A DNA stretch of 64,000 nucleotides from Flavisolibacter longurius (GTDB lineage Bacteria > Bacteroidota > Bacteroidia > Chitinophagales > Chitinophagaceae), in contig JACJGO010000003.1 in assembly GCA_014163555.1 (NCBI GenBank), positions 310,001 through 374,000 of the forward strand. Direction: 5' to 3'. Positions 1 through 64,000 of the stretch are shown piece after piece. The translations under genes were made by a program, and so were the position numbers. Below the pieces are notes generated by a model that did not search any database, was not told the DNA's origin, and was given only the letters and a program-made list of their open reading frames with translations. Numbering within the stretch: position 1 is the stretch's first letter; the number at the start of each line of letters is the position of its first letter.

Positions 1-1
1 A

Positions 2-412
2 ACGGATATCCTTGCGCCGCATAACCTCGTACTAACCCTGGAAACGCTCAACTTCCGCGATCATCCCAACCAACTCCTGCCGGATCCGGCAACTATTTAT
101 GCGATGATCAAAGGCGTGAACAGCCCCGCCTGTAAAATGCAGTTTGATATTTACCATGTGCAGATCCACTGCGGCAATATCATTCCCAACCTCGATCTTT
201 CCTGGGATGAAATCGGCTACCTGCAGATCGGCGATAACCCGGGCCGCAAAGAGCCTACTACCGGCGAGATCAATTATAAAAATGTGTTCAAACATATTTA
301 CAACAAAGGCTTTAAAGGCATTCTGGGTATGGAGCATGGGATTTCCGCCCAGGGAAAAGAAGGAGAAGTAGCCATGCTGAAAGCGTACCGCGAAAGCGAT
401 AGCTTCCGTTAA
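2..412 (+). CDS. Hydroxypyruvate isomerase-like TIM-barrel protein (3' part only)
   Basis: This is the C-terminal part (about 136 residues) of a gene that begins before the window; frame 2 is open from the first base. The sequence matches the AP-endonuclease-2/xylose-isomerase-like TIM-barrel fold, hydroxypyruvate isomerase branch. Putative metal or acid-base residues are visible in LTLE near the left edge, FDIYH in the middle and GMEHG near the end. Family members interconvert ketose and aldose or hydroxypyruvate-type substrates. It is followed after 63 bp by a second protein of the same fold, so it probably belongs to the same operon. Because the N-terminus is missing, I cannot say whether it is exported like its neighbours. 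The fold is secure; the substrate is not known. Confidence 0.8.
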   Translation, partial: TDILAPHNLVLTLETLNFRDHPNQLLPDPATIYAMIKGVNSPACKMQFDIYHVQIHCGNIIPNLDLSWDEIGYLQIGDNPGRKEPTTGEINYKNVFKHIYNKGFKGILGMEHGISAQGKEGEVAMLKAYRESDSFR

Positions 413-475
413 CTTTCTTGGCAACGGCACAGTCAACAAATAAATAACAAGGACGGTTACACGTAATTAATTTTT

Positions 476-1336
476 ATGCAGCGAATTATTTTTTTGTTTT
501 GTTGGCTGTGCTTTTCTTTTTTAGCCCCTGGCTTGCGGGCACAATCCATTCCGTCACTCGGCATGGTCAGTAGCCTGGAAAACGATAGTCTGCTCTATGC
601 ATCGGGTTTCCGGCTGATTGGTACCTCGGTAGGTAGCCTGATCAGTCCATCCCTGAGCGAAGAAGTGTTCCAAGAAAATCTAAAAAAGATAGCGACGTTG
701 AAATGCAGCCTGTACATGTGCAATGTGCTCTTTCCTCCCAACCTGAAAATTACCGGGCCGGACGTAAACGAAAAGGCCGTGCTGGATTACCTGGAGGCTG
801 TTTTGCAACGGGCACAAAAGGCAGGCGTACCGCATTTGATTTTGGGCAGTGGTGGCGCAAGGCGGCTCCCGGAAGTGTATGATCCTAAAAAAGCAAAAGC
901 CGATTTTGTGCTGCTGGCAAGAAAAATGGCCGAAGCCGCACAAAAAAAGAACGTCGTCGTTGTGCTTGAAAACTTAAACAGCACGGAAACCAATTTTCTC
1001 ACAACGCTCCGCGAAGCAGCCGATGTAGTGAGAACTGTTGATCACCCTTCCTTTCGCCTGAACGCCGATATCTACCACATGCTAAAAGTAGGCGAATCGC
1101 CGGACGAAATACGAAAGGCGGGTAACCTGATCATCTATTCGGAGATCGCTGAAAAAGAGGCTCGGACCTTGCCCGGCGTGGCAGGTGACAACTTCCGGCC
1201 TTACCTGCAGGCGTTAAAAGACATCCGCTTTAAAGGACCCATCATCATCGAAGGAAAAGTGAATGCACTGCATACAGATGCGCCTAAGGCCTTTTCGGCG
1301 CTAATGAAACAATTGCGGGAGGTTTATGTAAATTAG
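476..1336 (+). CDS. Exported TIM-barrel sugar isomerase/epimerase
   Basis: The 286-residue product starts with a clear signal peptide (hydrophobic residues 3-20, then LRAQ), so it should act in the periplasm. The rest looks like a xylose-isomerase-like/AP-endonuclease-2 TIM barrel, with a putative metal-ligand Glu in VVVLENLN and NADIYHM and IIIEGK further on. Such proteins are usually annotated as sugar phosphate isomerase/epimerase, but an exported one cannot be expected to meet phosphorylated sugars. Exported homologues in Bacteroides take part in 3-keto-glycoside turnover, which is a possible role here. It lies between a related TIM-barrel gene and a GH78 rhamnosidase on the same strand, with only about 18 bp before the latter. 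Fold confident, substrate unknown. Confidence 0.75.
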   Translation: MQRIIFLFCWLCFSFLAPGLRAQSIPSLGMVSSLENDSLLYASGFRLIGTSVGSLISPSLSEEVFQENLKKIATLKCSLYMCNVLFPPNLKITGPDVNEKAVLDYLEAVLQRAQKAGVPHLILGSGGARRLPEVYDPKKAKADFVLLARKMAEAAQKKNVVVVLENLNSTETNFLTTLREAADVVRTVDHPSFRLNADIYHMLKVGESPDEIRKAGNLIIYSEIAEKEARTLPGVAGDNFRPYLQALKDIRFKGPIIIEGKVNALHTDAPKAFSALMKQLREVYVN

Positions 1337-1354
1337 AGAACAATCTCCTTGCGC

Positions 1355-4162
1355 ATGGTTCTATTCGCTGCACCCAGAGTATTTTCATCTTCGATTCGCG
1401 AACTATTTTCATACAGATTTTTCTTTTGTTTTCTCTCTCTATTCTTTTCAATTGTTGCCTTTGCCGTACCGCCTTTGCAGCCTGCCCGGCTCTTTTGCGA
1501 ATACAGGGAAAACCCCTTAGGTCTGGCCGAAGAAAAGCCCCGCTTTACCTGGACGCTGGCATCAGCAGAACGGAATCAGCAACAAGCGGCATATGAAATT
1601 CAGGTGAGTGATAACCTTTCACAACTGCTGCAGGGCAAAGGCGATGTTTGGCAATCCGGAAAAGTGCCCTCTTCACAAAATATATTGATTGATTATGAAG
1701 GAGAGCCTTTGCGCTCTTTTACCCGTTATTTCTGGCGGGTGAAGGTATATAACGGGACAGGTGAAGCTTCTGCTTGGAGCAAGCCGGCCTGGTTTGAAAC
1801 AGCTATGCTAAAGAAGGAGGATTGGAAAGCGGCCTGGATTGGTGATGGAAGCAAACAGTTTGCGAAGGACGAGGATTTTTATGGTGATGACCCGGCGCCA
1901 TTATTTCGCAAAACATTTCCGGTGCGGAGAAAGCTGGCCAGTGCAAGGCTTTATGTTTCGGGACTGGGTTATTTTGAAGGCTTCCTCAACGGCAAAAAGA
2001 TTGGTGACCATGTGCTGGATCCCGGCTGGACAACCTATGGGAAACAGGTGCTGTATGTGACACATGATATTACACCCTTGCTGAAAAGGGGAACTAATAC
2101 AGTGGGTTTTATGTTGGGCAACGGTTGGTACAATCCACTGCCCCTGCGGCTTTTCGGCCGCTTTAATTTGCGGGAGGTGCAGCAAACCGGCAGGCCTTGC
2201 GTAAAAGCACAGCTCCATCTCCGTTATACCGACGGTACCGAAGACTGGATCGTTACCGATGAAAGCTGGCAAACGGCACCAGGCCCTGTCATCCGAAACA
2301 ATGTTTATCTCGGTGAGCATTACGATGCCCGGAAGGAATTTCCAGGGTGGACGACAACAGCTAATCTTCAGGCGTGGAAAGGTGCAGTTATAGTAGACGG
2401 CCCTTCCGGTAACCTGGCGCCGCAACGGCAACCACCCATCCGGGTAAAAGATATTATCAAACCAAAAGCAATTACTGAAGTTGGGAAAGACAGTTTTATC
2501 GTGGACCTGGGCGAAAACTTTGCCGGCGTTGGCCGCATACGGGTAAAAGGCCCCGCCGGAACACGGGTGGCCTTGCGGTATGGGGAGGACATTCATGCCG
2601 ATGGCCGGTTAAATTATCTTACCACAACCGCCGGACAAATCAAAGAGATCTGGAAACTAAGTGGCGGCAGAGGTGCACCCAAAACCACCTGGCAGGAAGA
2701 TGTGTATTACCTGAAAGGCGATGGGTTAGAAGAATGGTCACCACGGTTTACGTTTCATGGTTTCCGTTATATAGAAATATCTGGCTGGCCGGGAAAACCA
2801 ACCGTGAATGATATCGAAGGCTTGCGCATGCATTCCGACCTGCAACCGGCGGGTGAGTTTTCCTGTTCCAATGATATGTTCAATCAAACGCAGGAAGTCA
2901 TTCAACGCACCTTCCTGAGCAATGTGTTCAGCGTGCAGAGTGATTGCCCGGCCCGCGAGAAGATGGGTTATGGTGCCGACATTGTGGTAACGGCTGAAGC
3001 CTTTTTGTACAACTATGACATGGCCAATTTCTATCGCAAAACCGTGATTGATTTTGCCAATGAGCAACGGCCGGAGGGTGGCATCACCGAACTGGCACCT
3101 TATACCGGTATTGCCGACAGAGGTTATGGTGATGATTCCGGACCTCTGGGCTGGCAACTGGTGTTTCCCTTCGTGCAAAAGAAACTGTATGAATTTTACG
3201 GTGACAAACGGATCCTTTCGCAATACTATCCTGCCTTTCAAAAACAACTGGAGTTTTTAAAAGAAAAAGAGGTGGCTGGGCTGTTTCATTGGGACATCAG
3301 TGACCATGAAGCGCTGGACCCGCGGCCGGAAGCGTTTACAGCTTCAGCCTTTTATTACCACCATGTGAAACTTGGGGCAGAGATTGCAACGATTCTGGGT
3401 AACTGCGATGATTCCGCCATTTATACCAACTGGGCCAATCGCATCAAAAATGCAGTGGTGCGCAAATACCATGTGCCCAACACCGGCCGCTTCGACAATG
3501 CCACGCAAGCCGCCCAACTGTTTGCACTCTGGTACGGCCTGGCACCGGAAGAGGAAAAGACAATGGCATTTCTGGAAGGAGAAATTCAGCGGCACAACGG
3601 GCATCTTTCCACCGGCATTTTTGCTACCAAGTTTTTGTTTGATGTGGCAAGGGAAAAGGACCAGAACGAGCTGGCCTATGCCATCGCCAATAAACGGGAT
3701 TTTCCGGGCTGGGGCCATATGCTGGAAAACGGCGCCACCACGCTTTGGGAATCCTGGGAAAAGCCCGATACGGTTACCTCCATGAACCACCCGATGTTCG
3801 GGTCTGTTTCCGAATGGTTTTATCGCTCCCTGCTTGGGATAAATGCAGCAGCACCGGGGTTTGCTAAAATCACTATCAAACCGCAACCGGTAGCGGACCT
3901 TTCCTGGGCGAAGGGCACCTACCATTCTATCCAGGGACCAATTGTCAGCGAGTGGAAAAAAGAAGGCGGTCAGTTTTTTTTGTCGGTAACCATTCCCGCC
4001 AATACAACAGCAGACGTATGGATACCGGCGAAGGAGGGTCAAAAGATTAGGGAAAGCAACAAATCGCTGGAAGAACAGGGGCTTGCCGTCTTTCGTTACG
4101 AGAAGGAATATGCTGTCTTGTCTGTGCCATCGGGCACTTACCATTTCACTCGCCACGAGTGA
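1355..4162 (+). CDS. GH78 alpha-L-rhamnosidase
   Basis: The 935-residue exported enzyme would remove terminal alpha-L-rhamnose from glycans or plant glycosides. The order fits family GH78: a hydrophobic leader (about residues 18-36), an N-terminal Ig-like region, the rhamnosidase N-domain with FLNGKKIGDHVLDPGWTTY, a second beta domain, then the (alpha/alpha)6 catalytic domain. The family hallmark is visible as SDCPAREKMGYGAD near residue 530, and GATTLWESW lies near residue 795. The reading frame opens with a TTG at 1349, but the ATG two codons later at 1355 is the likelier start. It sits between exported TIM-barrel isomerases on the same strand, suggesting that released rhamnosides are modified further. 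Length is normal for the family. Confidence 0.88.
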   Translation: MVLFAAPRVFSSSIRELFSYRFFFCFLSLFFSIVAFAVPPLQPARLFCEYRENPLGLAEEKPRFTWTLASAERNQQQAAYEIQVSDNLSQLLQGKGDVWQSGKVPSSQNILIDYEGEPLRSFTRYFWRVKVYNGTGEASAWSKPAWFETAMLKKEDWKAAWIGDGSKQFAKDEDFYGDDPAPLFRKTFPVRRKLASARLYVSGLGYFEGFLNGKKIGDHVLDPGWTTYGKQVLYVTHDITPLLKRGTNTVGFMLGNGWYNPLPLRLFGRFNLREVQQTGRPCVKAQLHLRYTDGTEDWIVTDESWQTAPGPVIRNNVYLGEHYDARKEFPGWTTTANLQAWKGAVIVDGPSGNLAPQRQPPIRVKDIIKPKAITEVGKDSFIVDLGENFAGVGRIRVKGPAGTRVALRYGEDIHADGRLNYLTTTAGQIKEIWKLSGGRGAPKTTWQEDVYYLKGDGLEEWSPRFTFHGFRYIEISGWPGKPTVNDIEGLRMHSDLQPAGEFSCSNDMFNQTQEVIQRTFLSNVFSVQSDCPAREKMGYGADIVVTAEAFLYNYDMANFYRKTVIDFANEQRPEGGITELAPYTGIADRGYGDDSGPLGWQLVFPFVQKKLYEFYGDKRILSQYYPAFQKQLEFLKEKEVAGLFHWDISDHEALDPRPEAFTASAFYYHHVKLGAEIATILGNCDDSAIYTNWANRIKNAVVRKYHVPNTGRFDNATQAAQLFALWYGLAPEEEKTMAFLEGEIQRHNGHLSTGIFATKFLFDVAREKDQNELAYAIANKRDFPGWGHMLENGATTLWESWEKPDTVTSMNHPMFGSVSEWFYRSLLGINAAAPGFAKITIKPQPVADLSWAKGTYHSIQGPIVSEWKKEGGQFFLSVTIPANTTADVWIPAKEGQKIRESNKSLEEQGLAVFRYEKEYAVLSVPSGTYHFTRHE

Positions 4163-4204
4163 AATGAATGTTCCTGCTTAAATTAGAAAAATAAATTTTC
4201 ACCT

Positions 4205-5047
4205 ATGCGCACTTCTTTTTTGCAATGGGTTTTCCTGGTTATAAGCAGTGTATTGATCACTGTTACCGTACAGGCACAGATTGAAATTGGCCTGCAACTG
4301 TATTCGTTCCGCAACCAGATTCCGAAAGATGTTCCGAGTGCCCTGCAAAAGATCAGCGCCATGGGATTTCGATACCTTGAAGGCGGCGGAACCTATAAAC
4401 TTTCGAAAGAAGAATTCAAACAATTGCTTGACAAGAATAACCTGAAAATGGTAAGCTATGGCGCCGGCTTTGAAGACCTGGAAAAAGATCCCCAAGCCGT
4501 TGCCGAAAAAGCGGCCTTCTTTGGTTCAAAATATGTGATGTGCTCTTGGGTGCCGCACAAGGGCGAAGTGTTTACCATCGACGATACCAAAAGGGCAGTA
4601 GCTGTATTCAATGCCGCCGGAAAAATCATGAAAGAAAAAGGGCTGCAATTTGTTTACCATGCGCATGGCTACGAGTTTCAGCCCTATGAAGGCGAAACTT
4701 ATTTCGATTATATGCTAAAGCACATGGACCCGGCCCATGCCAATTTCCAGATGGATGTGTTCTGGTTTAAAAACTCCGGGCAGGATCCTGCTGCCTACCT
4801 GCTTAAATACCCTAATCGTTTCCTGACACTTCACCTGAAAGACCGCAAACACGGTACGCCAAACAACGTAACAGCCAAGGCAGACGTGGAAACCAACGTG
4901 GTGCTGGGCACAGGCGATGTAAACATTCCGGCCGTCATGGAGGCCGCAAAAAAGATTGGGATCAAATATGCTTTTATCGAAGACGAATCCTCCCAAGTTG
5001 AAAGCCAGGTGCCGAAAAGTCTGGCGTATGTCAATGGGTTGAAATAG
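4205..5047 (+). CDS. Exported TIM-barrel sugar isomerase/epimerase
   Basis: The 280-residue product has a signal peptide (hydrophobic residues 5-20 ending VQAQ) and an AP-endonuclease-2-like TIM barrel. Family signatures include IGLQLYSFRNQ just after the signal, VYHAHGYEF (His/Glu) in the middle, FQMDVFWF and LHLKDRK, then FIEDES near the C-terminus. Proteins with this LQLYSFR start are commonly annotated as sugar phosphate isomerase/epimerase and are abundant in Bacteroidota beside glycosidases and Gfo/Idh/MocA enzymes. It follows the GH78 gene by 42 bp on the same strand and ends the plus-strand cluster, facing a convergent cytochrome gene. Its substrate cannot be read from sequence. Confidence 0.78.
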   Translation: MRTSFLQWVFLVISSVLITVTVQAQIEIGLQLYSFRNQIPKDVPSALQKISAMGFRYLEGGGTYKLSKEEFKQLLDKNNLKMVSYGAGFEDLEKDPQAVAEKAAFFGSKYVMCSWVPHKGEVFTIDDTKRAVAVFNAAGKIMKEKGLQFVYHAHGYEFQPYEGETYFDYMLKHMDPAHANFQMDVFWFKNSGQDPAAYLLKYPNRFLTLHLKDRKHGTPNNVTAKADVETNVVLGTGDVNIPAVMEAAKKIGIKYAFIEDESSQVESQVPKSLAYVNGLK

Positions 5048-5163
5048 CGATTTGATGTTCTTTCATAAAACATGCAATCCCGTAGGGACACGCCGCTGCA
5101 TGTTCTCACAAACGATCGATCATATTCCCAACTAAGATGGACTTTATTTCTCACCCCTGAATA

Positions 5164-6567
5164 TTACCTGTCGGAGAAACCCAACCGCACCGAATCACTG
5201 CTCAATAACGGTAAGCCATACCCGCCAATATCAATGGTTGTTTTGGGAAAGATCTTTCGTAAACTTCCGGTGTCTTCTGCTTTTACACCGGTTTGATACG
5301 CATACAGCGATTGCAGGTTCGAAAGACCGCTTAATTGTTGCAGTCCAGCTGTTGTAACCTTTGTGTTGACAACCGAAAGTAACTGCAGGTTGCGCAGGTT
5401 TTTAAGGCTTGCCAGTCCTGCATCGGTGATGCCGGTATTGTTCAGCGAAAGGGTACGCAGGTTGGTGAGCTGTCCCAGGATGGCCAGTTCTGCTTCTGTA
5501 AGTTTTGTATCATTCAGCTTCAGCCAAACGAGTTGTTTTTGCAGCGGCAAAATTTTTTTGATATGATCGGCCGTTACGTTTGGTACAGTCACAAAATTCA
5601 CCGAAAGATAGTTGCTGCCCTTAGCCACGGGAATCACCACGGCACCGAGTTGTTTCAACGCTTTTATTGCATTTGCATCAGCCCCTGCCACCGGTTCGTC
5701 CGGAACAATTGGATCGGCTTTGGGTTTTGCGCCAGCCACTTGTAAGGCCAGCAAAACAGGTTGGAGCTTTTCCGGTTGGGGCAGGTTTTTTACTTTTTTG
5801 GTAAAATCAGCGCCGTTATCAATCCACCAATGGATCAGTGCTATCTCGCTTTCCTTGGGTTGGGGTTTTGCTTTGGGAGGCATGTGATCTTCATCTTCCA
5901 GGGGCAACATCATGCGTTTGACCAGCTCACTTTCACCGCTTCTGCCAGGAAGGACGGCTTCGCCACCTTTCCCTCCCTGCAGCAAAAGTTTCGGATCATC
6001 CACCCGCAGACCGCCTTTTTGTTTTTTGCTGCTATGGCAGGTATAACAACGGTTTTGCAATACGGGCTTGATAACATCGTCATACACCAATGCTTCCTGG
6101 ATATTATCGATGGGTTTTTGTACAAAAGCCGAATCGGCATCGCTGTTGAATGCAGCCGTCAGGTAATCAGGTCCATGCGTTAAGGATCCTCCAAAATGCC
6201 CGGTGAGTACAATCAACACTAACAATGAAATCGACGTCAGTTTGGTGGTGCTGTCGTTTTGTTTGGTGAGTATGCGTTGCAGGAAAAGGAGCGAAGCCGC
6301 CGCCACACCAATGCCCATCCACATATGCCAGCTTACCAGGTCGGTTTCATAATCATCGGAAGACGAAAGAAAAAACCCGGTGATGCACGAAAGGATCGCA
6401 CAGGCAGTGCCGATCAGCAATACGATGCGAATGACATTGTAAGAGATGTTGTATTTGGGCGAAGCCGAAAGCCATTGCAGCAGGATGCCCATGAGCAGAA
6501 TACCAATGGGCAGGTGCACAAGGGCAGGATGAAAGCGGCCAATGAATTCGGTGATGGAAAGCAGCAC
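5164..6567 (-). CDS. Membrane cytochrome c (Planctomycete-type) with DUF2231-like N-terminus and leucine-rich repeats
   Basis: The 467-residue protein has three visible parts. Residues 10-135 form about four membrane helices resembling DUF2231. A single c-type heme site (C174-Y-T-C-H178) sits in a Planctomycete-type cytochrome domain, with MPPKAKPQP about 50 residues on as a candidate axial-Met region. Residues about 330-440 hold leucine-rich repeats with the recurring pattern LxxLxxLxLxxTxIT. Such cytochromes are thought to accept electrons in the periplasm; the repeats may bind a protein or glycan (inference). It is the last gene of a minus-strand group with DUF1553, DUF1501 and TIM-barrel genes, 17 bp after the latter. 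Domain calls are by eye. Confidence 0.75.
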   Translation of the reverse strand: MLLSITEFIGRFHPALVHLPIGILLMGILLQWLSASPKYNISYNVIRIVLLIGTACAILSCITGFFLSSSDDYETDLVSWHMWMGIGVAAASLLFLQRILTKQNDSTTKLTSISLLVLIVLTGHFGGSLTHGPDYLTAAFNSDADSAFVQKPIDNIQEALVYDDVIKPVLQNRCYTCHSSKKQKGGLRVDDPKLLLQGGKGGEAVLPGRSGESELVKRMMLPLEDEDHMPPKAKPQPKESEIALIHWWIDNGADFTKKVKNLPQPEKLQPVLLALQVAGAKPKADPIVPDEPVAGADANAIKALKQLGAVVIPVAKGSNYLSVNFVTVPNVTADHIKKILPLQKQLVWLKLNDTKLTEAELAILGQLTNLRTLSLNNTGITDAGLASLKNLRNLQLLSVVNTKVTTAGLQQLSGLSNLQSLYAYQTGVKAEDTGSLRKIFPKTTIDIGGYGLPLLSSDSVRLGFSDR

Positions 6568-6584
6568 AGGTGCAAGTTTACAAA

Positions 6585-7517
6585 TTAGGCGCCATATCGC
6601 TGGCGTAACAACTGCAACATATGCACATTAATGGCCCACTGATCGGCCAGCGGTTTGCGGTCATAAGGTGTAGTTGGCATGTAGTCGGGCGGACCAAACT
6701 CCGTTAAAAACGTGATGCGTTCTCCGGCGGATTTTTTGCGGGCCACCACCTGGTCCCACCAGGCGAAATGTGCTTTCACTGCAGCTTCCCATTCCGGTGC
6801 CCGCGGGTCTGAAACCTGCGGCCCTTCAGGGTGACCAATGCGGGCATGAATATGTTCGGTGCGGTCCAGCGCCAGGGCTACGGTTTCCGGTTGGTCCTGT
6901 AAAAACGACTCGCTTACATTACACCAATGCGACACATCAAACGTGATTTTTAAGTCAGGATTTTTTTGCAGTAACGGTTTCGAGGCCGGTGCGGAATACA
7001 ACATGCGGGATCGGTGCGTTTCATGACAAATCAAAATACCGGATCTTTTTGCCAGTGCAGTGGTGTGTTCAATGATCGCCTGGTTTTCTTCCGCTGAAAA
7101 AAAATCCCGTCCCGAATGACAGTTGATGTACAACGGTTGCTGCACGGTGGTGCCGGCAGCAGCGTCAATCATTTTTTTGAAATAGGAGAGATGCTCGCCA
7201 AAATCTTTTTGCGAAGCACCTACCAAAAAACCTACATCAAGCCTGTGTTTTTTAAGCGCAGCAAATAACTCATCCTGTCCTTTTTTATCCATCGGCCACC
7301 ACATTTCAATGCCGTCATAGCCTTCTTTTTTAACACGGTTGCAAAAGTCATCAACTGTTCCGGTAAAGCCCCAGTTGGTGGCAAAAATCTTCAGGTCAAA
7401 GTTGGGATGCGTCGTTGTTGTTGGCATTGCGGTGGCAACGGTTTTTAGCGATGAAAGAAATAGCGCCGTGGTGGCAGAGACAGTGGTTTGAAGAAAGCTT
7501 CTACGGGTTCGTTGCAT
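6585..7517 (-). CDS. Tat-exported TIM-barrel sugar isomerase/epimerase-like protein
   Basis: The 310-residue protein begins with a twin-arginine signal (TRRSFLQTTVSA) followed by a hydrophobic stretch, so it is probably exported folded, as a metal-containing enzyme would be. The remainder is an AP-endonuclease-2/xylose-isomerase-like barrel: GYDGIEMWWP (putative Glu ligand), YINCHSG, ICHETHRSR, TFDVSHW and FLTEFGP occur in the expected order. The repeated His, Asp and Glu residues fit a divalent metal site. It lies 53 bp after the DUF1501 gene and 17 bp before the cytochrome gene, so it is likely co-transcribed with a cassette best known from Planctomycetes. The substrate is unknown. Confidence 0.75.
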   Translation of the reverse strand: MQRTRRSFLQTTVSATTALFLSSLKTVATAMPTTTTHPNFDLKIFATNWGFTGTVDDFCNRVKKEGYDGIEMWWPMDKKGQDELFAALKKHRLDVGFLVGASQKDFGEHLSYFKKMIDAAAGTTVQQPLYINCHSGRDFFSAEENQAIIEHTTALAKRSGILICHETHRSRMLYSAPASKPLLQKNPDLKITFDVSHWCNVSESFLQDQPETVALALDRTEHIHARIGHPEGPQVSDPRAPEWEAAVKAHFAWWDQVVARKKSAGERITFLTEFGPPDYMPTTPYDRKPLADQWAINVHMLQLLRQRYGA

Positions 7518-7570
7518 TGTTTTTAGTGATGGGTGTAAACTTCCTTTTTCAAAGATGAAGTATTGTTTAT

Positions 7571-9085
7571 TCAGATAATGATTTCGTCAATAACCTTTCC
7601 TTCCACATCTGTAAGACGGAAGGGTCGTCCCTGGTATTGATAGGTTAGTTTTTCATGGTCAAATCCAAGCCGGTTCAGGAGCGTTGCCTGTATATCAAAC
7701 GGTGTTACTTTTCCGCTGATGGCACTATAGCCTATATCGTCCGTCTCGCCATAAGTAACACCTTTTTGAATGCCGCCGCCGGCCATCCACATCGTAAACG
7801 CTTCTACGTGGTGGTCTCTTCCTTTAAAAGGATTTTGTTTGCCCTCGCGGTTTTCCATCATGGGTGTGCGACCAAATTCGCCGCCCCACACTACTAAGGT
7901 TTCATCCAGTAAACCGCGTTGCTTCAGGTCGAGGACCAGCGCCGTCATGGCCCGGTCGGTTTCGCGGCATTTGTTGATAAAGCCAATGTCGATAGCCAGT
8001 GAAGGGTCCGTACCGTGACTGTCCCAACCCCAATCAAAAATCTGAACAAACCGAACGCCTTTTTCCACCAGTTTCCGGGCCAGCAGAATGTTATTGGCCA
8101 GCGCAGTTTTCCCTGGTTTAGTGCCATACAATTCATGAATGTAGGCCGGCTCTTTGGAGATGTCCATAGCTTCCGGTGCCGCCATCTGCATTTTGTAGGC
8201 CATCTCGTATTGCGAAATGCGGGAAAGAATTTCAGGGTCGTTGTATTCTTTGTATTCCTCTTCGTTCACCTTGTTGATGGCATTAATGGAGGCTTTGCGA
8301 AGGTCGCGGTCCATACCTGCCGGGTCTTTGATAAACAACACAGGGTCACCTTCACTGCGGCATTGTACGCCCTGGTAAACGGATGGCAAAAATCCGCTGC
8401 CCCAAACACTTTTGCCGGCATCGGGAAACTTGCCGCCGGAGGTCAGCACCACAAAACCGGGTAGGTTTTGATTTTCAGTCCCCAAACCATACGTTACCCA
8501 GGAGCCGATGCTTGGCCTGCCCAATCTTGCACCGCCGGTTTGCATCAGGAGTTGTGCCGGCGCATGGTTAAACTGGTCCGAACTGCAGGCTTTTAAAAAA
8601 CTGACTTCATCCACAATTTTCGAAAAATGCGGCAGGTGCTCGCTCACCCAGGCACCACTCTGTCCAAATTGCGCAAATTTGGCCTGCGGTCCCAGCATCT
8701 TGGGCACACCGCGGATAAAGGCAAATCGTTTGCCTTCAAGCAGCGATGGTGGGCAATCCTGTCCATCAAGCTTGGCCAGTTCGGGTTTGTAATCGAACAG
8801 CTCCAGTTGCGAGGGAGCACCGGCCATGTGCAGGTAGATAATGCTTTTGGCCCTGCCGGGAAAATGCGGCAGCTTTGGCGCCAGCGGGTTGGCCGGGTCA
8901 AAGGCGAGTGGGGAAGAGGCTTCACCATTCCCACCGAGGCCACAGGATTGCAGTAAAGAACCCAGTGCCAGGCCACCAAAACCCATAGCGCATTCCTTCA
9001 GAAAATGCCGCCTTGTGTGCATGCGAATCACTGCTTCTTCGGCTTCTTTTACCAGTCGCTTGTTATGGAGTTCTTTTTGCGTCAT
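7571..9085 (-). CDS. DUF1501 protein, Tat-exported
   Basis: The 504-residue protein carries a twin-arginine motif (TRRHFLKECAMG) about 25 residues in, followed by GGLALGSLLQSC, where the Cys could be a lipobox. The body is a DUF1501 protein, part of the alkaline-phosphatase/sulfatase-like superfamily: SIIYLHMAGAPSQLELFD near the start, FDWGWDSHG and VVWGGEFGRTPMM later, and GRDHHVEAFTMWMAGGG with the paired His. These Asp/His positions resemble the metal-binding residues of that superfamily. DUF1501 genes almost always follow a PSCyt/DUF1549/DUF1553 gene, and here it starts 8 bp after one. The biochemical function is not established in the literature I know. Confidence 0.85.
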   Translation of the reverse strand: MTQKELHNKRLVKEAEEAVIRMHTRRHFLKECAMGFGGLALGSLLQSCGLGGNGEASSPLAFDPANPLAPKLPHFPGRAKSIIYLHMAGAPSQLELFDYKPELAKLDGQDCPPSLLEGKRFAFIRGVPKMLGPQAKFAQFGQSGAWVSEHLPHFSKIVDEVSFLKACSSDQFNHAPAQLLMQTGGARLGRPSIGSWVTYGLGTENQNLPGFVVLTSGGKFPDAGKSVWGSGFLPSVYQGVQCRSEGDPVLFIKDPAGMDRDLRKASINAINKVNEEEYKEYNDPEILSRISQYEMAYKMQMAAPEAMDISKEPAYIHELYGTKPGKTALANNILLARKLVEKGVRFVQIFDWGWDSHGTDPSLAIDIGFINKCRETDRAMTALVLDLKQRGLLDETLVVWGGEFGRTPMMENREGKQNPFKGRDHHVEAFTMWMAGGGIQKGVTYGETDDIGYSAISGKVTPFDIQATLLNRLGFDHEKLTYQYQGRPFRLTDVEGKVIDEIII

Positions 9086-9093
9086 GCCGGTTT

Positions 9094-11862
9094 TTAATTT
9101 TTAGTGATGGCTTCATCCAGATTCAGGAGCGCATTGGCCACTACCACAAGGGCTGCCGTTTCAGGATTGTTGTGCTGATCATTCACACCGATCATTTTGC
9201 AGGTGGCCTCTTTGTCAGCCTTGTATTTTGTATACGCTGTCTGGTAAAGAGTTGTCAGGGCCTGCAGCTTTTGTGGTGAAATGGGTTTGAAGAGCAACAT
9301 TTCGTAGCCTTTGCCGATCCATTGCCTGGTATCGTTACCGATTACTTCTTTTTGTATGCGGTAGGCAAACTTTCGCGACAGATCCAAGTAAGCGGAATCG
9401 TTCAGCGTGACCAGCGCCTGCAGTGGCGTATTGGTGCGGATGCGTCGCGATACGCAAACCTCTCTTCCCACAGCATCAAAGGTGATCATGGAAGGATACG
9501 GTGCTGTGCGTTTCCAGAAAGTGTACAAGGCCCGCCGGTATTGGTCTTCGCCTTCACTCGATTTCCAGTATTCGCCGTTCCAGGGCGACATCCAGATGCC
9601 TTCGGGCTGCCAGGGCATAATGCTTCGGCCAAACATTTTTTTACTCAGCACACCGCTGGCGGCCAGGGCCTGGTCGCGGACCTGCTCTGCCGAAAGCCGT
9701 ACTCTTGCGCCCCTTGCATACCATTTATTGGCGGGATCTTTTTCAAGTGCCTCTTTATTTACGATTGCGCTTTGCCGGTAGGTGGCCGAAAGAACCATCT
9801 CTTTCAGCAAACGCTTGGTGCTCCAGCCCCAGTTGTGCATGAATTGCCAGGAAAGATGATCGAGCAAGGCTTTGTGCGAAGGTTCGGCACCCATGGTGCC
9901 CATGTCTTCCAACGTTTCTACCAAGCCGGTGCCAAACAGTTGTTCCCAAAGGCGGTTGACCATGGTGCGGGCCGTCAGCGGGTTTTGTTTGTCGGTAAGC
10001 CAGCGGGCCAATCCAAGCCGGTTATTAGGTGCACCTTTTGGAAACGGATTTAATGATGCTGGTACGCCGGGTTGTACTTTCTCTCCTGGTACCAGCCAGT
10101 TGCCCGCCACAAAAACGTTGGTCGGACGCTGCATTTCGGCCGGGTTGTCCACCATAACCGGTGTGGCCGGTAGGTCTTTTGTCAACAGGTGCCACCAGGC
10201 TTTTTGAACGCTGTCGTATCCCTGTTTGCCCCGGCCAGGAAAGGCTTGTGTGAAATAAAACCAGTCGAATTGCATCCCGTTTTGGATCGGTGATTTTAGA
10301 TTCGGATTGGTATAAGTAAAATAAAGATCGTGGGTGCCGCTTTGTAGCGGAATGGAAATCTTATCGATTTGCCAGCCCTTTGTTTTCGGAACCTGGACGG
10401 TGGTGATAACAGGACCGTTCACGCTGTCGCGGTGAATGGTCCAACGGCCACCGGGTAACGAACCGGCATAGCGAACAATCAGTTGATCGGCGCCTTCCAG
10501 GGAAACATGGGCCAGGCGGGACGATGCGTTGTTACGAAAGGCCAGCCATTTGGTATCACTCAGCTCACTGTTCAGAAAGCTGTCGGCACGAATAGAGTTG
10601 ATGGAAGGCTGCCAGGTTTTCAAAAACCGTTTCGTTGCGGTTGCTTCTTTCGCAAAATTGTTTTGCTGCAACCACTGCACGATCGTTTGCAGTTGTTTGC
10701 TGTCGGCGCTGTCAAAATGCCGCAGCAGGGGATATTCTGCATGTGTGTCTTCATCCCTGGTGTTGTTGAAGTACGCCATGAACTGGTAATATTCCTTATG
10801 AGTAAACGGGTCGTAGGGATGGCTGTGGCACTGCACGCAGGCAAAGGTGGTTCCCATCAGGCTTTGCCAGGTAGTATTTACCCGGTCAATTACCGCTGCA
10901 ATCCGGTATTCTTCGTTGTCGGTGCCACCTTCGTCGTTGGTCATGGTGTTCCGGTGAAAAGCCGTTGCGATGAATTGCTCATCGGTAGCATTTGGCAAGA
11001 GATCACCGGCCAGTTGCTCGGTCAGAAACTGGTCGTAGGGTTTGTCTTCATTAAAGGCCCGTATCAGCCAGTCGCGGTAGCGCCAGATGTTGCGGCCAGC
11101 GTCCCTTTCGTATCCTTTGGTATCAGCATAGCGGGCCAGGTCCAGCCACACGGAGGTCCAGCGTTCACCATAGGCCGGCGATGCCAGGAGAGAATCAACC
11201 AGTTTCGTATACGCATCGCTGTTAGCATCCTGCAGGAACTGGACAGCCAGTGCCGGGGAAGGCGGCAAACCCGTCAGGTCAAGGCTAACTCTCCGCAACA
11301 AGGTGGCTTTATCGGCTTCGGGAGAAGGCTTCAGGTTATTGGCTTTTAGTTTCTCGTAGATAAAATGATCAATTTCGGTTTGGGCCCAATCACTTTTTTT
11401 GGCAGAAAACAGCCCCAATAGCGAAGATTCCCGTTTGGGGACCGTTTGTTGCGCCACCGGTACGTAAGCCCAGTGATGCCCCCATTCGGCACCTTGCTTT
11501 ACCCAGTTGGTCAGGGTTGCAATCTCTTCTTCCGAAAGCGGGTCGTGCTGGTAGGGCATGCGTTCTTCGGGATCGTCTAAGGTGAGGCGGCGGATCATTT
11601 CACTTTTGCCGGGATCGCCGGGAACAATGCCGTATGCTCCGGATTTTAATTTGGCCAGCGCTTCTTCGCGGAAGAGCACAGAGAATCCCCCTTGCTTTTT
11701 TACGCCGCCATGGCAACTGATGCAGCTTCGGTTGAGGATGGGTTTCACTTCGGTGTTGAAATCAACGGTGGAGTGACCGGTGTTGAAAACAAAAAATCCT
11801 ACCGCGGCAACCAATACTGCCGTAATCCAGAATTTTTTACGTTGGGCAAACAATCGTCTCAT
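9094..11862 (-). CDS. PSCyt1-DUF1549-DUF1553 cytochrome c protein
   Basis: The 922-residue protein has one N-terminal membrane anchor (residues 11-28) and should face the periplasm. A Planctomycete-type cytochrome c domain follows, with heme site C47-I-S-C-H51 and a later MPYQHDP that may supply the axial Met. The PSCyt2/DUF1549 domain spans about 150-360, and includes a second CVQCH near residue 345. A concanavalin-like insertion lies around 440-560, and the DUF1553 domain about 640-900, with RTMVNRLWEQLFG at its start. It heads a four-gene minus-strand group with DUF1501 (8 bp apart). Its promoter must lie in the 223 bp shared with the divergent FAD-linked dehydrogenase. No function is established for the pair. 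Confidence 0.87.
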   Translation of the reverse strand: MRRLFAQRKKFWITAVLVAAVGFFVFNTGHSTVDFNTEVKPILNRSCISCHGGVKKQGGFSVLFREEALAKLKSGAYGIVPGDPGKSEMIRRLTLDDPEERMPYQHDPLSEEEIATLTNWVKQGAEWGHHWAYVPVAQQTVPKRESSLLGLFSAKKSDWAQTEIDHFIYEKLKANNLKPSPEADKATLLRRVSLDLTGLPPSPALAVQFLQDANSDAYTKLVDSLLASPAYGERWTSVWLDLARYADTKGYERDAGRNIWRYRDWLIRAFNEDKPYDQFLTEQLAGDLLPNATDEQFIATAFHRNTMTNDEGGTDNEEYRIAAVIDRVNTTWQSLMGTTFACVQCHSHPYDPFTHKEYYQFMAYFNNTRDEDTHAEYPLLRHFDSADSKQLQTIVQWLQQNNFAKEATATKRFLKTWQPSINSIRADSFLNSELSDTKWLAFRNNASSRLAHVSLEGADQLIVRYAGSLPGGRWTIHRDSVNGPVITTVQVPKTKGWQIDKISIPLQSGTHDLYFTYTNPNLKSPIQNGMQFDWFYFTQAFPGRGKQGYDSVQKAWWHLLTKDLPATPVMVDNPAEMQRPTNVFVAGNWLVPGEKVQPGVPASLNPFPKGAPNNRLGLARWLTDKQNPLTARTMVNRLWEQLFGTGLVETLEDMGTMGAEPSHKALLDHLSWQFMHNWGWSTKRLLKEMVLSATYRQSAIVNKEALEKDPANKWYARGARVRLSAEQVRDQALAASGVLSKKMFGRSIMPWQPEGIWMSPWNGEYWKSSEGEDQYRRALYTFWKRTAPYPSMITFDAVGREVCVSRRIRTNTPLQALVTLNDSAYLDLSRKFAYRIQKEVIGNDTRQWIGKGYEMLLFKPISPQKLQALTTLYQTAYTKYKADKEATCKMIGVNDQHNNPETAALVVVANALLNLDEAITKN

Positions 11863-12085
11863 GCTGAAAGGACTCGTTCGGATGAATGTACAAAAAACAG
11901 CAGAAATGGGTGTCTTGTGCTATCCCGATCCCTTTCCTGGCAAAGAGTTTACAATAACGCTACCTGATCGGAGAAACGGTTGTATGAAAGGATACTATCA
12001 TAACAACGTCGCCTCCCGGTCATCGTACAGCCTTTTCCATAAAACGCTGAATTCTCACCTAATTTTACCGCAAACAAGAGTTTGC

Positions 12086-15019
12086 ATGTTGGCCCAGCTC
12101 CAAAACGTTTTTTCCGGTGAATTATATTACAAAAACACGGCAGCGCACCAGGCGATGATCATGAGCTATGCCACTGACGCTTCTGTGTACCAGGAGAAAC
12201 CGCTGGCTGTGGCCATTCCTAAAACGGCAACCGATGTTCAGCACCTGATCCGCTATGCCGCCAGCGCCGGTGTGACGCTGATTCCACGGGCGGCCGGTAC
12301 ATCTTTGGCCGGCCAGGTAGTCGGGAAAGGAATCATCGTGGATGTTTCAAAATATTTTACAGCCATCCTTGAAGTGAACAGGGAAGAAAACTGGGTACGG
12401 GTGCAACCCGGTGTGATCCGCGATGACCTGAATGCGTATCTGAAAGAATACGGATTGATGTTCGGTCCCGAGACCTCCACGGCCAGCCGGGCCATGATTG
12501 GCGGCATGATCGGCAACAATTCCTGCGGATTGCATTCCATTGTCTGGGGTGATACGAGGGACAACCTGCTTGAAATTTCGGTGCTCCTGGCGGATGGAAC
12601 GGAAGCAAGATTCACTGACCTGGATAAAAACGCCTTTGAAAAAAAGTGCAGAGAAAAAACTGCAGAAGGTGCAATTTATCATTCGCTTGCAACCTTGCTT
12701 GGCAAAGAAGAACACCGCGAGGCCATTGAGACCGGCTTTCCCAAAAAATCGGTACATCGCCGCAACACCGGTTATGCGCTGGATGTGTTGCTCGACCAGT
12801 TTTCAGGCGAACAAAACGGTACCATTAACCTAAGTAAACTGGTAGCGGGATCGGAAGGAACGCTTTGTTTTGTAACCGAAGCCAAACTGCGTTTACGACC
12901 GCTTCCGCCCAAAGAAAAATGCATTGTCGCCCTTCATACAACTACCATAAACGAAGCCTTGCAGGCCAATATTATCGCTTTGCAACACCAGTGTGCCGCT
13001 TCGGAACTGGTGGATGATATTATTCTGGAATACACCAAAACGAATATAGATCAGCGTAAGAACCGTTTTTTTGTAGAAGGCGAACCCAGGGCCATTTTGA
13101 TGGTGGAGTTTTTCGATGACTCCTTGGATGCGCTGACGGCAAAGGCCAATGCGTTTATCGAATCTGTCAGGGCAAAGGGCTGGGCCTATGCGTACCCGAT
13201 TTTATATGGCGATGAAACCAACAATGTCTGGGACCTGCGCAAAGCCGGATTGGGTTTGCTGCGCAACGAACCGGGTGATACACAGCCGGTGAACCTGATT
13301 GAAGACTGTGCCGTGGATGCGGCTGACCTGCCCCAATACATTGCAGAAGTTGAAACGCTGCTGAAAAAATACAGCGTCAAATATTCCATGTATGCACATG
13401 CCGGTGCCGGGGAATTGCACGTGGAGCCGATGATCAACCTGAAGACATCAGCAGGCAAACATCTTTTTCGCACCATTCTTCAGGAGACCGCCGTCATTGT
13501 AAAAAAATACCGAGGTTCCCTGAGTGGTGAACACGGTGATGGCCGGCTGCGAGGTGAGTTTATTGCCTATATGATGGGAGAAAAAGCCTACGATCTTTTC
13601 CGGCAGGTAAAAGCGATTTTCGACCCCCAAAAAATTTTCAACCGGGGTAAGATCGTGGATACGCCACCTATGAATGAGGCCTTGCGATACACGCAGGATC
13701 TTCCCAAAAAAGAACTCCAAACGGTGTTTGATTTTAGCCGGCAGGAAGGCCTGCTGCGCCTGGCGGAAAAATGCAGCGGCTCCGGCGATTGCCGCAAAAC
13801 CAGCGTGACTGGCGGCACCATGTGTCCCAGTTTTATGGCCACCCGCAGCGAACGGGATACCACCCGGGCCAGGGCCAACATGCTACGGCATTTTTACACC
13901 AGCCACTCTTACGATGTGGCGGCCACCGTCAGCGAAGAGGACGTACGGGATGTACTGGACCTTTGTCTTTCCTGCAAGGCCTGCAAATCGGAATGCCCGT
14001 CAAGCGTGGATGTGGGAAAGATGAAAGCAGAGTTTACCCAGCAGTACTACGACCGTCACAAACCGTCGTTTCGGGCAAAGCTGATCGGCGGCTTTAACGG
14101 GCAAATGAAACTGGCGGCAATCTTCCCGCCGGCTTATAACGCCATTTTCGGAACACCTGCCTTGCGCAGGATGGCCAACAAGGCGGTTGGATTTCATCCT
14201 GACCGCACCATGCCACTGCTGCACAAAACCACCCTGCGAGCCTGGTTTGAAAAACAACCGCAACAAACGACAAAACCAACTAACGGCACGGTGTACCTGT
14301 TTTGCGACGAGTTTTCCAATTTCAACGATGTGGAAGTGGGACAGAAGATGATTCGGCTGCTTCAGCGATTGGGTTATCGCGTACTGCTGCCAAAGCATGA
14401 CGAAAGCGGACGGGCCTTTTTGTCAAAAGGATTTGTGCGCAAGGCAAAGGCCCTGGCCATAAAGAATGTATCTGCCCTAAAAGAAATTGTTACAGAAGAA
14501 TCACCCATCATCGGTATTGAGCCTTCCGCGATTCTTACCCTGCGGGATGAGTACCCCGAACTGGTACCGACCGATCTGCAACCAGCAGCCCGGCAATTGG
14601 CGGCAAATACCTTTTTATTTGAAGAATGGTTTTCCCGCGAACTGGCAAAGGGACGCATCACACCGGAGCAGTTCCGTACCGAAACCCGTGAGGTGTTTGT
14701 GCATGGGCATTGTCACCAGAAATCACTTTCCTCTGTCAATTATATCATGCAAACCCTTTCGGTAGTGCCGGGCTATAACGTGCAGGAAATTCCCTCGGGT
14801 TGTTGCGGTATGGCCGGGTCTTTTGGCTATGAAGAAGAGCACTACGAGGTGTCGATGAAAATCGGCGGACTGGTGTTATTTCCCGCCATACAAAAAATGA
14901 GTGCTGATGCCATTATTGCGGCTTCCGGCACCAGTTGCCGTCACCAGATCAAAGACGGTACGGGCAGGAAGGGCAAGCACACCGCGGAGATTTTGTTTGA
15001 AGCGCTGGCAACAGGATAA
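12086..15019 (+). CDS. FAD-linked 2-hydroxyacid dehydrogenase fused to Fe-S and CCG domains
   Basis: The 977-residue protein resembles the D-lactate/D-2-hydroxyglutarate dehydrogenases that carry GlpC-like redox modules. A PCMH-type FAD domain (about 40-190) shows PRAAGTSLAGQ and MIGGMIGNNSCG. An FAD-oxidase C-terminal domain follows, with YAHAGAGELHVEP and GEHGDGRLRG. Two 4Fe-4S motifs come next: CSGSGDCRKT with a distal MCPSF near 563-580, and CLSCKACKSECP near 627. A cysteine-rich CCG region ends the protein, with HGHCHQKS and SGCCGMAGS. The frame is open upstream to 11780, but that would overlap the divergent gene; the ATG at 12086 begins the family sequence. The likely role is oxidation of a 2-hydroxyacid with electrons passed to quinone; the substrate is not determined. 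Confidence 0.83.
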   Translation: MLAQLQNVFSGELYYKNTAAHQAMIMSYATDASVYQEKPLAVAIPKTATDVQHLIRYAASAGVTLIPRAAGTSLAGQVVGKGIIVDVSKYFTAILEVNREENWVRVQPGVIRDDLNAYLKEYGLMFGPETSTASRAMIGGMIGNNSCGLHSIVWGDTRDNLLEISVLLADGTEARFTDLDKNAFEKKCREKTAEGAIYHSLATLLGKEEHREAIETGFPKKSVHRRNTGYALDVLLDQFSGEQNGTINLSKLVAGSEGTLCFVTEAKLRLRPLPPKEKCIVALHTTTINEALQANIIALQHQCAASELVDDIILEYTKTNIDQRKNRFFVEGEPRAILMVEFFDDSLDALTAKANAFIESVRAKGWAYAYPILYGDETNNVWDLRKAGLGLLRNEPGDTQPVNLIEDCAVDAADLPQYIAEVETLLKKYSVKYSMYAHAGAGELHVEPMINLKTSAGKHLFRTILQETAVIVKKYRGSLSGEHGDGRLRGEFIAYMMGEKAYDLFRQVKAIFDPQKIFNRGKIVDTPPMNEALRYTQDLPKKELQTVFDFSRQEGLLRLAEKCSGSGDCRKTSVTGGTMCPSFMATRSERDTTRARANMLRHFYTSHSYDVAATVSEEDVRDVLDLCLSCKACKSECPSSVDVGKMKAEFTQQYYDRHKPSFRAKLIGGFNGQMKLAAIFPPAYNAIFGTPALRRMANKAVGFHPDRTMPLLHKTTLRAWFEKQPQQTTKPTNGTVYLFCDEFSNFNDVEVGQKMIRLLQRLGYRVLLPKHDESGRAFLSKGFVRKAKALAIKNVSALKEIVTEESPIIGIEPSAILTLRDEYPELVPTDLQPAARQLAANTFLFEEWFSRELAKGRITPEQFRTETREVFVHGHCHQKSLSSVNYIMQTLSVVPGYNVQEIPSGCCGMAGSFGYEEEHYEVSMKIGGLVLFPAIQKMSADAIIAASGTSCRHQIKDGTGRKGKHTAEILFEALATG

Positions 15020-15161
15020 TTATTTTTTGCGTGTAGCTGGCCTTTCTGCTCTTACCATTCATCATTTGAAACTCTTGTCTGCGCAGTTGTTGTGAAGGCC
15101 TTTCCGATTGCACTGATTGTTCTAAATTACAGGACTTGCCATTTGCAATAGAATCAACAGC

Positions 15162-18100
15162 ATGCATCGACGGTCCTTTCTCTTAAAATCCGGCGCAGCC
15201 GGTTTGATTGCCTGTTTGGATCCGGGAAAACTTTTCGGTGGAGCCAGTGATATGTCAGCGACAGATCTGGAAACACGATTCTTGGAACCAGCCCTTTCTG
15301 ACCATCCCATGGTCTATTGGTTTTGGATGAACGGACATGTTACCAAAGAAGGCATTACGCTGGACCTGGAAGCCATGAAACGGGTAGGCATCGGCGGTGT
15401 TTTTAATTTTGACGCCGGTATCAGCATTCCTAAAGGACCCGTTGAATATTTCAGTGCCGAATGGTTGGAACTAAAACGGCATGCAATAACCGAAGCGGCG
15501 CGGCTGGGACTGGAATTTGTGCTGCACAACTGCCCTGGATGGTCGGCCAGTGGCGGGCCCTGGATCACACCGGAAAGGGCCATGCAGCAAATCACCTGGA
15601 GCGAAGTGGTACTGCAAGGTGACCAGCAGGCGCCGGCACAATTGCCCCTGCCATTTCACAAGCTGAATTTTTACCGCGATGTGGCCGTGCTGGCCTATCC
15701 TTCGTTGCCCAGTGAAAAGGCTTTGCAGGATTATCGTGCATCTACCGACAACGGCCCTGTGGACAAGGTTTTGGTGACCGGTGAAAAGTCGGGAGGCGTA
15801 CTTATACAACCCGCTTCGAAAACGGTTCCCGGGTGGTTGTTGCTTGCATTTGCGGACCCGCACACCGTACAGGCCCTTTCTTTCCAGGTTACAGCGATGG
15901 ATGTGAATGGGAATGAAGAAGGTCGTACGGCCGTGGAACTGCAGTCCTCTGATGATGGTGTTGCCTTTACTTCCGTTGTCACCATCAGTACCGGGCTGGC
16001 CGCAGAACTGAGGGCAGGCTATAAATTCATTACCTATGACATTCCACCCATAAAAGCTAAATACTTCCGGTTTCTTTCTACACAGCCGCGTCGCTTTTCG
16101 CAGGTACGCTTTTCGGGCTATACACGGCTACAAAATTTCCTGGAAAAAACCGGTGCCCGGTTTCAGTTTTCCGGCGAAACCACGTCGCCAATTTATAGTG
16201 CCGATGCACAACCGGTGCCGGCAGATTCTATGATCGATATGGAATCGGTCATTGATCTTACAGAGCATCTCGATGAAGGCGGCAACCTGCATTGGAACGC
16301 ACCGCCCGGTAGCTGGACCGTGCTTCGCTTTGGCTATACGGCAACGGGTGCTGTGAATAAAGCAGCGCCGGAAAACGGTACGGGCCTGGAGAGTGATAAG
16401 TTTAGTGCATCCGCAACAGACTTTCATTTCAACAACATGCTGGCCCACTTGGGCCCAATGCTAAAAGAAGTCGCCGACATGTGCAAGACCGGGCTGCTGA
16501 TTGACAGCTATGAAGCCGGTCCGCAAACCTGGACGAAAGCCTTCCCGGAAGAATTTCAAAAGCGCAGGGGGTATGCCATCACTCGGTATCTGCCGGCACT
16601 CACCGGACGTATCCTGAACAGCATGGAATACACGGAGCAGGTTCTTTGGGACTTTCGCCGTACACAGGCAGACCTGATTGCCGATCATTATTACGGGCGG
16701 CTGGCAGAACGCTGTCGCCAGGAAGGTTTTACGGCCTATGCCGAACCCTATGACAAAGGCCCTTTTGAGGAGATGCAGGCAGGACCGAGGGTAGATGTGA
16801 GCATGGGCGAATTTTGGTATGGACTGCATTCTCTGCTCCAGGGCAACAGGGCCGTGGAGCGAACGTCAAAACTGGCGGCTTCGATTATGCATTCCAATGG
16901 TAAAACAGTTGTAGGCGCAGAAGCCTTTACCAGCGAACCGGAGTCCTCCCGCTGGCAGGAGTATCCTTTTTCGCTAAAAGCCCTCGGCGATAAAATGTTT
17001 TGCGAGGGGGTGAACAAGATGGTCATTCATCGCTTTGTGCACCAGCCCAATCCTTCTGCCCGGCCAGGCATGACCATGGGGCCTTGGGGCATTCATTTCG
17101 ACCGTACCAATACCTGGTTCGAACAGGCCGGAGGTTGGCTTCGGTATATGGCCCGCTGCCAGGTCTTGTTACGGCAAGGGCTACCCGTAAAAGACCTCCT
17201 TTATTTTACAGGCGAAGAGGCCAATGTATACACCCGGGTTCGTACAAATGAATTGCAGCCTTCTCCACCAGCCGGTTATGATTATGACCTGATCAATGCA
17301 GAAACCCTACTTCAGAAAACAAGTTTAAAAGACGGCCGGATCCATCTTTCCGGTGGCATGCAATACCGCCTGCTGGTGCTCCAGGATTTCAAACGACTCA
17401 GCTTGCCACTGCTGAAGAAATTAAGGTCATTAGTAAACGATGGCATGGTGCTGGCCGGTGAAAAACCAGTAGGCCCACTGGGATTGCTTCCGGCTGCAGA
17501 TAAAGAAGAGTTTCATAAAATAGCTGATGAGCTTTGGGGGCCTCTCCCCGAAAAGGACAACGGTCAACTTGTGGTAGGAGAGGGAAGAGTCATCTCCTCC
17601 CTTTCCCTGTCTTTCCTCTTGCCCTCCCTGGCCAAGGGCCGAGATTTTACCTATACATCCCGTTCCGGAGATGCACCCATTCTTTTTACACACCGGCAAT
17701 TTGGTAATACAGATATTTATTTTGTTTGCAACCAGCGACGGTCCTTTGAAGATGTCGTTTGCACGTTTCGTGTGAGAGGGAAACAACCGGAAGTTTGGGA
17801 TGCCACAACAGGCTGCATTTTGCCGCAACCCTTTTTTGCGCAGGAGGAAACAGCGACAAAGGTGCCGCTGCAACTTGAATCCTACGGGGCCGTTTTTGTG
17901 GTTTTCCGGAAAACCATTTCCGGTCCAAACTTCCTTGGACTTTCGAGCGGGGAAACCATATTGTTGAATACAAAACATTTTGAAAACCTTTCTCCGAAAA
18001 CATTCAGGGATGTTCACGGCAATTTTACCATCACCCTTTGGGCAAAACCGGAAATGGCCTGCATGCTACGGCACAGCATTCATATGGGAAATGTAAAACA

Positions 18101-19271
18101 TCCGTATACCAATTATTACGCTATCTACCCATCGGCTGGAAGAGCTCTTTATGGCGAAGGACATGCTACCTGCGGCCTCGCCATCGGCCGTAATGGTGTG
18201 GCGGTTTGGGAAAGTGCAGAATACCCCGTGCTGGCACTGGCAGCAGAAATGCCTCTTTCCGGTTGGAGTCATGTAGCACTGGTTTACGAAAATGGCGTGC
18301 CGTCAGTTTATGTCAATGGTGCCTTGTTGAAAAGGGGCGAAAGGGCAGGCCTTATTATTCATCCTTCGCTCGGAGATGCCCAATCACAGGAAGAGGCTTC
18401 TCCATACAATGGGGATATGACCCAGCCTATTTTGTATCCTCATGTATTGAACGAAAATAAAATCCGGGAACTGGCAGCCGCAGGACAGTCGATTCAAGCA
18501 GGACAAGCACCTTTTTACGAGCTTGTTATGCAACGGAAAAAGCCCGCTTTATTGCTCTGGCAAAAAGGAGCCTACAACCTGCACCTGTCTAACGGCGGCA
18601 GACAACCGTTTTTTGTAAAAGGTGCCGGTCAATTGCAAATAATTGCCAAAGGCTGGCGGGTGTATTTTCCACCTGGCTCCGGTGCGCCGGCAACCATTCA
18701 ACTGCCCCGGCTTATCTCCCTGCATCGCCATGCACAAAAAGGGGTAAGCCATTTTTCCGGAACAGCTACATACAGGAATCGATTTTCTGTAGCAAGGGAA
18801 TATAAAAGCGGAAACCAACTTTTACTGCTCGACCTGGGAAGGGTGGAAGTGATTGCAGAAGTTTTTGTCAATGGGAAAAATATGGGTTTACTGTGGAAGC
18901 GACCTTACCGAATTGACATTTCAAATGCTGTCAAAAAAGGCGTGAACGACCTGGAAGTTCATGTCACCAATCTTTGGCCCAACCGGCTAATCGGCGATGA
19001 AAGCCTTCCCAATCCGGATGCGTTTACCACGGCGGGCGGCAACGGTTTCGAGCACCTGGCCGGTTCCGGTTTTCAATCGGTGATTGGCAACTCCATTCTT
19101 CAATTGCCCGAATGGTTTGTAAAGGGAGAACCAAAACCCAACAATGGCCGCATTGGATTCGCTACCTGGAAACATTATACGGCAAACGATCCACTCCTGG
19201 AATCGGGACTGATTGGACCTGTACAGCTTTGGATTGGCGAGGTAGTAGAACTTAAGGCGAACGCCAAATAG
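15162..19271 (+). CDS. GH106-type alpha-L-rhamnosidase with a LamG-like insertion
   Basis: The 1369-residue protein has a Tat-like signal (HRRSFLLKSGAAG) and should act outside the cytoplasm on rhamnose-containing glycans. The N-terminal barrel has the family start HPMVYWFWMNGHVTKEG and MKRVGIGGVFNFD. Acidic candidates for catalysis lie in AYAEPYDKGPFEEMQ near 530 and AEAFTSEPESS near 585. A laminin-G/concanavalin-like insert runs about 935-1110 (NFTITLWAKPEM, LPLSGWSHVALVYENG-like pattern). The C-terminus is a GH2-like beta-sandwich with VFVNGKNMGLLWKRPY. Usual GH106 proteins are nearer 1000-1150 residues; the insert explains the excess. It follows the FAD dehydrogenase by 142 bp and ends at a strong terminator. 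Family call good; substrate linkage unknown. Confidence 0.8.
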   Translation: MHRRSFLLKSGAAGLIACLDPGKLFGGASDMSATDLETRFLEPALSDHPMVYWFWMNGHVTKEGITLDLEAMKRVGIGGVFNFDAGISIPKGPVEYFSAEWLELKRHAITEAARLGLEFVLHNCPGWSASGGPWITPERAMQQITWSEVVLQGDQQAPAQLPLPFHKLNFYRDVAVLAYPSLPSEKALQDYRASTDNGPVDKVLVTGEKSGGVLIQPASKTVPGWLLLAFADPHTVQALSFQVTAMDVNGNEEGRTAVELQSSDDGVAFTSVVTISTGLAAELRAGYKFITYDIPPIKAKYFRFLSTQPRRFSQVRFSGYTRLQNFLEKTGARFQFSGETTSPIYSADAQPVPADSMIDMESVIDLTEHLDEGGNLHWNAPPGSWTVLRFGYTATGAVNKAAPENGTGLESDKFSASATDFHFNNMLAHLGPMLKEVADMCKTGLLIDSYEAGPQTWTKAFPEEFQKRRGYAITRYLPALTGRILNSMEYTEQVLWDFRRTQADLIADHYYGRLAERCRQEGFTAYAEPYDKGPFEEMQAGPRVDVSMGEFWYGLHSLLQGNRAVERTSKLAASIMHSNGKTVVGAEAFTSEPESSRWQEYPFSLKALGDKMFCEGVNKMVIHRFVHQPNPSARPGMTMGPWGIHFDRTNTWFEQAGGWLRYMARCQVLLRQGLPVKDLLYFTGEEANVYTRVRTNELQPSPPAGYDYDLINAETLLQKTSLKDGRIHLSGGMQYRLLVLQDFKRLSLPLLKKLRSLVNDGMVLAGEKPVGPLGLLPAADKEEFHKIADELWGPLPEKDNGQLVVGEGRVISSLSLSFLLPSLAKGRDFTYTSRSGDAPILFTHRQFGNTDIYFVCNQRRSFEDVVCTFRVRGKQPEVWDATTGCILPQPFFAQEETATKVPLQLESYGAVFVVFRKTISGPNFLGLSSGETILLNTKHFENLSPKTFRDVHGNFTITLWAKPEMACMLRHSIHMGNVKHPYTNYYAIYPSAGRALYGEGHATCGLAIGRNGVAVWESAEYPVLALAAEMPLSGWSHVALVYENGVPSVYVNGALLKRGERAGLIIHPSLGDAQSQEEASPYNGDMTQPILYPHVLNENKIRELAAAGQSIQAGQAPFYELVMQRKKPALLLWQKGAYNLHLSNGGRQPFFVKGAGQLQIIAKGWRVYFPPGSGAPATIQLPRLISLHRHAQKGVSHFSGTATYRNRFSVAREYKSGNQLLLLDLGRVEVIAEVFVNGKNMGLLWKRPYRIDISNAVKKGVNDLEVHVTNLWPNRLIGDESLPNPDAFTTAGGNGFEHLAGSGFQSVIGNSILQLPEWFVKGEPKPNNGRIGFATWKHYTANDPLLESGLIGPVQLWIGEVVELKANAK

Positions 19272-19347
19272 AAGCCGTTTGATTTTGAAGAAAGATAGAT
19301 CGGTTAAAATCTTATTGACCAACGCAGTGATGGCAAATACAAACAAT

Positions 19348-19380
19348 AAAAAAACGGGCACAAGGCCCGTCTTTTTTCTT
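19348..19380. terminator. Bidirectional intrinsic terminator
   Basis: A GC-rich 6-bp stem (ACGGGC/GCCCGT) with a 5-base loop is flanked by an A-run on the left and a T-run on the right. It separates the convergent GH106 and porin-like genes and can work in both directions. Confidence 0.85.
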
Positions 19381-19397
19381 TCACTCACTCTTATACA

Positions 19398-20840
19398 TTA
19401 GAAGCCTACAACTGCTTCGATCACGTATCCGTTGAACTTACCTCCAGAACGGAAGTCGGTGTTAGCTACACCAGCAGCATTCCGCAGGTTTTCAAATCCT
19501 TTGTATTTCTGATTAACGATTTCAGCTTTCAGCAACACGTTCCTTGTCAGGAACCAACCGGCTGCAAAAGCAGTTCTGTCAATGTTCACCTCTTCAAAAG
19601 TGTTCCAATCTCTGTAAGCAGCTACTGTTGAAGCATTCACTGCAGTTTTCAACATGTCGGCTTTTACTGTGTTGTAACGACCACCGAGGTAGAAGTTTTC
19701 ATTTTTACCGAAGCGGTAGATCACTTCACCAGCCACTTGGGTCATGTTCCTGTCATTTAGTTCGGACTTACTGCGACCTTTTGCAGTTTCATATGTACCG
19801 AAGAATTCCAGGCCACCGACTTTGATCAAACTGTTCAACATCACAGCTGTGATTTTTTTGCTGAAACCAGGATTAAAACGACCGGAAGAATACATGGAAG
19901 TTCCGGCTTTAACGGTACCATCGGCTGCATAGTATGTTTCCATGATGTTCTGGTAGTTAGAACCAGTGCGGTCACCGGAATAAAGCGTCAGACCACTACC
20001 GGCATTGCTGCTATTGGTGTACAAGCTACCAGACAGGCGTACTCTTAATTTTTCAGCCAGGTTTTTATCAATACCACCTTTCAGGTAAATAGATGGACTT
20101 CTTTTTGTATTGGCATCGGTTACGAAGGTGCCAACCTTGGCTTCGCTTACAGAGTCAACATGGCCTTTGATCATACCGCTTGATACACCCAGCATACCAA
20201 ACAGGCCATTTTTTTGTACATACACTTCACCACCAATTTCAGTAGCAAAAGCGTCAGCAATATTGCCTTCCATGAAAGGACTCGGCAGGGTATGGCCACC
20301 ATCCGGACGACGGAAGTGTGCATCGCCGTAGTTGATCTCCATGTGACCTACTTTTACCGTAGCTACTTCAAAGATCTTGTCAAGCAGTCTGCTTTTCAGG
20401 AATGGGGTTTTGTCAATTTGAATGTAACCACCTTTTACCCAGGCCTCGTTGTGGTGACGGGAAGACAGGTACGTCGTAACGTTCATGCGTACACCGTCGG
20501 CCAGTTGCACATCGGTGAAAAGGTTGGCCTGCGAGGTCATAAAACCAGGAGCTACTGCGTATAATCTGTTAGACCCAGTTCCAGTATTGTTGATAGCAGT
20601 GTTTTTATGCTCGATGTTCTGGTATTGCATAGTGAAACCGGCACCGAAGCGGATGCGCAAACCATCGAAAGGAATGGTGTCGGCAGCTTTCGAAGTTTCA
20701 AATGTGTTGACACCTCTTTTATCATATGGATTCCAGTTGGAAGGTCTCAGATAAACTTCTTTATTATTGTCCTGTGCCTGGGAAACGAACGGCACAGCGG
20801 CGGCTATCAGGAGTGCGATGGGAAGAATACTCTTTTTCAT
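19398..20840 (-). CDS. Outer-membrane porin-like beta-barrel protein
   Basis: The 480-residue protein has a standard signal peptide (residues 1-22, ending SQAQ). The rest alternates hydrophobic and polar residues in repeated amphipathic strands (for example IRFGAGFTMQYQN, YVQKNGLFGMLGVSS and NFYLGGRYNTVKADM) and ends VIEAVVGF, a C-terminal Phe typical of outer-membrane barrels. It resembles phosphate-selective-porin-type or other general Bacteroidota porins, but I cannot name a family with certainty. It lies 78 bp downstream of a YceI gene on the same strand, so the two may be co-transcribed, and stops at the bidirectional terminator shared with the GH106 gene. Transported solute unknown. Confidence 0.65.
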   Translation of the reverse strand: MKKSILPIALLIAAAVPFVSQAQDNNKEVYLRPSNWNPYDKRGVNTFETSKAADTIPFDGLRIRFGAGFTMQYQNIEHKNTAINNTGTGSNRLYAVAPGFMTSQANLFTDVQLADGVRMNVTTYLSSRHHNEAWVKGGYIQIDKTPFLKSRLLDKIFEVATVKVGHMEINYGDAHFRRPDGGHTLPSPFMEGNIADAFATEIGGEVYVQKNGLFGMLGVSSGMIKGHVDSVSEAKVGTFVTDANTKRSPSIYLKGGIDKNLAEKLRVRLSGSLYTNSSNAGSGLTLYSGDRTGSNYQNIMETYYAADGTVKAGTSMYSSGRFNPGFSKKITAVMLNSLIKVGGLEFFGTYETAKGRSKSELNDRNMTQVAGEVIYRFGKNENFYLGGRYNTVKADMLKTAVNASTVAAYRDWNTFEEVNIDRTAFAAGWFLTRNVLLKAEIVNQKYKGFENLRNAAGVANTDFRSGGKFNGYVIEAVVGF

Positions 20841-20918
20841 GATATTAATTTTTTTCAGGTTAGAATTGATCGTTGTGAACGGAACAGTGTTAGAAAATTG
20901 GTATTGATTTAAAAGTGA

Positions 20919-21497
20919 TTAAAAGCGTACGTTGTAGTTGATCGTAAGGTCATCGTAAACCTTCATGACACCCATCATATACTTGGGAGCACTCAGGCCG
21001 AATTCAGAAAACTTGATGTTCTTGGTTCCGCTCAGGATGTAGCTGCCATCGGCTGTTTTTTGGCTGTTGGCTACCAGTGTAATGTCACGGGTGTTTCCGG
21101 AAATGGTAAGCTGTCCGCGCATGGTCATCTGAGAGCCGTTGGGGGTTGCGCTTAACAGTTTGAAAACAATGTTGGGAAACTTGTCTGCTTTCAGGGCATC
21201 GTAAGCTCTTGAGTTCAGCAGGTTTTCATCGCTTTTCAAAGACTTAACAGGCATGTTGAACGTCAGTGGCTGAATTCCCTCCAGTTGCTTTGTGCTGGGG
21301 TCGAGGTTTAAGCTGGCCTCCAGGTTGCTGCCGCTGGATTTCATTGTCCATTTGTGAATGTTGGAGTTGCCCAATAAGGTAATATCGTACGAAAAGGATT
21401 TTTTAGTGCTTTGTGCATTCAGTTGGCCAGTTACCAAAAGTGCAGTTGCCGCTATAAAGAAGATGCGGATGGTTTGTTGGAAGAAATTCTTTTTCAT
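20919..21497 (-). CDS. YceI family periplasmic lipid-binding protein
   Basis: The 192-residue protein has a signal peptide (about residues 1-28, ending LNAQ) and the YceI lipocalin-like fold: SYDITLLGNSNIHKWTMKSS, then FNMPVKSLKS, NIVFKLLS and MTMRGQLTISGNTRDI. YceI proteins bind polyisoprenoid or other amphiphilic lipids in the periplasm, and some members are induced by stress. Length matches the family. It is followed after 78 bp by the porin-like gene. On its strand, a TACTTTCG element about 50 bp upstream of the start resembles a Bacteroidota promoter -7 box. Confidence 0.88.
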   Translation of the reverse strand: MKKNFFQQTIRIFFIAATALLVTGQLNAQSTKKSFSYDITLLGNSNIHKWTMKSSGSNLEASLNLDPSTKQLEGIQPLTFNMPVKSLKSDENLLNSRAYDALKADKFPNIVFKLLSATPNGSQMTMRGQLTISGNTRDITLVANSQKTADGSYILSGTKNIKFSEFGLSAPKYMMGVMKVYDDLTINYNVRF

Positions 21498-21996
21498 GAT
21501 GATGAGTTTTATTGTTTGGCTGTTATTGTTCGATAACAGGACGAAAGTAGATGCGCCAGGACCCGATTTCTATGAGAAAGATGCTCTGCCCAACTGATTA
21601 TAGTTGGGCTCCGTATGAGAAAAGTCATGTCAATCAAAAGACAGAAATGTCTCTTTATCAGTGCGTATATACATAGTAAAAGCAAAGCAGAAACAGGAAG
21701 TGCCGCTATGTAAATCCTTCTGCAATGTCCCAGCGCTATCTGCTGAATAACACATGCAGAGCACAGCAGAATGAAATGTTTATGGTGTCAGGTATTGAAA
21801 ACAAGGAAATGAATCAGGAGAAGTTATTCTTTTTGAAACAGTCTTATAGATGAATAGGATTTACAGGATCATGCTCTTATTACAAATCATCTGAATGGCT
21901 CAAGAGGAGACTGTCATTGTTCTTCACTCTGACTTCTTGCCTACGCATTCAATTTTTTCACGCAAGAGCTTTGAAGCAAGAGAATGGAAACAGCAT
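21498..21996. other. Intergenic stretch without a recognisable gene
   Basis: About 500 bp upstream of the YceI gene. I see no convincing reading frame. It contains a perfect 8-bp inverted repeat at 21588-21608 (GCCCAACT, 5-base loop, AGTTGGGC) without a T-run, so it may be an operator or RNA hairpin rather than a terminator. The remainder is AT-rich and lacks codon-like structure. Confidence 0.5.
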
Positions 21997-22034
21997 AAAA
22001 AAACCTCCTTATGTTGTCATAAAGAGGTTTTTTA
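21997..22034 (-). terminator. Intrinsic terminator after the START-domain gene
   Basis: A long stem pairs an A-rich arm carrying CCTC and TTATG with CATAA, GAGG and a T-run, leaving a TTGT loop and one mismatch. It lies 28 bp past the stop codon of the START-domain gene, and on the minus strand it ends in a T-run. Confidence 0.85.
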
Positions 22035-22061
22035 CGTGTTGCATTATGGTGCAACGCCAGC

Positions 22062-22676
22062 TTATCGTTTTAGTTGTTCGGCCAGTTTTTTAAAACTTTC
22101 ATACGGTCCTTTGTCTACCAATGCATTCACCAGTACCGCCGGAAGGCTGCCGCCAGGATCGGCTTCAAACACATAACTCACATCGAGCTTATTGGGTCCC
22201 GACATCGTTACATGCCAGCTATTGGCCGAACGGGGTACACGGATCTTGCCGCTAATGTTATTGATAAAGTCAGGTACACCCACCGCTACAATTTTCAGGG
22301 TACGGTTCACCGTGTCCTTAAAGAATTTGATATGCACCACCGCATCCCGGTTCTGTATCGGCCAGGGCAGGGAGGTTTCGGTATAATAATAATATTCAGT
22401 AGGGCTAATGCGCTTGATAATGTGCGACCCTTTTGTTTTGTAGATCCATGTTTTGTGGTTCTCCACGTTATTGAGGATCTCGATCAGTCGTTCAAATGTA
22501 CCTTCCAGGGTACACTGAACTTTTACCCGTTTAAAATTAGATTGATCCATATCTGATTCGTACACCTTGATCCAGCCGTTATCTTTTACCAACGACCATT
22601 CGCTCTGGCTGTACGCACTGCCTGCTATCATCAGAAACAAAGGCAATAAAAGCCTGGTGAATAATTGTCGTGCCAT
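22062..22676 (-). CDS. Exported START-domain (SRPBCC) lipid-binding-like protein
   Basis: The 204-residue protein has a signal peptide (about 1-23, ending GSAYSQ) and looks like a START/SRPBCC protein: a helix-grip pattern with SDMDQSNFKRVKVQCTL, the WIYKTKGSHIIKRISPTEY strand region, SLPWPIQNRDAVVHIKF, and a C-terminal helix. Members of this type in Bacteroidota are annotated as START domain-containing and presumably bind a hydrophobic ligand in the periplasm. It is a single-gene unit: a terminator follows, and a promoter-like TACCTTGC precedes it by roughly 20 bp with a TTG about 16 bp further up. Ligand unknown. Confidence 0.78.
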   Translation of the reverse strand: MARQLFTRLLLPLFLMIAGSAYSQSEWSLVKDNGWIKVYESDMDQSNFKRVKVQCTLEGTFERLIEILNNVENHKTWIYKTKGSHIIKRISPTEYYYYTETSLPWPIQNRDAVVHIKFFKDTVNRTLKIVAVGVPDFINNISGKIRVPRSANSWHVTMSGPNKLDVSYVFEADPGGSLPAVLVNALVDKGPYESFKKLAEQLKR

Positions 22677-22984
22677 ATGCTAACATTTAACATGTGCAAG
22701 GTAGAAGGGCCAAAATGGTCAATTTATGACCTGTGACAGGCAATTCCCTATCTTTTGTCAGCCGGGTAAGGGGGAAAAATTCATCATTAGACGAGAAAGA
22801 AAAGAAGACGCGAAAGTCTGTTTTACCGCCGTAAAAAGATTTTTTACAACCATATAATTTTTCCTGGCGACAAGTGCATGGTTAAGCAAAAGGGTCTAAA
22901 AAATGGAGCTTACTTCCGTGCACCCAATTCAAATTATTGCTGAAATATTTTAATCCCTGGCAGCGTTATTTAACCTGCTACCGG

Positions 22985-23019
22985 TTTTTGATGAAACAAA
23001 AGACAAACCTTTACTTTAC
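22985..23019 (+). promoter_or_regulatory. Candidate promoter of the DUF4011 gene, possibly leaderless
   Basis: TTTTTG at 22985-22990 and TACTTTAC at 23012-23019 are about 21 bp apart, close to the Bacteroidota pattern TTTG then TAnnTTTG. The -7-like box ends only 3 bases before the ATG at 23023, so a transcript from it would have almost no leader and no ribosome binding site. The call is by pattern only. Confidence 0.4.
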
Positions 23020-23022
23020 AGC

Positions 23023-26000
23023 ATGCAGGCATCCGTTCTCGCCAGGCTTGAGGCCTCCCGCAAAGAGTTGCTCGATCTTGGTCTTCGCAACCCACTGATT
23101 CATTACAAACAGCCCCGGTCCAAAGGGCTTCAGATTGTACAGGAACGTTCCAACCATATTTTCGAGTTGCTGGTTCGGCAGGGAAAATCTATGTCCTTCC
23201 TGGAACAACCCGAAAAGGGCGCCGGCGGACAAAACCTGCTTTGGGAAGAACCTTCTCCCGACAGCCTGCAACTGGCCTATACCGATACCCGCCTGCAAAC
23301 GGCCGAATCGGAAAGCAGCCTGCAACAAAAATTGCTTAACACCTATTACGCCGCTCGTACAAGCCTCGAAGAACAAGGCGTCAATACGTTATTTATCAGC
23401 TTAGGCATGCTGGCCTGGTACGAGGCGGAGAGCAGCGATGAAAAAAGGGTGGCGCCCCTGGTACTCGTGCCGGTTACCCTGGAACGGTCCAGTGCCCGGG
23501 AGCGGTTCCGGGTAAAATATTCGGAAGAAGAGATCGGGCATAACCTGTCGCTGCAGGCAAAATTGAAAGTGGAATTTGGCATTCAGCTTCCCGACCTGCC
23601 ACCAGCCGAGGAACTTTCCTTGCCGGATTATTTCCGCGAGGTGGCCGAAGCTGTTCAGCCGCTGAGGCGGTGGAGCGTGGAAGAAGACCGCATTGAGCTG
23701 GGATTTTTCTCTTTTGGCAAGTTCATGATCTACCACGACCTGAACAACGACGTGTGGCCGGAAGATGCCAGGCCTGCAGATCATTCCCTTTTGCAAAGTC
23801 TTTTCCTGGATGGCTTTACCGATCCGCAACCTACGGCTGGTGATGATGTGTTTATCGATACGGAGACGCCGGCCCACCAGCTTTTCCAGGTAGTGGATGC
23901 CGACAGTTCGCAACTGCTGGCGATGCTGGCCGTGCACGAAGGGCGGAACATGGTAATCCAGGGCCCGCCCGGAACCGGCAAATCGCAAACCATCACCAAC
24001 ATCATCGCCAATGCTATCGGGCAGGGAAAAAAAGTTTTGTTTGTAGCCGAGAAAATGGCGGCCCTGGAAGTGGTGAAGCGCAGGCTCGATAACATTGGCT
24101 TAGGGGAAGCCTGCTTGGAGCTGCACAGCCACAAAGCCAATAAAAAAGAATTGCACCAGGAATTAAAACGGGTGCTGGAACTGGGCAAACCGTCGCTGCA
24201 AAAATTGCGGGAAGAAGTGGCCCTCCTGGAAAAGGCCAAGGAAGAACTGAATGCCTATTGCGCCGCTGTAAATACACCCATTGCGCAAAGCGGGTTGACG
24301 GCGCACCAGCTTTACGGTTATTTATTGGCGTTAGATGAGGCAACCGGTCAAACTGTTTTGCCAAAAATTGGATTGCCTTCCATAGAAGGCTGGAGCGCCG
24401 AAAAACAAAAGGCGGCAGAAGCTATGGCCTTGCGTATCCAGGCCCGCCTGGCCGAAATTGGCGTTCCGTCGCAACTCACTTTCTGGGGGACGGGGCTAAC
24501 GGTTTTGCTCCCGGAAGAAAGCGAAAACATCCGGGCAGCCCTTGGTGAAGCAAAAGGCAGTGTGAGTAACCTGCAGGAAAAAACGGCCCTCGCTGCCGGG
24601 GCGCTTGCGGTGGCTGTTCCCTCCAACCGCGAAGGCATCCTGCAACTGGCTGCCTGGATGCAATTGGCAGGGGGCAAACCCGATCTGCAGGGCCTTTCGC
24701 TGCAAAACGGTGCCTGGCTGTTGCAACGGGCCGATATTGAAGAATTGCTCACGGCCGGAGCCCAACTGGATACGCTGAAAGGAGCGTATGCAGAACGCCT
24801 GCTTCCCGAAGCCTGGAGCCTGGATGTTCTCCCGGTCCGGCAAAGCCTGAAAGAACATGGCAGCAAATGGTATCGCTTCCTGATTGGCGACTACAAGAAA
24901 GCTGTGAAAGCCCTGAAGGCCGTCAGCAAAGAAGCCTTACCGAAAGATGTGGAGAGTCGTCTGCAGTATGCAGAAGACATCCTGGCGGCGCAGCGGCTGG
25001 AAAAAACGCTGGCAGATGAAGAAGCTTTTATGAAGGAACTTTTTGGCAGCCGTTACCAGAAACGTGGCACCGACTGGGCCACTTTAAAAGCAGCATCGCA
25101 ATACCTGCACGCTATTCATCAGGGCCTATCCACGCAATCCCTGCCGGTGGCTTTACTGCTCTATCTGACACGGCACGAAGATCCTTCCATTGCTCGTCAA
25201 CACCACCAATCACTGCTGGCAGCGCTTAACGAACAGGGCAAAGCCGTACAGGCCGTAACCGAAGGCTTGGCTCTGGATGAAGGCGGCCGTTTTGGCGGCT
25301 CCTTTCAATACCTGCCGCTTTCCGAACAAAACGCGTTGCTGGAAGGTTGGGAAAAAAAGCTTCCGGATCTGCAGATGTCCATTGCCTGGAACAACCTGGC
25401 AGCGCTGGCAAAAGAGGAAGGCCTGCAAAGTCTTTCCGATGCAGCCATTGCCTGGGCTGACGCAAACGGTCATTTGCTCCATGCCGTGCAAAAAACATGG
25501 TACAGTTACCTTTTGCAAAAGGCGTATTCAACCTATCCCGCCCTGCGCCAGTTCGAACGGTCGAGCCATGAAGAAGTGATCCGGCAGTTCCGCAGGCTTG
25601 ACCTTCTTTCGCTGCACTACAACCGTGCCTTGGCAGCGTTAAACCACTGGGAAGAATTGCCCAACCCGGAAGGCGGCGGCCAAGTGCGCATCTTAAAAGG
25701 GGAGTTCAACAAAAAAGCAAGACACAAACCCATTCGTGTTCTGATGCAGGAAGCGGGGCATGTGATCCAAGCCATCAAGCCGGTGTTTATGATGAGCCCT
25801 CTTTCCATCGCTAATTTTCTTACACCGGGTGCTATGGAATTTGACCTGGTGATCTTTGACGAAGCCAGCCAGGTGCGACCGGTAGAGGCCTTGGGTGCCG
25901 TGCTACGGGGGCGTCAACTGGTAGTGGTTGGCGATACCAAGCAACTGCCACCCACCAGCTTTTTTGATACGCTCAATGATACGGTGGAAGACGAAGAAAA

Positions 26001-27678
26001 TGTTACGGCCGATATGCAGAGCATCCTGGGTATGTGCGATGCGCAAGGGGCTCCGCAGAAAATGCTGCGCTGGCATTACCGAAGCCGCCACGAATCACTC
26101 ATTACACTTTCGAACCACGAGTTTTACGAAAACAAGCTGGTGGTGTTTCCAAGTCCCGGTTCGCGACACAGTATGGGACTGGTGTTTCATCATCTGGCCG
26201 ATACGGTTTATGACCGTGGCCAAACCCGCACCAATGCCCAGGAAGCTGAGATTGTTGCCGAAGCCGTGATGACACATGCCCGAAAGCACCCCAGACTAAG
26301 TCTGGGTGTGGTGGCATTTAGCAGTGCCCAGCGGGAAGCGATCCAGAATGCGCTGGAAGCCAAGCGGCGGGCCACCCCCGACCTGGAAGCCTTTTTCAAG
26401 GCCAGTGCTGAAGAACCTTTTTTTATCAAGAACCTGGAAAATGTGCAGGGCGATGAACGGGATGTGATCTACATCAGTATCGGTTATGGCCGCACGAAGG
26501 AAGGCTACACGAGCATGTCTTTTGGTCCGTTGAATAACGATGGAGGCGAACGGCGGCTGAATGTACTGATTACCCGTGCCAAGCTGCGTTGCGAAGTATT
26601 TACCAACATTACGGCAGCCGATATCGATACATCGCGTACGCAAAGCCGTGGTATCAGGGCGCTGAAAAGTTTTTTGCAGTTTGCCCAAACCGGCCAGCTT
26701 CACCTGCCGGCAGAAACCGGGAAGCCGTTTGAAAGTCCGTTTGAAGAAAGTGTCACCAGAGCCCTGGAAGCTCTTGGTTATACCATTCGCCAGCAGGTAG
26801 GTTCGCAAGGATTTTACCTCGACCTGGCCATTGTGGACCCCGAACACCCGGGCCGTTACCTGCTCGGGATTGAGTGTGACGGAGCGGCTTATCATTCGGC
26901 CCGGTCGGCCCGCGACCGCGACCGCCTGCGGCAACAGGTGCTGGAAGGCATAGGCTGGCGCATCCACCGCATCTGGAGTACCGACTGGTTTCGCAACCCG
27001 GAGCGGGAACTGAAGAGAGTAGTTGAGGCCATTGAAAAAGCAAAGGGGGCTTTTTACCTGCAGGAAGATCCGGGTGATGAGGAGGTGATCGAAAAAAGTT
27101 TTGTACGCGAAACGGCACGAAGCGAAGATGCAGCCCTTCCCGAATACGAAGCCGCGATCCTGCACCCGGAAATTGCCACCAAGGAGCTTCACCAGCACAC
27201 GTTGGGCAAACTGGCTGGCTGGATTGAAAAGGTGGTGCAGATCGAAAGCCCGGTACACTTTGACGAGATGGCACGGCGCATGGTGGAAGCAGCCGGCATC
27301 AGCCGCATGGGTTCCCGCATTCGCAACCAGTTGCTGCTGGCCACACAGTTTGCGGAAGGTGGTGGCAAGATCGTTCGGCGGGATGAATTTTTGTGGTCCC
27401 CGCAAATGCAAAAACCAACCCTGCGCAAACGGGCCGAATTACATCCCCCTTCCAAAAAAATAAAATTCATTGCTCCGGAAGAGCTGGAATTGGCCATTGA
27501 AAAAGTAGTGGGAGATGCGGTGGCAGTGCAACCGGAAGCGGCGGTGAACCTGGTAACAAAACTGCTGGGTTTTTCACGGGTAACCGAAGACATGCGGCAG
27601 GAGCTGATGGAAGCCATCCGCAAAGCCATTCAGGGGGGCAAAATAGTGTTGGAAGGTGGATTGATGAAGCTGGGCTGA
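23023..27678 (+). CDS. DUF4011-SF1 helicase-Vsr/MTES_1575-like nuclease-DUF3320 protein (candidate defence gene)
   Basis: The 1551-residue protein joins an N-terminal DUF4011 region (about 1-250; KELLDLGLRNPLIHY), a superfamily 1 helicase, a Vsr-like nuclease and a C-terminal DUF3320 region. Walker A is GPPGTGKS at 314-321, Walker B DEAS at 946-949, and later motifs are LRWHYRSRHESL, NVQGDERDVIYI and LNVLITRAK. Between the Walker motifs lies a long helical insert. The nuclease shows SPFEE, YLDLAIV, IECDGAAYH (E1284, D1286) and GWRIHRIWSTDW, the core of the MTES_1575/Vsr-type fold, so it looks catalytically intact. Proteins of this architecture are enriched in prokaryotic defence islands, but I see no other defence gene beside it. 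Base composition resembles its neighbours. Confidence 0.88.
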   Translation: MQASVLARLEASRKELLDLGLRNPLIHYKQPRSKGLQIVQERSNHIFELLVRQGKSMSFLEQPEKGAGGQNLLWEEPSPDSLQLAYTDTRLQTAESESSLQQKLLNTYYAARTSLEEQGVNTLFISLGMLAWYEAESSDEKRVAPLVLVPVTLERSSARERFRVKYSEEEIGHNLSLQAKLKVEFGIQLPDLPPAEELSLPDYFREVAEAVQPLRRWSVEEDRIELGFFSFGKFMIYHDLNNDVWPEDARPADHSLLQSLFLDGFTDPQPTAGDDVFIDTETPAHQLFQVVDADSSQLLAMLAVHEGRNMVIQGPPGTGKSQTITNIIANAIGQGKKVLFVAEKMAALEVVKRRLDNIGLGEACLELHSHKANKKELHQELKRVLELGKPSLQKLREEVALLEKAKEELNAYCAAVNTPIAQSGLTAHQLYGYLLALDEATGQTVLPKIGLPSIEGWSAEKQKAAEAMALRIQARLAEIGVPSQLTFWGTGLTVLLPEESENIRAALGEAKGSVSNLQEKTALAAGALAVAVPSNREGILQLAAWMQLAGGKPDLQGLSLQNGAWLLQRADIEELLTAGAQLDTLKGAYAERLLPEAWSLDVLPVRQSLKEHGSKWYRFLIGDYKKAVKALKAVSKEALPKDVESRLQYAEDILAAQRLEKTLADEEAFMKELFGSRYQKRGTDWATLKAASQYLHAIHQGLSTQSLPVALLLYLTRHEDPSIARQHHQSLLAALNEQGKAVQAVTEGLALDEGGRFGGSFQYLPLSEQNALLEGWEKKLPDLQMSIAWNNLAALAKEEGLQSLSDAAIAWADANGHLLHAVQKTWYSYLLQKAYSTYPALRQFERSSHEEVIRQFRRLDLLSLHYNRALAALNHWEELPNPEGGGQVRILKGEFNKKARHKPIRVLMQEAGHVIQAIKPVFMMSPLSIANFLTPGAMEFDLVIFDEASQVRPVEALGAVLRGRQLVVVGDTKQLPPTSFFDTLNDTVEDEENVTADMQSILGMCDAQGAPQKMLRWHYRSRHESLITLSNHEFYENKLVVFPSPGSRHSMGLVFHHLADTVYDRGQTRTNAQEAEIVAEAVMTHARKHPRLSLGVVAFSSAQREAIQNALEAKRRATPDLEAFFKASAEEPFFIKNLENVQGDERDVIYISIGYGRTKEGYTSMSFGPLNNDGGERRLNVLITRAKLRCEVFTNITAADIDTSRTQSRGIRALKSFLQFAQTGQLHLPAETGKPFESPFEESVTRALEALGYTIRQQVGSQGFYLDLAIVDPEHPGRYLLGIECDGAAYHSARSARDRDRLRQQVLEGIGWRIHRIWSTDWFRNPERELKRVVEAIEKAKGAFYLQEDPGDEEVIEKSFVRETARSEDAALPEYEAAILHPEIATKELHQHTLGKLAGWIEKVVQIESPVHFDEMARRMVEAAGISRMGSRIRNQLLLATQFAEGGGKIVRRDEFLWSPQMQKPTLRKRAELHPPSKKIKFIAPEELELAIEKVVGDAVAVQPEAAVNLVTKLLGFSRVTEDMRQELMEAIRKAIQGGKIVLEGGLMKLG

Positions 27679-27788
27679 TGCTGGTTACGCCTCAATACAA
27701 GTTTGTTTCGTAGTAGACTATCTTTTTCAATAGAATAAACACTTGAGAAGAGTATGGTTTTTCACAGCGGCTTCAAATCAGATAAACG

Positions 27789-28694
27789 CTAAAACGTTTC
27801 GTCCGTTAGTTCCCGGTTTACCATAGCGCCTGTGAGATTTCCGGCGGAAACAGCAGCGGCTACGGACCGCATCGGATTGGTATTATCGCCGCAGGCAAAT
27901 ACACCGGCAATGCTTGTTTTTTGAAACATATCCACTTTAATATGGCCTTGTTCTGTCAGCTCGCAACCCAGTGAAACGGGAATACCGGAATGCTGTTCAA
28001 AGAGAACTGCAGCATAAACAGCGGTAAAGGATTCAGTGGTACCATCCTGAAAGACCAGATGCTTCAGGTGGCCGTTTTGGTGCACCAGTTCAACAACCTC
28101 CTTTTCTATTATGCTTACATTTTTTGTTTGCAGCCGGCTTACCTGTTCTGCCGTCAGTTCTGCTTTGTCTGTGATCAGGGTGACCGTATCCGTTAGGTTG
28201 CGTACCAGAGAAGCAAGGTGAAAGGCTCTTTCGCCGTTGGCAAGAATACCCGTTTTTTGACCACGGAATTCATAACCGTGGCAGTACGGGCAATGAATTA
28301 CCGTGATGCCCCAGCATTCGGAAAACCCTTTAAGGGGCGGCAGCAGGTCTTTTATCCCGGTGGCAAAAACCAGCTTTTTTGCGCTGTACGATTCGCCGGA
28401 TGCAACGTCAATAGCAAAACCATTATCGGTCTTCTTGCCACTGACAGCAGTGCCGTTTTGAAAGCTGACAGTTTTGTATTGCAACACCTGTTCTTTTGCT
28501 TTTGCAGCAATGGCAGCCGGAGTTTCTCCATCCTGCGTGAGAAAATTATGCGAATGGGGTGTTTGCCGGTTACAGGGAGATCCGCTGTCGATGACCAAAA
28601 CAGTGCGTAACGAACGGCCCAGGGCCATGGCTGCGGAAAGGCCTGCATAACTGCCCCCGATGATAATAGCGTCAAAACTGTTCTTTTCTGTCAT
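27789..28694 (-). CDS. FAD-dependent thioredoxin-reductase-like oxidoreductase
   Basis: The 301-residue flavoprotein has an N-terminal dinucleotide fold (DAIIIGGSYAGLSAAMALGR) for FAD, a redox-active CxxC within HCPYCHGYEF, and a C-terminal GVFACGDNTNPMRSV that contacts FAD. The overall order is that of class-II pyridine nucleotide-disulphide oxidoreductases. Members with the CPYCHGYE form are usually annotated as NAD(P)/FAD-dependent oxidoreductases, not as the main thioredoxin reductase; the electron acceptor may be a thioredoxin-like protein or a small molecule. The start overlaps the stop of a 51-codon upstream ORF by an ATGA arrangement, which suggests translational coupling. No thioredoxin gene is nearby. 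Confidence 0.87.
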   Translation of the reverse strand: MTEKNSFDAIIIGGSYAGLSAAMALGRSLRTVLVIDSGSPCNRQTPHSHNFLTQDGETPAAIAAKAKEQVLQYKTVSFQNGTAVSGKKTDNGFAIDVASGESYSAKKLVFATGIKDLLPPLKGFSECWGITVIHCPYCHGYEFRGQKTGILANGERAFHLASLVRNLTDTVTLITDKAELTAEQVSRLQTKNVSIIEKEVVELVHQNGHLKHLVFQDGTTESFTAVYAAVLFEQHSGIPVSLGCELTEQGHIKVDMFQKTSIAGVFACGDNTNPMRSVAAAVSAGNLTGAMVNRELTDETF

Positions 28695-28846
28695 GCGTCT
28701 GAATTTTCTGTTGGCTTTGCCAGGATAGTGGCACCGGTGACAAGGCTAGCGGCAGGGTTCCTTTCCTGTTGAACGGGTGAAGGAGCTTCAGGCTGCTTCC
28801 AATTTTTAAAGGTAATAATCCTACGGTATTCGGTAATATGGTTCAT
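28691..28846 (-). CDS. Small 51-residue ORF overlapping the oxidoreductase start
   Basis: An ATG at 28846 (minus) opens a 51-codon frame whose TGA overlaps the oxidoreductase ATG as ATGA, the classic arrangement of translationally coupled genes. The product starts MNHITEYRRIITFKNWKQPE, is mildly basic, has no signal peptide or membrane segment, and matches no family I recognise. AAAACGA just upstream is A-rich, as is usual for starts in this phylum. It could be a leader ORF that helps ribosomes reach the downstream gene, or a small functional protein. Conservation in relatives would decide. Confidence 0.45.
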   Translation of the reverse strand: MNHITEYRRIITFKNWKQPEAPSPVQQERNPAASLVTGATILAKPTENSDA

Positions 28847-29112
28847 TCGTTTTGAGAATGCGTTTTATTCGCGTCTCGTATCCGCTATAAAATCGTCATG
28901 GTTTGGGAAGTGTCGATTACAAGCAGACCATTGCTAAATCCAAAATTTTTTTCGGTTATGCATAGCTGATACATGGCCTGAAGAATATTCTTGCAAAAAG
29001 AGTATTATCATCTCTCTTCGGCAACAGCGAGGCTGTACAAAAATATCGGGTGTCAGTCTGAACGGTAACCGATCTTATTCTCTTTGTATAACAATTCTGC
29101 AACTTCAAAGTA

Positions 29113-30834
29113 TCAATGCAGGTTGCGTACCACCTCGGATCCGGAGCCACCGCGTAAAATATCCATGTCAGCACCCAGGTGTGCCTGCTGCACATGATCA
29201 ATGTACAGTTTTACATACCCCCTGGCGGCCATGGGCGGAGGGGCTATCCATGCTTCTTTTCTTTTCTGCAATTCTTCTTCGGATATATCCAGGTGCAGGC
29301 GTCGCTGCTCCACATCCAGCTCAATCATATCGCCATTCTGCACAAGCGCCAGGGTGCCGCCAACGGCACTTTCCGGCGATACATGCAGCACTACCGTACC
29401 GGCAGCCGTGCCACTCATTCTCCCGTCGGAGATTCGTATCATGTCGCGTATGCCTTTGCGCAGCAACTTTTCGGGCAGGTCCACATTGCCCACTTCGGGC
29501 ATGCCGGGATAACCAACTGGCCCTACGCCTTTTAAAACGATCACGCAGGTTTCGTCAATATCCAAAAGCGGGTCGTCGATTCTTGCATGGTAGTCTTCCA
29601 TGGTTTCAAACACCACAGCCCGGCCACGGTGCTTGAGCAATGCTTTTGTAGCGGCCGATGGTTTGATAATAGCACCTTGCTCGCAGAGATTTCCTTTTAA
29701 AACGGCAATGCCGGCTTTTTCTTGCAGCGGGTTTTCTATCGATGCAATTACATCCTGGTTATAACAAACCGGTTTGCTGTTGTTTTCAACAAGCGGTTTC
29801 CCGTTAACCGTCAAGGCATCGTTGTGCAGGAAGTCTTTCAGTTCTTTGATCACAACAGGCAATCCGCCGGCATAATAAAAATCTTCCATCAGGTATTTGC
29901 CGGATGGCTTCAGGTTGACCAACAGCGGAATCCTGCTGCCGATAGCATCAAAATCTTCCAGCGATAAGTCCACGCCAATGCGGCCGGCAATGGCCAGGAG
30001 GTGAATGATAAAATTGGTGGAGCCGCCTATCGCCGCATTCACAACAATGGAGTTTTCAAATGCCTGCCGGGTCAGAATTTTTGAAAGCTTCAGGTCTTCT
30101 TTTACCATTTCCACAATGCGCCTGCCCGATAGTTGCGCCAGGAGTTTTTTCCGGGCATCAACGGCCGGAATAGCAGCGGCACCCGGCAGGGTCAGTCCCA
30201 GGGCTTCCACCATGCAGGCCATGGTAGAAGCTGTGCCCATGGTCATGCAATGCCCGGCACTGCGGGCCACGCCAATCTCCGCTTCCAGTATGTCTTCGGC
30301 CGAATAGTTTTCCACCAGCATTTTTTCTTTTACCATCCAGTTGAACGACCCGCTTCCGAGGCATTCGCCTTTGAACCTTCCGTTCAGCATGGCCCCGCCG
30401 GGAACAACGATGGTTGGCAAGTCAACGCTGCAGGCACCCATCACCGTAGAAGGCGTTGTTTTATCGCAGCCTGTCAGCAGTACCACACCGTCCAGTGGGT
30501 TGGCCCGGATGGTTTCTTCGGTGTCCATGGCGGCCAGGTTGCGAAACAGCATGGTAGTGGGCCGCATGATGGTTTCGCCCAGCGACGTTACAGGAAATTC
30601 CAGTGGAAAGCCGCCAGCTTCTATCACGCCCCGCTTGACCACCTCCGCTAGGTCACGCAAATGCCCGTTGCAGGGCGTCAGTTCGCTCCAGGTATTGCAG
30701 ATGCCGATCACCGGCCTGTCCTTGAAATAATCATCGGGGTAGCCCTGGTTGCGCAGCCAGGAACGGTGCACAAACCCCATTTTATCATTCTTCCCGAACC
30801 AATCGTAACTCTTGAGTTTTTTATCCTGTTGCAT
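29113..30834 (-). CDS. IlvD/Edd family dehydratase, likely a sugar-acid (aldonate) dehydratase
   Basis: The 573-residue protein belongs to the Fe-S dehydratases that include dihydroxy-acid dehydratase and the arabinonate/xylonate dehydratases. Cluster-associated cysteines are visible in NTWSELTPCNGHL, LLTGCDKTTPS and AGHCMTMGTAST. The N-terminal SYDWFGKNDKMGFVHRSWLR and the length fit the pentonate/aldonate branch better than biosynthetic IlvD. It would turn an aldonate into a 2-keto-3-deoxy acid in the cytoplasm, matching the lactonase, FAH-type enzyme and semialdehyde dehydrogenase elsewhere in the window (inference). It lies just after susCD on the same strand, separated by a strong hairpin. 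Exact substrate (L-arabinonate, D-xylonate or another) is not determinable here. Confidence 0.83.
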   Translation of the reverse strand: MQQDKKLKSYDWFGKNDKMGFVHRSWLRNQGYPDDYFKDRPVIGICNTWSELTPCNGHLRDLAEVVKRGVIEAGGFPLEFPVTSLGETIMRPTTMLFRNLAAMDTEETIRANPLDGVVLLTGCDKTTPSTVMGACSVDLPTIVVPGGAMLNGRFKGECLGSGSFNWMVKEKMLVENYSAEDILEAEIGVARSAGHCMTMGTASTMACMVEALGLTLPGAAAIPAVDARKKLLAQLSGRRIVEMVKEDLKLSKILTRQAFENSIVVNAAIGGSTNFIIHLLAIAGRIGVDLSLEDFDAIGSRIPLLVNLKPSGKYLMEDFYYAGGLPVVIKELKDFLHNDALTVNGKPLVENNSKPVCYNQDVIASIENPLQEKAGIAVLKGNLCEQGAIIKPSAATKALLKHRGRAVVFETMEDYHARIDDPLLDIDETCVIVLKGVGPVGYPGMPEVGNVDLPEKLLRKGIRDMIRISDGRMSGTAAGTVVLHVSPESAVGGTLALVQNGDMIELDVEQRRLHLDISEEELQKRKEAWIAPPPMAARGYVKLYIDHVQQAHLGADMDILRGGSGSEVVRNLH

Positions 30835-30865
30835 AAAATCTGTTTTATCCGCTTGCAGCTATCGT

Positions 30866-30906
30866 GTAAAAAGAAAGACCTGTTGTATAGACAACGGTCT
30901 TTCTTT
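30866..30906 (-). terminator. Intrinsic terminator or attenuator between susD and the dehydratase
   Basis: An 11-bp perfect stem (arms 30870-30880 and 30896-30906), one bulged base, then a further 5 bp (GTTGT/ACAAC) around an ATAG loop. On the minus strand the hairpin is followed by TTTTT. It lies 25 bp past the susD stop and 36 bp before the dehydratase start, leaving little room for a separate promoter. Confidence 0.8.
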
Positions 30907-30930
30907 ATTGATTCTGCTTGTGAACGTTTT

Positions 30931-32469
30931 TTATTTATCCCACCAAACCCTTGTGCTTAACTTATCAGCGCCCTGGCGTGCAACGGCTGCATTCACGTTG
31001 GCGCTATTGACCGACAACTCAGAGGTTGGATAGGTAAGTCTCCTGATAAAGGTACCATTGGGTACATCAGGATTACTCGGTTGTCCGTAGGGATTTGGCG
31101 ATAGTGCAGGAAAGCCGCTCCGGCGGAAATTGGCAAAAGCTTCGGGCCCATTTAAGAAGGATGCGATCCAGTACTGTATGTTAATCTTTTCCAGTTCCGT
31201 TCCGGCTCCCAACGGGTTGGCCGCCACATAGGCATCCCGGGCTGCGCCGGGTACAGCGGATGCGGCGTCATAGGCGGCCATCTGGCCCATGTGCGCCCTT
31301 ATGCCGTTCTCATAATATTGGGCAGCCGTACCGGTGGTGATCCAGTTGCGGAAGCGGGCTTCTGCCAGAAGCAGGTTGGTTTGGGCTGCGGTCACCAAAA
31401 ATACCGGTGCGGAAGGCTTGGCCATGCGCCGGCGGTCAACCTGGCTGTAGTCGTAAAAGCTTGCCAGGCCATCGGCTGTTGCTGCCGCTACGATGGTGCC
31501 ATTGTCCTTTCCAATGGGCATGCCGATCTGCCGGGCCGGATCCGTGGACCCAACAGCCGGTGTTTGTCCCGGTCCTGAAGTGGCACCAACGTACCGAATA
31601 GCGATGGCGGAAAGCCGCGGGTCGGAGGTATTTTTCAAGTGATCCACAAAGGGTTTTGCCAGGTAAAAATTGGCTCCCTCCGTACCGTTAAGTGTAACCC
31701 CCATGGGCTGGGTGTAGTTGGCATCATGCGGAATAAAAGCATTGTCGGCATTGGTAAGAATCACCCCGCCGTTGAAGGCAGCCTGCACGGTGGCCTGGGC
31801 TTTTGTTGCATCTACTTTGCTGAGACGCATACCTGCCCGCAGAAGGAGGGAATACCCGAATTTTTTCCATTTCTCGATATTGCCGCCATAAAACACATCA
31901 GCCGTTTCAATTGTTCCTGTTGGATTCAGGGCAGCCGTTGCATCGGTCAGTTCCTGGATTAATTTGGGATAAATATCCTGCTGCGCATCGTATTTCGGGA
32001 AAAAGGTCTGGGTGAAATAGCCTGCACCGGCTTCACTGTAAGGAATATCGCCATATTCATCCGTAAGCACCATGAAAGTGTATGCCTGAAAGATGCGGGC
32101 CATGTTGTACAGGTTGGATTTGCCCGGAACGTCTTTCGTCATTGCAATGACATCGTTGGTGTACTTGATAACGTTCTGGTAATAGCCAGCCCAAAGCGGT
32201 GCCATGGTTACATCCCGGCTATCCTGGTTAAAGTTGGCTCCCGCCAGCACACCGCCATTGGGCGTTACCATCTGCTGCACAATCCCCACATCAAAGATCA
32301 GCGACTTAACGGGGAATGATGCATTGATCACAGCAGTGTTAAGCAACAGTGCAGGGTCAACAGCGGTAGGAGAGGTTTTGTTTTGGTTCAGTTCATCAAA
32401 GCCTTTGTCGCAGGCAACGGCAGATGCCATGAGTATGACCAGTAAACTATAGTTGAATATTTTTTTCAT
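30931..32469 (-). CDS. SusD/RagB-family outer-membrane lipoprotein (SusD-like_2 type)
   Basis: The 512-residue lipoprotein has a signal ending SAVAC with the lipobox Cys at residue 20, and the early sequence GFDELNQNKTSPTAVDPALL, which is typical of the second SusD-like family. Later features include PYSEA in the TPR-like region and a C-terminal YPTSELSVNSANVNAA stretch common in these proteins. SusD homologues sit on the cell surface, bind glycan and cap the SusC channel. The gene follows susC by 11 bp, forming the expected pair. The family often accompanies glycan or other nutrient uptake; the ligand is not readable. No SusE/SusF-like gene follows. Confidence 0.92.
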   Translation of the reverse strand: MKKIFNYSLLVILMASAVACDKGFDELNQNKTSPTAVDPALLLNTAVINASFPVKSLIFDVGIVQQMVTPNGGVLAGANFNQDSRDVTMAPLWAGYYQNVIKYTNDVIAMTKDVPGKSNLYNMARIFQAYTFMVLTDEYGDIPYSEAGAGYFTQTFFPKYDAQQDIYPKLIQELTDATAALNPTGTIETADVFYGGNIEKWKKFGYSLLLRAGMRLSKVDATKAQATVQAAFNGGVILTNADNAFIPHDANYTQPMGVTLNGTEGANFYLAKPFVDHLKNTSDPRLSAIAIRYVGATSGPGQTPAVGSTDPARQIGMPIGKDNGTIVAAATADGLASFYDYSQVDRRRMAKPSAPVFLVTAAQTNLLLAEARFRNWITTGTAAQYYENGIRAHMGQMAAYDAASAVPGAARDAYVAANPLGAGTELEKINIQYWIASFLNGPEAFANFRRSGFPALSPNPYGQPSNPDVPNGTFIRRLTYPTSELSVNSANVNAAVARQGADKLSTRVWWDK

Positions 32470-32480
32470 AATCGGTGGAG

Positions 32481-35400
32481 TTAGAATTTAATGTTCAGGT
32501 TCACGCCAATACTTCTTGTTGTGGGCAGGCCGGGTGCTTCCAGTCCAACCATGTTGTCGGAACCATACCCAAAGGTTTCGGGGTCAATGTTGTCAACCCA
32601 TTTTTTAATGATGAGAACATTGTTGGCCACAAAATCCAGCTTGGCACCTTTCACCGGCCATTTGGCGGGAAGGAAGCGGGAGAAATCATAACCAAGTGTG
32701 ATCTGGCGCAGTTTCCAGTAGCCGCCGTTGTAAATCACCGATTCAACAATCTGCTGCGACCGCAGGTGTTCCCAGTAGGTTTGCACCGGCGCTACAACGG
32801 TGTTGTTACCACCAGATGCATTAACGCCTTTGCCGATCACGCCACCATCTCTTCCCTCGAGGGTTCGCTTGTGCAGGCCATGACGAATGGCGTTGAAGTT
32901 GGTGCCCGAAAGCATTTTGTTACCCAACTTGTAATCGATAAATACGGAGAGGCCAATGCCTTTGTAGCTGAACGTATTCAGGAAGCCACCTGTCCATTTG
33001 GGAAGGCCGCTGCCAAACAGCACAAAATCGGCGGTTCGCTGCGGTAGGCCGTTCGATTGAAAGATCCGGTTGCCCTTGACATCCGTGGCATAGCCAAAGC
33101 CCGCAATCTGTCCCATCTCTTCGCCCACAACAAGCCGTACTTCTCCATTAAATACGTGTGTGCCTACCGTGATGCGTTCACCGGGTTTATTGGTAACGAT
33201 GCTCAATACCTGTGTTTTGTTGTACGATGTATTGGCAGTAAAATCCCAGGAGAAATTGCGGGTCCGTACCGGCGCTAAACTAAGCAGGGCCTCAAAGCCT
33301 TCGTTCTTGCTTTCGCCGCTGTTGATGCGGGTGCTCACATAACCGGTAGCATCCGAAATCTGAACGGGTACGATCTGATCCCTGGTGGTTTTTCGGTAAA
33401 CGGCCACATCAAGGTTGACGCGGTTGTTGAACATTCTTACTTCCAGGCCCAGTTCTGTTTCGGCTACGCGGCTGGGTTTCAGGTTGGCATTGGGTACAAC
33501 GGTGCCGCTGTTGGCCAGCGCAACGGGTACACCCGCCGGGTTGTTGATAAGATTGGCATTGATGGCGTAGAACAACTGGTTGGAATATGGCGCCACATCG
33601 CCATCGCTGCCCACTTCAGCATAACCCAATCTTATTTTGCCAAAGGTCAGCCAGGGGATGGTTCGTAAGGTTTCTGAAAAAACATAGGCACCGGAAATGG
33701 AAGGATACAGGATGCTCCGGTTTTGCGGTGAAAGCGTCGAGAACCAGTCATTGCGTACCGTTCCGTTTACATAGATTGTTCGCTTCCACGAAACTTCGCC
33801 TGAGCTGTAAAGCGAATTCACGCCTTGCTCCAGCAATGTATAAACAGGGTCTTTTGCCCTTCCGTTTTGAACCGTATAAAGGCCGCGGATCACAAAGTCG
33901 GTTACCTGCACATTGTTGATGTCCGATCGGCGTTTCATCTGGTTGCCACCGCCGGTAAGCGCCACACCAAAATCACCAAACTCTTTTGTTGCCGAGACCA
34001 GGAAGTCAAGATTGCTTTCACGAAAGCGCCGTGACTCCTGCGTGTAAATGCCGTTTACAAAACCTGCGGGTGCTGGTGACCGTGAGGCATGTCCAGTAGG
34101 GAAATTATTGAAGTCTTCATCCCTTGACCAGTAATCCTGTCCAAACCGACCCTGAACAAACAACCAGGGCAGAATATTGTACTTGGCATAAATATTACCA
34201 AACACCCTGTCGCGGGTGATGTTGTGAAACTGCTCGGCCAATACCCAATAAGGATTGGTGCGGTTCATAAAACGGGAATAGACGTATTCATTGCCCTGCG
34301 CATTGTACATGTTTTCTTTCAGTACACTAAGCGGCATAGTGGTTGACATTGCCATCAGTGTGGTGGGAATAGAGTTGTCCTGGTTGGCGATGTTGGGCGG
34401 GTTCCTGTTTTTTTCGTGGGAGTAATTGACACTACCACCAAAACTCAGCTTCTGCGACAGGTTGTAGCTGAAGCCCATGTTCAGGGATTTTCGGTTAAAA
34501 GAATTGTTGGGAACAATGCCTTTGTTTTCCGTATTGTTCAGTGAAAGATGAATGCCGCCTTTTTCTGCATTGGTGGACAGCGATATTGTGTTGGAAAGGT
34601 TTTGCCCGTGGCGATAAAATTCCTTGATGCGGCTGGGTTGCGCCACGTAAGGCACCTGCAGGTTGTTAAACAGGATATGCGTCATGCCCGGTTGGATCCG
34701 TTCGCCAAACGACCATTGGCCGGAGGTAGGATTGGGTGACGTAGGCCGTACGCCATTTTCGCCCTGGCCAAATTCTTTTTGGTAGTCAGTAAAATCCAAT
34801 GGAGTTTCGTTGTTGTAGTTGACGTTGTAACTGATGCCAAGACCATTGCCGCGGCCTTTTGTTTTGGTGGTGATCATGATTACACCATCCTTGGCGCGGG
34901 AACCATAAAGTGCTGATGCCGGAGCACCTTTCAAAACGGTCATGCTTTCAATATCATCCGGGTTGATGCTTGACAAGCCGTCACCGCCATCTGCATACAC
35001 GCCCCCACCTCTTGTGTTAATGGTGTTCTCGCTGAAATTGCTGTTGTCAATGGGCACACCATTGATAACGATCAGTGGGTTGTTCTGTCCTGAAATGGAC
35101 GACTGGCCGCGAATGCGGATCTTGGAAGTGCCCCCCGGTCCTGTACCTAATGAGGAGATGTTGACACCTGCAATTTTTCCCTGCAGGGCATTCATCACAT
35201 TCGGTGTGCGGTTCACCGTTAGTTCCTCCGGTTTTACACTGGTGGCAGAATAGCCCAATCCCCGCGACTGTTTGGTGATACCCAGCGCCGTTACTACCAC
35301 GGTTCCCATATCCTGTACAGAAGAAACAAGGGAGACGGCAATTTGCCGGCGGCCTTCAACCGGCACTTCCATGCTATTGTAGCCAACATAGCTGAATACC

Positions 35401-35630
35401 AGCACTGCATTGGGAGCTGCATTAATCTGGAATTGCCCGGAGGCATCGGTGGCCGTGCCGGTGGCGGTTCCTTTTACCGTAACCGAAACGCCGGATAATT
35501 TTTTTCCAGTTTCATCGGAAACGGTTCCGGAAACCGGTTGTGCCTGCGCGGCGGCAAAAAACGAAAGGCATAAAAAGGAGAGAAGCAGCGTGAAGCCGGT
35601 GAAAAGGCCTGGCTTTGCATTTTCTTTCAT
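32481..35630 (-). CDS. SusC/RagA-family TonB-dependent outer-membrane transporter
   Basis: The 1049-residue protein has a signal peptide (about 1-31, ending AQAQ), a carboxypeptidase-regulatory-like domain (about 32-115, VSGTVSDETGKKLSGVSV), a TonB plug (about 120-240, with VNRTPNVMNALQGKIAGVNI and LYGSRAKDGVIMITTK) and a long beta-barrel ending VNLNIKF. It imports oligosaccharides or similar nutrients with energy from TonB. I see no separate secretin/FecR-sensing N-domain, so anti-sigma control is unlikely. The promoter-like motif GGAAGTTTTT-N15-TACTTTG lies 73-105 bp upstream of the start, and an inverted repeat sits further up. It is paired with SusD. Confidence 0.94.
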   Translation of the reverse strand: MKENAKPGLFTGFTLLLSFLCLSFFAAAQAQPVSGTVSDETGKKLSGVSVTVKGTATGTATDASGQFQINAAPNAVLVFSYVGYNSMEVPVEGRRQIAVSLVSSVQDMGTVVVTALGITKQSRGLGYSATSVKPEELTVNRTPNVMNALQGKIAGVNISSLGTGPGGTSKIRIRGQSSISGQNNPLIVINGVPIDNSNFSENTINTRGGGVYADGGDGLSSINPDDIESMTVLKGAPASALYGSRAKDGVIMITTKTKGRGNGLGISYNVNYNNETPLDFTDYQKEFGQGENGVRPTSPNPTSGQWSFGERIQPGMTHILFNNLQVPYVAQPSRIKEFYRHGQNLSNTISLSTNAEKGGIHLSLNNTENKGIVPNNSFNRKSLNMGFSYNLSQKLSFGGSVNYSHEKNRNPPNIANQDNSIPTTLMAMSTTMPLSVLKENMYNAQGNEYVYSRFMNRTNPYWVLAEQFHNITRDRVFGNIYAKYNILPWLFVQGRFGQDYWSRDEDFNNFPTGHASRSPAPAGFVNGIYTQESRRFRESNLDFLVSATKEFGDFGVALTGGGNQMKRRSDINNVQVTDFVIRGLYTVQNGRAKDPVYTLLEQGVNSLYSSGEVSWKRTIYVNGTVRNDWFSTLSPQNRSILYPSISGAYVFSETLRTIPWLTFGKIRLGYAEVGSDGDVAPYSNQLFYAINANLINNPAGVPVALANSGTVVPNANLKPSRVAETELGLEVRMFNNRVNLDVAVYRKTTRDQIVPVQISDATGYVSTRINSGESKNEGFEALLSLAPVRTRNFSWDFTANTSYNKTQVLSIVTNKPGERITVGTHVFNGEVRLVVGEEMGQIAGFGYATDVKGNRIFQSNGLPQRTADFVLFGSGLPKWTGGFLNTFSYKGIGLSVFIDYKLGNKMLSGTNFNAIRHGLHKRTLEGRDGGVIGKGVNASGGNNTVVAPVQTYWEHLRSQQIVESVIYNGGYWKLRQITLGYDFSRFLPAKWPVKGAKLDFVANNVLIIKKWVDNIDPETFGYGSDNMVGLEAPGLPTTRSIGVNLNIKF

Positions 35631-35703
35631 GATAGCAAGTAGTTTGATGAAGAAATAAATGATAAGACAATAAGTAACCTCTCACAGTCCGGGAATAGAG
35701 TAC

Positions 35704-35735
35704 CAAAGTATTTCCTGTATGAATGAAAAACTTCC
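35704..35735 (-). promoter_or_regulatory. Candidate susC promoter with the shared GGAAGTTTT/TACTTTG motif
   Basis: Read on the minus strand, GGAAGTTTTT (35735-35726) is followed after 15 bases by TACTTTG (35710-35704). The same pair recurs at 46503-46535 and 55703-55735 with 16-base spacing. TACTTTG resembles the Bacteroidota -7 box. Confidence 0.5.
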
Positions 35736-35756
35736 AATATATAACGGCGTTGATTT

Positions 35757-35774
35757 TTGTACATTCCGGTACAA
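35757..35774. promoter_or_regulatory. Inverted repeat upstream of susC, possible operator
   Basis: TTGTAC and GTACAA flank the 6-base spacer ATTCCG, set in AT-rich sequence about 22 bp above the susC promoter-like motif. The rest of the 530-bp gap between susC and the RraA gene shows no gene I can support. Confidence 0.35.
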
Positions 35775-36160
35775 TAATTTTTCTTTCTTTATCAGGCCGG
35801 CATCGAAGCAAGCGATGTTTTCAGAATAAAGTTGTTGACATGGAAAGGCCTGCAGAAAACATCTTCAATACCCAGAGTGAAGGTTCCGTGTCGGACGATT
35901 AATTTTTATCATATTAGGAAGTATATATAAGTAGATGGCGTGAAGAAGCGGGTAGATGCGACAGGATCTTGCGCAGCTTTGGTAAAGAATCGGCACAACA
36001 AGATCTTATAACACTACAAGCGGCATTTGAAAAAACAAGGAGGCGTAAACCTGTTGATGGGCAGGGCATGGCAGCCTACCCATTGGTGGTAGAAACAGTG
36101 GCGGTATGCGTGGATCGCAACAAAAAATTCGCAACACGAAAGAAAACGTTTCACTATAAA

Positions 36161-37102
36161 ATGCTACGCTATATGATCCAAAAAAGAACCTGCACGTTTC
36201 TGCTTTTTTTGTATTGCAGCCTTTATGCTCCAGCGCAAAATGTAACCTTAACCAGTGAACAGGTCAAAACCCTGACACCCGATTGGAAGGGCGAACGCTC
36301 AGCCGACGGCAGGCCAAAGGTTGCCGATAACCTGATGGAGCGTCTTAAAAAGATCCGCCTGGAAGAAGCCTGGGGTGTACTGCGCAACAAAGGCTACCAA
36401 AACCAGTTTGAAGGCGACTGGATGGTCCTGCATCCCGATTCCGCTATGGTAGGCCGGGTGGTAACGGCACAATACCTTCCACTGCGCCCCGACTATGACA
36501 AGATCATCAAAGACAAAGGCAAGACCGAGGCAAGAATAGGCGCCACCAACTCCTGGCCCATCGATGTATTGAAGGACGGCGACATTTATGTTGCCGACAG
36601 CTATGGAAAGGTTGTGGACGGCACGCTGATCGGCGATAACCTTGGCAATGCGATCTATGCCAAGTCCAAAAGGGGTGTCATCTTTTACGGTTCGGTACGC
36701 GACGTGGAAGGCCTTAGCGAGATCAAAGGTTTCAACGCCTGGATCAAAGGCTATGATCCTTCCTACATACAACAAATGATGCTGGGTGGCATCAATGTTC
36801 CCATCCGAATTGGCAGGGCAACGGTATTGCCCGGCGATGTGGCCCTGGCAAAAAAAGGCGGTATTGTTTTCGTTCCTGCACACCTCTTGGAAGAAGTGGT
36901 GCTGAATGCAGAATTCATTGGACTCCGTGACCTTTTCGGCCACCAGCGCCTGCGGGAAGGAAAATATACGCCGGGTCAGATCGATACACAATGGACTGAT
37001 GAAATAAAAAAAGATTTCCTCAAATGGCTGGATGAAAACCCGGGCAAACTTCCCATGTCCCGCGCCGAATTGGACCAGTTTATGAAAGCCCGTACCTGGT
37101 AG
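36161..37102 (+). CDS. Exported RraA-family (class II aldolase-like) protein, copy 1
   Basis: The frame is open from 35969, but the signal peptide starts at the ATG at 36161 or the one at 36173 (MIQKRTCTFLLF... ending APAQ), so the mature protein of about 290 residues should be periplasmic. The core is RraA-like: GDIYVADSYGK, GDNLGNAIYAK, GSVRDVEGL (the Arg-Asp pair that binds substrate and metal in HMG/CHA aldolases), LPGDVALAKKGG. Typical RraA is about 160 residues; here an N-terminal DWKGERSADGRP segment and a C-terminal GQIDTQWT...KARTW segment are added. Members of the superfamily cleave 4-hydroxy-2-keto acids to pyruvate. It starts a plus-strand run with an enolase-superfamily dehydratase 53 bp downstream. 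Confidence 0.8.
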   Translation: MLRYMIQKRTCTFLLFLYCSLYAPAQNVTLTSEQVKTLTPDWKGERSADGRPKVADNLMERLKKIRLEEAWGVLRNKGYQNQFEGDWMVLHPDSAMVGRVVTAQYLPLRPDYDKIIKDKGKTEARIGATNSWPIDVLKDGDIYVADSYGKVVDGTLIGDNLGNAIYAKSKRGVIFYGSVRDVEGLSEIKGFNAWIKGYDPSYIQQMMLGGINVPIRIGRATVLPGDVALAKKGGIVFVPAHLLEEVVLNAEFIGLRDLFGHQRLREGKYTPGQIDTQWTDEIKKDFLKWLDENPGKLPMSRAELDQFMKARTW

Positions 37103-37155
37103 CCGGCCGCTCTGTTCAAAACAACTATTTTCTAATCCATTTATACCACACAACC

Positions 37156-38679
37156 ATGACTCCCTCCCAAAAAATTCTGCAAAAGCTGGGGCTGAAAGAC
37201 CCGGAAATGATTGATGATGCCATGCCGGCAAACGCACATACTGACCAGCCAACTTCACCCGAGGAAACGCCGGAAAATCCGCGTCGTTCGTTTTTAAAAA
37301 AATCAGCGCTGGGCGGCCTTGCCCTTGGCAGCTCGGTGCTCCTTTCGCCCATCGAAGAAGTGATTGCACAAAGCACACAGAAAGTGCGGCGCTTTTCTGC
37401 CCCTTCCGACCTGAAAATAACCGACATGCGCTATGCCGTTACCACGGTGCTGGGACGAACGGCCATTATTCGCATCGATACCAACCAAGGCATCTATGGC
37501 CTGGGTGAAGTACGGGATGGCGCCGATGAACGTTATGCCCTTTTCCTGAAAAGCCGCATCCTGGGAAAGAATCCCTGCAACGTGGAGCAGATCTTTAAAT
37601 CGATCCGGCAGTTTGGCGGTCCTGCCCGTCAGGCCGGCGGCGTTTGTGCCGTGGAAATGGCCCTGTGGGATATTGTTGGAAAAGCATACAATGTGCCTGC
37701 CTGGCAATTATTGGGTGGCCGTTACCGTGATAGCATCCGGCTGTATGCCGATACACCCGAAGCCCGGTCGCCCGAAGAGCAAAAAGGGCTGATCAACAAA
37801 CGCATCAACGAGCAGGGTTACACCTGGCTCAAGATGGACGTTTCCATTGGTGAATTAAGAGGAAAACCCGGCACCGTGGTGAACGGCAAGGTGTGGGAAA
37901 ACGAAAGAGGCTTTCTGGCGCAATGGGGCGACCAGGATAACTATATGAGCTATGCAAATACCCTGCACCCGTTTACGCAAATACAGATAACAGACAAAGG
38001 ATTGGATGTGCTGCAACAGGTTGTTGAGAATGTTCGCAGTATGGTAGGATATGAGATTCCAATATCTACAGACCACTATGGGCATTTTGATTACAACAAC
38101 GGCATCCGCCTGGGCAGGGCCTTGGAAAAATACCGGCTGGCCTGGCTCGAAGACATTGTTTCCTGGGAATACACCGACCAATGGAAAACAATGACCGCTG
38201 CACTGGAAACACCCACTCTCACGGGCGAGGATATTTATCTGCTCAAAAATTTCAAGCCCCTGATCGACATCCGGGCCGTGGACATTGTACACCCCGACCT
38301 GGCCTCTTCCGGCGGCTTGCTGGAAACAAAACGTATTGGCGATTACGCCGAAGAATACGGCATTGCCATGGCTATGCACCAGGCCGGAACGCCGGTTTCC
38401 TTTATGGCCAATGTGCATTGCGCCGCAGCCACGCAAAACTTCCTGGCCCTCGAACACCACTCCGTTGACCTGCCCTGGTGGGAAGACCTGGTAAAAACAA
38501 CCGATGGTAGAAAACTGATCACCAAAGGCTATGCAAACCTTCCGCTGACAGCACCAGGACTGGGCATTGAATTGAACGATGACGTGGTGAAAGCCCACCT
38601 GCACGCAACGGATAAATCCTATTTCGCACCAACGCCGCAATGGAATGAAAGACGTTCGCACGACAGGGTATTTAGCTGA
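37156..38679 (+). CDS. Tat-exported enolase-superfamily (MR/MLE) dehydratase, copy 1
   Basis: The 507-residue protein has a twin-arginine signal (PRRSFLKKSALGG) placed unusually late, after a polar 42-residue leader. The rest follows the mandelate racemase/muconate lactonising fold: a capping domain, WLKMDVSIG with the catalytic Lys, metal ligands in STDHYG, WLEDI and GEDIY, and the general-base His in AMHQAGTP. These enzymes dehydrate acid sugars to 2-keto-3-deoxy acids. It lies between an exported RraA protein and a BASS transporter, which suggests dehydration, aldol cleavage and uptake of products (inference). The substrate acid cannot be named. An alternative is a non-dehydratase member of the superfamily. 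Confidence 0.83.
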   Translation: MTPSQKILQKLGLKDPEMIDDAMPANAHTDQPTSPEETPENPRRSFLKKSALGGLALGSSVLLSPIEEVIAQSTQKVRRFSAPSDLKITDMRYAVTTVLGRTAIIRIDTNQGIYGLGEVRDGADERYALFLKSRILGKNPCNVEQIFKSIRQFGGPARQAGGVCAVEMALWDIVGKAYNVPAWQLLGGRYRDSIRLYADTPEARSPEEQKGLINKRINEQGYTWLKMDVSIGELRGKPGTVVNGKVWENERGFLAQWGDQDNYMSYANTLHPFTQIQITDKGLDVLQQVVENVRSMVGYEIPISTDHYGHFDYNNGIRLGRALEKYRLAWLEDIVSWEYTDQWKTMTAALETPTLTGEDIYLLKNFKPLIDIRAVDIVHPDLASSGGLLETKRIGDYAEEYGIAMAMHQAGTPVSFMANVHCAAATQNFLALEHHSVDLPWWEDLVKTTDGRKLITKGYANLPLTAPGLGIELNDDVVKAHLHATDKSYFAPTPQWNERRSHDRVFS

Positions 38680-38694
38680 TGTGCCGGCAGGGTA

Positions 38695-38740
38695 AAAAAC
38701 AAAGCGGCGCATAAAGACAAAAGACCGCTGTTTTCTTTCT
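38695..38740 (+). terminator. Possible weak terminator after the dehydratase
   Basis: AGCGG and CCGCT form a short stem with a large loop, flanked by an A-run and then TTTTCTTTCT. It lies 16 bp past the stop codon. The stem is short and the loop long, so partial read-through into the BASS gene is likely. Confidence 0.3.
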
Positions 38741-38762
38741 ACATAAAAAAATCTTTCAGTTT

Positions 38763-39905
38763 ATGCCAACAGCAAAACATTCGGTTTATACGCTCTTTTA
38801 TTTTTTGGCCGTGGGCTTTCTGCTTGCCTACATCGCCATATCATTTAGCAGCCTTGCTCCTTACGCTGGCTGGCTGCTGATGTTGTTCTTTGTTAGTGTA
38901 GCCATTGCTTTCCGCGGCAATAAAGTGCTCCGCGGACTTTCTTACACCCTGGTGATTCTGGGGGCGGTAAGCCTGGCCATGTACTATCCCGATTATTTCA
39001 AATCCGCCGGAGATTTTAAATTTTCAGCCCTCATTGTTCCCCTGTTGCAGATCATCATGTTTGGTATGGGCACCGAGTTAAGCATGAAAGACTTTGCCAA
39101 CGTTGTGCGCATGCCCAGAGGAATCATTGTAGGCATTGCCTGCCAGTTTACCATTATGCCCTTCGTTGGCTTTGCACTGGTCAATATGTTTTCGTTCCCG
39201 CCGGAGATAGCGGCCGGGGTGATCCTGGTGGGTTGTTCGCCCAGTGGGCTGGCCTCCAACGTCATGTCTTACCTGGCTAGGGCTAACCTGGCACTTTCCG
39301 TTTCCATTACCACTGTTTGCACCCTGCTGGCGCCCTTCCTAACGCCCTTGCTTATGCGTATTTTGGGAGGAAGCCTTGTAGAGATCAGCTTTCTGGCTAT
39401 GATGTGGGATATCACCAAGATTGTCATTCTTCCTATTGCTGCGGGTTTGCTGTTCAATTCTCTGGTACGGGGCAGGTTTGGTTGGCTGGACAAGGCCATG
39501 CCTATCCTGTCGATGGCCGGCATTACGCTGATCATTATTGTGATCACAGCGGCAGGAAGGGATAACCTGCTACAGGTAGGTGCCCTGCTGATTGTGGCGG
39601 TGCTGCTCCACAACCTGGCGGGCTATTTCCTGGGGTACTGGTCGGCACGCCTGCTGAAGTTCCCGGAAAAGGATTGCAGAACGGTGGCGCTGGAAGTGGG
39701 CATGCAAAACGCTGGGCTGGCATCGGGCCTTGCCCTCACCATGGGCAAGCTGGCCACTACCGGTTTAGCTGCTGCTATTTTCGGTCCCACGATGAATGTA
39801 ACCGGTTCGCTTCTTTCAAGCTGGTGGCACAACCGTCTGCCGAAGGAAGACATCGAAACCGAAAAAGCAGCAAGCCCGGAGGTGACCATTGCACCGGTTA
39901 GCTGA
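38763..39905 (+). CDS. BASS-family (bile acid:sodium symporter-type) transporter
   Basis: The 380-residue inner-membrane protein has about ten hydrophobic helices. The BASS signature is present as GMGTELSMKDFANVV and, after it, VGCSPSGLASNVMSYLARANLALSV, the crossing-helix region. Family members move bile acids, pyruvate, pantothenate or other organic anions with sodium. Placed after an exported aldolase homologue and an exported dehydratase, it could import pyruvate or another keto acid made in the periplasm (inference). It follows the dehydratase by 83 bp and precedes a broken Gfo/Idh/MocA gene by 127 bp. Confidence 0.85.
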   Translation: MPTAKHSVYTLFYFLAVGFLLAYIAISFSSLAPYAGWLLMLFFVSVAIAFRGNKVLRGLSYTLVILGAVSLAMYYPDYFKSAGDFKFSALIVPLLQIIMFGMGTELSMKDFANVVRMPRGIIVGIACQFTIMPFVGFALVNMFSFPPEIAAGVILVGCSPSGLASNVMSYLARANLALSVSITTVCTLLAPFLTPLLMRILGGSLVEISFLAMMWDITKIVILPIAAGLLFNSLVRGRFGWLDKAMPILSMAGITLIIIVITAAGRDNLLQVGALLIVAVLLHNLAGYFLGYWSARLLKFPEKDCRTVALEVGMQNAGLASGLALTMGKLATTGLAAAIFGPTMNVTGSLLSSWWHNRLPKEDIETEKAASPEVTIAPVS

Positions 39906-40032
39906 TGGCGTTTTCCCTAACCCTGTTTGTTGGCCCTGCACCAAAGTTGGAAGGGTTATTCAAAGCTGGCGACAGGCTGTTTCTGTTTTCTCCATTATTT
40001 TAAAATATTTTCAATCGCTAAACAATTGATGT

Positions 40033-41142
40033 ATGAATACACGCCGCGACTTTTTGGAAAAACTGGTCGTTCCCCTGATTGCGTTGCCTGTTCTTACCGG
40101 AAGGGCACCCGGTCGTAAAAAAAGCCTTTCTTCCCAGGGCCCTGTATTGCGTGTGGCCATTATGGGATTGGGAAGTTATGGCACCCGGGTGGCCGAAGCT
40201 TTGCGGGATTGTAAGCGGGCAAAGCTGGTTGGCGTTATCAGCGGCACGCCGTCCAAGATAACCGACTGGCAATAGAAATACAACATACCGGAAAAGAACT
40301 GTTACAACTACCAGAACTTCGACAACATTAAAAACAACCCCGATATTGATGCGGTGTACATCATCACTCCCAACTCGCTGCATAAAGACCAGGCGATCCG
40401 GGTGGCCAGGGCGGGCAAGCATGTGATCTGTGAAAAGCCCATGGCGCTCAATGCCCGTGAAGCAGAGGAGATGATCGCGGCCTGTAAAAAGGCGGGTGTG
40501 CACCTGTTGGTGGGGTACCGGTTGCATTTTGAACCCAAAACACTTGAGATTATCCGCATGCGCAACGCCGGGGAATTGGGAAAGATCAAATTCTTCCAAG
40601 GACTGGCCGGCTTTCGCATTGGCGACCCAAACCAATGGCGGTTGAACAAAGCCCTGGCGGGCGGCGGCGCCCTGATGGACATTGGCATTTACGCGGTGAA
40701 TGGTGCCCGGTACATGGTAGGCGAAGAACCGGTTTGGGTAACGGCACAGGAAACCAAAACCGATCTGCAAAAATTCAAGGAAGGCGTGGACGAGACCATT
40801 CAGTTCCAGCTGGGTTTTCCGGGCGGCGCGGTGGCTTCCTGTTTGTCAACCTACAGCATGAGCTACCTCGACCGGTTTTACCTCAATGGCGAAAAAGGTT
40901 TTGCAGAATTGCACCCGGCTACCGGTTACGGTCCCATAAAAGGCCGCACCCACCAGGGCGAATTAACCCAGCCGCATGCCACCCATCAAACGGTTCAGAT
41001 GGATGAAATGGCGGCCATTATCCTTGACGGGAAAAAAGCCCTTGTACCGGTGGATGGTGAAGAAGGCTTGCGTGACCTCAGGATCATGGATGCCATTTAT
41101 GCAGCCGCAAAAAGCGGTAAAAAAATGGAAATAAAACAATAA
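40033..41142 (+). pseudogene. Gfo/Idh/MocA oxidoreductase interrupted by an in-frame TAG
   Basis: The gene should encode about 369 residues but has an amber codon at 40273-40275 after residue 80. Reading through it, the same frame continues in family sequence (KYNIPEKNCYNYQNF, DIDAVYIITPNSLHKDQA, HVICEKPMALN, with the EKP catalytic-site motif). One base change from AAG (Lys) would make the TAG. The N-terminus has a Tat signal (NTRRDFLEKL) and VAIMGLGSYGTRVAEAL as the NAD(P)-binding motif. Exported members oxidise or hydrolyse sugars with a retained cofactor. The C-terminal 262 codons contain an ATG at 40354 but would lack the cofactor fold. It is either a recent pseudogene, a sequence error, or a suppressed stop. 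Confidence 0.85.
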
Positions 41143-41319
41143 GCGAAGCCGGAACAACAGGCTGCGGTGGTTGAAGGAAAGATGATTTCATCGCATCCCG
41201 CAAGCCGGTTTGTTTTTGTTCCTTATATTGAAGGCGTACAATGGACGCAGGAGGGGTGAAACCCGGTGCGCTTTCAATGGCGTATGCCTTGGGCGTACCG
41301 CAGATTCGTTGCAGGTTAA

Positions 41320-43980
41320 ATGTTTACAGAAATAAAAATTTTTATGATCCAAATAAATAGAGGAAGGCCGGTTCTGGCCCTTGTGCTGTTTGCAGTTTTG
41401 GTTTTACCTGCTATAAAAAGTCAAGGCCAAACAACCTATCCGTTTCAGAACACGGCACTTTCATTTGAGCAGCGGGTGGATGACCTGGTGTCCCGCCTGT
41501 CGCTGGAAGAAAAAGTGGCGCAAATGCTGAACGCCGCACCGGCTATCCCACGGTTAGGCATACCCGCATACGACTGGTGGAACGAAGTGTTGCACGGCGT
41601 AGCCCGCACACCGTACAGGGTAACCGTTTTCCCGCAGGCCATTGCTATGGCGGCCACCTTTGATACGGTTTCGCTGAAACAAATGGCCGCTTATTCTGCA
41701 CTGGAAGGGAGGGCGGTTTACAACAAAGCCATCCAGGACGGCCGCGCTGGGCAACGTTATGTAGGCCTTACCTACTGGACGCCCAACATCAACATCTTTC
41801 GCGACCCCCGCTGGGGCCGGGGACAGGAAACCTATGGCGAGGATCCTTACCTAACGGGCATGCTGGGTAGCGCATTTGTAAGAGGCCTGCAGGGCGATCA
41901 TCCTAAATACCTGCTGGCTGCTGCCTGCGCCAAACATTACGCCGTACACAGCGGGCCCGAACCGCTACGCCATGTGTTTAACGTGGCACCAAACAACCAT
42001 GACCTGTGGAATACCTACCTGCCGGCTTTTCAGCAGTTGGTTACGGGTACAAACGTAGCGGGGGTGATGTGCGCCTACAATGCATTCAAGGGGCAACCCT
42101 GCTGCGGCAGCGACCAACTGATGGTGGACATCCTGCGCAACCAGTGGAAATTTACCGGCTATGTTACTTCCGACTGCTGGGCAATAGACGATTTTTTCAA
42201 AAACCATAAAACACATCCCGATGCCGCCAGTGCTTCTGCCGACGCCGTGCTGCACGGAACCGACATCGACTGCGGAACCGATGCCTATAAATCGCTGGTA
42301 CAGGCCGTGCAGCAGGGAAAGATCACCGAAAGCCAGATCGATGTTTCGGTAAAGCGGCTTTTTATGATCCGCTTCCGTTTAGGTATGTTCGATCCGCCTT
42401 CGATGGTGCCGTTTGCGCAAACGCCGACTTCGGTGCTGGAAGCGGCCGAACACAAGGCACACGCCTTGAAAATGGCCCGGCAGTCGGTTGTGCTGCTGAA
42501 AAACGAAGGCAATACCCTGCCGTTGAAAAAAAGCATCAAAAAAATTGCGGTGCTCGGACCCAATGCCGACAACGCCATTGCCGTACTGGGCAACTATAAC
42601 GGCATTCCTTCCAACATTGTTACGGCATTGCAGGGCATTCAAACCAAACTGCCCGGTGCCCAGGTAGTGTATGAAAAGGCTGTCAACTTTACCAACGATA
42701 CTCTGCTGCAATACAACGATATTAGCGGGCAGCTTTCCTGGCAGGGACAACCCGGCTTTGGAGCAGAATATTTCAACAACCGCGAACTGAAAGGTGAACC
42801 CATCGCCCGGCGTACCGAAACGGCCATTGATCATAACTGGCAGGAAGGGCAGATCGTGGTGGATACGCTGAAGGCCTATGATTTTTCGGTTCGCTACACA
42901 ACCGATTTTACAGCCGCCACTACCGGGAGCATCACTTTTGAACTGGAGGCCGATGACGGCTACCGCTTTTTGGTGGATGGAAAAGAAGTAGTAAATGCCT
43001 GGCTGCGCAACCGCTGGGGTGCCCGCACCCACCGCCTGCAAACAGTGGCCGGCAAAACCTATCGCCTGGTGCTGGAATATTTCCAGGGCGATGGCAAGGC
43101 ATCGGTGCGCCTGCGTGCCGGCAGTTTGGTGAAAAGTGATTTTGCGGCCCTGGCCAGTCGCCTGAAAGACGCCGATGCCATCGTGTATGTGGGCGGTATT
43201 TCGCCGCAGCTCGAAGGCGAGGAAATGAAAGTGGATTATCCTGGTTTTAACGGCGGCGACCGTACCTCCATCCTGCTGCCGGCGGTGCAAACCAATTTGA
43301 TGAAAACACTTAAAAGCACAGGCAAGCCGGTAGTCTTTGTGATGATGACCGGCAGCGCCATTGCTACACCCTGGGAGTCGGAAAACATACCCGCCATTGT
43401 AAACGCCTGGTATGGCGGGCAGGATGCCGGTACGGCCATTGCCGATGTACTGTTTGGCGATTACAATCCATCCGGCCGCCTGCCCTTGACCTTTTACAGG
43501 AGCGACAGCGACCTGCCCGATTTTTCGGATTACAACATGCAGGGCCGCACTTACCGTTATTTCAGCGGCGAGCCGCTTTACCACTTTGGTCATGGCCTCA
43601 GTTATACAACCTATCGGTACAGCAATTTGGCTGTGCCTTCCGCTGTGAAGAGGGGCCGCCAGGTAACGGTACGGGTAAGTGTAACCAATGCCGGCCGGAT
43701 GGATGGCGAAGAAGTGGTACAGTTGTATGTTTCCGGCAAAGGGGGCAACGGGCCCTTTCCCATCCGTTCACTTAAAGGCTTTCAGCGCATTGCTCTGAAA
43801 GCCGGCGAGACAAAGCAGGTACTTTTTACCCTTACAAAGGATGACCTGGCCCTCGTAGGCGAGAACGGCAAAACGATTCCGTTTACCGGGCCGGTAACCA
43901 TCACCGTTGGTGGCGGGCAACCCCATGCCGCTGCGTTTAAAAACAAAACGACGCTACAGGCAAATTTGGTAATTCAATAA
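41320..43980 (+). CDS. GH3 beta-glycosidase (xylosidase/glucosidase type) with PA14 domain
   Basis: The 886-residue exported enzyme has a signal peptide ending KSQGQ and then the GH3 start LGIPAYDWWNEVLHGVA, a form common in beta-xylosidases of this family. The nucleophile is D285 in GYVTSDCWAIDDF. A PA14 domain lies at about 475-605 (FGAEYFNNRELKG and LEADDGYRFLVDG), inserted in the C-terminal sandwich, and a fibronectin-like domain ends the protein. It would remove beta-linked xylose or glucose from oligosaccharides. A second possible start is the ATG at 41344. It is followed after only 2 bp by a GH43 gene, a strong operon indication, and GH43 with GH3 fits arabinoxylan degradation. Confidence 0.9.
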   Translation: MFTEIKIFMIQINRGRPVLALVLFAVLVLPAIKSQGQTTYPFQNTALSFEQRVDDLVSRLSLEEKVAQMLNAAPAIPRLGIPAYDWWNEVLHGVARTPYRVTVFPQAIAMAATFDTVSLKQMAAYSALEGRAVYNKAIQDGRAGQRYVGLTYWTPNINIFRDPRWGRGQETYGEDPYLTGMLGSAFVRGLQGDHPKYLLAAACAKHYAVHSGPEPLRHVFNVAPNNHDLWNTYLPAFQQLVTGTNVAGVMCAYNAFKGQPCCGSDQLMVDILRNQWKFTGYVTSDCWAIDDFFKNHKTHPDAASASADAVLHGTDIDCGTDAYKSLVQAVQQGKITESQIDVSVKRLFMIRFRLGMFDPPSMVPFAQTPTSVLEAAEHKAHALKMARQSVVLLKNEGNTLPLKKSIKKIAVLGPNADNAIAVLGNYNGIPSNIVTALQGIQTKLPGAQVVYEKAVNFTNDTLLQYNDISGQLSWQGQPGFGAEYFNNRELKGEPIARRTETAIDHNWQEGQIVVDTLKAYDFSVRYTTDFTAATTGSITFELEADDGYRFLVDGKEVVNAWLRNRWGARTHRLQTVAGKTYRLVLEYFQGDGKASVRLRAGSLVKSDFAALASRLKDADAIVYVGGISPQLEGEEMKVDYPGFNGGDRTSILLPAVQTNLMKTLKSTGKPVVFVMMTGSAIATPWESENIPAIVNAWYGGQDAGTAIADVLFGDYNPSGRLPLTFYRSDSDLPDFSDYNMQGRTYRYFSGEPLYHFGHGLSYTTYRYSNLAVPSAVKRGRQVTVRVSVTNAGRMDGEEVVQLYVSGKGGNGPFPIRSLKGFQRIALKAGETKQVLFTLTKDDLALVGENGKTIPFTGPVTITVGGGQPHAAAFKNKTTLQANLVIQ

Positions 43981-43982
43981 CG

Positions 43983-45713
43983 ATGATAATGATGATGAAC
44001 AGAATTTTAGTATTCGCTTTTTTTCTTTTTGGTTTTATTCGCTCCGGAGCGCAGCAGGCGGGGATGTACACCAACCCGATCCTGGCAGGTTTTTATCCTG
44101 ATCCTAGCATTTGCCGCGCAGGCGACGATTATTACATTGTCAACTCTTCTTTTTCCTATTATCCCGGCCTGCCCATCTTTCACAGCAAGGACCTGGTTAG
44201 CTGGACGCAGATCGGTCATGCGCTGGACAGGCCCGGGCAACTTCCCCTGATCGGTGCCGGTGTTTCCCGCGGGCTGTTTGCCCCTGCCATCTCGTATTAC
44301 AAAGGAACCTTTTACATTGTGTGTACGCTCATCGACAGGGGCGGCAATTTTGTAATTACGGCCACCAATCCCGCAGGCCCCTGGAGCGATCCGGTTTACC
44401 TGAAAGAAGTAAGCGGCATCGATCCCTCGCTGTTTTTTGACGAAAGCACCGACAAAGCCTACATTGTTTACAACAGCGAACCGCCGGGAAACAAAACACT
44501 TTGGAACGGTCACCGCACCATCCGCCAGTACGAGTTTGATTACCGAAACAAAAAAGTGGTGGGCGAAGAAAGGCTGCTGGTAAACGGCGGCGTGGATACA
44601 TCGAAGCACCCGGTGTGGATCGAAGCGCCGCATATCTACCATATAAACGACTGGTATTACCTGATGTGCGCCGAAGGTGGAACGGCCTACAATCACTCCG
44701 AAGTTGTTTTCCGCAGCAAATCCCCCGAAGGGCCCTTTGTTCCCTGGGAAAAGAATCCCATTTTAACCCAACGGCACCTTGACCGGGCCCGCAAAAATCC
44801 GGTCACCACAGCGGGCCATGCCGACCTGGTGCAAACGCAGAACGGCGACTGGTATGCCGTGTACCTTGCGTGCAGGCCCTACGAAGGCGATCATTACAAC
44901 ATTGGCAGGGAAACGTTTTTAAATCCCGTGACCTGGACAGAAGACGGCTGGCCGGTGATCCTGAAAGGGGAGGAGGCCGTGCAGTATCAATACCCGCTTC
45001 CGCTGCCGAACGTTAACCCGAAACCTGTCAATCCTTTCAGTGGAAATTTTGTATTCAGGGATGATTTTAACAGCAAGCGCCTGAACTTCCGTTTCACCTT
45101 TTTACGAACGGTTACCGATAGGTGGCACAATACAACCGATAAGAACGGCTGGCTAACGGTGCAGTTGCGGCCGCAAACCGTAAGCGGAAGGGATAACCCT
45201 TCGTTTGTTGGCTTTCGGCAGCAACACCACCAGGCAGTGGCTACGACGAAGCTGCAATTCACACCGGCTGCTGCAAACGAAAAAGCAGGCATGGTGATCT
45301 TTCAGAACGAATCGCATTTTTATTACCTGTGCAAATCCCTGGAAGGCGGTAAGCCTGTTGTGCAGCTTTACAAATCCACAAAAGATTCTATGGAACTGCT
45401 GACATCGGTACCGCTGCCAACGGCAAACGGCGATGTTTATCTGCGCATCCAACCAAAGAAGTCCGTGTATGCAACCGCGTATTCCACCGATGGTAAAAAA
45501 TGGAACTCTTTGCAGGAGGTGGATGGAAAGTTCCTGAGCACTGCAACGGCGGGTGGCTTTGTGGGCAGCGTGTTTGGACTGTATGCAACGTCGCTGGGAA
45601 AAGAAAGCCGGAACAAAGCTCTCTTCGACTGGTTCGACTACAAGGGAGAGGATGATGTGTTCAAAGGCCTGGCAAAGGAAAACCGGCCAAGAAAGGACCC
45701 GGCCAGGCGTTAA
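43983..45713 (+). CDS. GH43 beta-xylosidase/alpha-L-arabinofuranosidase
   Basis: The 576-residue exported enzyme starts with several in-frame ATGs (MIMMMNR) and a signal ending GAQQ. The five-bladed propeller shows the three GH43 acidic residues: D40 in GFYPDPSIC (base), D147 in SGIDPSLFF, and E214 in VWIEAPHIY (acid). The C-terminal concanavalin-like domain (about 360-560, from FVFRDDFNSKRLNFRF) is the one found in xylosidases of this family. It would release xylose or arabinose from xylan-type oligosaccharides. It begins 2 bp after GH3 and ends before a strong terminator, so GH3-GH43 form a two-gene unit or the end of a longer operon. Confidence 0.9.
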   Translation: MIMMMNRILVFAFFLFGFIRSGAQQAGMYTNPILAGFYPDPSICRAGDDYYIVNSSFSYYPGLPIFHSKDLVSWTQIGHALDRPGQLPLIGAGVSRGLFAPAISYYKGTFYIVCTLIDRGGNFVITATNPAGPWSDPVYLKEVSGIDPSLFFDESTDKAYIVYNSEPPGNKTLWNGHRTIRQYEFDYRNKKVVGEERLLVNGGVDTSKHPVWIEAPHIYHINDWYYLMCAEGGTAYNHSEVVFRSKSPEGPFVPWEKNPILTQRHLDRARKNPVTTAGHADLVQTQNGDWYAVYLACRPYEGDHYNIGRETFLNPVTWTEDGWPVILKGEEAVQYQYPLPLPNVNPKPVNPFSGNFVFRDDFNSKRLNFRFTFLRTVTDRWHNTTDKNGWLTVQLRPQTVSGRDNPSFVGFRQQHHQAVATTKLQFTPAAANEKAGMVIFQNESHFYYLCKSLEGGKPVVQLYKSTKDSMELLTSVPLPTANGDVYLRIQPKKSVYATAYSTDGKKWNSLQEVDGKFLSTATAGGFVGSVFGLYATSLGKESRNKALFDWFDYKGEDDVFKGLAKENRPRKDPARR

Positions 45714-45810
45714 TGCCGACAGCTTGTAGGTTGGTCCTGCCAAAAACAAAGGCAGGTGTACGTTAGGTCCGGACTGTATTCCCTGCCTGTTAACTAAACG
45801 AGTTCAATAG

Positions 45811-45852
45811 AAAAAGCCAAAGGAAAATGCACCGTTTTTCTTTGGCTTTTTT
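45811..45852 (+). terminator. Intrinsic terminator after GH43
   Basis: A 12-bp stem (AAAAAGCCAAAG paired with CTTTGGCTTTTT), extended by a few A-T pairs, closes a small loop and is followed by a T-run. It lies about 100 bp after the GH43 stop codon. Confidence 0.85.
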
Positions 45853-46085
45853 GATGTGCAAACCAATTCAAAATAATTTGGTACTATATCTTCTTTTGCC
45901 TCCTGACCATGCCCACTTTTTTGTTGAATTAGTATTGTCTTAAACTGGACGGAGGGTTGCAGGGTGGAGTTTCCTGGTAACCCGGTTTCGGCAAGTTCAG
46001 CCTGGCTACGATTTCGTTTATAGATACCTGTTATAGGGTCGATCTGGGCATTTTATATTCCCAAGCTCACTTTTCTCTCCTGTTG

Positions 46086-46218
46086 CCCGGCCATTTATGG
46101 CCGGGTTAAGAAGAACGCAACAACGCCAAAACAGCGGCTTTAGCCGAACGGGTCCGGCTAAAGCCGCTACAAGAGAGAAATTGAATAATTGCGCTATCCC
46201 CGCGCTAAAGCAGCGGGG
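46086..46218. repeat. Cluster of three palindromes (REP-like)
   Basis: Three hairpins lie in 133 bp: CCCGGCCA/TGGCCGGG with a TTTA loop (46086-46105); a perfect 14-bp stem AGCGGCTTTAGCCG/CGGCTAAAGCCGCT with an 8-base loop (46133-46168); and CCCCGC/GCGGGG with a 9-base loop containing GCTAAAGC (46198-46218). None has a T-run. The shared CTAAAGC core suggests one repeat family. They occupy a 930-bp stretch between GH43 and the semialdehyde dehydrogenase in which I find no gene. Confidence 0.7.
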
Positions 46219-46345
46219 CAATCGGAGAAAACAGGAGCAGAACAGAACAGGAATTTCGTTTGATACTTAATGCCATTCCCGTTTCTGGCCGGATGGAAAG
46301 GCTTACTCCTTCTAAACCGCATCCTACGAAAATGATTTTGTTCTG

Positions 46346-46393
46346 TGTTCAATGTTCGATGATTGAAGTTTGATGTTCGATGTTCATTGTTCA
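46346..46393. repeat. Degenerate short direct repeats of the TGTTCRATG type
   Basis: Imperfect copies of TGTTCAATG, TGTTCGATG and TGTTCATTG are packed into about 48 bp between the palindrome cluster and the dehydrogenase promoter. No coding frame fits. Confidence 0.6.
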
Positions 46394-46502
46394 GGATTTG
46401 TGTTTCGGAGCGGTATGCAGGTTTGCCGTTCGTTTGGACAACCACAAAACCGAACCTGTGTGTCAGGGTAGCCATGTGTAATATCCTTCACAGGCTATTA
46501 AT

Positions 46503-46535
46503 GGAAGTTTTTTCTGTGTAGGTTTGAATACTTTG
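46503..46535 (+). promoter_or_regulatory. Candidate promoter of the semialdehyde dehydrogenase gene (shared motif)
   Basis: GGAAGTTTTT, 16 bases, then TACTTTG, the same arrangement as upstream of susC and of the SMP-30 gene. It implies a leader of about 105 bases before the ATG at 46647. Confidence 0.5.
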
Positions 46536-46646
46536 TAGCGGATCCTTTTGCCTGTTGCACAACGTTCCGTGCTGGACATTTCAAAACCTGCAAAACGGCT
46601 TTCCACGCTACCTGTAACCAGTGCTAAAATCATAAAACCTTTCCCC

Positions 46647-48236
46647 ATGCTTACCGGACATAATTTTATCGGCTTTGAAAAAGTGGCCGCAGGCGAAAAA
46701 AAGCTGCAGGCCTTCAGTACTATTTTGCAATCGCATCTCCCCGGTGAGTTTGTTGCCGCCACGGAAGAAGAAACAGGGCAGGCGGTGGCAAAAGCAGCCG
46801 CCGCGTTTGACCTGTACCGACAAACATCCAATGAAGAACGGGCCCTTTTTTTAGAGGCCATTGCCGATGAGATCATGCAGTTGGGAGAAGCGCTGATCGA
46901 ACGCTGCCACCAGGAGTCGGGGCTGCCGCCAGCCCGCATCACAGGAGAGCGGGGCCGCACCGTCGGGCAACTGCGCCTCTTTGCAGAACTTTTGCGGGAA
47001 GGCTCTTTTGTTGAGGCCATCATTGACACAGCCCTGCCGGCCCGTATGCCCCTGCCACGTGCCGACCTGCGCCGCATGCTGCACCCCGTTGGCCCCGTTG
47101 CCGTGTTTGCAGCCAGCAATTTCCCCCTGGCATTTTCCACCGCCGGCGGCGATACGGCTTCGGCCCTGGCGGCAGGCTGCCCGGTTGTGGTGAAAGCACA
47201 CAGCTCACACCTGGGAACAAACGAACTGGTGGCAACTGCTATACTCAAAGCGGCTGAAAGTTGCCGGATGCCCGATGGTGTTTTTTCTTCCCTTGTGGGC
47301 GAGGGATCAATACTTGGACAGCAACTGGTAAAGCATCCCCTCATCAAAGCCGTTGGCTTTACCGGTTCGTTCAGGGGCGGCATGGCCCTGTTAAAAGCAG
47401 CCGTCAACGAAAGGGATAAGCCCATTCCCGTGTATGCGGAAATGAGCAGCATTAATCCCGTGCTGGTGCTGCCCGGTAAACTGGCGCAGGCAATGGAGGA
47501 GGTGGTTACGCAACTTTCAGCCTCCATCACCCTTGGCGTTGGACAGTTTTGCACCAACCCGGGATTGGTGTTTGTGTTGAAAGACGATACCACCGAAGCC
47601 TTTGTGCAGGCGCTTGCCAGGGCCCTGCAAAACGTGCAGGCCGGCACCATGTTGAATGAAACCATTTGCGCTGCCTATCACCAAGGGCAGCAGCAACTTT
47701 TGTCGGAAGAAGGCGTGGCCGCCGTACTGCGTGGAAATGATAGCAGTGCCCGATTCATGGGTAGCGCTTCGCTGGGGCAAACAACGGCATCAACTTTTAT
47801 CCAAAACAAAGCCCTGCAAAACGAGGTGTTTGGGCCCGCCTCGCTGGTGGTGGTTTGTGAGGATGAGAACGATCTGCAGGCGGCCCTTCAGGCCCTGCAC
47901 GGGCAACTAACGGGAACGGTCATGGGCACACCTGAAGATATCAAACGGTTCCGGAGCTGCGTATCCCTGTTGGTGCAAAAAGTGGGACGGATGATCTGCA
48001 ACGGCGTGCCTACCGGCGTTGAGGTTTCTCATGCCATGATGCACGGCGGGCCCTTTCCCGCAACAACGTTCGCCCATTTTACTTCCGTGGGTACCGAAGC
48101 CATCAAACGATTTTTGCGGCCGGTTTGTTACCAGGACTTTCCGCAGGAACTTCTTCCCGCAGCCCTGCAGGATGAAAACCCGCTGCGCATTATGCGAAAG
48201 CTGAACGGGGAGTTTACACGGAATGCAGTTGAATAA
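46647..48236 (+). CDS. Alpha-ketoglutaric semialdehyde dehydrogenase (NADP-type aldehyde dehydrogenase)
   Basis: The 529-residue cytoplasmic enzyme is an aldehyde dehydrogenase of the 2,5-dioxovalerate branch: PVAVFAASNFPLAFSTAGGD early on, the general-base Glu E265 in YAEMSSINP and the nucleophile C302 in GVGQFCTNPG. It would oxidise 2-oxoglutarate semialdehyde to 2-oxoglutarate, the last step of non-phosphorylative pentose and sugar-acid routes, and also of hydroxyproline or glucarate breakdown. The frame is open from a TTG at 46548, but the family sequence begins at the ATG at 46647 (MLTGHNFIG). It stands alone on the plus strand, convergent with an RraA gene. Function well supported, with substrate inferred from family. 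Confidence 0.85.
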   Translation: MLTGHNFIGFEKVAAGEKKLQAFSTILQSHLPGEFVAATEEETGQAVAKAAAAFDLYRQTSNEERALFLEAIADEIMQLGEALIERCHQESGLPPARITGERGRTVGQLRLFAELLREGSFVEAIIDTALPARMPLPRADLRRMLHPVGPVAVFAASNFPLAFSTAGGDTASALAAGCPVVVKAHSSHLGTNELVATAILKAAESCRMPDGVFSSLVGEGSILGQQLVKHPLIKAVGFTGSFRGGMALLKAAVNERDKPIPVYAEMSSINPVLVLPGKLAQAMEEVVTQLSASITLGVGQFCTNPGLVFVLKDDTTEAFVQALARALQNVQAGTMLNETICAAYHQGQQQLLSEEGVAAVLRGNDSSARFMGSASLGQTTASTFIQNKALQNEVFGPASLVVVCEDENDLQAALQALHGQLTGTVMGTPEDIKRFRSCVSLLVQKVGRMICNGVPTGVEVSHAMMHGGPFPATTFAHFTSVGTEAIKRFLRPVCYQDFPQELLPAALQDENPLRIMRKLNGEFTRNAVE

Positions 48237-48354
48237 ACAGCCGTCAGCCTGTGGTAAGACTTCTGAAAGTTGCCGTTCTGGAATAGGAACCGAAATGACT
48301 TTGAGTGATTAGACCGCTCGTTGCACAGCAATTTTCTTTGCATGCCGGTAAAGA

Positions 48355-49278
48355 CTACCAGGTTCGTTTGCCCATGATTGTGTCCAGTTCTGAACGGGTC
48401 ATCCTACCCAGTTCGGGGTGCTTTTCCAGCCAGGCCAGAAATGCTGTTTTGATCTCAAAGGTCCATTGGCTGTCGATCTGCCCCGTGGTATATTTTCCCG
48501 TACGCACCATTTCAAATCCAAACTGGTCTTTGCGAATCACAAATTCTGCCGTGCTCACCACCTGTTCGGCCAGGTGGGCCGGAACAAACAACACACCTTC
48601 GGGCTGAGCGATTACCAGGTCGCCCGGCAGCACAATGGCCTGTCCAATCCGAATAGGCGTGTTCAATCCCATGAGCAGCATTTCTTCGGTAAACGAAGGG
48701 TGAAAATCCCGCACAAAAGCATTGAAGCCCCTGATCTTCGATATCTCCAGCAGGTCGCGGGCCGCACCGTCAAACACAACGCCGTTGCCGGATTTGGCGT
48801 AAATGGAATTGGCCAGCGTTGCTCCCATAATGCCGCCGCCGCTGATCTTTCCAAACGCATCGGCAACATAAAGGTCGCCTTTCACCAGGATGTCAATCGG
48901 CCAGGCATTGGTGTTGCCAGTTCGTCCCTGTTGGGCACCCCTTTCTTTGATGGACTTCTCCACATCGGGCCGGCTGGGCAGGTACATTGCCGTAACGGCA
49001 CGGCCGGTCATAATGCTGTCGTTCACGGTTTTCCAGGTGCCTTCAAACTGGTTCAGGTAGCCTTCGTTCTTCAACACCGTCCAGGCATCATCAATATAGA
49101 TTCGTTTGGCCCTATCCAAGATGTCGTCCGGCAGCCTGGGCCGGCCATCGGCAAACCGTTCTCCCTTCCAGGCGGCGGTAAGAAAGACCAGTTCTTCTTT
49201 GGAGATGGTTTGCGCCTGAGCAGCGTTCTTCAATCCTGGGCTAAGCAAAATAATCAGGAGGGAAAAAATTGCTTTCAT
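48355..49278 (-). CDS. Exported RraA-family (class II aldolase-like) protein, copy 2
   Basis: The 307-residue protein has a signal peptide (about 1-23, ending QAQ) and the same layout as the other two copies: AAWKGERFADGRPRLP, GDLYVADAFGK, LANSIYAKSGNGV, GAARDLLEI with the Arg-Asp pair, LPGDLVIAQPEG, VFVPAHLAEQV, GQIDSQWT and the C-terminal KRTW. These sites match those used by class II pyruvate aldolases of the RraA/HMG-aldolase superfamily. It is the last gene of the AraC-headed minus-strand group, 104 bp after GntP. True RraA regulators of RNase E are cytoplasmic and shorter, so that role is unlikely. Confidence 0.8.
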   Translation of the reverse strand: MKAIFSLLIILLSPGLKNAAQAQTISKEELVFLTAAWKGERFADGRPRLPDDILDRAKRIYIDDAWTVLKNEGYLNQFEGTWKTVNDSIMTGRAVTAMYLPSRPDVEKSIKERGAQQGRTGNTNAWPIDILVKGDLYVADAFGKISGGGIMGATLANSIYAKSGNGVVFDGAARDLLEISKIRGFNAFVRDFHPSFTEEMLLMGLNTPIRIGQAIVLPGDLVIAQPEGVLFVPAHLAEQVVSTAEFVIRKDQFGFEMVRTGKYTTGQIDSQWTFEIKTAFLAWLEKHPELGRMTRSELDTIMGKRTW

Positions 49279-49382
49279 GTGCTGGGACTTTCAGAATGAT
49301 TGGTGAGAGAAATAAGGACAGGTTTTTTGTTGCTGAAAACTGTTTTTCTGCAAGGCTCTTTCATTATGAAGAGAAAATTTTC

Positions 49383-50696
49383 TCAAATAAAACTGTTGAT
49401 CAGGAGCACCATTACTAGGCCCAGGATGGAGATGGTTGTTTCCATCACTGTCCAGGAAGCAAATGTTTGTTTTAGCGATAACCCAAAGAACTCTTTGAAC
49501 ATCCAAAACCCCGAATCGTTGATATGGGAGCCAAACACGCTGCCGGCCCCAACGGCCAGCACCATCAGTTCCGGCGAAACGGTACCACTGGCCACCAGCG
49601 GCGCCACGACGCCGGCAGCGGTGATGCCGGCTACTGTAGCCGAACCAACGGTTACCCTAAGCATGGCCGTTACCACCCAGGCAAACACCAGGGGATGCAT
49701 GCGCCATTTGCTGCTGAAAGAAGCGATATACGCCCCGCTGCCGCTGTCGATGAGGATTTGCTTCAACACGCCACCAGCGGTAATAATGAACAGGATCACG
49801 GCAATGCCGGAGATGCCCTTGTTGAGCCAGTCCATCACTGTTGTCATGGGGTGGCCGCGCTGCAGGCCGAAATACGATCCTGCCATCAACACCGAAAACA
49901 GGAGAGCAATGGTAGGCTCACCGAAAAAAGTGGCCAGCTTTCGCAGGATGCTTTCATCCGGGAGGGCCTGGTTGGCAATCACGGAAATCGTGATGAGGAG
50001 AACGGGCAGCAAAGCGATCAGGAAGCTGGGTACCACCGGTGGCAGTACATCGTATTTTGGCGGCTCGTTCAGCACCAAGTCCTTGTTGCCCCCGGTTTTT
50101 ACATGGCGCAGCAAGCGGCCCAACAGCGGGCCGGCAACGATCACCGTGGGAATGGTCATGATCAACCCGTACAAAAGCGTCTTGCCCGTGTTTGCATTAA
50201 AAGCGTTGACCAGAACCACGGGCCCGGGGTGTGGCGGCAGAAAACAATGCGTGGCCGATAGCGAAGCCGCCATGGGAATGGCAATGTACAAAAGCGGAAG
50301 GCCGGTGGTGCGGGCCAGCGTAAAGATCAGGGGAACGAGGATGACAAAGCCGGCATTGTAATAAAGCGGAATGCCGATAAGAAAGCCAGTTGCCAGCACC
50401 GCCCACTGGATGTTCTGTTCGCCGAAGCGCCGGATGAGTGTTACCGAGATCTGTTCCGCTGCGCCGCTGATCTCCAGGATCTTTCCCAGTACGGCGCCCA
50501 GGCAAAGAATCAGGGCCAGCCCGCCCAGGGTGCTGCTCACCCCTTTTTCAATGGAGGTGAGTACAGCCGCAGGCTCCATACCCATCAAAAAGCCGGTCAG
50601 GATGGATACGATCAACAGCGATAAAAAAGGACTGACCTTTTTTGCCGTTAAAAATACCTGCATACCGATGGCGAACAGAAGGATAAGAAATGGCAT
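49383..50696 (-). CDS. GntP-family gluconate:proton symporter
   Basis: The 437-residue protein has about twelve membrane helices and the GntP family pattern: KVSPFLSLLIVSILTGFLMG at the start, LALILCLGAVLGKILEISGAA, CFLPPHPGPVVLVNAF and, near the end, GSVFGSHINDSGFWMFKEFF. Family members import gluconate or related aldonates with protons. It lies in the same run as a gluconokinase-type kinase and an enolase-superfamily dehydratase, which supports an aldonate substrate. Spacing to neighbours is 85 and 104 bp. Length is normal. Confidence 0.9.
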   Translation of the reverse strand: MPFLILLFAIGMQVFLTAKKVSPFLSLLIVSILTGFLMGMEPAAVLTSIEKGVSSTLGGLALILCLGAVLGKILEISGAAEQISVTLIRRFGEQNIQWAVLATGFLIGIPLYYNAGFVILVPLIFTLARTTGLPLLYIAIPMAASLSATHCFLPPHPGPVVLVNAFNANTGKTLLYGLIMTIPTVIVAGPLLGRLLRHVKTGGNKDLVLNEPPKYDVLPPVVPSFLIALLPVLLITISVIANQALPDESILRKLATFFGEPTIALLFSVLMAGSYFGLQRGHPMTTVMDWLNKGISGIAVILFIITAGGVLKQILIDSGSGAYIASFSSKWRMHPLVFAWVVTAMLRVTVGSATVAGITAAGVVAPLVASGTVSPELMVLAVGAGSVFGSHINDSGFWMFKEFFGLSLKQTFASWTVMETTISILGLVMVLLINSFI

Positions 50697-50781
50697 GGGA
50701 TTGTTTTAGTGTATGCCTAACCGGGAATGGATAGTGGCGGCATGTGATGATCTTTTTTCAGTTCTAAGAAGAAAATTGACG

Positions 50782-52062
50782 CTACGCAAAGAAGGGCACA
50801 TTGGGAATGGCGTGTTTTTTCATGCCATCCTCGTTCATGTCAACACCGATGCCCGGCTTGTTGGAAACCGTGATAAAGCTTTTCTCCACCCATTCGCCCT
50901 CGTATTTCACGATCTCTTTGAACATGGGGTTGGTATGGAAATACGACTGCCACTCCATCACCATAAAATTGGGCACAGAGGCACAGACATGGGCACAGGC
51001 CATGGCGCCCAGGAAAGAAGCCACCATGTGCGGGGCAAAGGGTACATAATACAGGTTGGCCAGGTTGGCGATACGCTGTCCTTCGCCCAGGCCGCCGGCT
51101 TTTTGCAGGTCGGGCATCACAATGTCCACGGCGCCAATTTCCAGCAGCCGCCGGAAACCATAAGCGAGGTAATGGTTTTCGCCTGCACAAATGGGCGTGC
51201 TGGTAGAGTCGGTAATTTTTTTATAGGCTTCGGGGTTCTCGGCGGGAATGGGTTCTTCCAGCCACATCAAGTTTAGGGGCTCCATCAATTTCGCCACCCG
51301 TTCTCCGGTGGGTGCATCATAACGGCCATGCATATCCACACAAATATCCACGTCGGGTCCAACGGCTTCTCTTGCTGCCGTCATCTGGTCCACCATGCGG
51401 CGCAGTTCCATCGGGCTGGCCGTCCAGTTGTAGCGGTCGTATTTTCCTGGATCGCTGGCCTGGTCCAGGTCAAATTTAATGGCATTAAATCCCATATCTT
51501 TTGACCGTTTGGCGGCTTCGGCAAAGTCCTTTGGTTGCGGGTTGGTAGATTGATAAAGAGCCGTGTCGCAATACACTCTTACCTTGTCGCGAAACTTGCC
51601 ACCCAGCAACTGGTAAACGGGAATGTTCAGCGCCTTGCCGGTAAGGTCCCAAAGCGCCGTTTCGATGGCAGACAAAACGGCGATATACATGCCTGCCTGC
51701 GCTCCCTGGAAAACACCGCCCTTGCGGAACTCTTCAAAGATGCGGTGAACGTTCAAGGGGCTTCGGCCCTTGAGCCGCGACCCAAACATTTTTACAAGGT
51801 GGTACGTACCGGGGATGGCATCCACGCCTTCGCCCCAGCCGATAATATCCTGGTTGGTGGTCATCTTCACAAACAGGCTGCCCCTGATATAGGCACAGGT
51901 CACGTCTTTTATGGTAAGATCAGAAGGCGGTGAGGTTTTGGGTGTTTTTTCCACGGCTTCTTCCAGTCCCTGGCCAAAACCGGCTAAAGAAACAAAGGGT
52001 GTCATTGCCGCAGCGATGGCTGCTTTGCTAAGAAACGTTCTTCTTGAACTTGACATAAGCAT
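50782..52062 (-). CDS. Tat-exported enolase-superfamily (MR/MLE) dehydratase, copy 2
   Basis: The open frame reaches 52125, but the Tat signal (SSSRRTFLSKAAIAAA) begins at the ATG at 52062 or the one at 52056; the upstream codons lie in a short repeat and look non-coding. The mature protein follows the enolase superfamily: FNAIKFDLDQA with the catalytic Lys, VDMHGRYD, WLEEPIP and CAGENHYL for metal binding, and APHMVASFLGAMA with the catalytic His. It resembles galactonate/mannonate-type dehydratases more than copy 1 does. It would turn an acid sugar into a 2-keto-3-deoxy acid. It lies between an exported RraA gene and GntP. Substrate unknown. Confidence 0.83.
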   Translation of the reverse strand: MLMSSSRRTFLSKAAIAAAMTPFVSLAGFGQGLEEAVEKTPKTSPPSDLTIKDVTCAYIRGSLFVKMTTNQDIIGWGEGVDAIPGTYHLVKMFGSRLKGRSPLNVHRIFEEFRKGGVFQGAQAGMYIAVLSAIETALWDLTGKALNIPVYQLLGGKFRDKVRVYCDTALYQSTNPQPKDFAEAAKRSKDMGFNAIKFDLDQASDPGKYDRYNWTASPMELRRMVDQMTAAREAVGPDVDICVDMHGRYDAPTGERVAKLMEPLNLMWLEEPIPAENPEAYKKITDSTSTPICAGENHYLAYGFRRLLEIGAVDIVMPDLQKAGGLGEGQRIANLANLYYVPFAPHMVASFLGAMACAHVCASVPNFMVMEWQSYFHTNPMFKEIVKYEGEWVEKSFITVSNKPGIGVDMNEDGMKKHAIPNVPFFA

Positions 52063-52099
52063 TGAGTTGATCGGGTGAAAAAAATTGAATTCTGTTTGT

Positions 52100-52137
52100 G
52101 CCAATTGCCAATTGTCTATTGCCAATTGTCTAATGCC
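52100..52137. repeat. Short GCCAATT/GTCTA repeats
   Basis: GCCAATT occurs at 52100, 52107 and 52121, and GTCTA at 52114 and 52128, in the short gap between the RraA copy 3 stop and the dehydratase start. Because CAATTG is palindromic, small hairpins are possible. Confidence 0.6.
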
Positions 52138-52144
52138 TCCCGGC

Positions 52145-53101
52145 CTACCAGGTCCTCTCTTTGAGAAATTGCTGAATGGTTTCTTTGGGAACCGGCAGCT
52201 TGTCCATGTGATCGTTCAGCCATTTCGAAAAATCCTTTTCAATGGCGTCGCTCCAGCGGGTATCAATTTGCCCGGCGGTGTAGGTGCCTTCCCGCAGGCG
52301 CTGGTGGCCAAACATATCCCGCAGGCGTACGATCTCCGATGTAGTGGCCACCCGCTCGGCCAGGTGAGGCGGAATAAAAACAACTACCCCCATCTTGCCC
52401 AGCACTACATCACCGGGCATAACCGTCACCGTGCGGATGCGGGTGGGATGGTTGATGCCTACGATCATCGTCGTCAGGTCGCGGCCCGGGCCTGCACCGG
52501 GGTTGTGGTAAGAAGGATCATAGCTGGTATAAAACGACGTAAAGCCGCCGATCTCTTTGAGGCCTTCGAGGTCTCTTATAGCGCCATCGTACACAATGCC
52601 GTTGCCGGTTTTGGCATAGATGGAATTGCCCACGTTATCGCCAATGGTAGGCCCGTTGCGCTTGGCGCCAAACTGGTCGGCCACATATACATCACCCTTT
52701 ACCAGCATTTCAACCGCCCATACGTTCTGCGCCCTTCTTCCTTCTTTTTTCCCGATGGAATCGATGGCCTGCCATAAATCGGGACGGCCGGGCATGAAGG
52801 TGGCCGTTACCGCACGGCCCACCAGTACACTATCGGGGTTGATCATTTCCCAGCCTTCGGCTATCTGGTACCGGTAGCCTGCATTGCTCAGGGTTGACCA
52901 AGCCTCTTCCACACTAACGGCCTTCATCCGCCGTAAAATTTCATCCGGCACTTTGGGTCTTCCGTCCGGGAACCGCTCACCCTTCCATTCTGCAGTCAGG
53001 GCTATAAGGTCGGCTTTAGAGATCTGCACGGATTGTGCATCGATTTGTTTCCATCCCAGATAAAAAATGAAAAAGAAGAAAAGCCGTTTCGTTGCGAACA
53101 T
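52145..53101 (-). CDS. Exported RraA-family (class II aldolase-like) protein, copy 3
   Basis: The 318-residue protein has a hydrophobic leader (residues 6-18, ending DAQ) and matches the other two copies block by block: AEWKGERFPDGRPKVP, GDVYVADQFGA, GDNVGNSIYAKTGNGI, GAIRDLEGL with the Arg-Asp pair, MPGDVVLGKMG, VFIPPHLAERV, GQIDTRWS and the C-terminal KERTW. An insertion with GAGPGRDLTTM follows the YDPSYHN segment and is absent from copies 1 and 2. It sits between the FGGY kinase (78 bp) and the second dehydratase (about 83 bp). Proposed activity is periplasmic retro-aldol cleavage of a 2-keto acid; not demonstrated. Confidence 0.8.
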   Translation of the reverse strand: MFATKRLFFFFIFYLGWKQIDAQSVQISKADLIALTAEWKGERFPDGRPKVPDEILRRMKAVSVEEAWSTLSNAGYRYQIAEGWEMINPDSVLVGRAVTATFMPGRPDLWQAIDSIGKKEGRRAQNVWAVEMLVKGDVYVADQFGAKRNGPTIGDNVGNSIYAKTGNGIVYDGAIRDLEGLKEIGGFTSFYTSYDPSYHNPGAGPGRDLTTMIVGINHPTRIRTVTVMPGDVVLGKMGVVVFIPPHLAERVATTSEIVRLRDMFGHQRLREGTYTAGQIDTRWSDAIEKDFSKWLNDHMDKLPVPKETIQQFLKERTW

Positions 53102-53179
53102 ATTTCTTGGTTTTTGAAAATGAAAAATAGAGCCATCATCCAGTCATGTAAATTCACCACGTACCACTCACCGCAACAT

Positions 53180-54706
53180 TTATTTATCGTCCTGCAGTTC
53201 CGCTATGGCTTCAAACTCGTCAAACAGTTTTGTTCCCAGTCGTTCATAAATGGCATAATGCTTCATGTACACCTGGTGGTTTTGCGGCTGGGGCAGAAAG
53301 CTTTCCAGCAGGTTTACTTTTTGCGCCGCTTCATCCAGGTTGTTGTAGATGCCCATTTCCGTTGCACACAATAAAAAGCCGCCGGTGGCCACACTGTCGG
53401 GACCTGAATTTTGCCTTGCCTTCACCGGCTTGTTGAAGATGTCGGCCATCATCTGCGTCCAGAGCGGGTAGGAGGCAAAGCTTCCGTTGACTGAAAGGCT
53501 GTTGATGCAGCGGTGTTCTTCCAGGGTTTTGCCAATACTGTAAAAAGCGTACAGGATGCCTTCGATGGTGGCCCGGATAAAATGCTTTTGCTCGTGCCCG
53601 ATGTTCAGCCCGAAATAAACCCCTCTTGCATTGGCGTTCCAGATGGGGGCTCTTTCGCCCTGCAGGTAAGGAAGAAAAAGAAGCCCTTCGGCGCCGGGCG
53701 CCACACGGGCCGCTTCGTTGGTAAGATTTTCCATGCAGTCTTCCAGGTCAAAGGCTCGTTTAAAATCACCAAACTGTTTGGCATACCATTCAAACACGGC
53801 GCCTGCATTGTTGGTGGGTCCGCCCGAAACATAATGTCCTTCGGTCAGTACATAATTGAACAGCCGTTGTTTTTCGTCCTGCAAAACCTCTTTGCCCACC
53901 ACCCGGATAGCGCCGCTTTCTTCCATGGTGACCGTAGCTTTTCCTTCATGCCAAACCCCGGCACCCAGGGTGGCCATGCAGCCGTCGCTGGAGCCAACAA
54001 TCAACTTCACGTTCGCATGCAGGCCCAGGGACAACTGGTATTCCTTTTTCAGCTTTGCCGGTGCATAAAACACAGGCACTAAGTCGGCCAGGCGGGATTT
54101 GTTGATGCCGGCATACTGCAAGGCATTCTCTTCCCATTGCAGGGTGTAAATGTTCAGCATGCCGGTAGCGGAAGCGATGCTGTAATCCACCACGTATTCG
54201 CCGGTGAGCTGCTGGATGATATAGGTTTTGATGGAAAGAAACTTTTGTGTGGCGGCAAACCGTTCCCTGTCATTGTTCTTCAGCCAGGTAATCTTGTTGA
54301 GTGGCGACATGGCATGAATGGGCGTGCCGGTTGCGTTGTACAGGGATTTGGCAACAGGAGAATTCTTTAGTTCTTCGGCCTCTTTTTTTGCCCGGTTGTC
54401 CGACCATACCATGGCATTGCCAAGAGGCGTTCCATACTTATCTATCGGCAACACGCTATGCATGGCGCTACTGAAACAGATGTTCAACACCTGGTAGTTT
54501 TTCGGGTGTACCTTCTCGTTCAAAAAGTTCTTGAGCATATAAAGCATGGTGATGAAGATCTGCTCGGGATCCTGCTCGCTGTAGTTTGGCTTTACATGAA
54601 AAGTAGGGAAGGCGCCTTTTGAATGGCCAAGGATGGTACCGTTCACATCAAACGCGGCCACACGGATGGCACTTGTGCCTATTTCTATTGTAATAATGCA
54701 ATCCAT
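53180..54706 (-). CDS. gntK: FGGY-family sugar kinase, gluconokinase type
   Basis: The 508-residue cytoplasmic kinase has the FGGY fold: the N-terminal phosphate motif ITIEIGTSAIRVAAFD, NYSEQDPEQIF, MVWSDNRAKKEAEEL and the second ATPase-half motifs LIVGSSDGCMATLGAG and INSLSVNGSFASYPLW with the adenosine-binding region. The EQDP and WSDNRA patterns are typical of gluconokinases of this family, which make 6-phosphogluconate. The GntP symporter in the same strand run supports gluconate or a related aldonate. The start lies 11 bp after the AraC-type regulator stop, so the two are probably co-transcribed. Xylulokinase or another pentulose kinase remains possible. Confidence 0.8.
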   Translation of the reverse strand: MDCIITIEIGTSAIRVAAFDVNGTILGHSKGAFPTFHVKPNYSEQDPEQIFITMLYMLKNFLNEKVHPKNYQVLNICFSSAMHSVLPIDKYGTPLGNAMVWSDNRAKKEAEELKNSPVAKSLYNATGTPIHAMSPLNKITWLKNNDRERFAATQKFLSIKTYIIQQLTGEYVVDYSIASATGMLNIYTLQWEENALQYAGINKSRLADLVPVFYAPAKLKKEYQLSLGLHANVKLIVGSSDGCMATLGAGVWHEGKATVTMEESGAIRVVGKEVLQDEKQRLFNYVLTEGHYVSGGPTNNAGAVFEWYAKQFGDFKRAFDLEDCMENLTNEAARVAPGAEGLLFLPYLQGERAPIWNANARGVYFGLNIGHEQKHFIRATIEGILYAFYSIGKTLEEHRCINSLSVNGSFASYPLWTQMMADIFNKPVKARQNSGPDSVATGGFLLCATEMGIYNNLDEAAQKVNLLESFLPQPQNHQVYMKHYAIYERLGTKLFDEFEAIAELQDDK

Positions 54707-54717
54707 TTCAAAATCGT

Positions 54718-55608
54718 TTAGTCGGTTGTCAATGTGTTTTTCTTTCTGAATTCGCTTGGCGTATAGCCGGTTAGTTTTTTAAAGGTTGTGGCAAAATGCT
54801 GCGACGAATAAAAGCCAACGTCCAGGGCAATGTCGGTGATGTGTACATCGGGGCGCTTCAATAATTTAATCGCTTCAGATATGCGGATGTTAATAAGATA
54901 GTTCAGCGGCGAAAACCCGGTATAGTTCTTTACCTTTTCCGAAAAGGCGGTTATACCCAAGCCCACCAGTGCTGCCATTTCCTCCACCGTCCATTGGTGG
55001 GAGAGGTCTTCGCGGAGTGTTTGCTCCAACTTCAGGAAGGTTTGCGGAAAGTCGCGCCGTGATTGACTTTGCTGCGTCAGTTGTCTTGCGATCAGGATCA
55101 GCAGGTCGTCGATGGACTGGTTGATGCGGGCAGTGTGACCAATTTCCTGGTTGATAAATTCATTGTGCATTTGCCCGAAAAGCGCACCGGCATCTTTTAG
55201 CTTTGCTAATACAGGGCAGTTATTCAGCAGGATTATCTTCCAGATGGCCCTGCATTCGCCATCCGTCAGCCGGCTCCAACGGCCAAGTTCCAAATTGTCG
55301 TTTTGCTCCGATGGCTGCAGGCCCAGGTGAAGCCAGGATACCGTGCCGATATCCAGCAGGTCCTTTTCCCCGCCAAAGCATTGGCCCGGAAGAATAACGG
55401 CAAGGTCGCCGGGAAAAAGAATGTAGTGCTGGTCTTCTATCATCCAGTCGAAACGGCCATCAATCACAAAATAAAAGCGGAGGTAGGGCGAAGTTTCTTT
55501 TTTCAGTGAATTAAAATGGATGGTGTTGTTTTTCTTAAAAGCAAATTCAACGATGTGCGGGAAAGCATGAAGCTCCTTACAGTCCTTCTTTAAAACGTAT
55601 TGGTTCAT
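54718..55608 (-). CDS. AraC-family transcription regulator
   Basis: The 296-residue protein has a cupin-like sensor domain (about 20-150, with LRFYFVIDGRFDWMIEDQ and FPGDLAVILPGQC) and a C-terminal AraC/XylS pair of helix-turn-helix motifs (about 195-290, with TVEEMAALVGLGITAFSEK and ITDIALDVGFYSSQHFATTF). Such regulators sense a sugar or sugar acid and activate nearby genes. The frame opens at 55644, but the ATG at 55608 (MNQYVLKKD) begins the family-like sequence. It heads the kinase-RraA-dehydratase-GntP-RraA run and diverges from the SMP-30/FAH pair. It is the best candidate to read the motif shared at three promoters (inference). Confidence 0.87.
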   Translation of the reverse strand: MNQYVLKKDCKELHAFPHIVEFAFKKNNTIHFNSLKKETSPYLRFYFVIDGRFDWMIEDQHYILFPGDLAVILPGQCFGGEKDLLDIGTVSWLHLGLQPSEQNDNLELGRWSRLTDGECRAIWKIILLNNCPVLAKLKDAGALFGQMHNEFINQEIGHTARINQSIDDLLILIARQLTQQSQSRRDFPQTFLKLEQTLREDLSHQWTVEEMAALVGLGITAFSEKVKNYTGFSPLNYLINIRISEAIKLLKRPDVHITDIALDVGFYSSQHFATTFKKLTGYTPSEFRKKNTLTTD

Positions 55609-55702
55609 GCAAGCCTTCGTTTCAGTATTGGAAAATAATTGCAAAACGATATTAATAAGAAAAATGTATCAGCATGTACAATATTCTTCGCTGTGTTATT
55701 TT

Positions 55703-55735
55703 GGAAGTTTTCGTATGGGAAGTAAGGATACTTTG
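55703..55735 (+). promoter_or_regulatory. Candidate promoter of the SMP-30/FAH pair (shared motif)
   Basis: GGAAGTTTTC, 16 bases, then TACTTTG, as upstream of susC and of the semialdehyde dehydrogenase. A transcript from here would have a leader of about 150 bases before the SMP-30 ATG; I recognise no riboswitch in it. Confidence 0.5.
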
Positions 55736-55891
55736 TATTGCCGGGAAACCGTTTATGGAGACCCTGCCTGGAACGGGAACTGCACCCTGTTGAAAAGGTG
55801 TCAGAGACCAGGCTGCAGAAAGACAGGTGGCGGTTACCGTAAGTAGGGAAATCTTTGAATGACATAACCCGGTAATTTCATAGAAAATAGA

Positions 55892-56887
55892 ATGAAGGTT
55901 CTTTTCGCTTTTCTTCTTTTGCTTGCGCTCCCCAGTATGGCACAAACCACTTACGAAACGATTGGTGAAATAGAGCGTTACGACAGCGCCATCAACGCTA
56001 TTCTTGCACCCGGCGCAAAGGCCGAAGTGATTGCAGAAGGTTTCCGCTGGAGCGAAGGCCCCCTTTGGGTAGAGCAGGAGCAGATGCTGCTTTTTTCCGA
56101 TGTGCCGCAAAACAAGGTTTATAAATGGACGGCAGAAAAGGGAAACGAAGTTTACCTGCAACCTTCGGGCTATACGGGCAAGGTGCAGCGGGGCGGTGAA
56201 ATGGGCAGCAATGGTTTGTTGCTGGATGGGGAAGGGCGCCTGGTGCTTTGCCAGCATGGCGACAGAAGAATGGCAAGAATGGCAGCGCCGCTTGACAAGC
56301 CGGCACCTGCTTTTGTAACACTGGCAGATGCATACAGGGGTAAACGCATCAGCAGTCCGAACGATGCTGTTTATAACAGTGATGGTGAGTTGTTTTTTAC
56401 CGATCCGCCTTACGGGCTCCCCCGGCAAAACGATAGCGATCCGGCAAAAGAATTGGCCTGGAACGGCGTGTACAAAATAAAAAAGAACGGGGCGGTTGTT
56501 TTACTGCTAGATAGCCTGACAAGGCCCAATGGCATTGCCTTCTTTCCCGGCGAAAAACAATTGCTCATTGCCAACAGCGACCCGCAAAAGCCAACCTGGT
56601 ACCTGTACGATGTAAAGGGCGATGCCCTGGAAAATGGAAGGGTCTTCTACAGTGTTGCTGGCTACGACAAAACCCTGCGGGGCCTGCCCGACGGGTTGAA
56701 GATAGATAAGCGGGGAAATGTGTATGCATCAGGTCCGGGCGGCATTTATTTTTTTAGACAGGCTGGTAAGTTGTTAGGCATGCTGAAATTGCCCGGCGCC
56801 ACTTCCAATGTTGCTTTGTCGGCCGATGAAAAAACATTGTACATCACCCATCACACAAAGGTGCTGCGCTTGCAAATGCGCCACTAA
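55892..56887 (+). CDS. Exported SMP-30/gluconolactonase-family lactonase
   Basis: The 331-residue protein has a signal peptide (about 1-18, ending SMAQ) and the six-bladed SMP-30/LRE propeller. Expected metal ligands are visible in FRWSEGPLW (Glu), ISSPNDAVYNSDGELFFTDPPYG (Asn) and GLPDGLKIDKRGNVY (Asp); NGIAFFPGEKQLLIANSD is also typical. These enzymes open aldonolactones to aldonic acids. It is followed after 15 bp by an FAH-family gene, so the two are surely co-transcribed. With the exported location, the lactone would be opened in the periplasm and the acid imported. Xylono-, arabinono- or gluconolactone are all possible. Confidence 0.87.
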   Translation: MKVLFAFLLLLALPSMAQTTYETIGEIERYDSAINAILAPGAKAEVIAEGFRWSEGPLWVEQEQMLLFSDVPQNKVYKWTAEKGNEVYLQPSGYTGKVQRGGEMGSNGLLLDGEGRLVLCQHGDRRMARMAAPLDKPAPAFVTLADAYRGKRISSPNDAVYNSDGELFFTDPPYGLPRQNDSDPAKELAWNGVYKIKKNGAVVLLLDSLTRPNGIAFFPGEKQLLIANSDPQKPTWYLYDVKGDALENGRVFYSVAGYDKTLRGLPDGLKIDKRGNVYASGPGGIYFFRQAGKLLGMLKLPGATSNVALSADEKTLYITHHTKVLRLQMRH

Positions 56888-56902
56888 TTACAAACACGTT
56901 AT

Positions 56903-57730
56903 ATGAAAATTTACAGAACCCTTACCGGCATCCTGGTGGAAAGCGAAGGAAATTATTTTTTGGTGAAAGATGTTGCATGGGACCAGTTCATCAATGATGA
57001 TAACCTGCTGGAAAAGTTGCAGCAGGTATGCACCACGCAATCGCCAGTTGACGATACCGCAATGGATGGCCTGCTGGCGCCTATTGGCAACCAGGAACTC
57101 TGGGCCTGCGGCGTAACTTACCTGCGCAGCAAATTGGGCCGGCAGGAAGAAAGCAAGGATGCGGGTGGCGGTGATTTTTATGCACGGGTGTACGAAGCCG
57201 AAAGGCCCGAAGTGTTTTTTAAAGCCACGGCACACCGCGTGGTGGGACCCAACCAAAAAGTCAGAATCCGCAAAGACTCAACCTGGGATGTGCCGGAGCC
57301 GGAGCTGACACTGGTGGTAACATCATCGGGCAAGATCGTTGGCTACACCATCGGCAACGACATGAGCAGCCGAAGCATAGAAGGGGAGAACCCGCTTTAC
57401 CTGCCACAGGCCAAAACCTATGATGGCTGTGCAGCTGTGGGGCCTTGCATTTATGTAACAAACCAGCCTTTGAGCAGCGGCACCAATATACACCTGGACA
57501 TTAACCGGGATGGGAAACCGGTTTATCAGGGAAGCATCGGCCTGGACCAGATGAAGCGGACGCCAAAAGAACTGGTATCATTTGTTTTCCGGGAGTGCAG
57601 TTTTCCCCATGGCTGTTTGATCATGACAGGAACAGGCATTGTGCCCGAACATGATTTTACATTGAAAAGCGGTGACGAGATCCGGATCTCCATCGATGGC
57701 ATCGGGACGTTGGTAAACGAGGTGATGTGA
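56903..57730 (+). CDS. FAH-family 2-keto-3-deoxy-pentonate dehydratase-like enzyme
   Basis: The 275-residue cytoplasmic protein has the fumarylacetoacetate hydrolase fold with metal ligands in [12 protein letters not shown] (Glu pair) and in [13 protein letters not shown] (Asp). The N-terminal half has [15 protein letters not shown] and [13 protein letters not shown], a form seen in FAH proteins that dehydrate 2-keto-3-deoxy-pentonates to 2-oxoglutarate semialdehyde (XylX/KdaD type). That product is the substrate of the dehydrogenase at 46647. It begins 15 bp after the lactonase stop. FAH proteins also include hydrolases and decarboxylases, so the reaction is inferred from family form and context. 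Confidence 0.82.
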
Positions 57731-58225
57731 TGTGAATGTTTATGGATAAATTCTTTTTGTCGTAAAATCAAATTGCAGGAACGAATAGAATTTGAGACGC
57801 TGAGGGAATTCAAGGTTTATACTTCCCAAACCACAATCCGGTTTTGTTTCCAGGTTGAAAATATAAAACACCTGATTTGGGGAATACCTAAAGTGTGAAC
57901 TTTTTGACGCAAGTGAGTCAATAAAAGTGTGGCGGCATGGATTCCAGCATCCCTTGGTTTGAGAACTTTTCCCGGTAGTTAAAGCAGAAGCAATTTTTCG
58001 TTTCGATTGTTGATGATGTTTTTTTATGCTTTACTGAATACTGCAAAAGGCGAAGAGAAAAATACACCCACTATGGTCTCGTGTATATCAATATCGCCGA
58101 TTGTTTCAATCTTTCTTCCCGGGGAATAAAATAACTGATCGCACTTCGTTGCCGTTCCGTAATAATTTGTCTGTATTTTTCAGCTGGCCGCATTTCGCAA
58201 AGGCCAAGGCAAAAATACGGTTGAC
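57731..58225. other. Intergenic stretch with a possible gene remnant
   Basis: About 495 bp upstream of the GH127 gene. On the minus strand an open stretch of roughly 50 codons (about 58176 down to a stop at 58024) reads like protein (KIETIGDIDIHETIVGVFFS) but has no start codon. The other strand also has a short open frame there. I regard it as a possible decayed gene. The last 100 bp contain TAATTTGT, a -7-like element for GH127. Confidence 0.35.
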
Positions 58226-60181
58226 ATGCGACTGAGATATATCCATATCCCCTTATTGATTATTCTTTCCGTTTTCACAATGACCTTAAAGGCCCAGGTG
58301 GCAAACATTCCTTTGTTTGCCAATTCCACACCCATCCGGGAAGCTTTTCAGCCATTACCTACCGGCGCTGTCAAGCCAGCCGGCTGGCTGCAGGTACAGT
58401 TGCGTCAAAACCTGGATGGATTTACCGGTCACCTTGATAGTCTTGTCCCTGACCTTATTTTGAAAGATGATATCTATGGAAAAAACCGTCTCACCCGGCA
58501 ATTAAAATCAAAGGATGTTGGCGCCCTTGGTGAAGAAGGTGCCTGGCAGGCACAGTTTCTTTGGTGGAACAGCGAAACCCAAAGCAACTGGCGGGATGGT
58601 TACCTGCGCACGGCTATTTTGCTGAACGATAAAAAACACCTGCAGCGGGCAAGGGACTATGTGAATCGCATACTGGCCACACAGGACAGGGATGGCTATC
58701 TTGGCATTTATGATAAGGACCTGCGCTATTCGTTCAAAAATGAAAACGGAGAGCTCTGGTCAAAGGCAACTTTGCTTCGGGGCTTATTGGCCTGGTACGA
58801 ACATACAAAAGAAAGGCAGGTTTTGACGTCGATCATACGAGCCGTAGAAAACGTTATGGCCAATTATTCCAAAGACCGTTCGCAGCCATTTTTCTCTGCG
58901 AATCCGAACGCCGGTGGCCTGACACATGGCCTTGCCTTTACTGACGTCTTGGAAAAGCTGTATCGCATCACAAAAAACAAAGCTTACCTGGATTACCTGG
59001 TTTTTCTGTACCGTGATTTTTCTTCTCATCCACTGAATGAAGATGGGCAATTTGCAAAGTTGCTCAACAGCGGGCTTCCCCTGAAAGGACATGGTGTGCA
59101 TACTTACGAACACCTGCGCTCTGTTGCCGCTGCATACTATGCTTCCGGCGACAAAGGCCTGCAAACGGCCCTGCAAAATTTTCTGCAAAAAATTGAAAAT
59201 ACCACAACGGTTTCCGGCGCACCTATCGGCGACGAATTTATTGGCGGACGGATGGCCGATGCTGCTACCGGGTATGAATACTGCTCACTGCACGAGCTGT
59301 TGGACAGCTACAGCAGCCTGTTAGCAAAAACAGGAAATGCTGTTTATGGGGATAAGATTGAAACATTGTTCTTTAACGCTGCGCAAGGTGCCCGGCACCC
59401 AACTGAAAGCGCCATCTGTTATCTTAAAACAGATAATGCCTACGTCCTTACCGGCGGCCGTAACGGCGATAGCTCGGATAAATTCCAGACCCGCTACCGC
59501 TACTCGCCAGTGCATAAAGAAGCTGCCGTTTGTTGCGTGCCCAATGCCGGTCGGATAACGCCTTCATACGTGCAAAATGCCTGGATGGTTCAACAGGATA
59601 CCCTTGTTGCCGTATTGTTTGGTCCATCTAAACTGGAAACAACTATAGGCGGTCAGCAGATAACGATCCGTCAGGATACCCGTTATCCTTATGAAAACAA
59701 CATTCGGTTTCATATCCAAGCTGCAAAGCAAAAGCCCTTTTTTCTCAAGATCCGGAAGCCTGCCTGGGCAAGCCAGGTAAAAAGCTCCGAAACTTACACC
59801 GTAAGGGATGGTTATCTGCTGTTCCAGTTCAGCCGCAGTCCGACACATCCTTTAACGCTGCAATTTGAAGCGCAGGTGCAGGTGAAAAATGATCGTGCAG
59901 GCGACTATTATTTCAGCTACGGTCCGCTGGTGCTGGCGCACCCCATTACAGGCACACAAACTGTGACCAGGCAGTACACTGTGGCAGGATTGCAGGAGTC
60001 AATTTATACACCGGACAACCTGACCATCTACCGGTTTGCAGAAGGTGAAATAAAAAAGGATGAAAGCCAGGAATTGGTTTTTTACACACAACTGTACAAT
60101 CCAAAAACGGCGAAAAACGAGCCGGTAACACTTGTGCCGATGGGAACGACTATTCTTCTGCAGGTAACCTTTCGAAAATAA
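58226..60181 (+). CDS. GH127-type beta-L-arabinofuranosidase (DUF1680)
   Basis: The 651-residue exported enzyme (signal ending LKAQ) has the GH127 (alpha/alpha)6 barrel followed by beta-sandwiches: LPTGAVKPAGWLQVQLRQNL, ALGEEGAWQAQFLWW, RILATQDRDGYLGIYD and HGVHTYEHLRSV. The zinc and catalytic site is complete: E351 and C353 in TGYEYCSLHEL, and C436-C437 in AVCCVPNAGR, where the first Cys corresponds to the catalytic nucleophile of the family. It would release beta-linked L-arabinofuranose. It stands alone, 496 bp after the FAH gene. GH127 and related families (GH137/146-like) share these residues, so linkage may differ. Confidence 0.87.
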   Translation: MRLRYIHIPLLIILSVFTMTLKAQVANIPLFANSTPIREAFQPLPTGAVKPAGWLQVQLRQNLDGFTGHLDSLVPDLILKDDIYGKNRLTRQLKSKDVGALGEEGAWQAQFLWWNSETQSNWRDGYLRTAILLNDKKHLQRARDYVNRILATQDRDGYLGIYDKDLRYSFKNENGELWSKATLLRGLLAWYEHTKERQVLTSIIRAVENVMANYSKDRSQPFFSANPNAGGLTHGLAFTDVLEKLYRITKNKAYLDYLVFLYRDFSSHPLNEDGQFAKLLNSGLPLKGHGVHTYEHLRSVAAAYYASGDKGLQTALQNFLQKIENTTTVSGAPIGDEFIGGRMADAATGYEYCSLHELLDSYSSLLAKTGNAVYGDKIETLFFNAAQGARHPTESAICYLKTDNAYVLTGGRNGDSSDKFQTRYRYSPVHKEAAVCCVPNAGRITPSYVQNAWMVQQDTLVAVLFGPSKLETTIGGQQITIRQDTRYPYENNIRFHIQAAKQKPFFLKIRKPAWASQVKSSETYTVRDGYLLFQFSRSPTHPLTLQFEAQVQVKNDRAGDYYFSYGPLVLAHPITGTQTVTRQYTVAGLQESIYTPDNLTIYRFAEGEIKKDESQELVFYTQLYNPKTAKNEPVTLVPMGTTILLQVTFRK

Positions 60182-60350
60182 ACGTTGCTGAACAAATTTA
60201 TCTAACGCAGCCTGACTCCTGATCTTCTGTTTGGAGAGGTGCACATCTTTTCCTGTCTATCTTGCCTTGTATACTGTTTACGAATAACTGTTGGCGTTAG
60301 CATGTGATGCAAATATTTTATGCTGTCTCTTAAGGCTAACAACTTGCGCC

Positions 60351-61847
60351 CTATTCCATACTGTTGAGAAGCACTTGCTCTGCATAACAAACCCCGTCTT
60401 CCACTACTACCGGAATGGTCACATCCAGGCGGGTACCTTCTCCCGGGCTGCTTTGCAGGCGGAAATCGCCATTCAGAATTTCGACCCTGCTTTGCATGTT
60501 GGTGATACCAATGCCTTTTCTTTTTTGCGACACGTCAAAGCCAACGCCATCATCAACAATGGTAAACCGCAATGTGTTATTTTCTACCGTTAAATGGATA
60601 TCTACCTTTTGTGCATTGGAATATTTTAAAATATTGGTGAGCTGCTCCTGGGCCAGGCGGTACAGGGTAAGGTGAAGCTCATTTTCCATTTCAGAAAAGG
60701 AAAGTTCTTTGAAGGCCATGTTGACCTCCAGTTGGCCTGCCAACTGTAAAGATTCCACCAGGTCGGTGAGGGTTTCCTTAAAATTCATATTGCCAAGCGA
60801 GGGGGCGGAAAGTTGTTTGGACAGGTTGCGGATTTCGGAAATGGTGCTGTTCAATTGCGCCACACATTTTGGCAGAATCGTGTCTGGCTCTATTTTCTGA
60901 TCGATGCAAAGTTCGAGGTACAACTTCACCGTTGTCAGGATCTGGTTTACATTGTCATGCAATTCGCGGCTTACTTTCGAACGTTCACTTTCCTGGCTGC
61001 GAATGGCCGCCGATGTAATGTACCGGCTCCGGCTTTCCCGCTCTGCATCCAGCTTTTTTTGGAGGTAAACCTTCTCGGTGATATCATTGGCAATACCCAA
61101 AATGCGGGGCGGGTCGCCGGGATCTCCTTTAACAGGTATTACCCTGATCTCGCCATATTTGATCCCGGCAGGATGTTGTGCTTCTTCAATATAATCAACA
61201 ATGCGACCGGATGCTATTGCCTTGTTGTATTGTTCCCGTACCAGTTCATGCGATTCCTGGGGCATGATCTTTTCAATCGGCTGGCCTTCCACTTGTTCGG
61301 GGCTCCAGCCTGTGACACTGGTAAACGCTGTATTGATGGTTTCGAAACGAAACTGATTGGCTCCTTCGGCCCGGATCAGCCACATGGGATCAATAGCACT
61401 GTTGAAGGCCAGTGAAAGTTGGTGCTCGCTCTTTTTCAACGCCAGTTCTGTTACCACCTGAGTGGTTACATCCTGGAAAAGGGATATGATGTTTACAATG
61501 TTACTGTTTTCGTCTTTCAGGGCAGAATTGTACCACTGGCAATAAATTACGGCGCCGTCTTTCGTCAGATTTCGGTTAAAACTCTGGTTGTGACTGGTCT
61601 TGCCGGAGGCAATTGCCGTCATGATAGCTTTAACCTGTTCTCTATCTTCTTCGAATACGAATTCATCCAGGTCAAACGGCTCCTGGAAAAGTTCGTGGGG
61701 CAGGCAGGCAAAAACCGCTGCAGCACGTTCGGAGCAATAGACCAGTTTCATCTTTTGGTTCCACAGCATGATGCCGAACGGGGTGTTTTCCAAATGTTTT
61801 GCCAGGCTTTCCGCATCGATAATTTCATGAAGATTGGGAGGTGTCAT
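60351..61847 (-). CDS. PAS-domain sensor histidine kinase (HisKA_3), no partner nearby
   Basis: The 498-residue protein has no membrane segment. Two or three PAS domains come first (about 15-125 and 140-265; ENTPFGIMLWNQKMKLVYCS and ITGWSPEQVEG-like sequence), then the HisKA_3 dimerisation domain with the phospho-acceptor H297 in SRELHDNVNQIL, and a C-terminal ATPase with TIVDDGVGFD and RKGIGITNMQSR. It belongs to the NarL/DegS-type kinases, which usually phosphorylate LuxR-type regulators; none is in the window. Signal unknown. It is transcribed toward the GH127 gene, 169 bp away. Confidence 0.9.
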   Translation of the reverse strand: MTPPNLHEIIDAESLAKHLENTPFGIMLWNQKMKLVYCSERAAAVFACLPHELFQEPFDLDEFVFEEDREQVKAIMTAIASGKTSHNQSFNRNLTKDGAVIYCQWYNSALKDENSNIVNIISLFQDVTTQVVTELALKKSEHQLSLAFNSAIDPMWLIRAEGANQFRFETINTAFTSVTGWSPEQVEGQPIEKIMPQESHELVREQYNKAIASGRIVDYIEEAQHPAGIKYGEIRVIPVKGDPGDPPRILGIANDITEKVYLQKKLDAERESRSRYITSAAIRSQESERSKVSRELHDNVNQILTTVKLYLELCIDQKIEPDTILPKCVAQLNSTISEIRNLSKQLSAPSLGNMNFKETLTDLVESLQLAGQLEVNMAFKELSFSEMENELHLTLYRLAQEQLTNILKYSNAQKVDIHLTVENNTLRFTIVDDGVGFDVSQKRKGIGITNMQSRVEILNGDFRLQSSPGEGTRLDVTIPVVVEDGVCYAEQVLLNSME

Positions 61848-62238
61848 ACACTCGAGCAGGTGAGGTTAGAAGGTTATTAGTTTAAAATGTTTTACAATAT
61901 ACTGGTGATGGATCAATTTTAATGCATTGATCTTTCAACATGTCAACTGTAAGATGGATTCAATGATCATAGGTTAAAAAGCCGTTTCGATTTTCAGAAT
62001 GATAGAAGTAAATGCTTTGAGTAAAGTCATCACGAAATAGAGCGAATTTAATTCAATAGGTGACTCAGGAGAATGCTTCAAACAGTTGATGGACTCCGTC
62101 TTTTTACCTTGCAACCTCAAAAGATTAAAAGCCGATAGGATGCATGACCGGTTGAACTAAAAGTGCTGGGCCATGAAATTCTTTTAAGCGGGATATCGTA
62201 AAACTTCTTCGTAGATTTACGAATAAGTTACCGAACCC
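61848..62238. other. Intergenic stretch without a gene
   Basis: About 390 AT-rich bases between divergent genes. It holds a short inverted repeat (GATCAA at 61911, TTGATC at 61927) and a TAGATTTAC element about 25 bp before the next gene that may be its -7 box. No reading frame looks coding. Confidence 0.5.
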
Positions 62239-62610
62239 ATGTTTACCACTTCATACTATAAGATTGCCGGCCGTTGGTACCTGGATGCTCCAACATTTAT
62301 AGAGCGGGGCGGCAACCCGGATGACCTCGAACGCATTGGCGCTTTTCATGACTTTCTGGAGATGGTGGCCGACGGTGCTTCTTCGGTTGCCTTTCAATGG
62401 GATACCCAATTCTTTGAAGGTGCAGATCGTTGTGACTTGGTCGGCACCAGTGGCGGGAATACCGGTGGTTACTACCGGATATCGCAGTACCGGGGAGAGC
62501 CTTTGGATATGGAAATTTGGTTAAACACATTAATCTATATCGACCGGGAAGAGCTGCCCCAATCCATCTATTTTAAACTACTTCCGGTTTCGGAGAGTGA
62601 AGGATTGTAA
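62239..62610 (+). CDS. Hypothetical 123-residue protein
   Basis: The small acidic protein has no signal peptide or membrane segment. Visible patterns are a Trp/Tyr-rich start (YYKIAGRWYLDAPTFIE), GAFHDFLEMVADG, and SIYFKLLPV at the end. The composition and length resemble small uncharacterised Bacteroidota proteins that carry a DUF number, but I cannot name one securely. It has its own promoter-like TAGATTTAC upstream and is convergent with a decayed DUF6572-like gene. Function unknown. Confidence 0.7.
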   Translation: MFTTSYYKIAGRWYLDAPTFIERGGNPDDLERIGAFHDFLEMVADGASSVAFQWDTQFFEGADRCDLVGTSGGNTGGYYRISQYRGEPLDMEIWLNTLIYIDREELPQSIYFKLLPVSESEGL

Positions 62611-63010
62611 TCTTACAAATTCTTGCAACAATAAAAAAAGTGGCTGCGCTTTGCGTATTTGTTAGGCGGTAAATATGTAAAGGTTGCGTTGTCCACTGCA
62701 GAATTTTCCACCTAAAGCCAACTCCTGCTCCTTCAATTATTTCTTTAACTTTTTCCAGAAATGAAATTGCTTCAGCCGTTGGCTTGTATTTCATAGCTAT
62801 TTCAATGACCAGTTCTCGACTAACCGCATTGGGATAGTGATCAAGAATTTATTCACTTGCTATGAATTGCATATAAGCATTGATTTTATCCTGAAGCAGT
62901 TGAAAGTGCCAGGTTTCATTCCAGGGATGATGGTCTGAAATGGTAAGGATCACTTTTCCTTCAGGAGTAGTTGAGATAATATCGATAATGTCAGTTTGAT
63001 GAATGCTCAT
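62573..63010 (-). pseudogene. DUF6572-like gene interrupted by an in-frame TAA
   Basis: From the ATG at 63010 (minus) the frame reads MSIHQTDIIDIISTTPEGKV and HPWNETWHFQLLQDKINAY, then meets TAA at 62849-62851 after 53 codons. The same frame continues in coherent sequence (HYPNAVSRELVIEIAMKYKP, then AISFLEKVKEIIEGAGVGF), just where such proteins would go on. I read it as a DUF6572-like protein of about 110-120 residues split by one stop. The last part, beyond about 62690, no longer looks like family sequence and overlaps the preceding gene, so the original end is unclear. A sequence error is possible. Confidence 0.65.
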
Positions 63011-63092
63011 TAGAAAAGAAAAAGTTTTGAAATCTCACCTAACAGTTTTGTATATGCACATTCTTGTTCCAAATTAAATTCATTTTCAATAG

Positions 63093-63297
63093 CAAGAGCA
63101 GCAAGAAATCAAACGTAACCATTTCAATGAAGTAATGAAAATTGGACTCGTTTCATGGCATGAAACTTATCTGCTTTTTCGGTACAAGAAAATTGAATCT
63201 CGAAACGTATAAAGAATTATCCATTGAAGGTATCTCCATAGAGAATAGGCCAAAGCTGTATGAAGAAGGGTTAATTCAAACATGTCAAATTATATAA
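63093..63297 (+). pseudogene. Possible frameshifted small gene remnant
   Basis: One frame from 63093 reads protein-like sequence (EIKRNHFNEVMKIGLVSWHE), and a second frame from the ATG at 63160 continues with 45 codons (LNLETYKELSIEGISIEN and RPKLYEEGLIQTCQ). Together they look like a short gene broken by a frameshift near 63170. No family is recognised. The 45-codon frame alone could instead be a small intact ORF. Confidence 0.3.
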
Positions 63298-63343
63298 AAT
63301 AGTGGCTGCTGACTACCTTATGAAGTATCCCCTACAACGTCCC

Positions 63344-63380
63344 TAAAAAAGAGAAAGCCTCAAATTTCTTTGAGGCTTTT
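63344..63380 (-). terminator. Intrinsic terminator after tRNA-Lys
   Basis: An 11-bp perfect stem (AAAGCCTCAAA/TTTGAGGCTTT) with a TTTC loop; on the minus strand it is followed by a T-run (63345-63350). It lies directly past the 3' end of the tRNA. Confidence 0.88.
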
Positions 63381-63383
63381 CTG

Positions 63384-63456
63384 TGAACCCGCTGGGACTC
63401 GAACCCAGGGCCCATACATTAAAAGTGTATTGCTCTACCAACTGAGCTACGAGTTC
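63384..63456 (-). tRNA. tRNA-Lys (anticodon TTT)
   Basis: The minus strand folds into a complete cloverleaf. The acceptor arms are GAACTCG and CGGGTTC with one G-T pair, the D arm has AGCTCAGTTGGTAGAGC, the anticodon stem ATACA/TGTAT holds loop CTTTTAA, and the T arm contains GGGTTCGAGTCCC. The anticodon TTT reads Lys codons. CCA is not encoded. A strong terminator follows. Confidence 0.96.
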
Positions 63457-63542
63457 AACCCGTTTTGTGATTGGGAGTGCAAAAATAAGAGCTAAGCCAT
63501 TTGCTGCCAAAACTTTTTGCGAGAAAAAAAGTTTTTTTTCTG

Positions 63543-64000
63543 CTACAACAACAACTGCAAAAGCGCCTCTACCATCTGCATTTGTTCCTGCAAGTGTCCA
63601 TGCTCTGCCTCCACATTCACATAGCGAATATTTTGCCGGCTGCAATAAAGGCTCAGTGATCCATCGTCTTCCACTTTCGACGCCTCTTCCAGCACCACGT
63701 TAAAATTCAGGTCCCGCAGGCGGTTGAAAATTTCTTCATCATTGGTCAGAAAAAAATCATCCGGGTCTTGCTGGCTGTTGATATGCACCGGCATCTCACT
63801 TCCCTGGTAAGAAAGTATGCTGAAATGTTCGTTTGTATTGTTGTGCAGGGCCACCAAAATTTTACCTGTATCGAGCAAGGCCAGCACAGAATTGCGGAAC
63901 CCTTTTACGGCAGAAAATGCGGCATCGGAAGTTTTGTTGTACAAAGCCAGGTTGTTGCGGATGCCGTGGTCGCTGAACATGCGGTTGGGATCAAAGCGGT
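63543..64000 (-). CDS. Conserved hypothetical protein, C-terminal part (cut by the window end)
   Basis: The frame is open to the right edge (RFDPNRMFSDHGIRNNLAL), so the 145-residue stretch starting at the ATG at 63980 is only the end of a longer protein. Histidine-rich motifs stand out: LVALHNNTNEHFSI, PDDFFLTNDEE and VNVEAEHGHLQEQM, which could bind a metal as in zinc peptidase or amidase-like proteins. I recall this layout from conserved hypothetical proteins of Bacteroidota but cannot give a family name. No function is assigned. Confidence 0.65.
   Translation of the reverse strand, partial: RFDPNRMFSDHGIRNNLALYNKTSDAAFSAVKGFRNSVLALLDTGKILVALHNNTNEHFSILSYQGSEMPVHINSQQDPDDFFLTNDEEIFNRLRDLNFNVVLEEASKVEDDGSLSLYCSRQNIRYVNVEAEHGHLQEQMQMVEALLQLLL

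Follow-up and report, generated by a model that had tools for sequence, protein, structure and literature searches.

Predicted export of paired RraA-family and MR/MLE proteins encoded in a putative sugar-acid gene cluster of Flavisolibacter longurius

In a 64,000-nucleotide stretch of the Flavisolibacter longurius genome (the window), RraA-family proteins with export leaders are encoded beside enolase-superfamily (MR/MLE) proteins with twin-arginine (Tat) leaders. As judged from sequence, the predicted export of both partners and their coupling are well supported. This recurring set of exported enzymes probably carries out sugar-acid dehydration and keto-acid breakdown outside the inner membrane.

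Gene order, leaders, and recurrence of the pairs

The first-pass annotation had described three RraA proteins, two twin-arginine enolase-superfamily proteins, a BASS transporter, and a GntP transporter in this cluster, and our coordinates and family assignments agree with it (Table 1). RraA1, RraA2, and RraA3 score 55.5–63.9 bits for PF03737, against a curated cut-off of 24.5, and no other protein of the genome matches this family. The longest ORF of MR2 reaches 52125, and its Tat leader begins at about 52056. SusC homologues were found in 41, SusD homologues in 30, and the BASS transporter in 48 of 80 related loci; these and the other neighbor counts for the 80 loci may be too low, the longest of overlapping frames having been kept.

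Table 1. Features of the cluster, with window coordinates.
Feature	Position	Strand	Properties
IlvD/EDD-family dehydratase	29113..30834	-	candidate cytoplasmic aldonate dehydratase; 9/80 related loci
SusD-like and SusC-like outer-membrane uptake pair	30931..35630	-	SusC has a TonB plug and related domains; SusD was called by eye and from its position
RraA1	36161..37102	+	predicted exported RraA-family protein, D-X20-R-D, paired with MR1; PF03737 63.9 bits
MR1	37156..38679	+	predicted Tat-exported MR/MLE protein; PF13378/PF02746; ligands D/E/E kept, D-H-Y replaces D-x-H
BASS transporter	38763..39905	+	nearest named model PanS (ketopantoate/pantoate), under its cut-off
Gfo/Idh/MocA oxidoreductase gene	40033..41142	+	RR leader; in-frame stop in this assembly
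GH3 and GH43 glycosidases	41320..45713	+	
Aldehyde dehydrogenase (ALDH), alpha-KGSA dehydrogenase-like	46548..48236	+	convergent with RraA2; no leader by eye
RraA2	48355..49278	-	predicted exported RraA-family protein, A-X20-R-D-X2-E
GntP-family gluconate:H+ symporter-type transporter	49383..50696	-	TIGR00791 490.9 bits, over cut-off
MR2	50782..52056	-	predicted Tat-exported MR/MLE, galactonate-dehydratase-like; D-x-H and second His kept
RraA3	52145..53101	-	predicted exported RraA-family protein, D-X20-R-D, paired with MR2
FGGY kinase, gluconokinase-like	53180..54706	-	under the model's cut-off; 25/80 related loci
AraC-type regulator	54718..55644	-	heads the minus-strand gene run; 26/80 related loci
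SMP-30/gluconolactonase-type lactonase	55892..56887	+	PF08450 132.7 bits; leader by eye
FAH-family protein	56903..57730	+	PF01557; candidate cytoplasmic 2-keto-3-deoxy acid enzyme

Leaders were judged by simple rules, and those of the window RraA proteins and the lactonase by eye. The signal peptides claimed in the first-pass annotation were recovered: the N-termini of all three window RraA proteins are hydrophobic and end in an AxA-like sequence, and the Tat signal model gave 22.3 bits for MR1 and 15.9 bits, just under the cut-off of 16.7, for MR2, which carries SRRTFLSK. A hydrophobic leader was present in 108 of the 109 RraA homologues holding the anchor motif. The twin-arginine motif occurred in 112 of 113 MR homologues, against a background of 23 among 756 other neighboring ORFs. 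TatC is encoded in the window genome; together with the twin-arginine leaders, this marks the MR proteins as predicted Tat substrates.

An RraA3-type gene is directly followed by an MR2-type gene on one strand in 74 of the 80 related loci, and RraA1 by an adjoining MR1 in 27 of 34. Searching with tblastn revealed an MR gene in 78 of the 80; L063 and L076 stop just past RraA. The long frames of G363, G337, and G179 were considered as RraA–MR fusions and rejected, because BLAST found no resemblance between the RraA-bearing frames and MR1 or MR2; tblastn showed that L125 and L131 do contain MR genes. Correlated distances were also discarded as proof of pairing. The coefficients were 0.48 for RraA3–MR2 and 0.72 for RraA1–MR1, and the crossed pairs correlated alike (0.44 for RraA1–MR2, 0.72 for RraA3–MR1), so the correlation reflects species kinship only.

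Across 296 genomes of the host phylum, its own included, the RraA type was found in 18 and the MR type in 15, all of them within the 18 (Fisher p = 1.3e-22, kinship ignored). This is the co-occurrence by which the first-pass annotation had proposed to check its reading. In this sample, 24 of 30 RraA matches lay within 3 kb of an MR match and 25 of 26 MR matches within 3 kb of an RraA; the other six RraA matches had no MR within 3 kb. A second phylum was sampled starting from a MAG titled Acidobacteria; in four of its six RraA-bearing genomes no MR gene was seen in the 10–11 kb read around RraA. RraA and MR are thus not obligate partners everywhere.

The genes around the pairs point to sugar acids, and many of the pairs belong to hemicellulose loci. 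They include GH43, GH67, glucuronoyl esterase, UxuA, and lactonase genes, with GH67 in 9, UxuA in 10, and CE15-like genes in 6 of the 80 loci. A PQQ dehydrogenase and a lactonase adjoin the pair in L010 and L024, only two of the 80 loci by homology search. The PQQ dehydrogenase of the window genome itself (37% identical) lies on another contig. With only these two loci found at the cut-off used and the host copy located elsewhere, the enzyme was not accepted as a constant component of the module. L006_11 starts with a PQQ-dehydrogenase-like sequence cut by the contig end. By eye, the genome's own PQQ enzyme stands beside an apparent GMC oxidoreductase and a DUF1080 protein.

Residues and folds of the RraA and MR/MLE proteins

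The segments WKGER..DGRP, GQID..W, and RTW are identical across the three RraA proteins, and all 64 proteins of alignment A3, which include five FlDet-like ones, have the Arg–Asp pair; both observations uphold the first-pass annotation. Its estimate of about twice the usual RraA length is correct relative to the 161-position E. coli-type RraA model; the nearest NCBIfam subfamily model, NF006093, has 240 positions, however, and Streptomyces coelicolor RraAS2 (5X15) has 270 aa. RraAS2 aligns over profile positions 51–286 of 307. The length of NF006093 and this alignment put the additions at about 25–40 residues per end of the mature RraA. Among PDB entries, RraAS2 matches the profile best (E = 1.8e-30), and its aligned range takes in part of the C-terminal addition. 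It differs in that the WKGER segment lies beyond this range and its PDB title is RNase ES inhibitor family member.

The three RraA proteins, treated as one kind in the first-pass annotation, are not equivalent: they carry two metal-site motifs and fall into three separate parts of the tree. The metal/catalytic motif, reportedly described by Mazurkewich in 2014, is D-X20-R-D or G-X20-R-D-X2-E/D. RraA1 and RraA3 match it as expected of a class II pyruvate aldolase, and RraA2 departs from it slightly, having A where the motif has G. The metal Asp is retained in 110 of 114 RraA1/RraA3-type homologues. RraA2 clusters with other RraA2-type proteins (support 94), and mostly has no adjoining dehydratase gene. 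According to the available part of one report, most homologues carry one of two such motifs and are therefore likely class II pyruvate aldolases (PMC5065237).

The AlphaFold2 model of RraA3 (pLDDT 90.7) has the RraA fold, and its Foldseek matches are RraA-fold proteins, including the HMG/CHA aldolase of Pseudomonas putida F1 (3NOJ, E = 2.1e-13). The R–D pair and the upstream Asp of 3NOJ correspond in the alignment to R176, D177, and D155 of RraA3. The two proteins have in common the RraA-type fold and the D-X20-R-D metal and pyruvate site, whereas 3NOJ serves an aromatic-acid route, is only 17% identical, and is shorter at 238 aa.

MR1 and MR2 both match the N and C domains of MR_MLE. All 79 MR2 and all 34 MR1 sequences of at least 380 aa, window copies included, keep residues D264, E290, E316, and H366, so that the three acidic metal ligands of an MR/MLE acid-sugar dehydratase are in place. 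No named dehydratase equivalog scored over its cut-off; the best, galactonate dehydratase, gave 251.6 bits for MR2 and 179.1 for MR1 against 311. The galactonate and mannonate dehydratases (DgoD, ManD; nearest PDB chain 2QQ6) share the fold family and the metal ligands. MR2 also resembles them in D-x-H and the second His, whereas MR1 differs through its D-H-Y. Unlike DgoD and ManD, MR1 and MR2 are predicted to be Tat-exported and fall under every NCBIfam equivalog cut-off listed.

A candidate periplasmic route and its alternatives

We propose a periplasmic two-step sugar-acid module, a reading to which we give an even chance. The SusCD pair would take oligosaccharides in, and periplasmic glycosidases and the lactonase would free sugar acids. 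Two stereochemically different acids would be dehydrated by MR1 and MR2, giving 2-keto-3-deoxy acids. The RraA partner, of the D-X20-R-D kind, would then process the MR product, with retro-aldol cleavage to pyruvate and an aldehyde as the likeliest reaction, and the BASS transporter would import the 2-oxo acid. A parallel cytoplasmic branch would comprise GntP, the IlvD/EDD and FAH enzymes, the KGSA-dehydrogenase-like ALDH, and the FGGY kinase. The predicted coupled export is the firm part of the module and the aldol step its weakest link; no clear sink for the predicted aldehyde was found in the cluster. The first-pass annotation had also proposed a periplasmic dehydratase–aldolase module. 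The predicted export of both partners, their co-occurrence, and the sugar-acid setting speak for it, but its treatment of the RraA proteins as one kind did not stand. A wider version is possible but doubtful: complete non-phosphorylative sugar-acid breakdown in the Bacteroidota periplasm, through oxidation or hydrolysis, delactonization, dehydration by the Tat-exported enolase-superfamily enzymes, and C–C cleavage by RraA, with only pyruvate-like 2-oxo acids imported by BASS and reactive aldehydes kept outside the cytoplasm.

The RraA partners could instead be dehydratases or dehydratase/decarboxylases like FlDet, an RraA-family enzyme of Flavobacterium sp. UMI-01 that converts 2-keto-3-deoxyglucarate to alpha-ketoglutaric semialdehyde (KGSA), as given in the accessible part of its description (PMC8563752). 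The semialdehyde would be imported and oxidized by the ALDH at 46548, giving a Weimberg-type route with a periplasmic first half. We consider this rather unlikely. FlDet is a Bacteroidota RraA-family enzyme acting on a 2-keto-3-deoxy sugar acid, with an adjoining KGSA dehydrogenase gene in opposite orientation, and the window ALDH is convergent with RraA2. Over 411 aa this ALDH also shares 50% identity with the one adjoining the FlDet-like gene in L099. The same partial source, however, describes FlDet as a protein of about 27 kDa that was isolated from a cell extract and serves an alginate route, with fldeg and an alginate lyase gene as neighbors (PMC8563752). No leader was seen by eye in any of five FlDet-like proteins, unlike the exported RraA set. 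RraA3 is only 22–26% identical to these five (relatives of FlDet, not FlDet itself), from which the exported set is split by a 99% branch, although the branches are long. The ALDH gene was found in only eight of the 80 loci, many of which are cut by contig ends, and with no leader on the ALDH, the semialdehyde would need to cross the inner membrane. The metal-site motif was rejected as a test between aldolase and dehydratase. The FlDet-like protein of L099, where the gene order matches fldeg–fldet–flalex, has D-X20-R-D, and its four relatives have S-X20-R-D-X2-E, so the motif cannot separate the two reactions.

Improbable in our view is action of the pair on glycan-linked or methylated uronic acids, in which the MR protein would beta-eliminate the 4-substituent (e.g., methanol from 4-O-methylglucuronate) and RraA would process the unsaturated or keto product. 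Nine Spirosoma loci hold a GH67 alpha-glucuronidase, most with UxuA, an SDR, an MFS transporter, or a glucuronoyl esterase near the pair, and to our knowledge the ordinary glucuronate route would not process a methylated acid. The unusual D-H-Y site of MR1 is consistent with this chemistry, but these Spirosoma loci hold the MR2 pair, not MR1, and we know of no MR reaction removing a 4-substituent by beta-elimination. GH67 was not seen in 71 of the 80 loci within the DNA examined; in some of them, arabinofuranosidase or esterase genes take its place. Even less credible is a non-catalytic accessory or regulatory RraA acting on the exported dehydratases. E. coli RraA, a protein-binding regulator of RNase E, shares the fold, and 2YJV is among the Foldseek matches; the conservation of the R–D pair and the metal Asp argues against such a role, as does the occurrence of RraA with no nearby MR in several genomes. 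An RNase-type regulatory role is unlikely because the proteins are predicted to be exported.

Relation to known routes and implications

Sugar-acid dehydration and keto-acid cleavage are normally cytoplasmic. No description of an exported RraA–MR pair was found in the open-licence papers searched. The 3'-ketolactose route (LacABC and DUF1080) is likewise proposed for the periplasm and for Bacteroidota, but differs from the RraA–MR module in its enzymes and reactions, as far as the available part of the source goes (PMC9007349).

If the proposed module is correct, part of the plant-fiber carbon would be broken to small units before cell entry. It would supply new transport substrates for BASS proteins, and a function for at least 571 related loci among the matches listed, for which NCBI models name no product above cut-off (three proteins tested).

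Gene layout and predicted export

Domain and model scans placed the three RraA-family genes, the two MR/MLE enolase-superfamily genes (MR1 and MR2) and the BASS and GntP transporter genes where the first-pass annotation had put them. A genome-wide PF03737 search of the 5.66 Mb genome gave three matches, all inside the window. The genes form two runs with short gaps, one on each strand. Its named relatives place the genome in Bacteroidota. Among the matches listed, from a scan that may omit the window's own genome, the closest to RraA3 was from Flavisolibacter longurius (95% identity).

Features of the window; genes of a run are listed in their order along it
Feature	Coordinates	Strand	Remarks
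AraC	54718-55644	-	minus-strand run
FGGY kinase		-	minus-strand run
RraA3	52145-53101	-	minus-strand run
MR2	50782-52056	-	minus-strand run
GntP		-	minus-strand run
RraA2	48355-49278	-	minus-strand run
RraA1	36161-37102	+	plus-strand run
MR1	37156-38679	+	plus-strand run
MR1 leader region	37156-37290	+	about 40 residues precede the twin-arginine motif
BASS		+	plus-strand run
Gfo/Idh/MocA gene	40033-41142	+	follows the plus-strand run; RR leader, in-frame TAG in the assembly
1551 aa protein	23023-27678		DUF4011, AAA helicase parts, REase_MTES_1575 domain, DUF3320
PSCyt1/PSCyt2/PSD1/DUF1501 genes (planctomycete-type cytochrome set) and xylose-isomerase-like TIM barrel	5164-11862		cytochrome set between the GH78-type and GH106 rhamnosidases

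The Gfo/Idh/MocA homologues of loci L018 and L048 are open, and the window copy is either a pseudogene or the result of a sequencing error. By its domains, the 1551 aa protein may be a nuclease-helicase defence protein.

A GTDB scan yielded at least 571 confirmed relatives, and the best 80 loci were used for leader and neighbour counts. Cultured strains carrying the cluster include Segetibacter koreensis, Parafilimonas terrae, and members of Spirosoma and Algoriphagus. Leaders were called by rule-based prediction (hydrophobic stretch, twin-arginine motif) or by eye. Among the 121 RraA-type ORFs of these loci, 109 contain the anchor motif, preceded by a hydrophobic stretch in 108; the exception, in L058, is truncated by a contig end. 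A leader was recognized by eye in 11 of the 12 ORFs lacking the motif, the other (L078) being broken or mis-started. The leaders of RraA1, RraA2 and RraA3 have AxA-like ends shortly upstream of the WKGER segment. For the MR proteins, a twin-arginine motif was present within the first 90 residues in 112 of 113 (all but a fragment in L078), against a background of 23/756 other neighbouring ORFs of at least 150 aa. MR1 and four of five homologues submitted scored above the NCBIfam Tat model cut-off (16.7); MR2 (15.9) and L028 (16.6) were just under it. The genome also encodes TatC. These predictions support the earlier proposal that both RraA and MR proteins would be exported. The predicted n-region of MR1, which starts MTPSQKxLxxLGLKD and is alike in L018 and L048, is unusually long.

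Pairing of RraA and MR genes

In the best 80 loci, the gene after an RraA3-type gene on the same strand is MR2-type in 74 cases; MR1-type comes after RraA1-type in 27/34 and after RraA2-type in 2/7. An MR gene was found by tblastn in 78 loci; in the other two (L063, L076), the contig stops at most 360 bases past RraA. Since these loci are the nearest to RraA3 rather than a random draw, a less biased sample was taken from the phylum: 296 genomes, with that of the window among them. The RraA profile (E 1e-30) matched in 18 genomes; 15 of these, and no others, were matched by the MR profile (E 1e-70; Fisher value 1.3e-22, kinship ignored). An MR match lay within 3 kb of 24 of the 30 RraA matches, and within 300 bases of 21; conversely, 25 of 26 MR matches had an RraA match within 3 kb. 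In this sample, every MR-bearing genome showed the expected co-occurrence, but the 6/30 RraA matches with no MR within 3 kb count against a strict partnership.

A second sample comprised 149 genomes from the phylum to which L069, an Acidobacteria-titled MAG, belongs. The RraA type occurred in six, L069's own among them. MR adjoins RraA in genomes G296 and G363 (L119, L130, L125); for G363, this covers the first RraA match. From the other four genomes, tblastn detected no MR in stretches of 10–11 kb each (L126 to L129), and their RraA proteins are more distant (36–47% identity to RraA1). One of these stretches encodes, by eye, a PQQ-dehydrogenase-like protein (L126:8426-10561) about 2 kb from the exported RraA. 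In L119, from the Acidobacteria-titled MAG, the MR2-type gene adjoins RraA3 but the two are on opposite strands, whereas most loci have them on the same strand. L005, in a record titled Williamsia sp. MAG, is a Chitinophagaceae-like locus with an 85% identical RraA3, and is probably a mis-binned contig.

Both enzyme families are already known. The exported, paired layout, for which the first-pass annotation knew of no described pathway, was likewise not found described in a full-text search of the open-licence literature; excerpts of PMC5507952, which reconstructs a mat consortium that includes an Algoriphagus genome, do not mention it.

Active sites and predicted reactions

No named function was obtained for MR1 or MR2 above a model cut-off. 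The nearest NCBIfam model of MR2 was galactonate dehydratase (251.6 bits, under the cut-off of 311), and its nearest PDB chain was 2QQ6, an MR/MLE-like protein whose function is not named. MR2 retains D264-M-H266, E290, E316, and H366. MR1 retains the metal ligands and the second His, and at the D-x-H position its type reads D-H-Y (29/34) or D-H-F (5/34). Because the D-x-H His is an acid/base in galactonate- and mannonate-type dehydratases and is replaced in MR1, the two enzymes probably act on acids differing in stereochemistry.

RraA residues were matched, by counting from the alignment, to Asp102, Arg123, and Asp124 of the P. putida aldolase (of the three, only Arg123 is named in the excerpts of PMC5065237). 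RraA3-type proteins have D-R-D in 80/80 cases and RraA1-type in 30/34, the other four having S-R-D with a Glu three residues downstream. All seven RraA2-type proteins have A- or S-R-D with this Glu. A rapid maximum-likelihood tree (74 proteins) has a 99% branch between 65 exported RraA on one side and, on the other, a second exported set and the proteins resembling FlDet, a flavobacterial RraA-family enzyme (deposited as LC519890); the program flags long branches meeting at this point. Support was 100 for RraA3-type, 94 for RraA2-type, and 87 for RraA1-type; L067_10, labelled RraA1, falls on the RraA3 side. On this tree, two or more changes are required to account for the S/A..E motif. The AlphaFold2 model of RraA3 (pLDDT 90.7) gave RraA-fold entries 3K4I, 5X15, 5IR2, and 3NOJ as best Foldseek matches. 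Most of the mature protein can be aligned with RraAS2 (5X15), which therefore shares part of the C-terminal addition; the WKGER segment is not covered by this alignment. Ten further loci (L104–L107, L109–L112, L114, L115) encode a distinct RraA-family set of about 257–300 aa. Its members carry a hydrophobic leader, as judged by eye, and 'RVADV.DG' or a similar sequence close to the N-terminus, and are predicted to form a further exported group of the phylum.

The aldolase reading of the first-pass annotation builds on the HMG/CHA aldolase site, which is present in RraA1 and RraA3, but another reaction has a precedent in the family. According to PMC8563752, FlDet converts 2-keto-3-deoxyglucarate to alpha-ketoglutaric semialdehyde (KGSA); its gene lies next to fldeg, a KGSA dehydrogenase gene in opposite orientation, and is flanked by an alginate lyase gene. 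L099 has the gene order described there (the lyase by reading of its sequence), and since its FlDet-like protein carries D-X20-R-D, this motif cannot tell an aldolase from the semialdehyde route. As FlDet acts on a 2-keto-3-deoxy acid in Bacteroidota, it also offers a precedent that helps the idea of periplasmic dehydration followed by an RraA step. The window ALDH is 50% identical to that of L099, and its gene is convergent with RraA2. For RraA2, the semialdehyde route would be just as likely as aldol cleavage. For RraA1 and RraA3, judged from sequence, aldol cleavage would be most likely. It is favored by the site common to the aldolase, by the BASS gene (nearest model PanS), and by the lack of an ALDH homologue in the fetched DNA of 72/80 best loci, many ended by contig ends. 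Plant and bacterial members of the BASS family transport pyruvate and other 2-oxo acids.

Neighbouring genes and the possible source of the substrate

The window also encodes GH3, GH43, and GH127-type proteins, two rhamnosidases (GH78-type and GH106), a lactonase with a leader, an IlvD/EDD dehydratase, an FAH-family protein, and the KGSA-dehydrogenase-like ALDH. Neighbours in the fetched DNA of the best 80 loci were BASS (48), SusC (41), SusD (30), AraC (26), FGGY (25), IlvD/EDD (9), ALDH (8), FAH (5), GH3 (5), GntP (4), SMP-30 (3), Gfo (3), and GH43 (1); these are lower bounds, because many loci end at contig ends. A Pfam scan of 136 neighbour ORFs that carried no label, taken from 32 loci, gave small counts: putative esterases (7), arabinofuranosidase C-domain (3), GH43 (2), and acetyl xylan esterase (2) in a batch of 70, and GH67 (2), UxuA (2), and GH10 (1) in the remaining 66. 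By homology, 9 of the best 80 loci have GH67 and 10 have UxuA, all Spirosoma, and six have a CE15-like esterase, L048 among them. In L010 and L024, the RraA–MR pair has a PQQ dehydrogenase and a leader-bearing lactonase as neighbours. With its glycosidases, esterases, GH67, UxuA, and PQQ dehydrogenase/lactonase, this gene setting points to glucuronoarabinoxylan-type material as the source of the predicted acid substrate.
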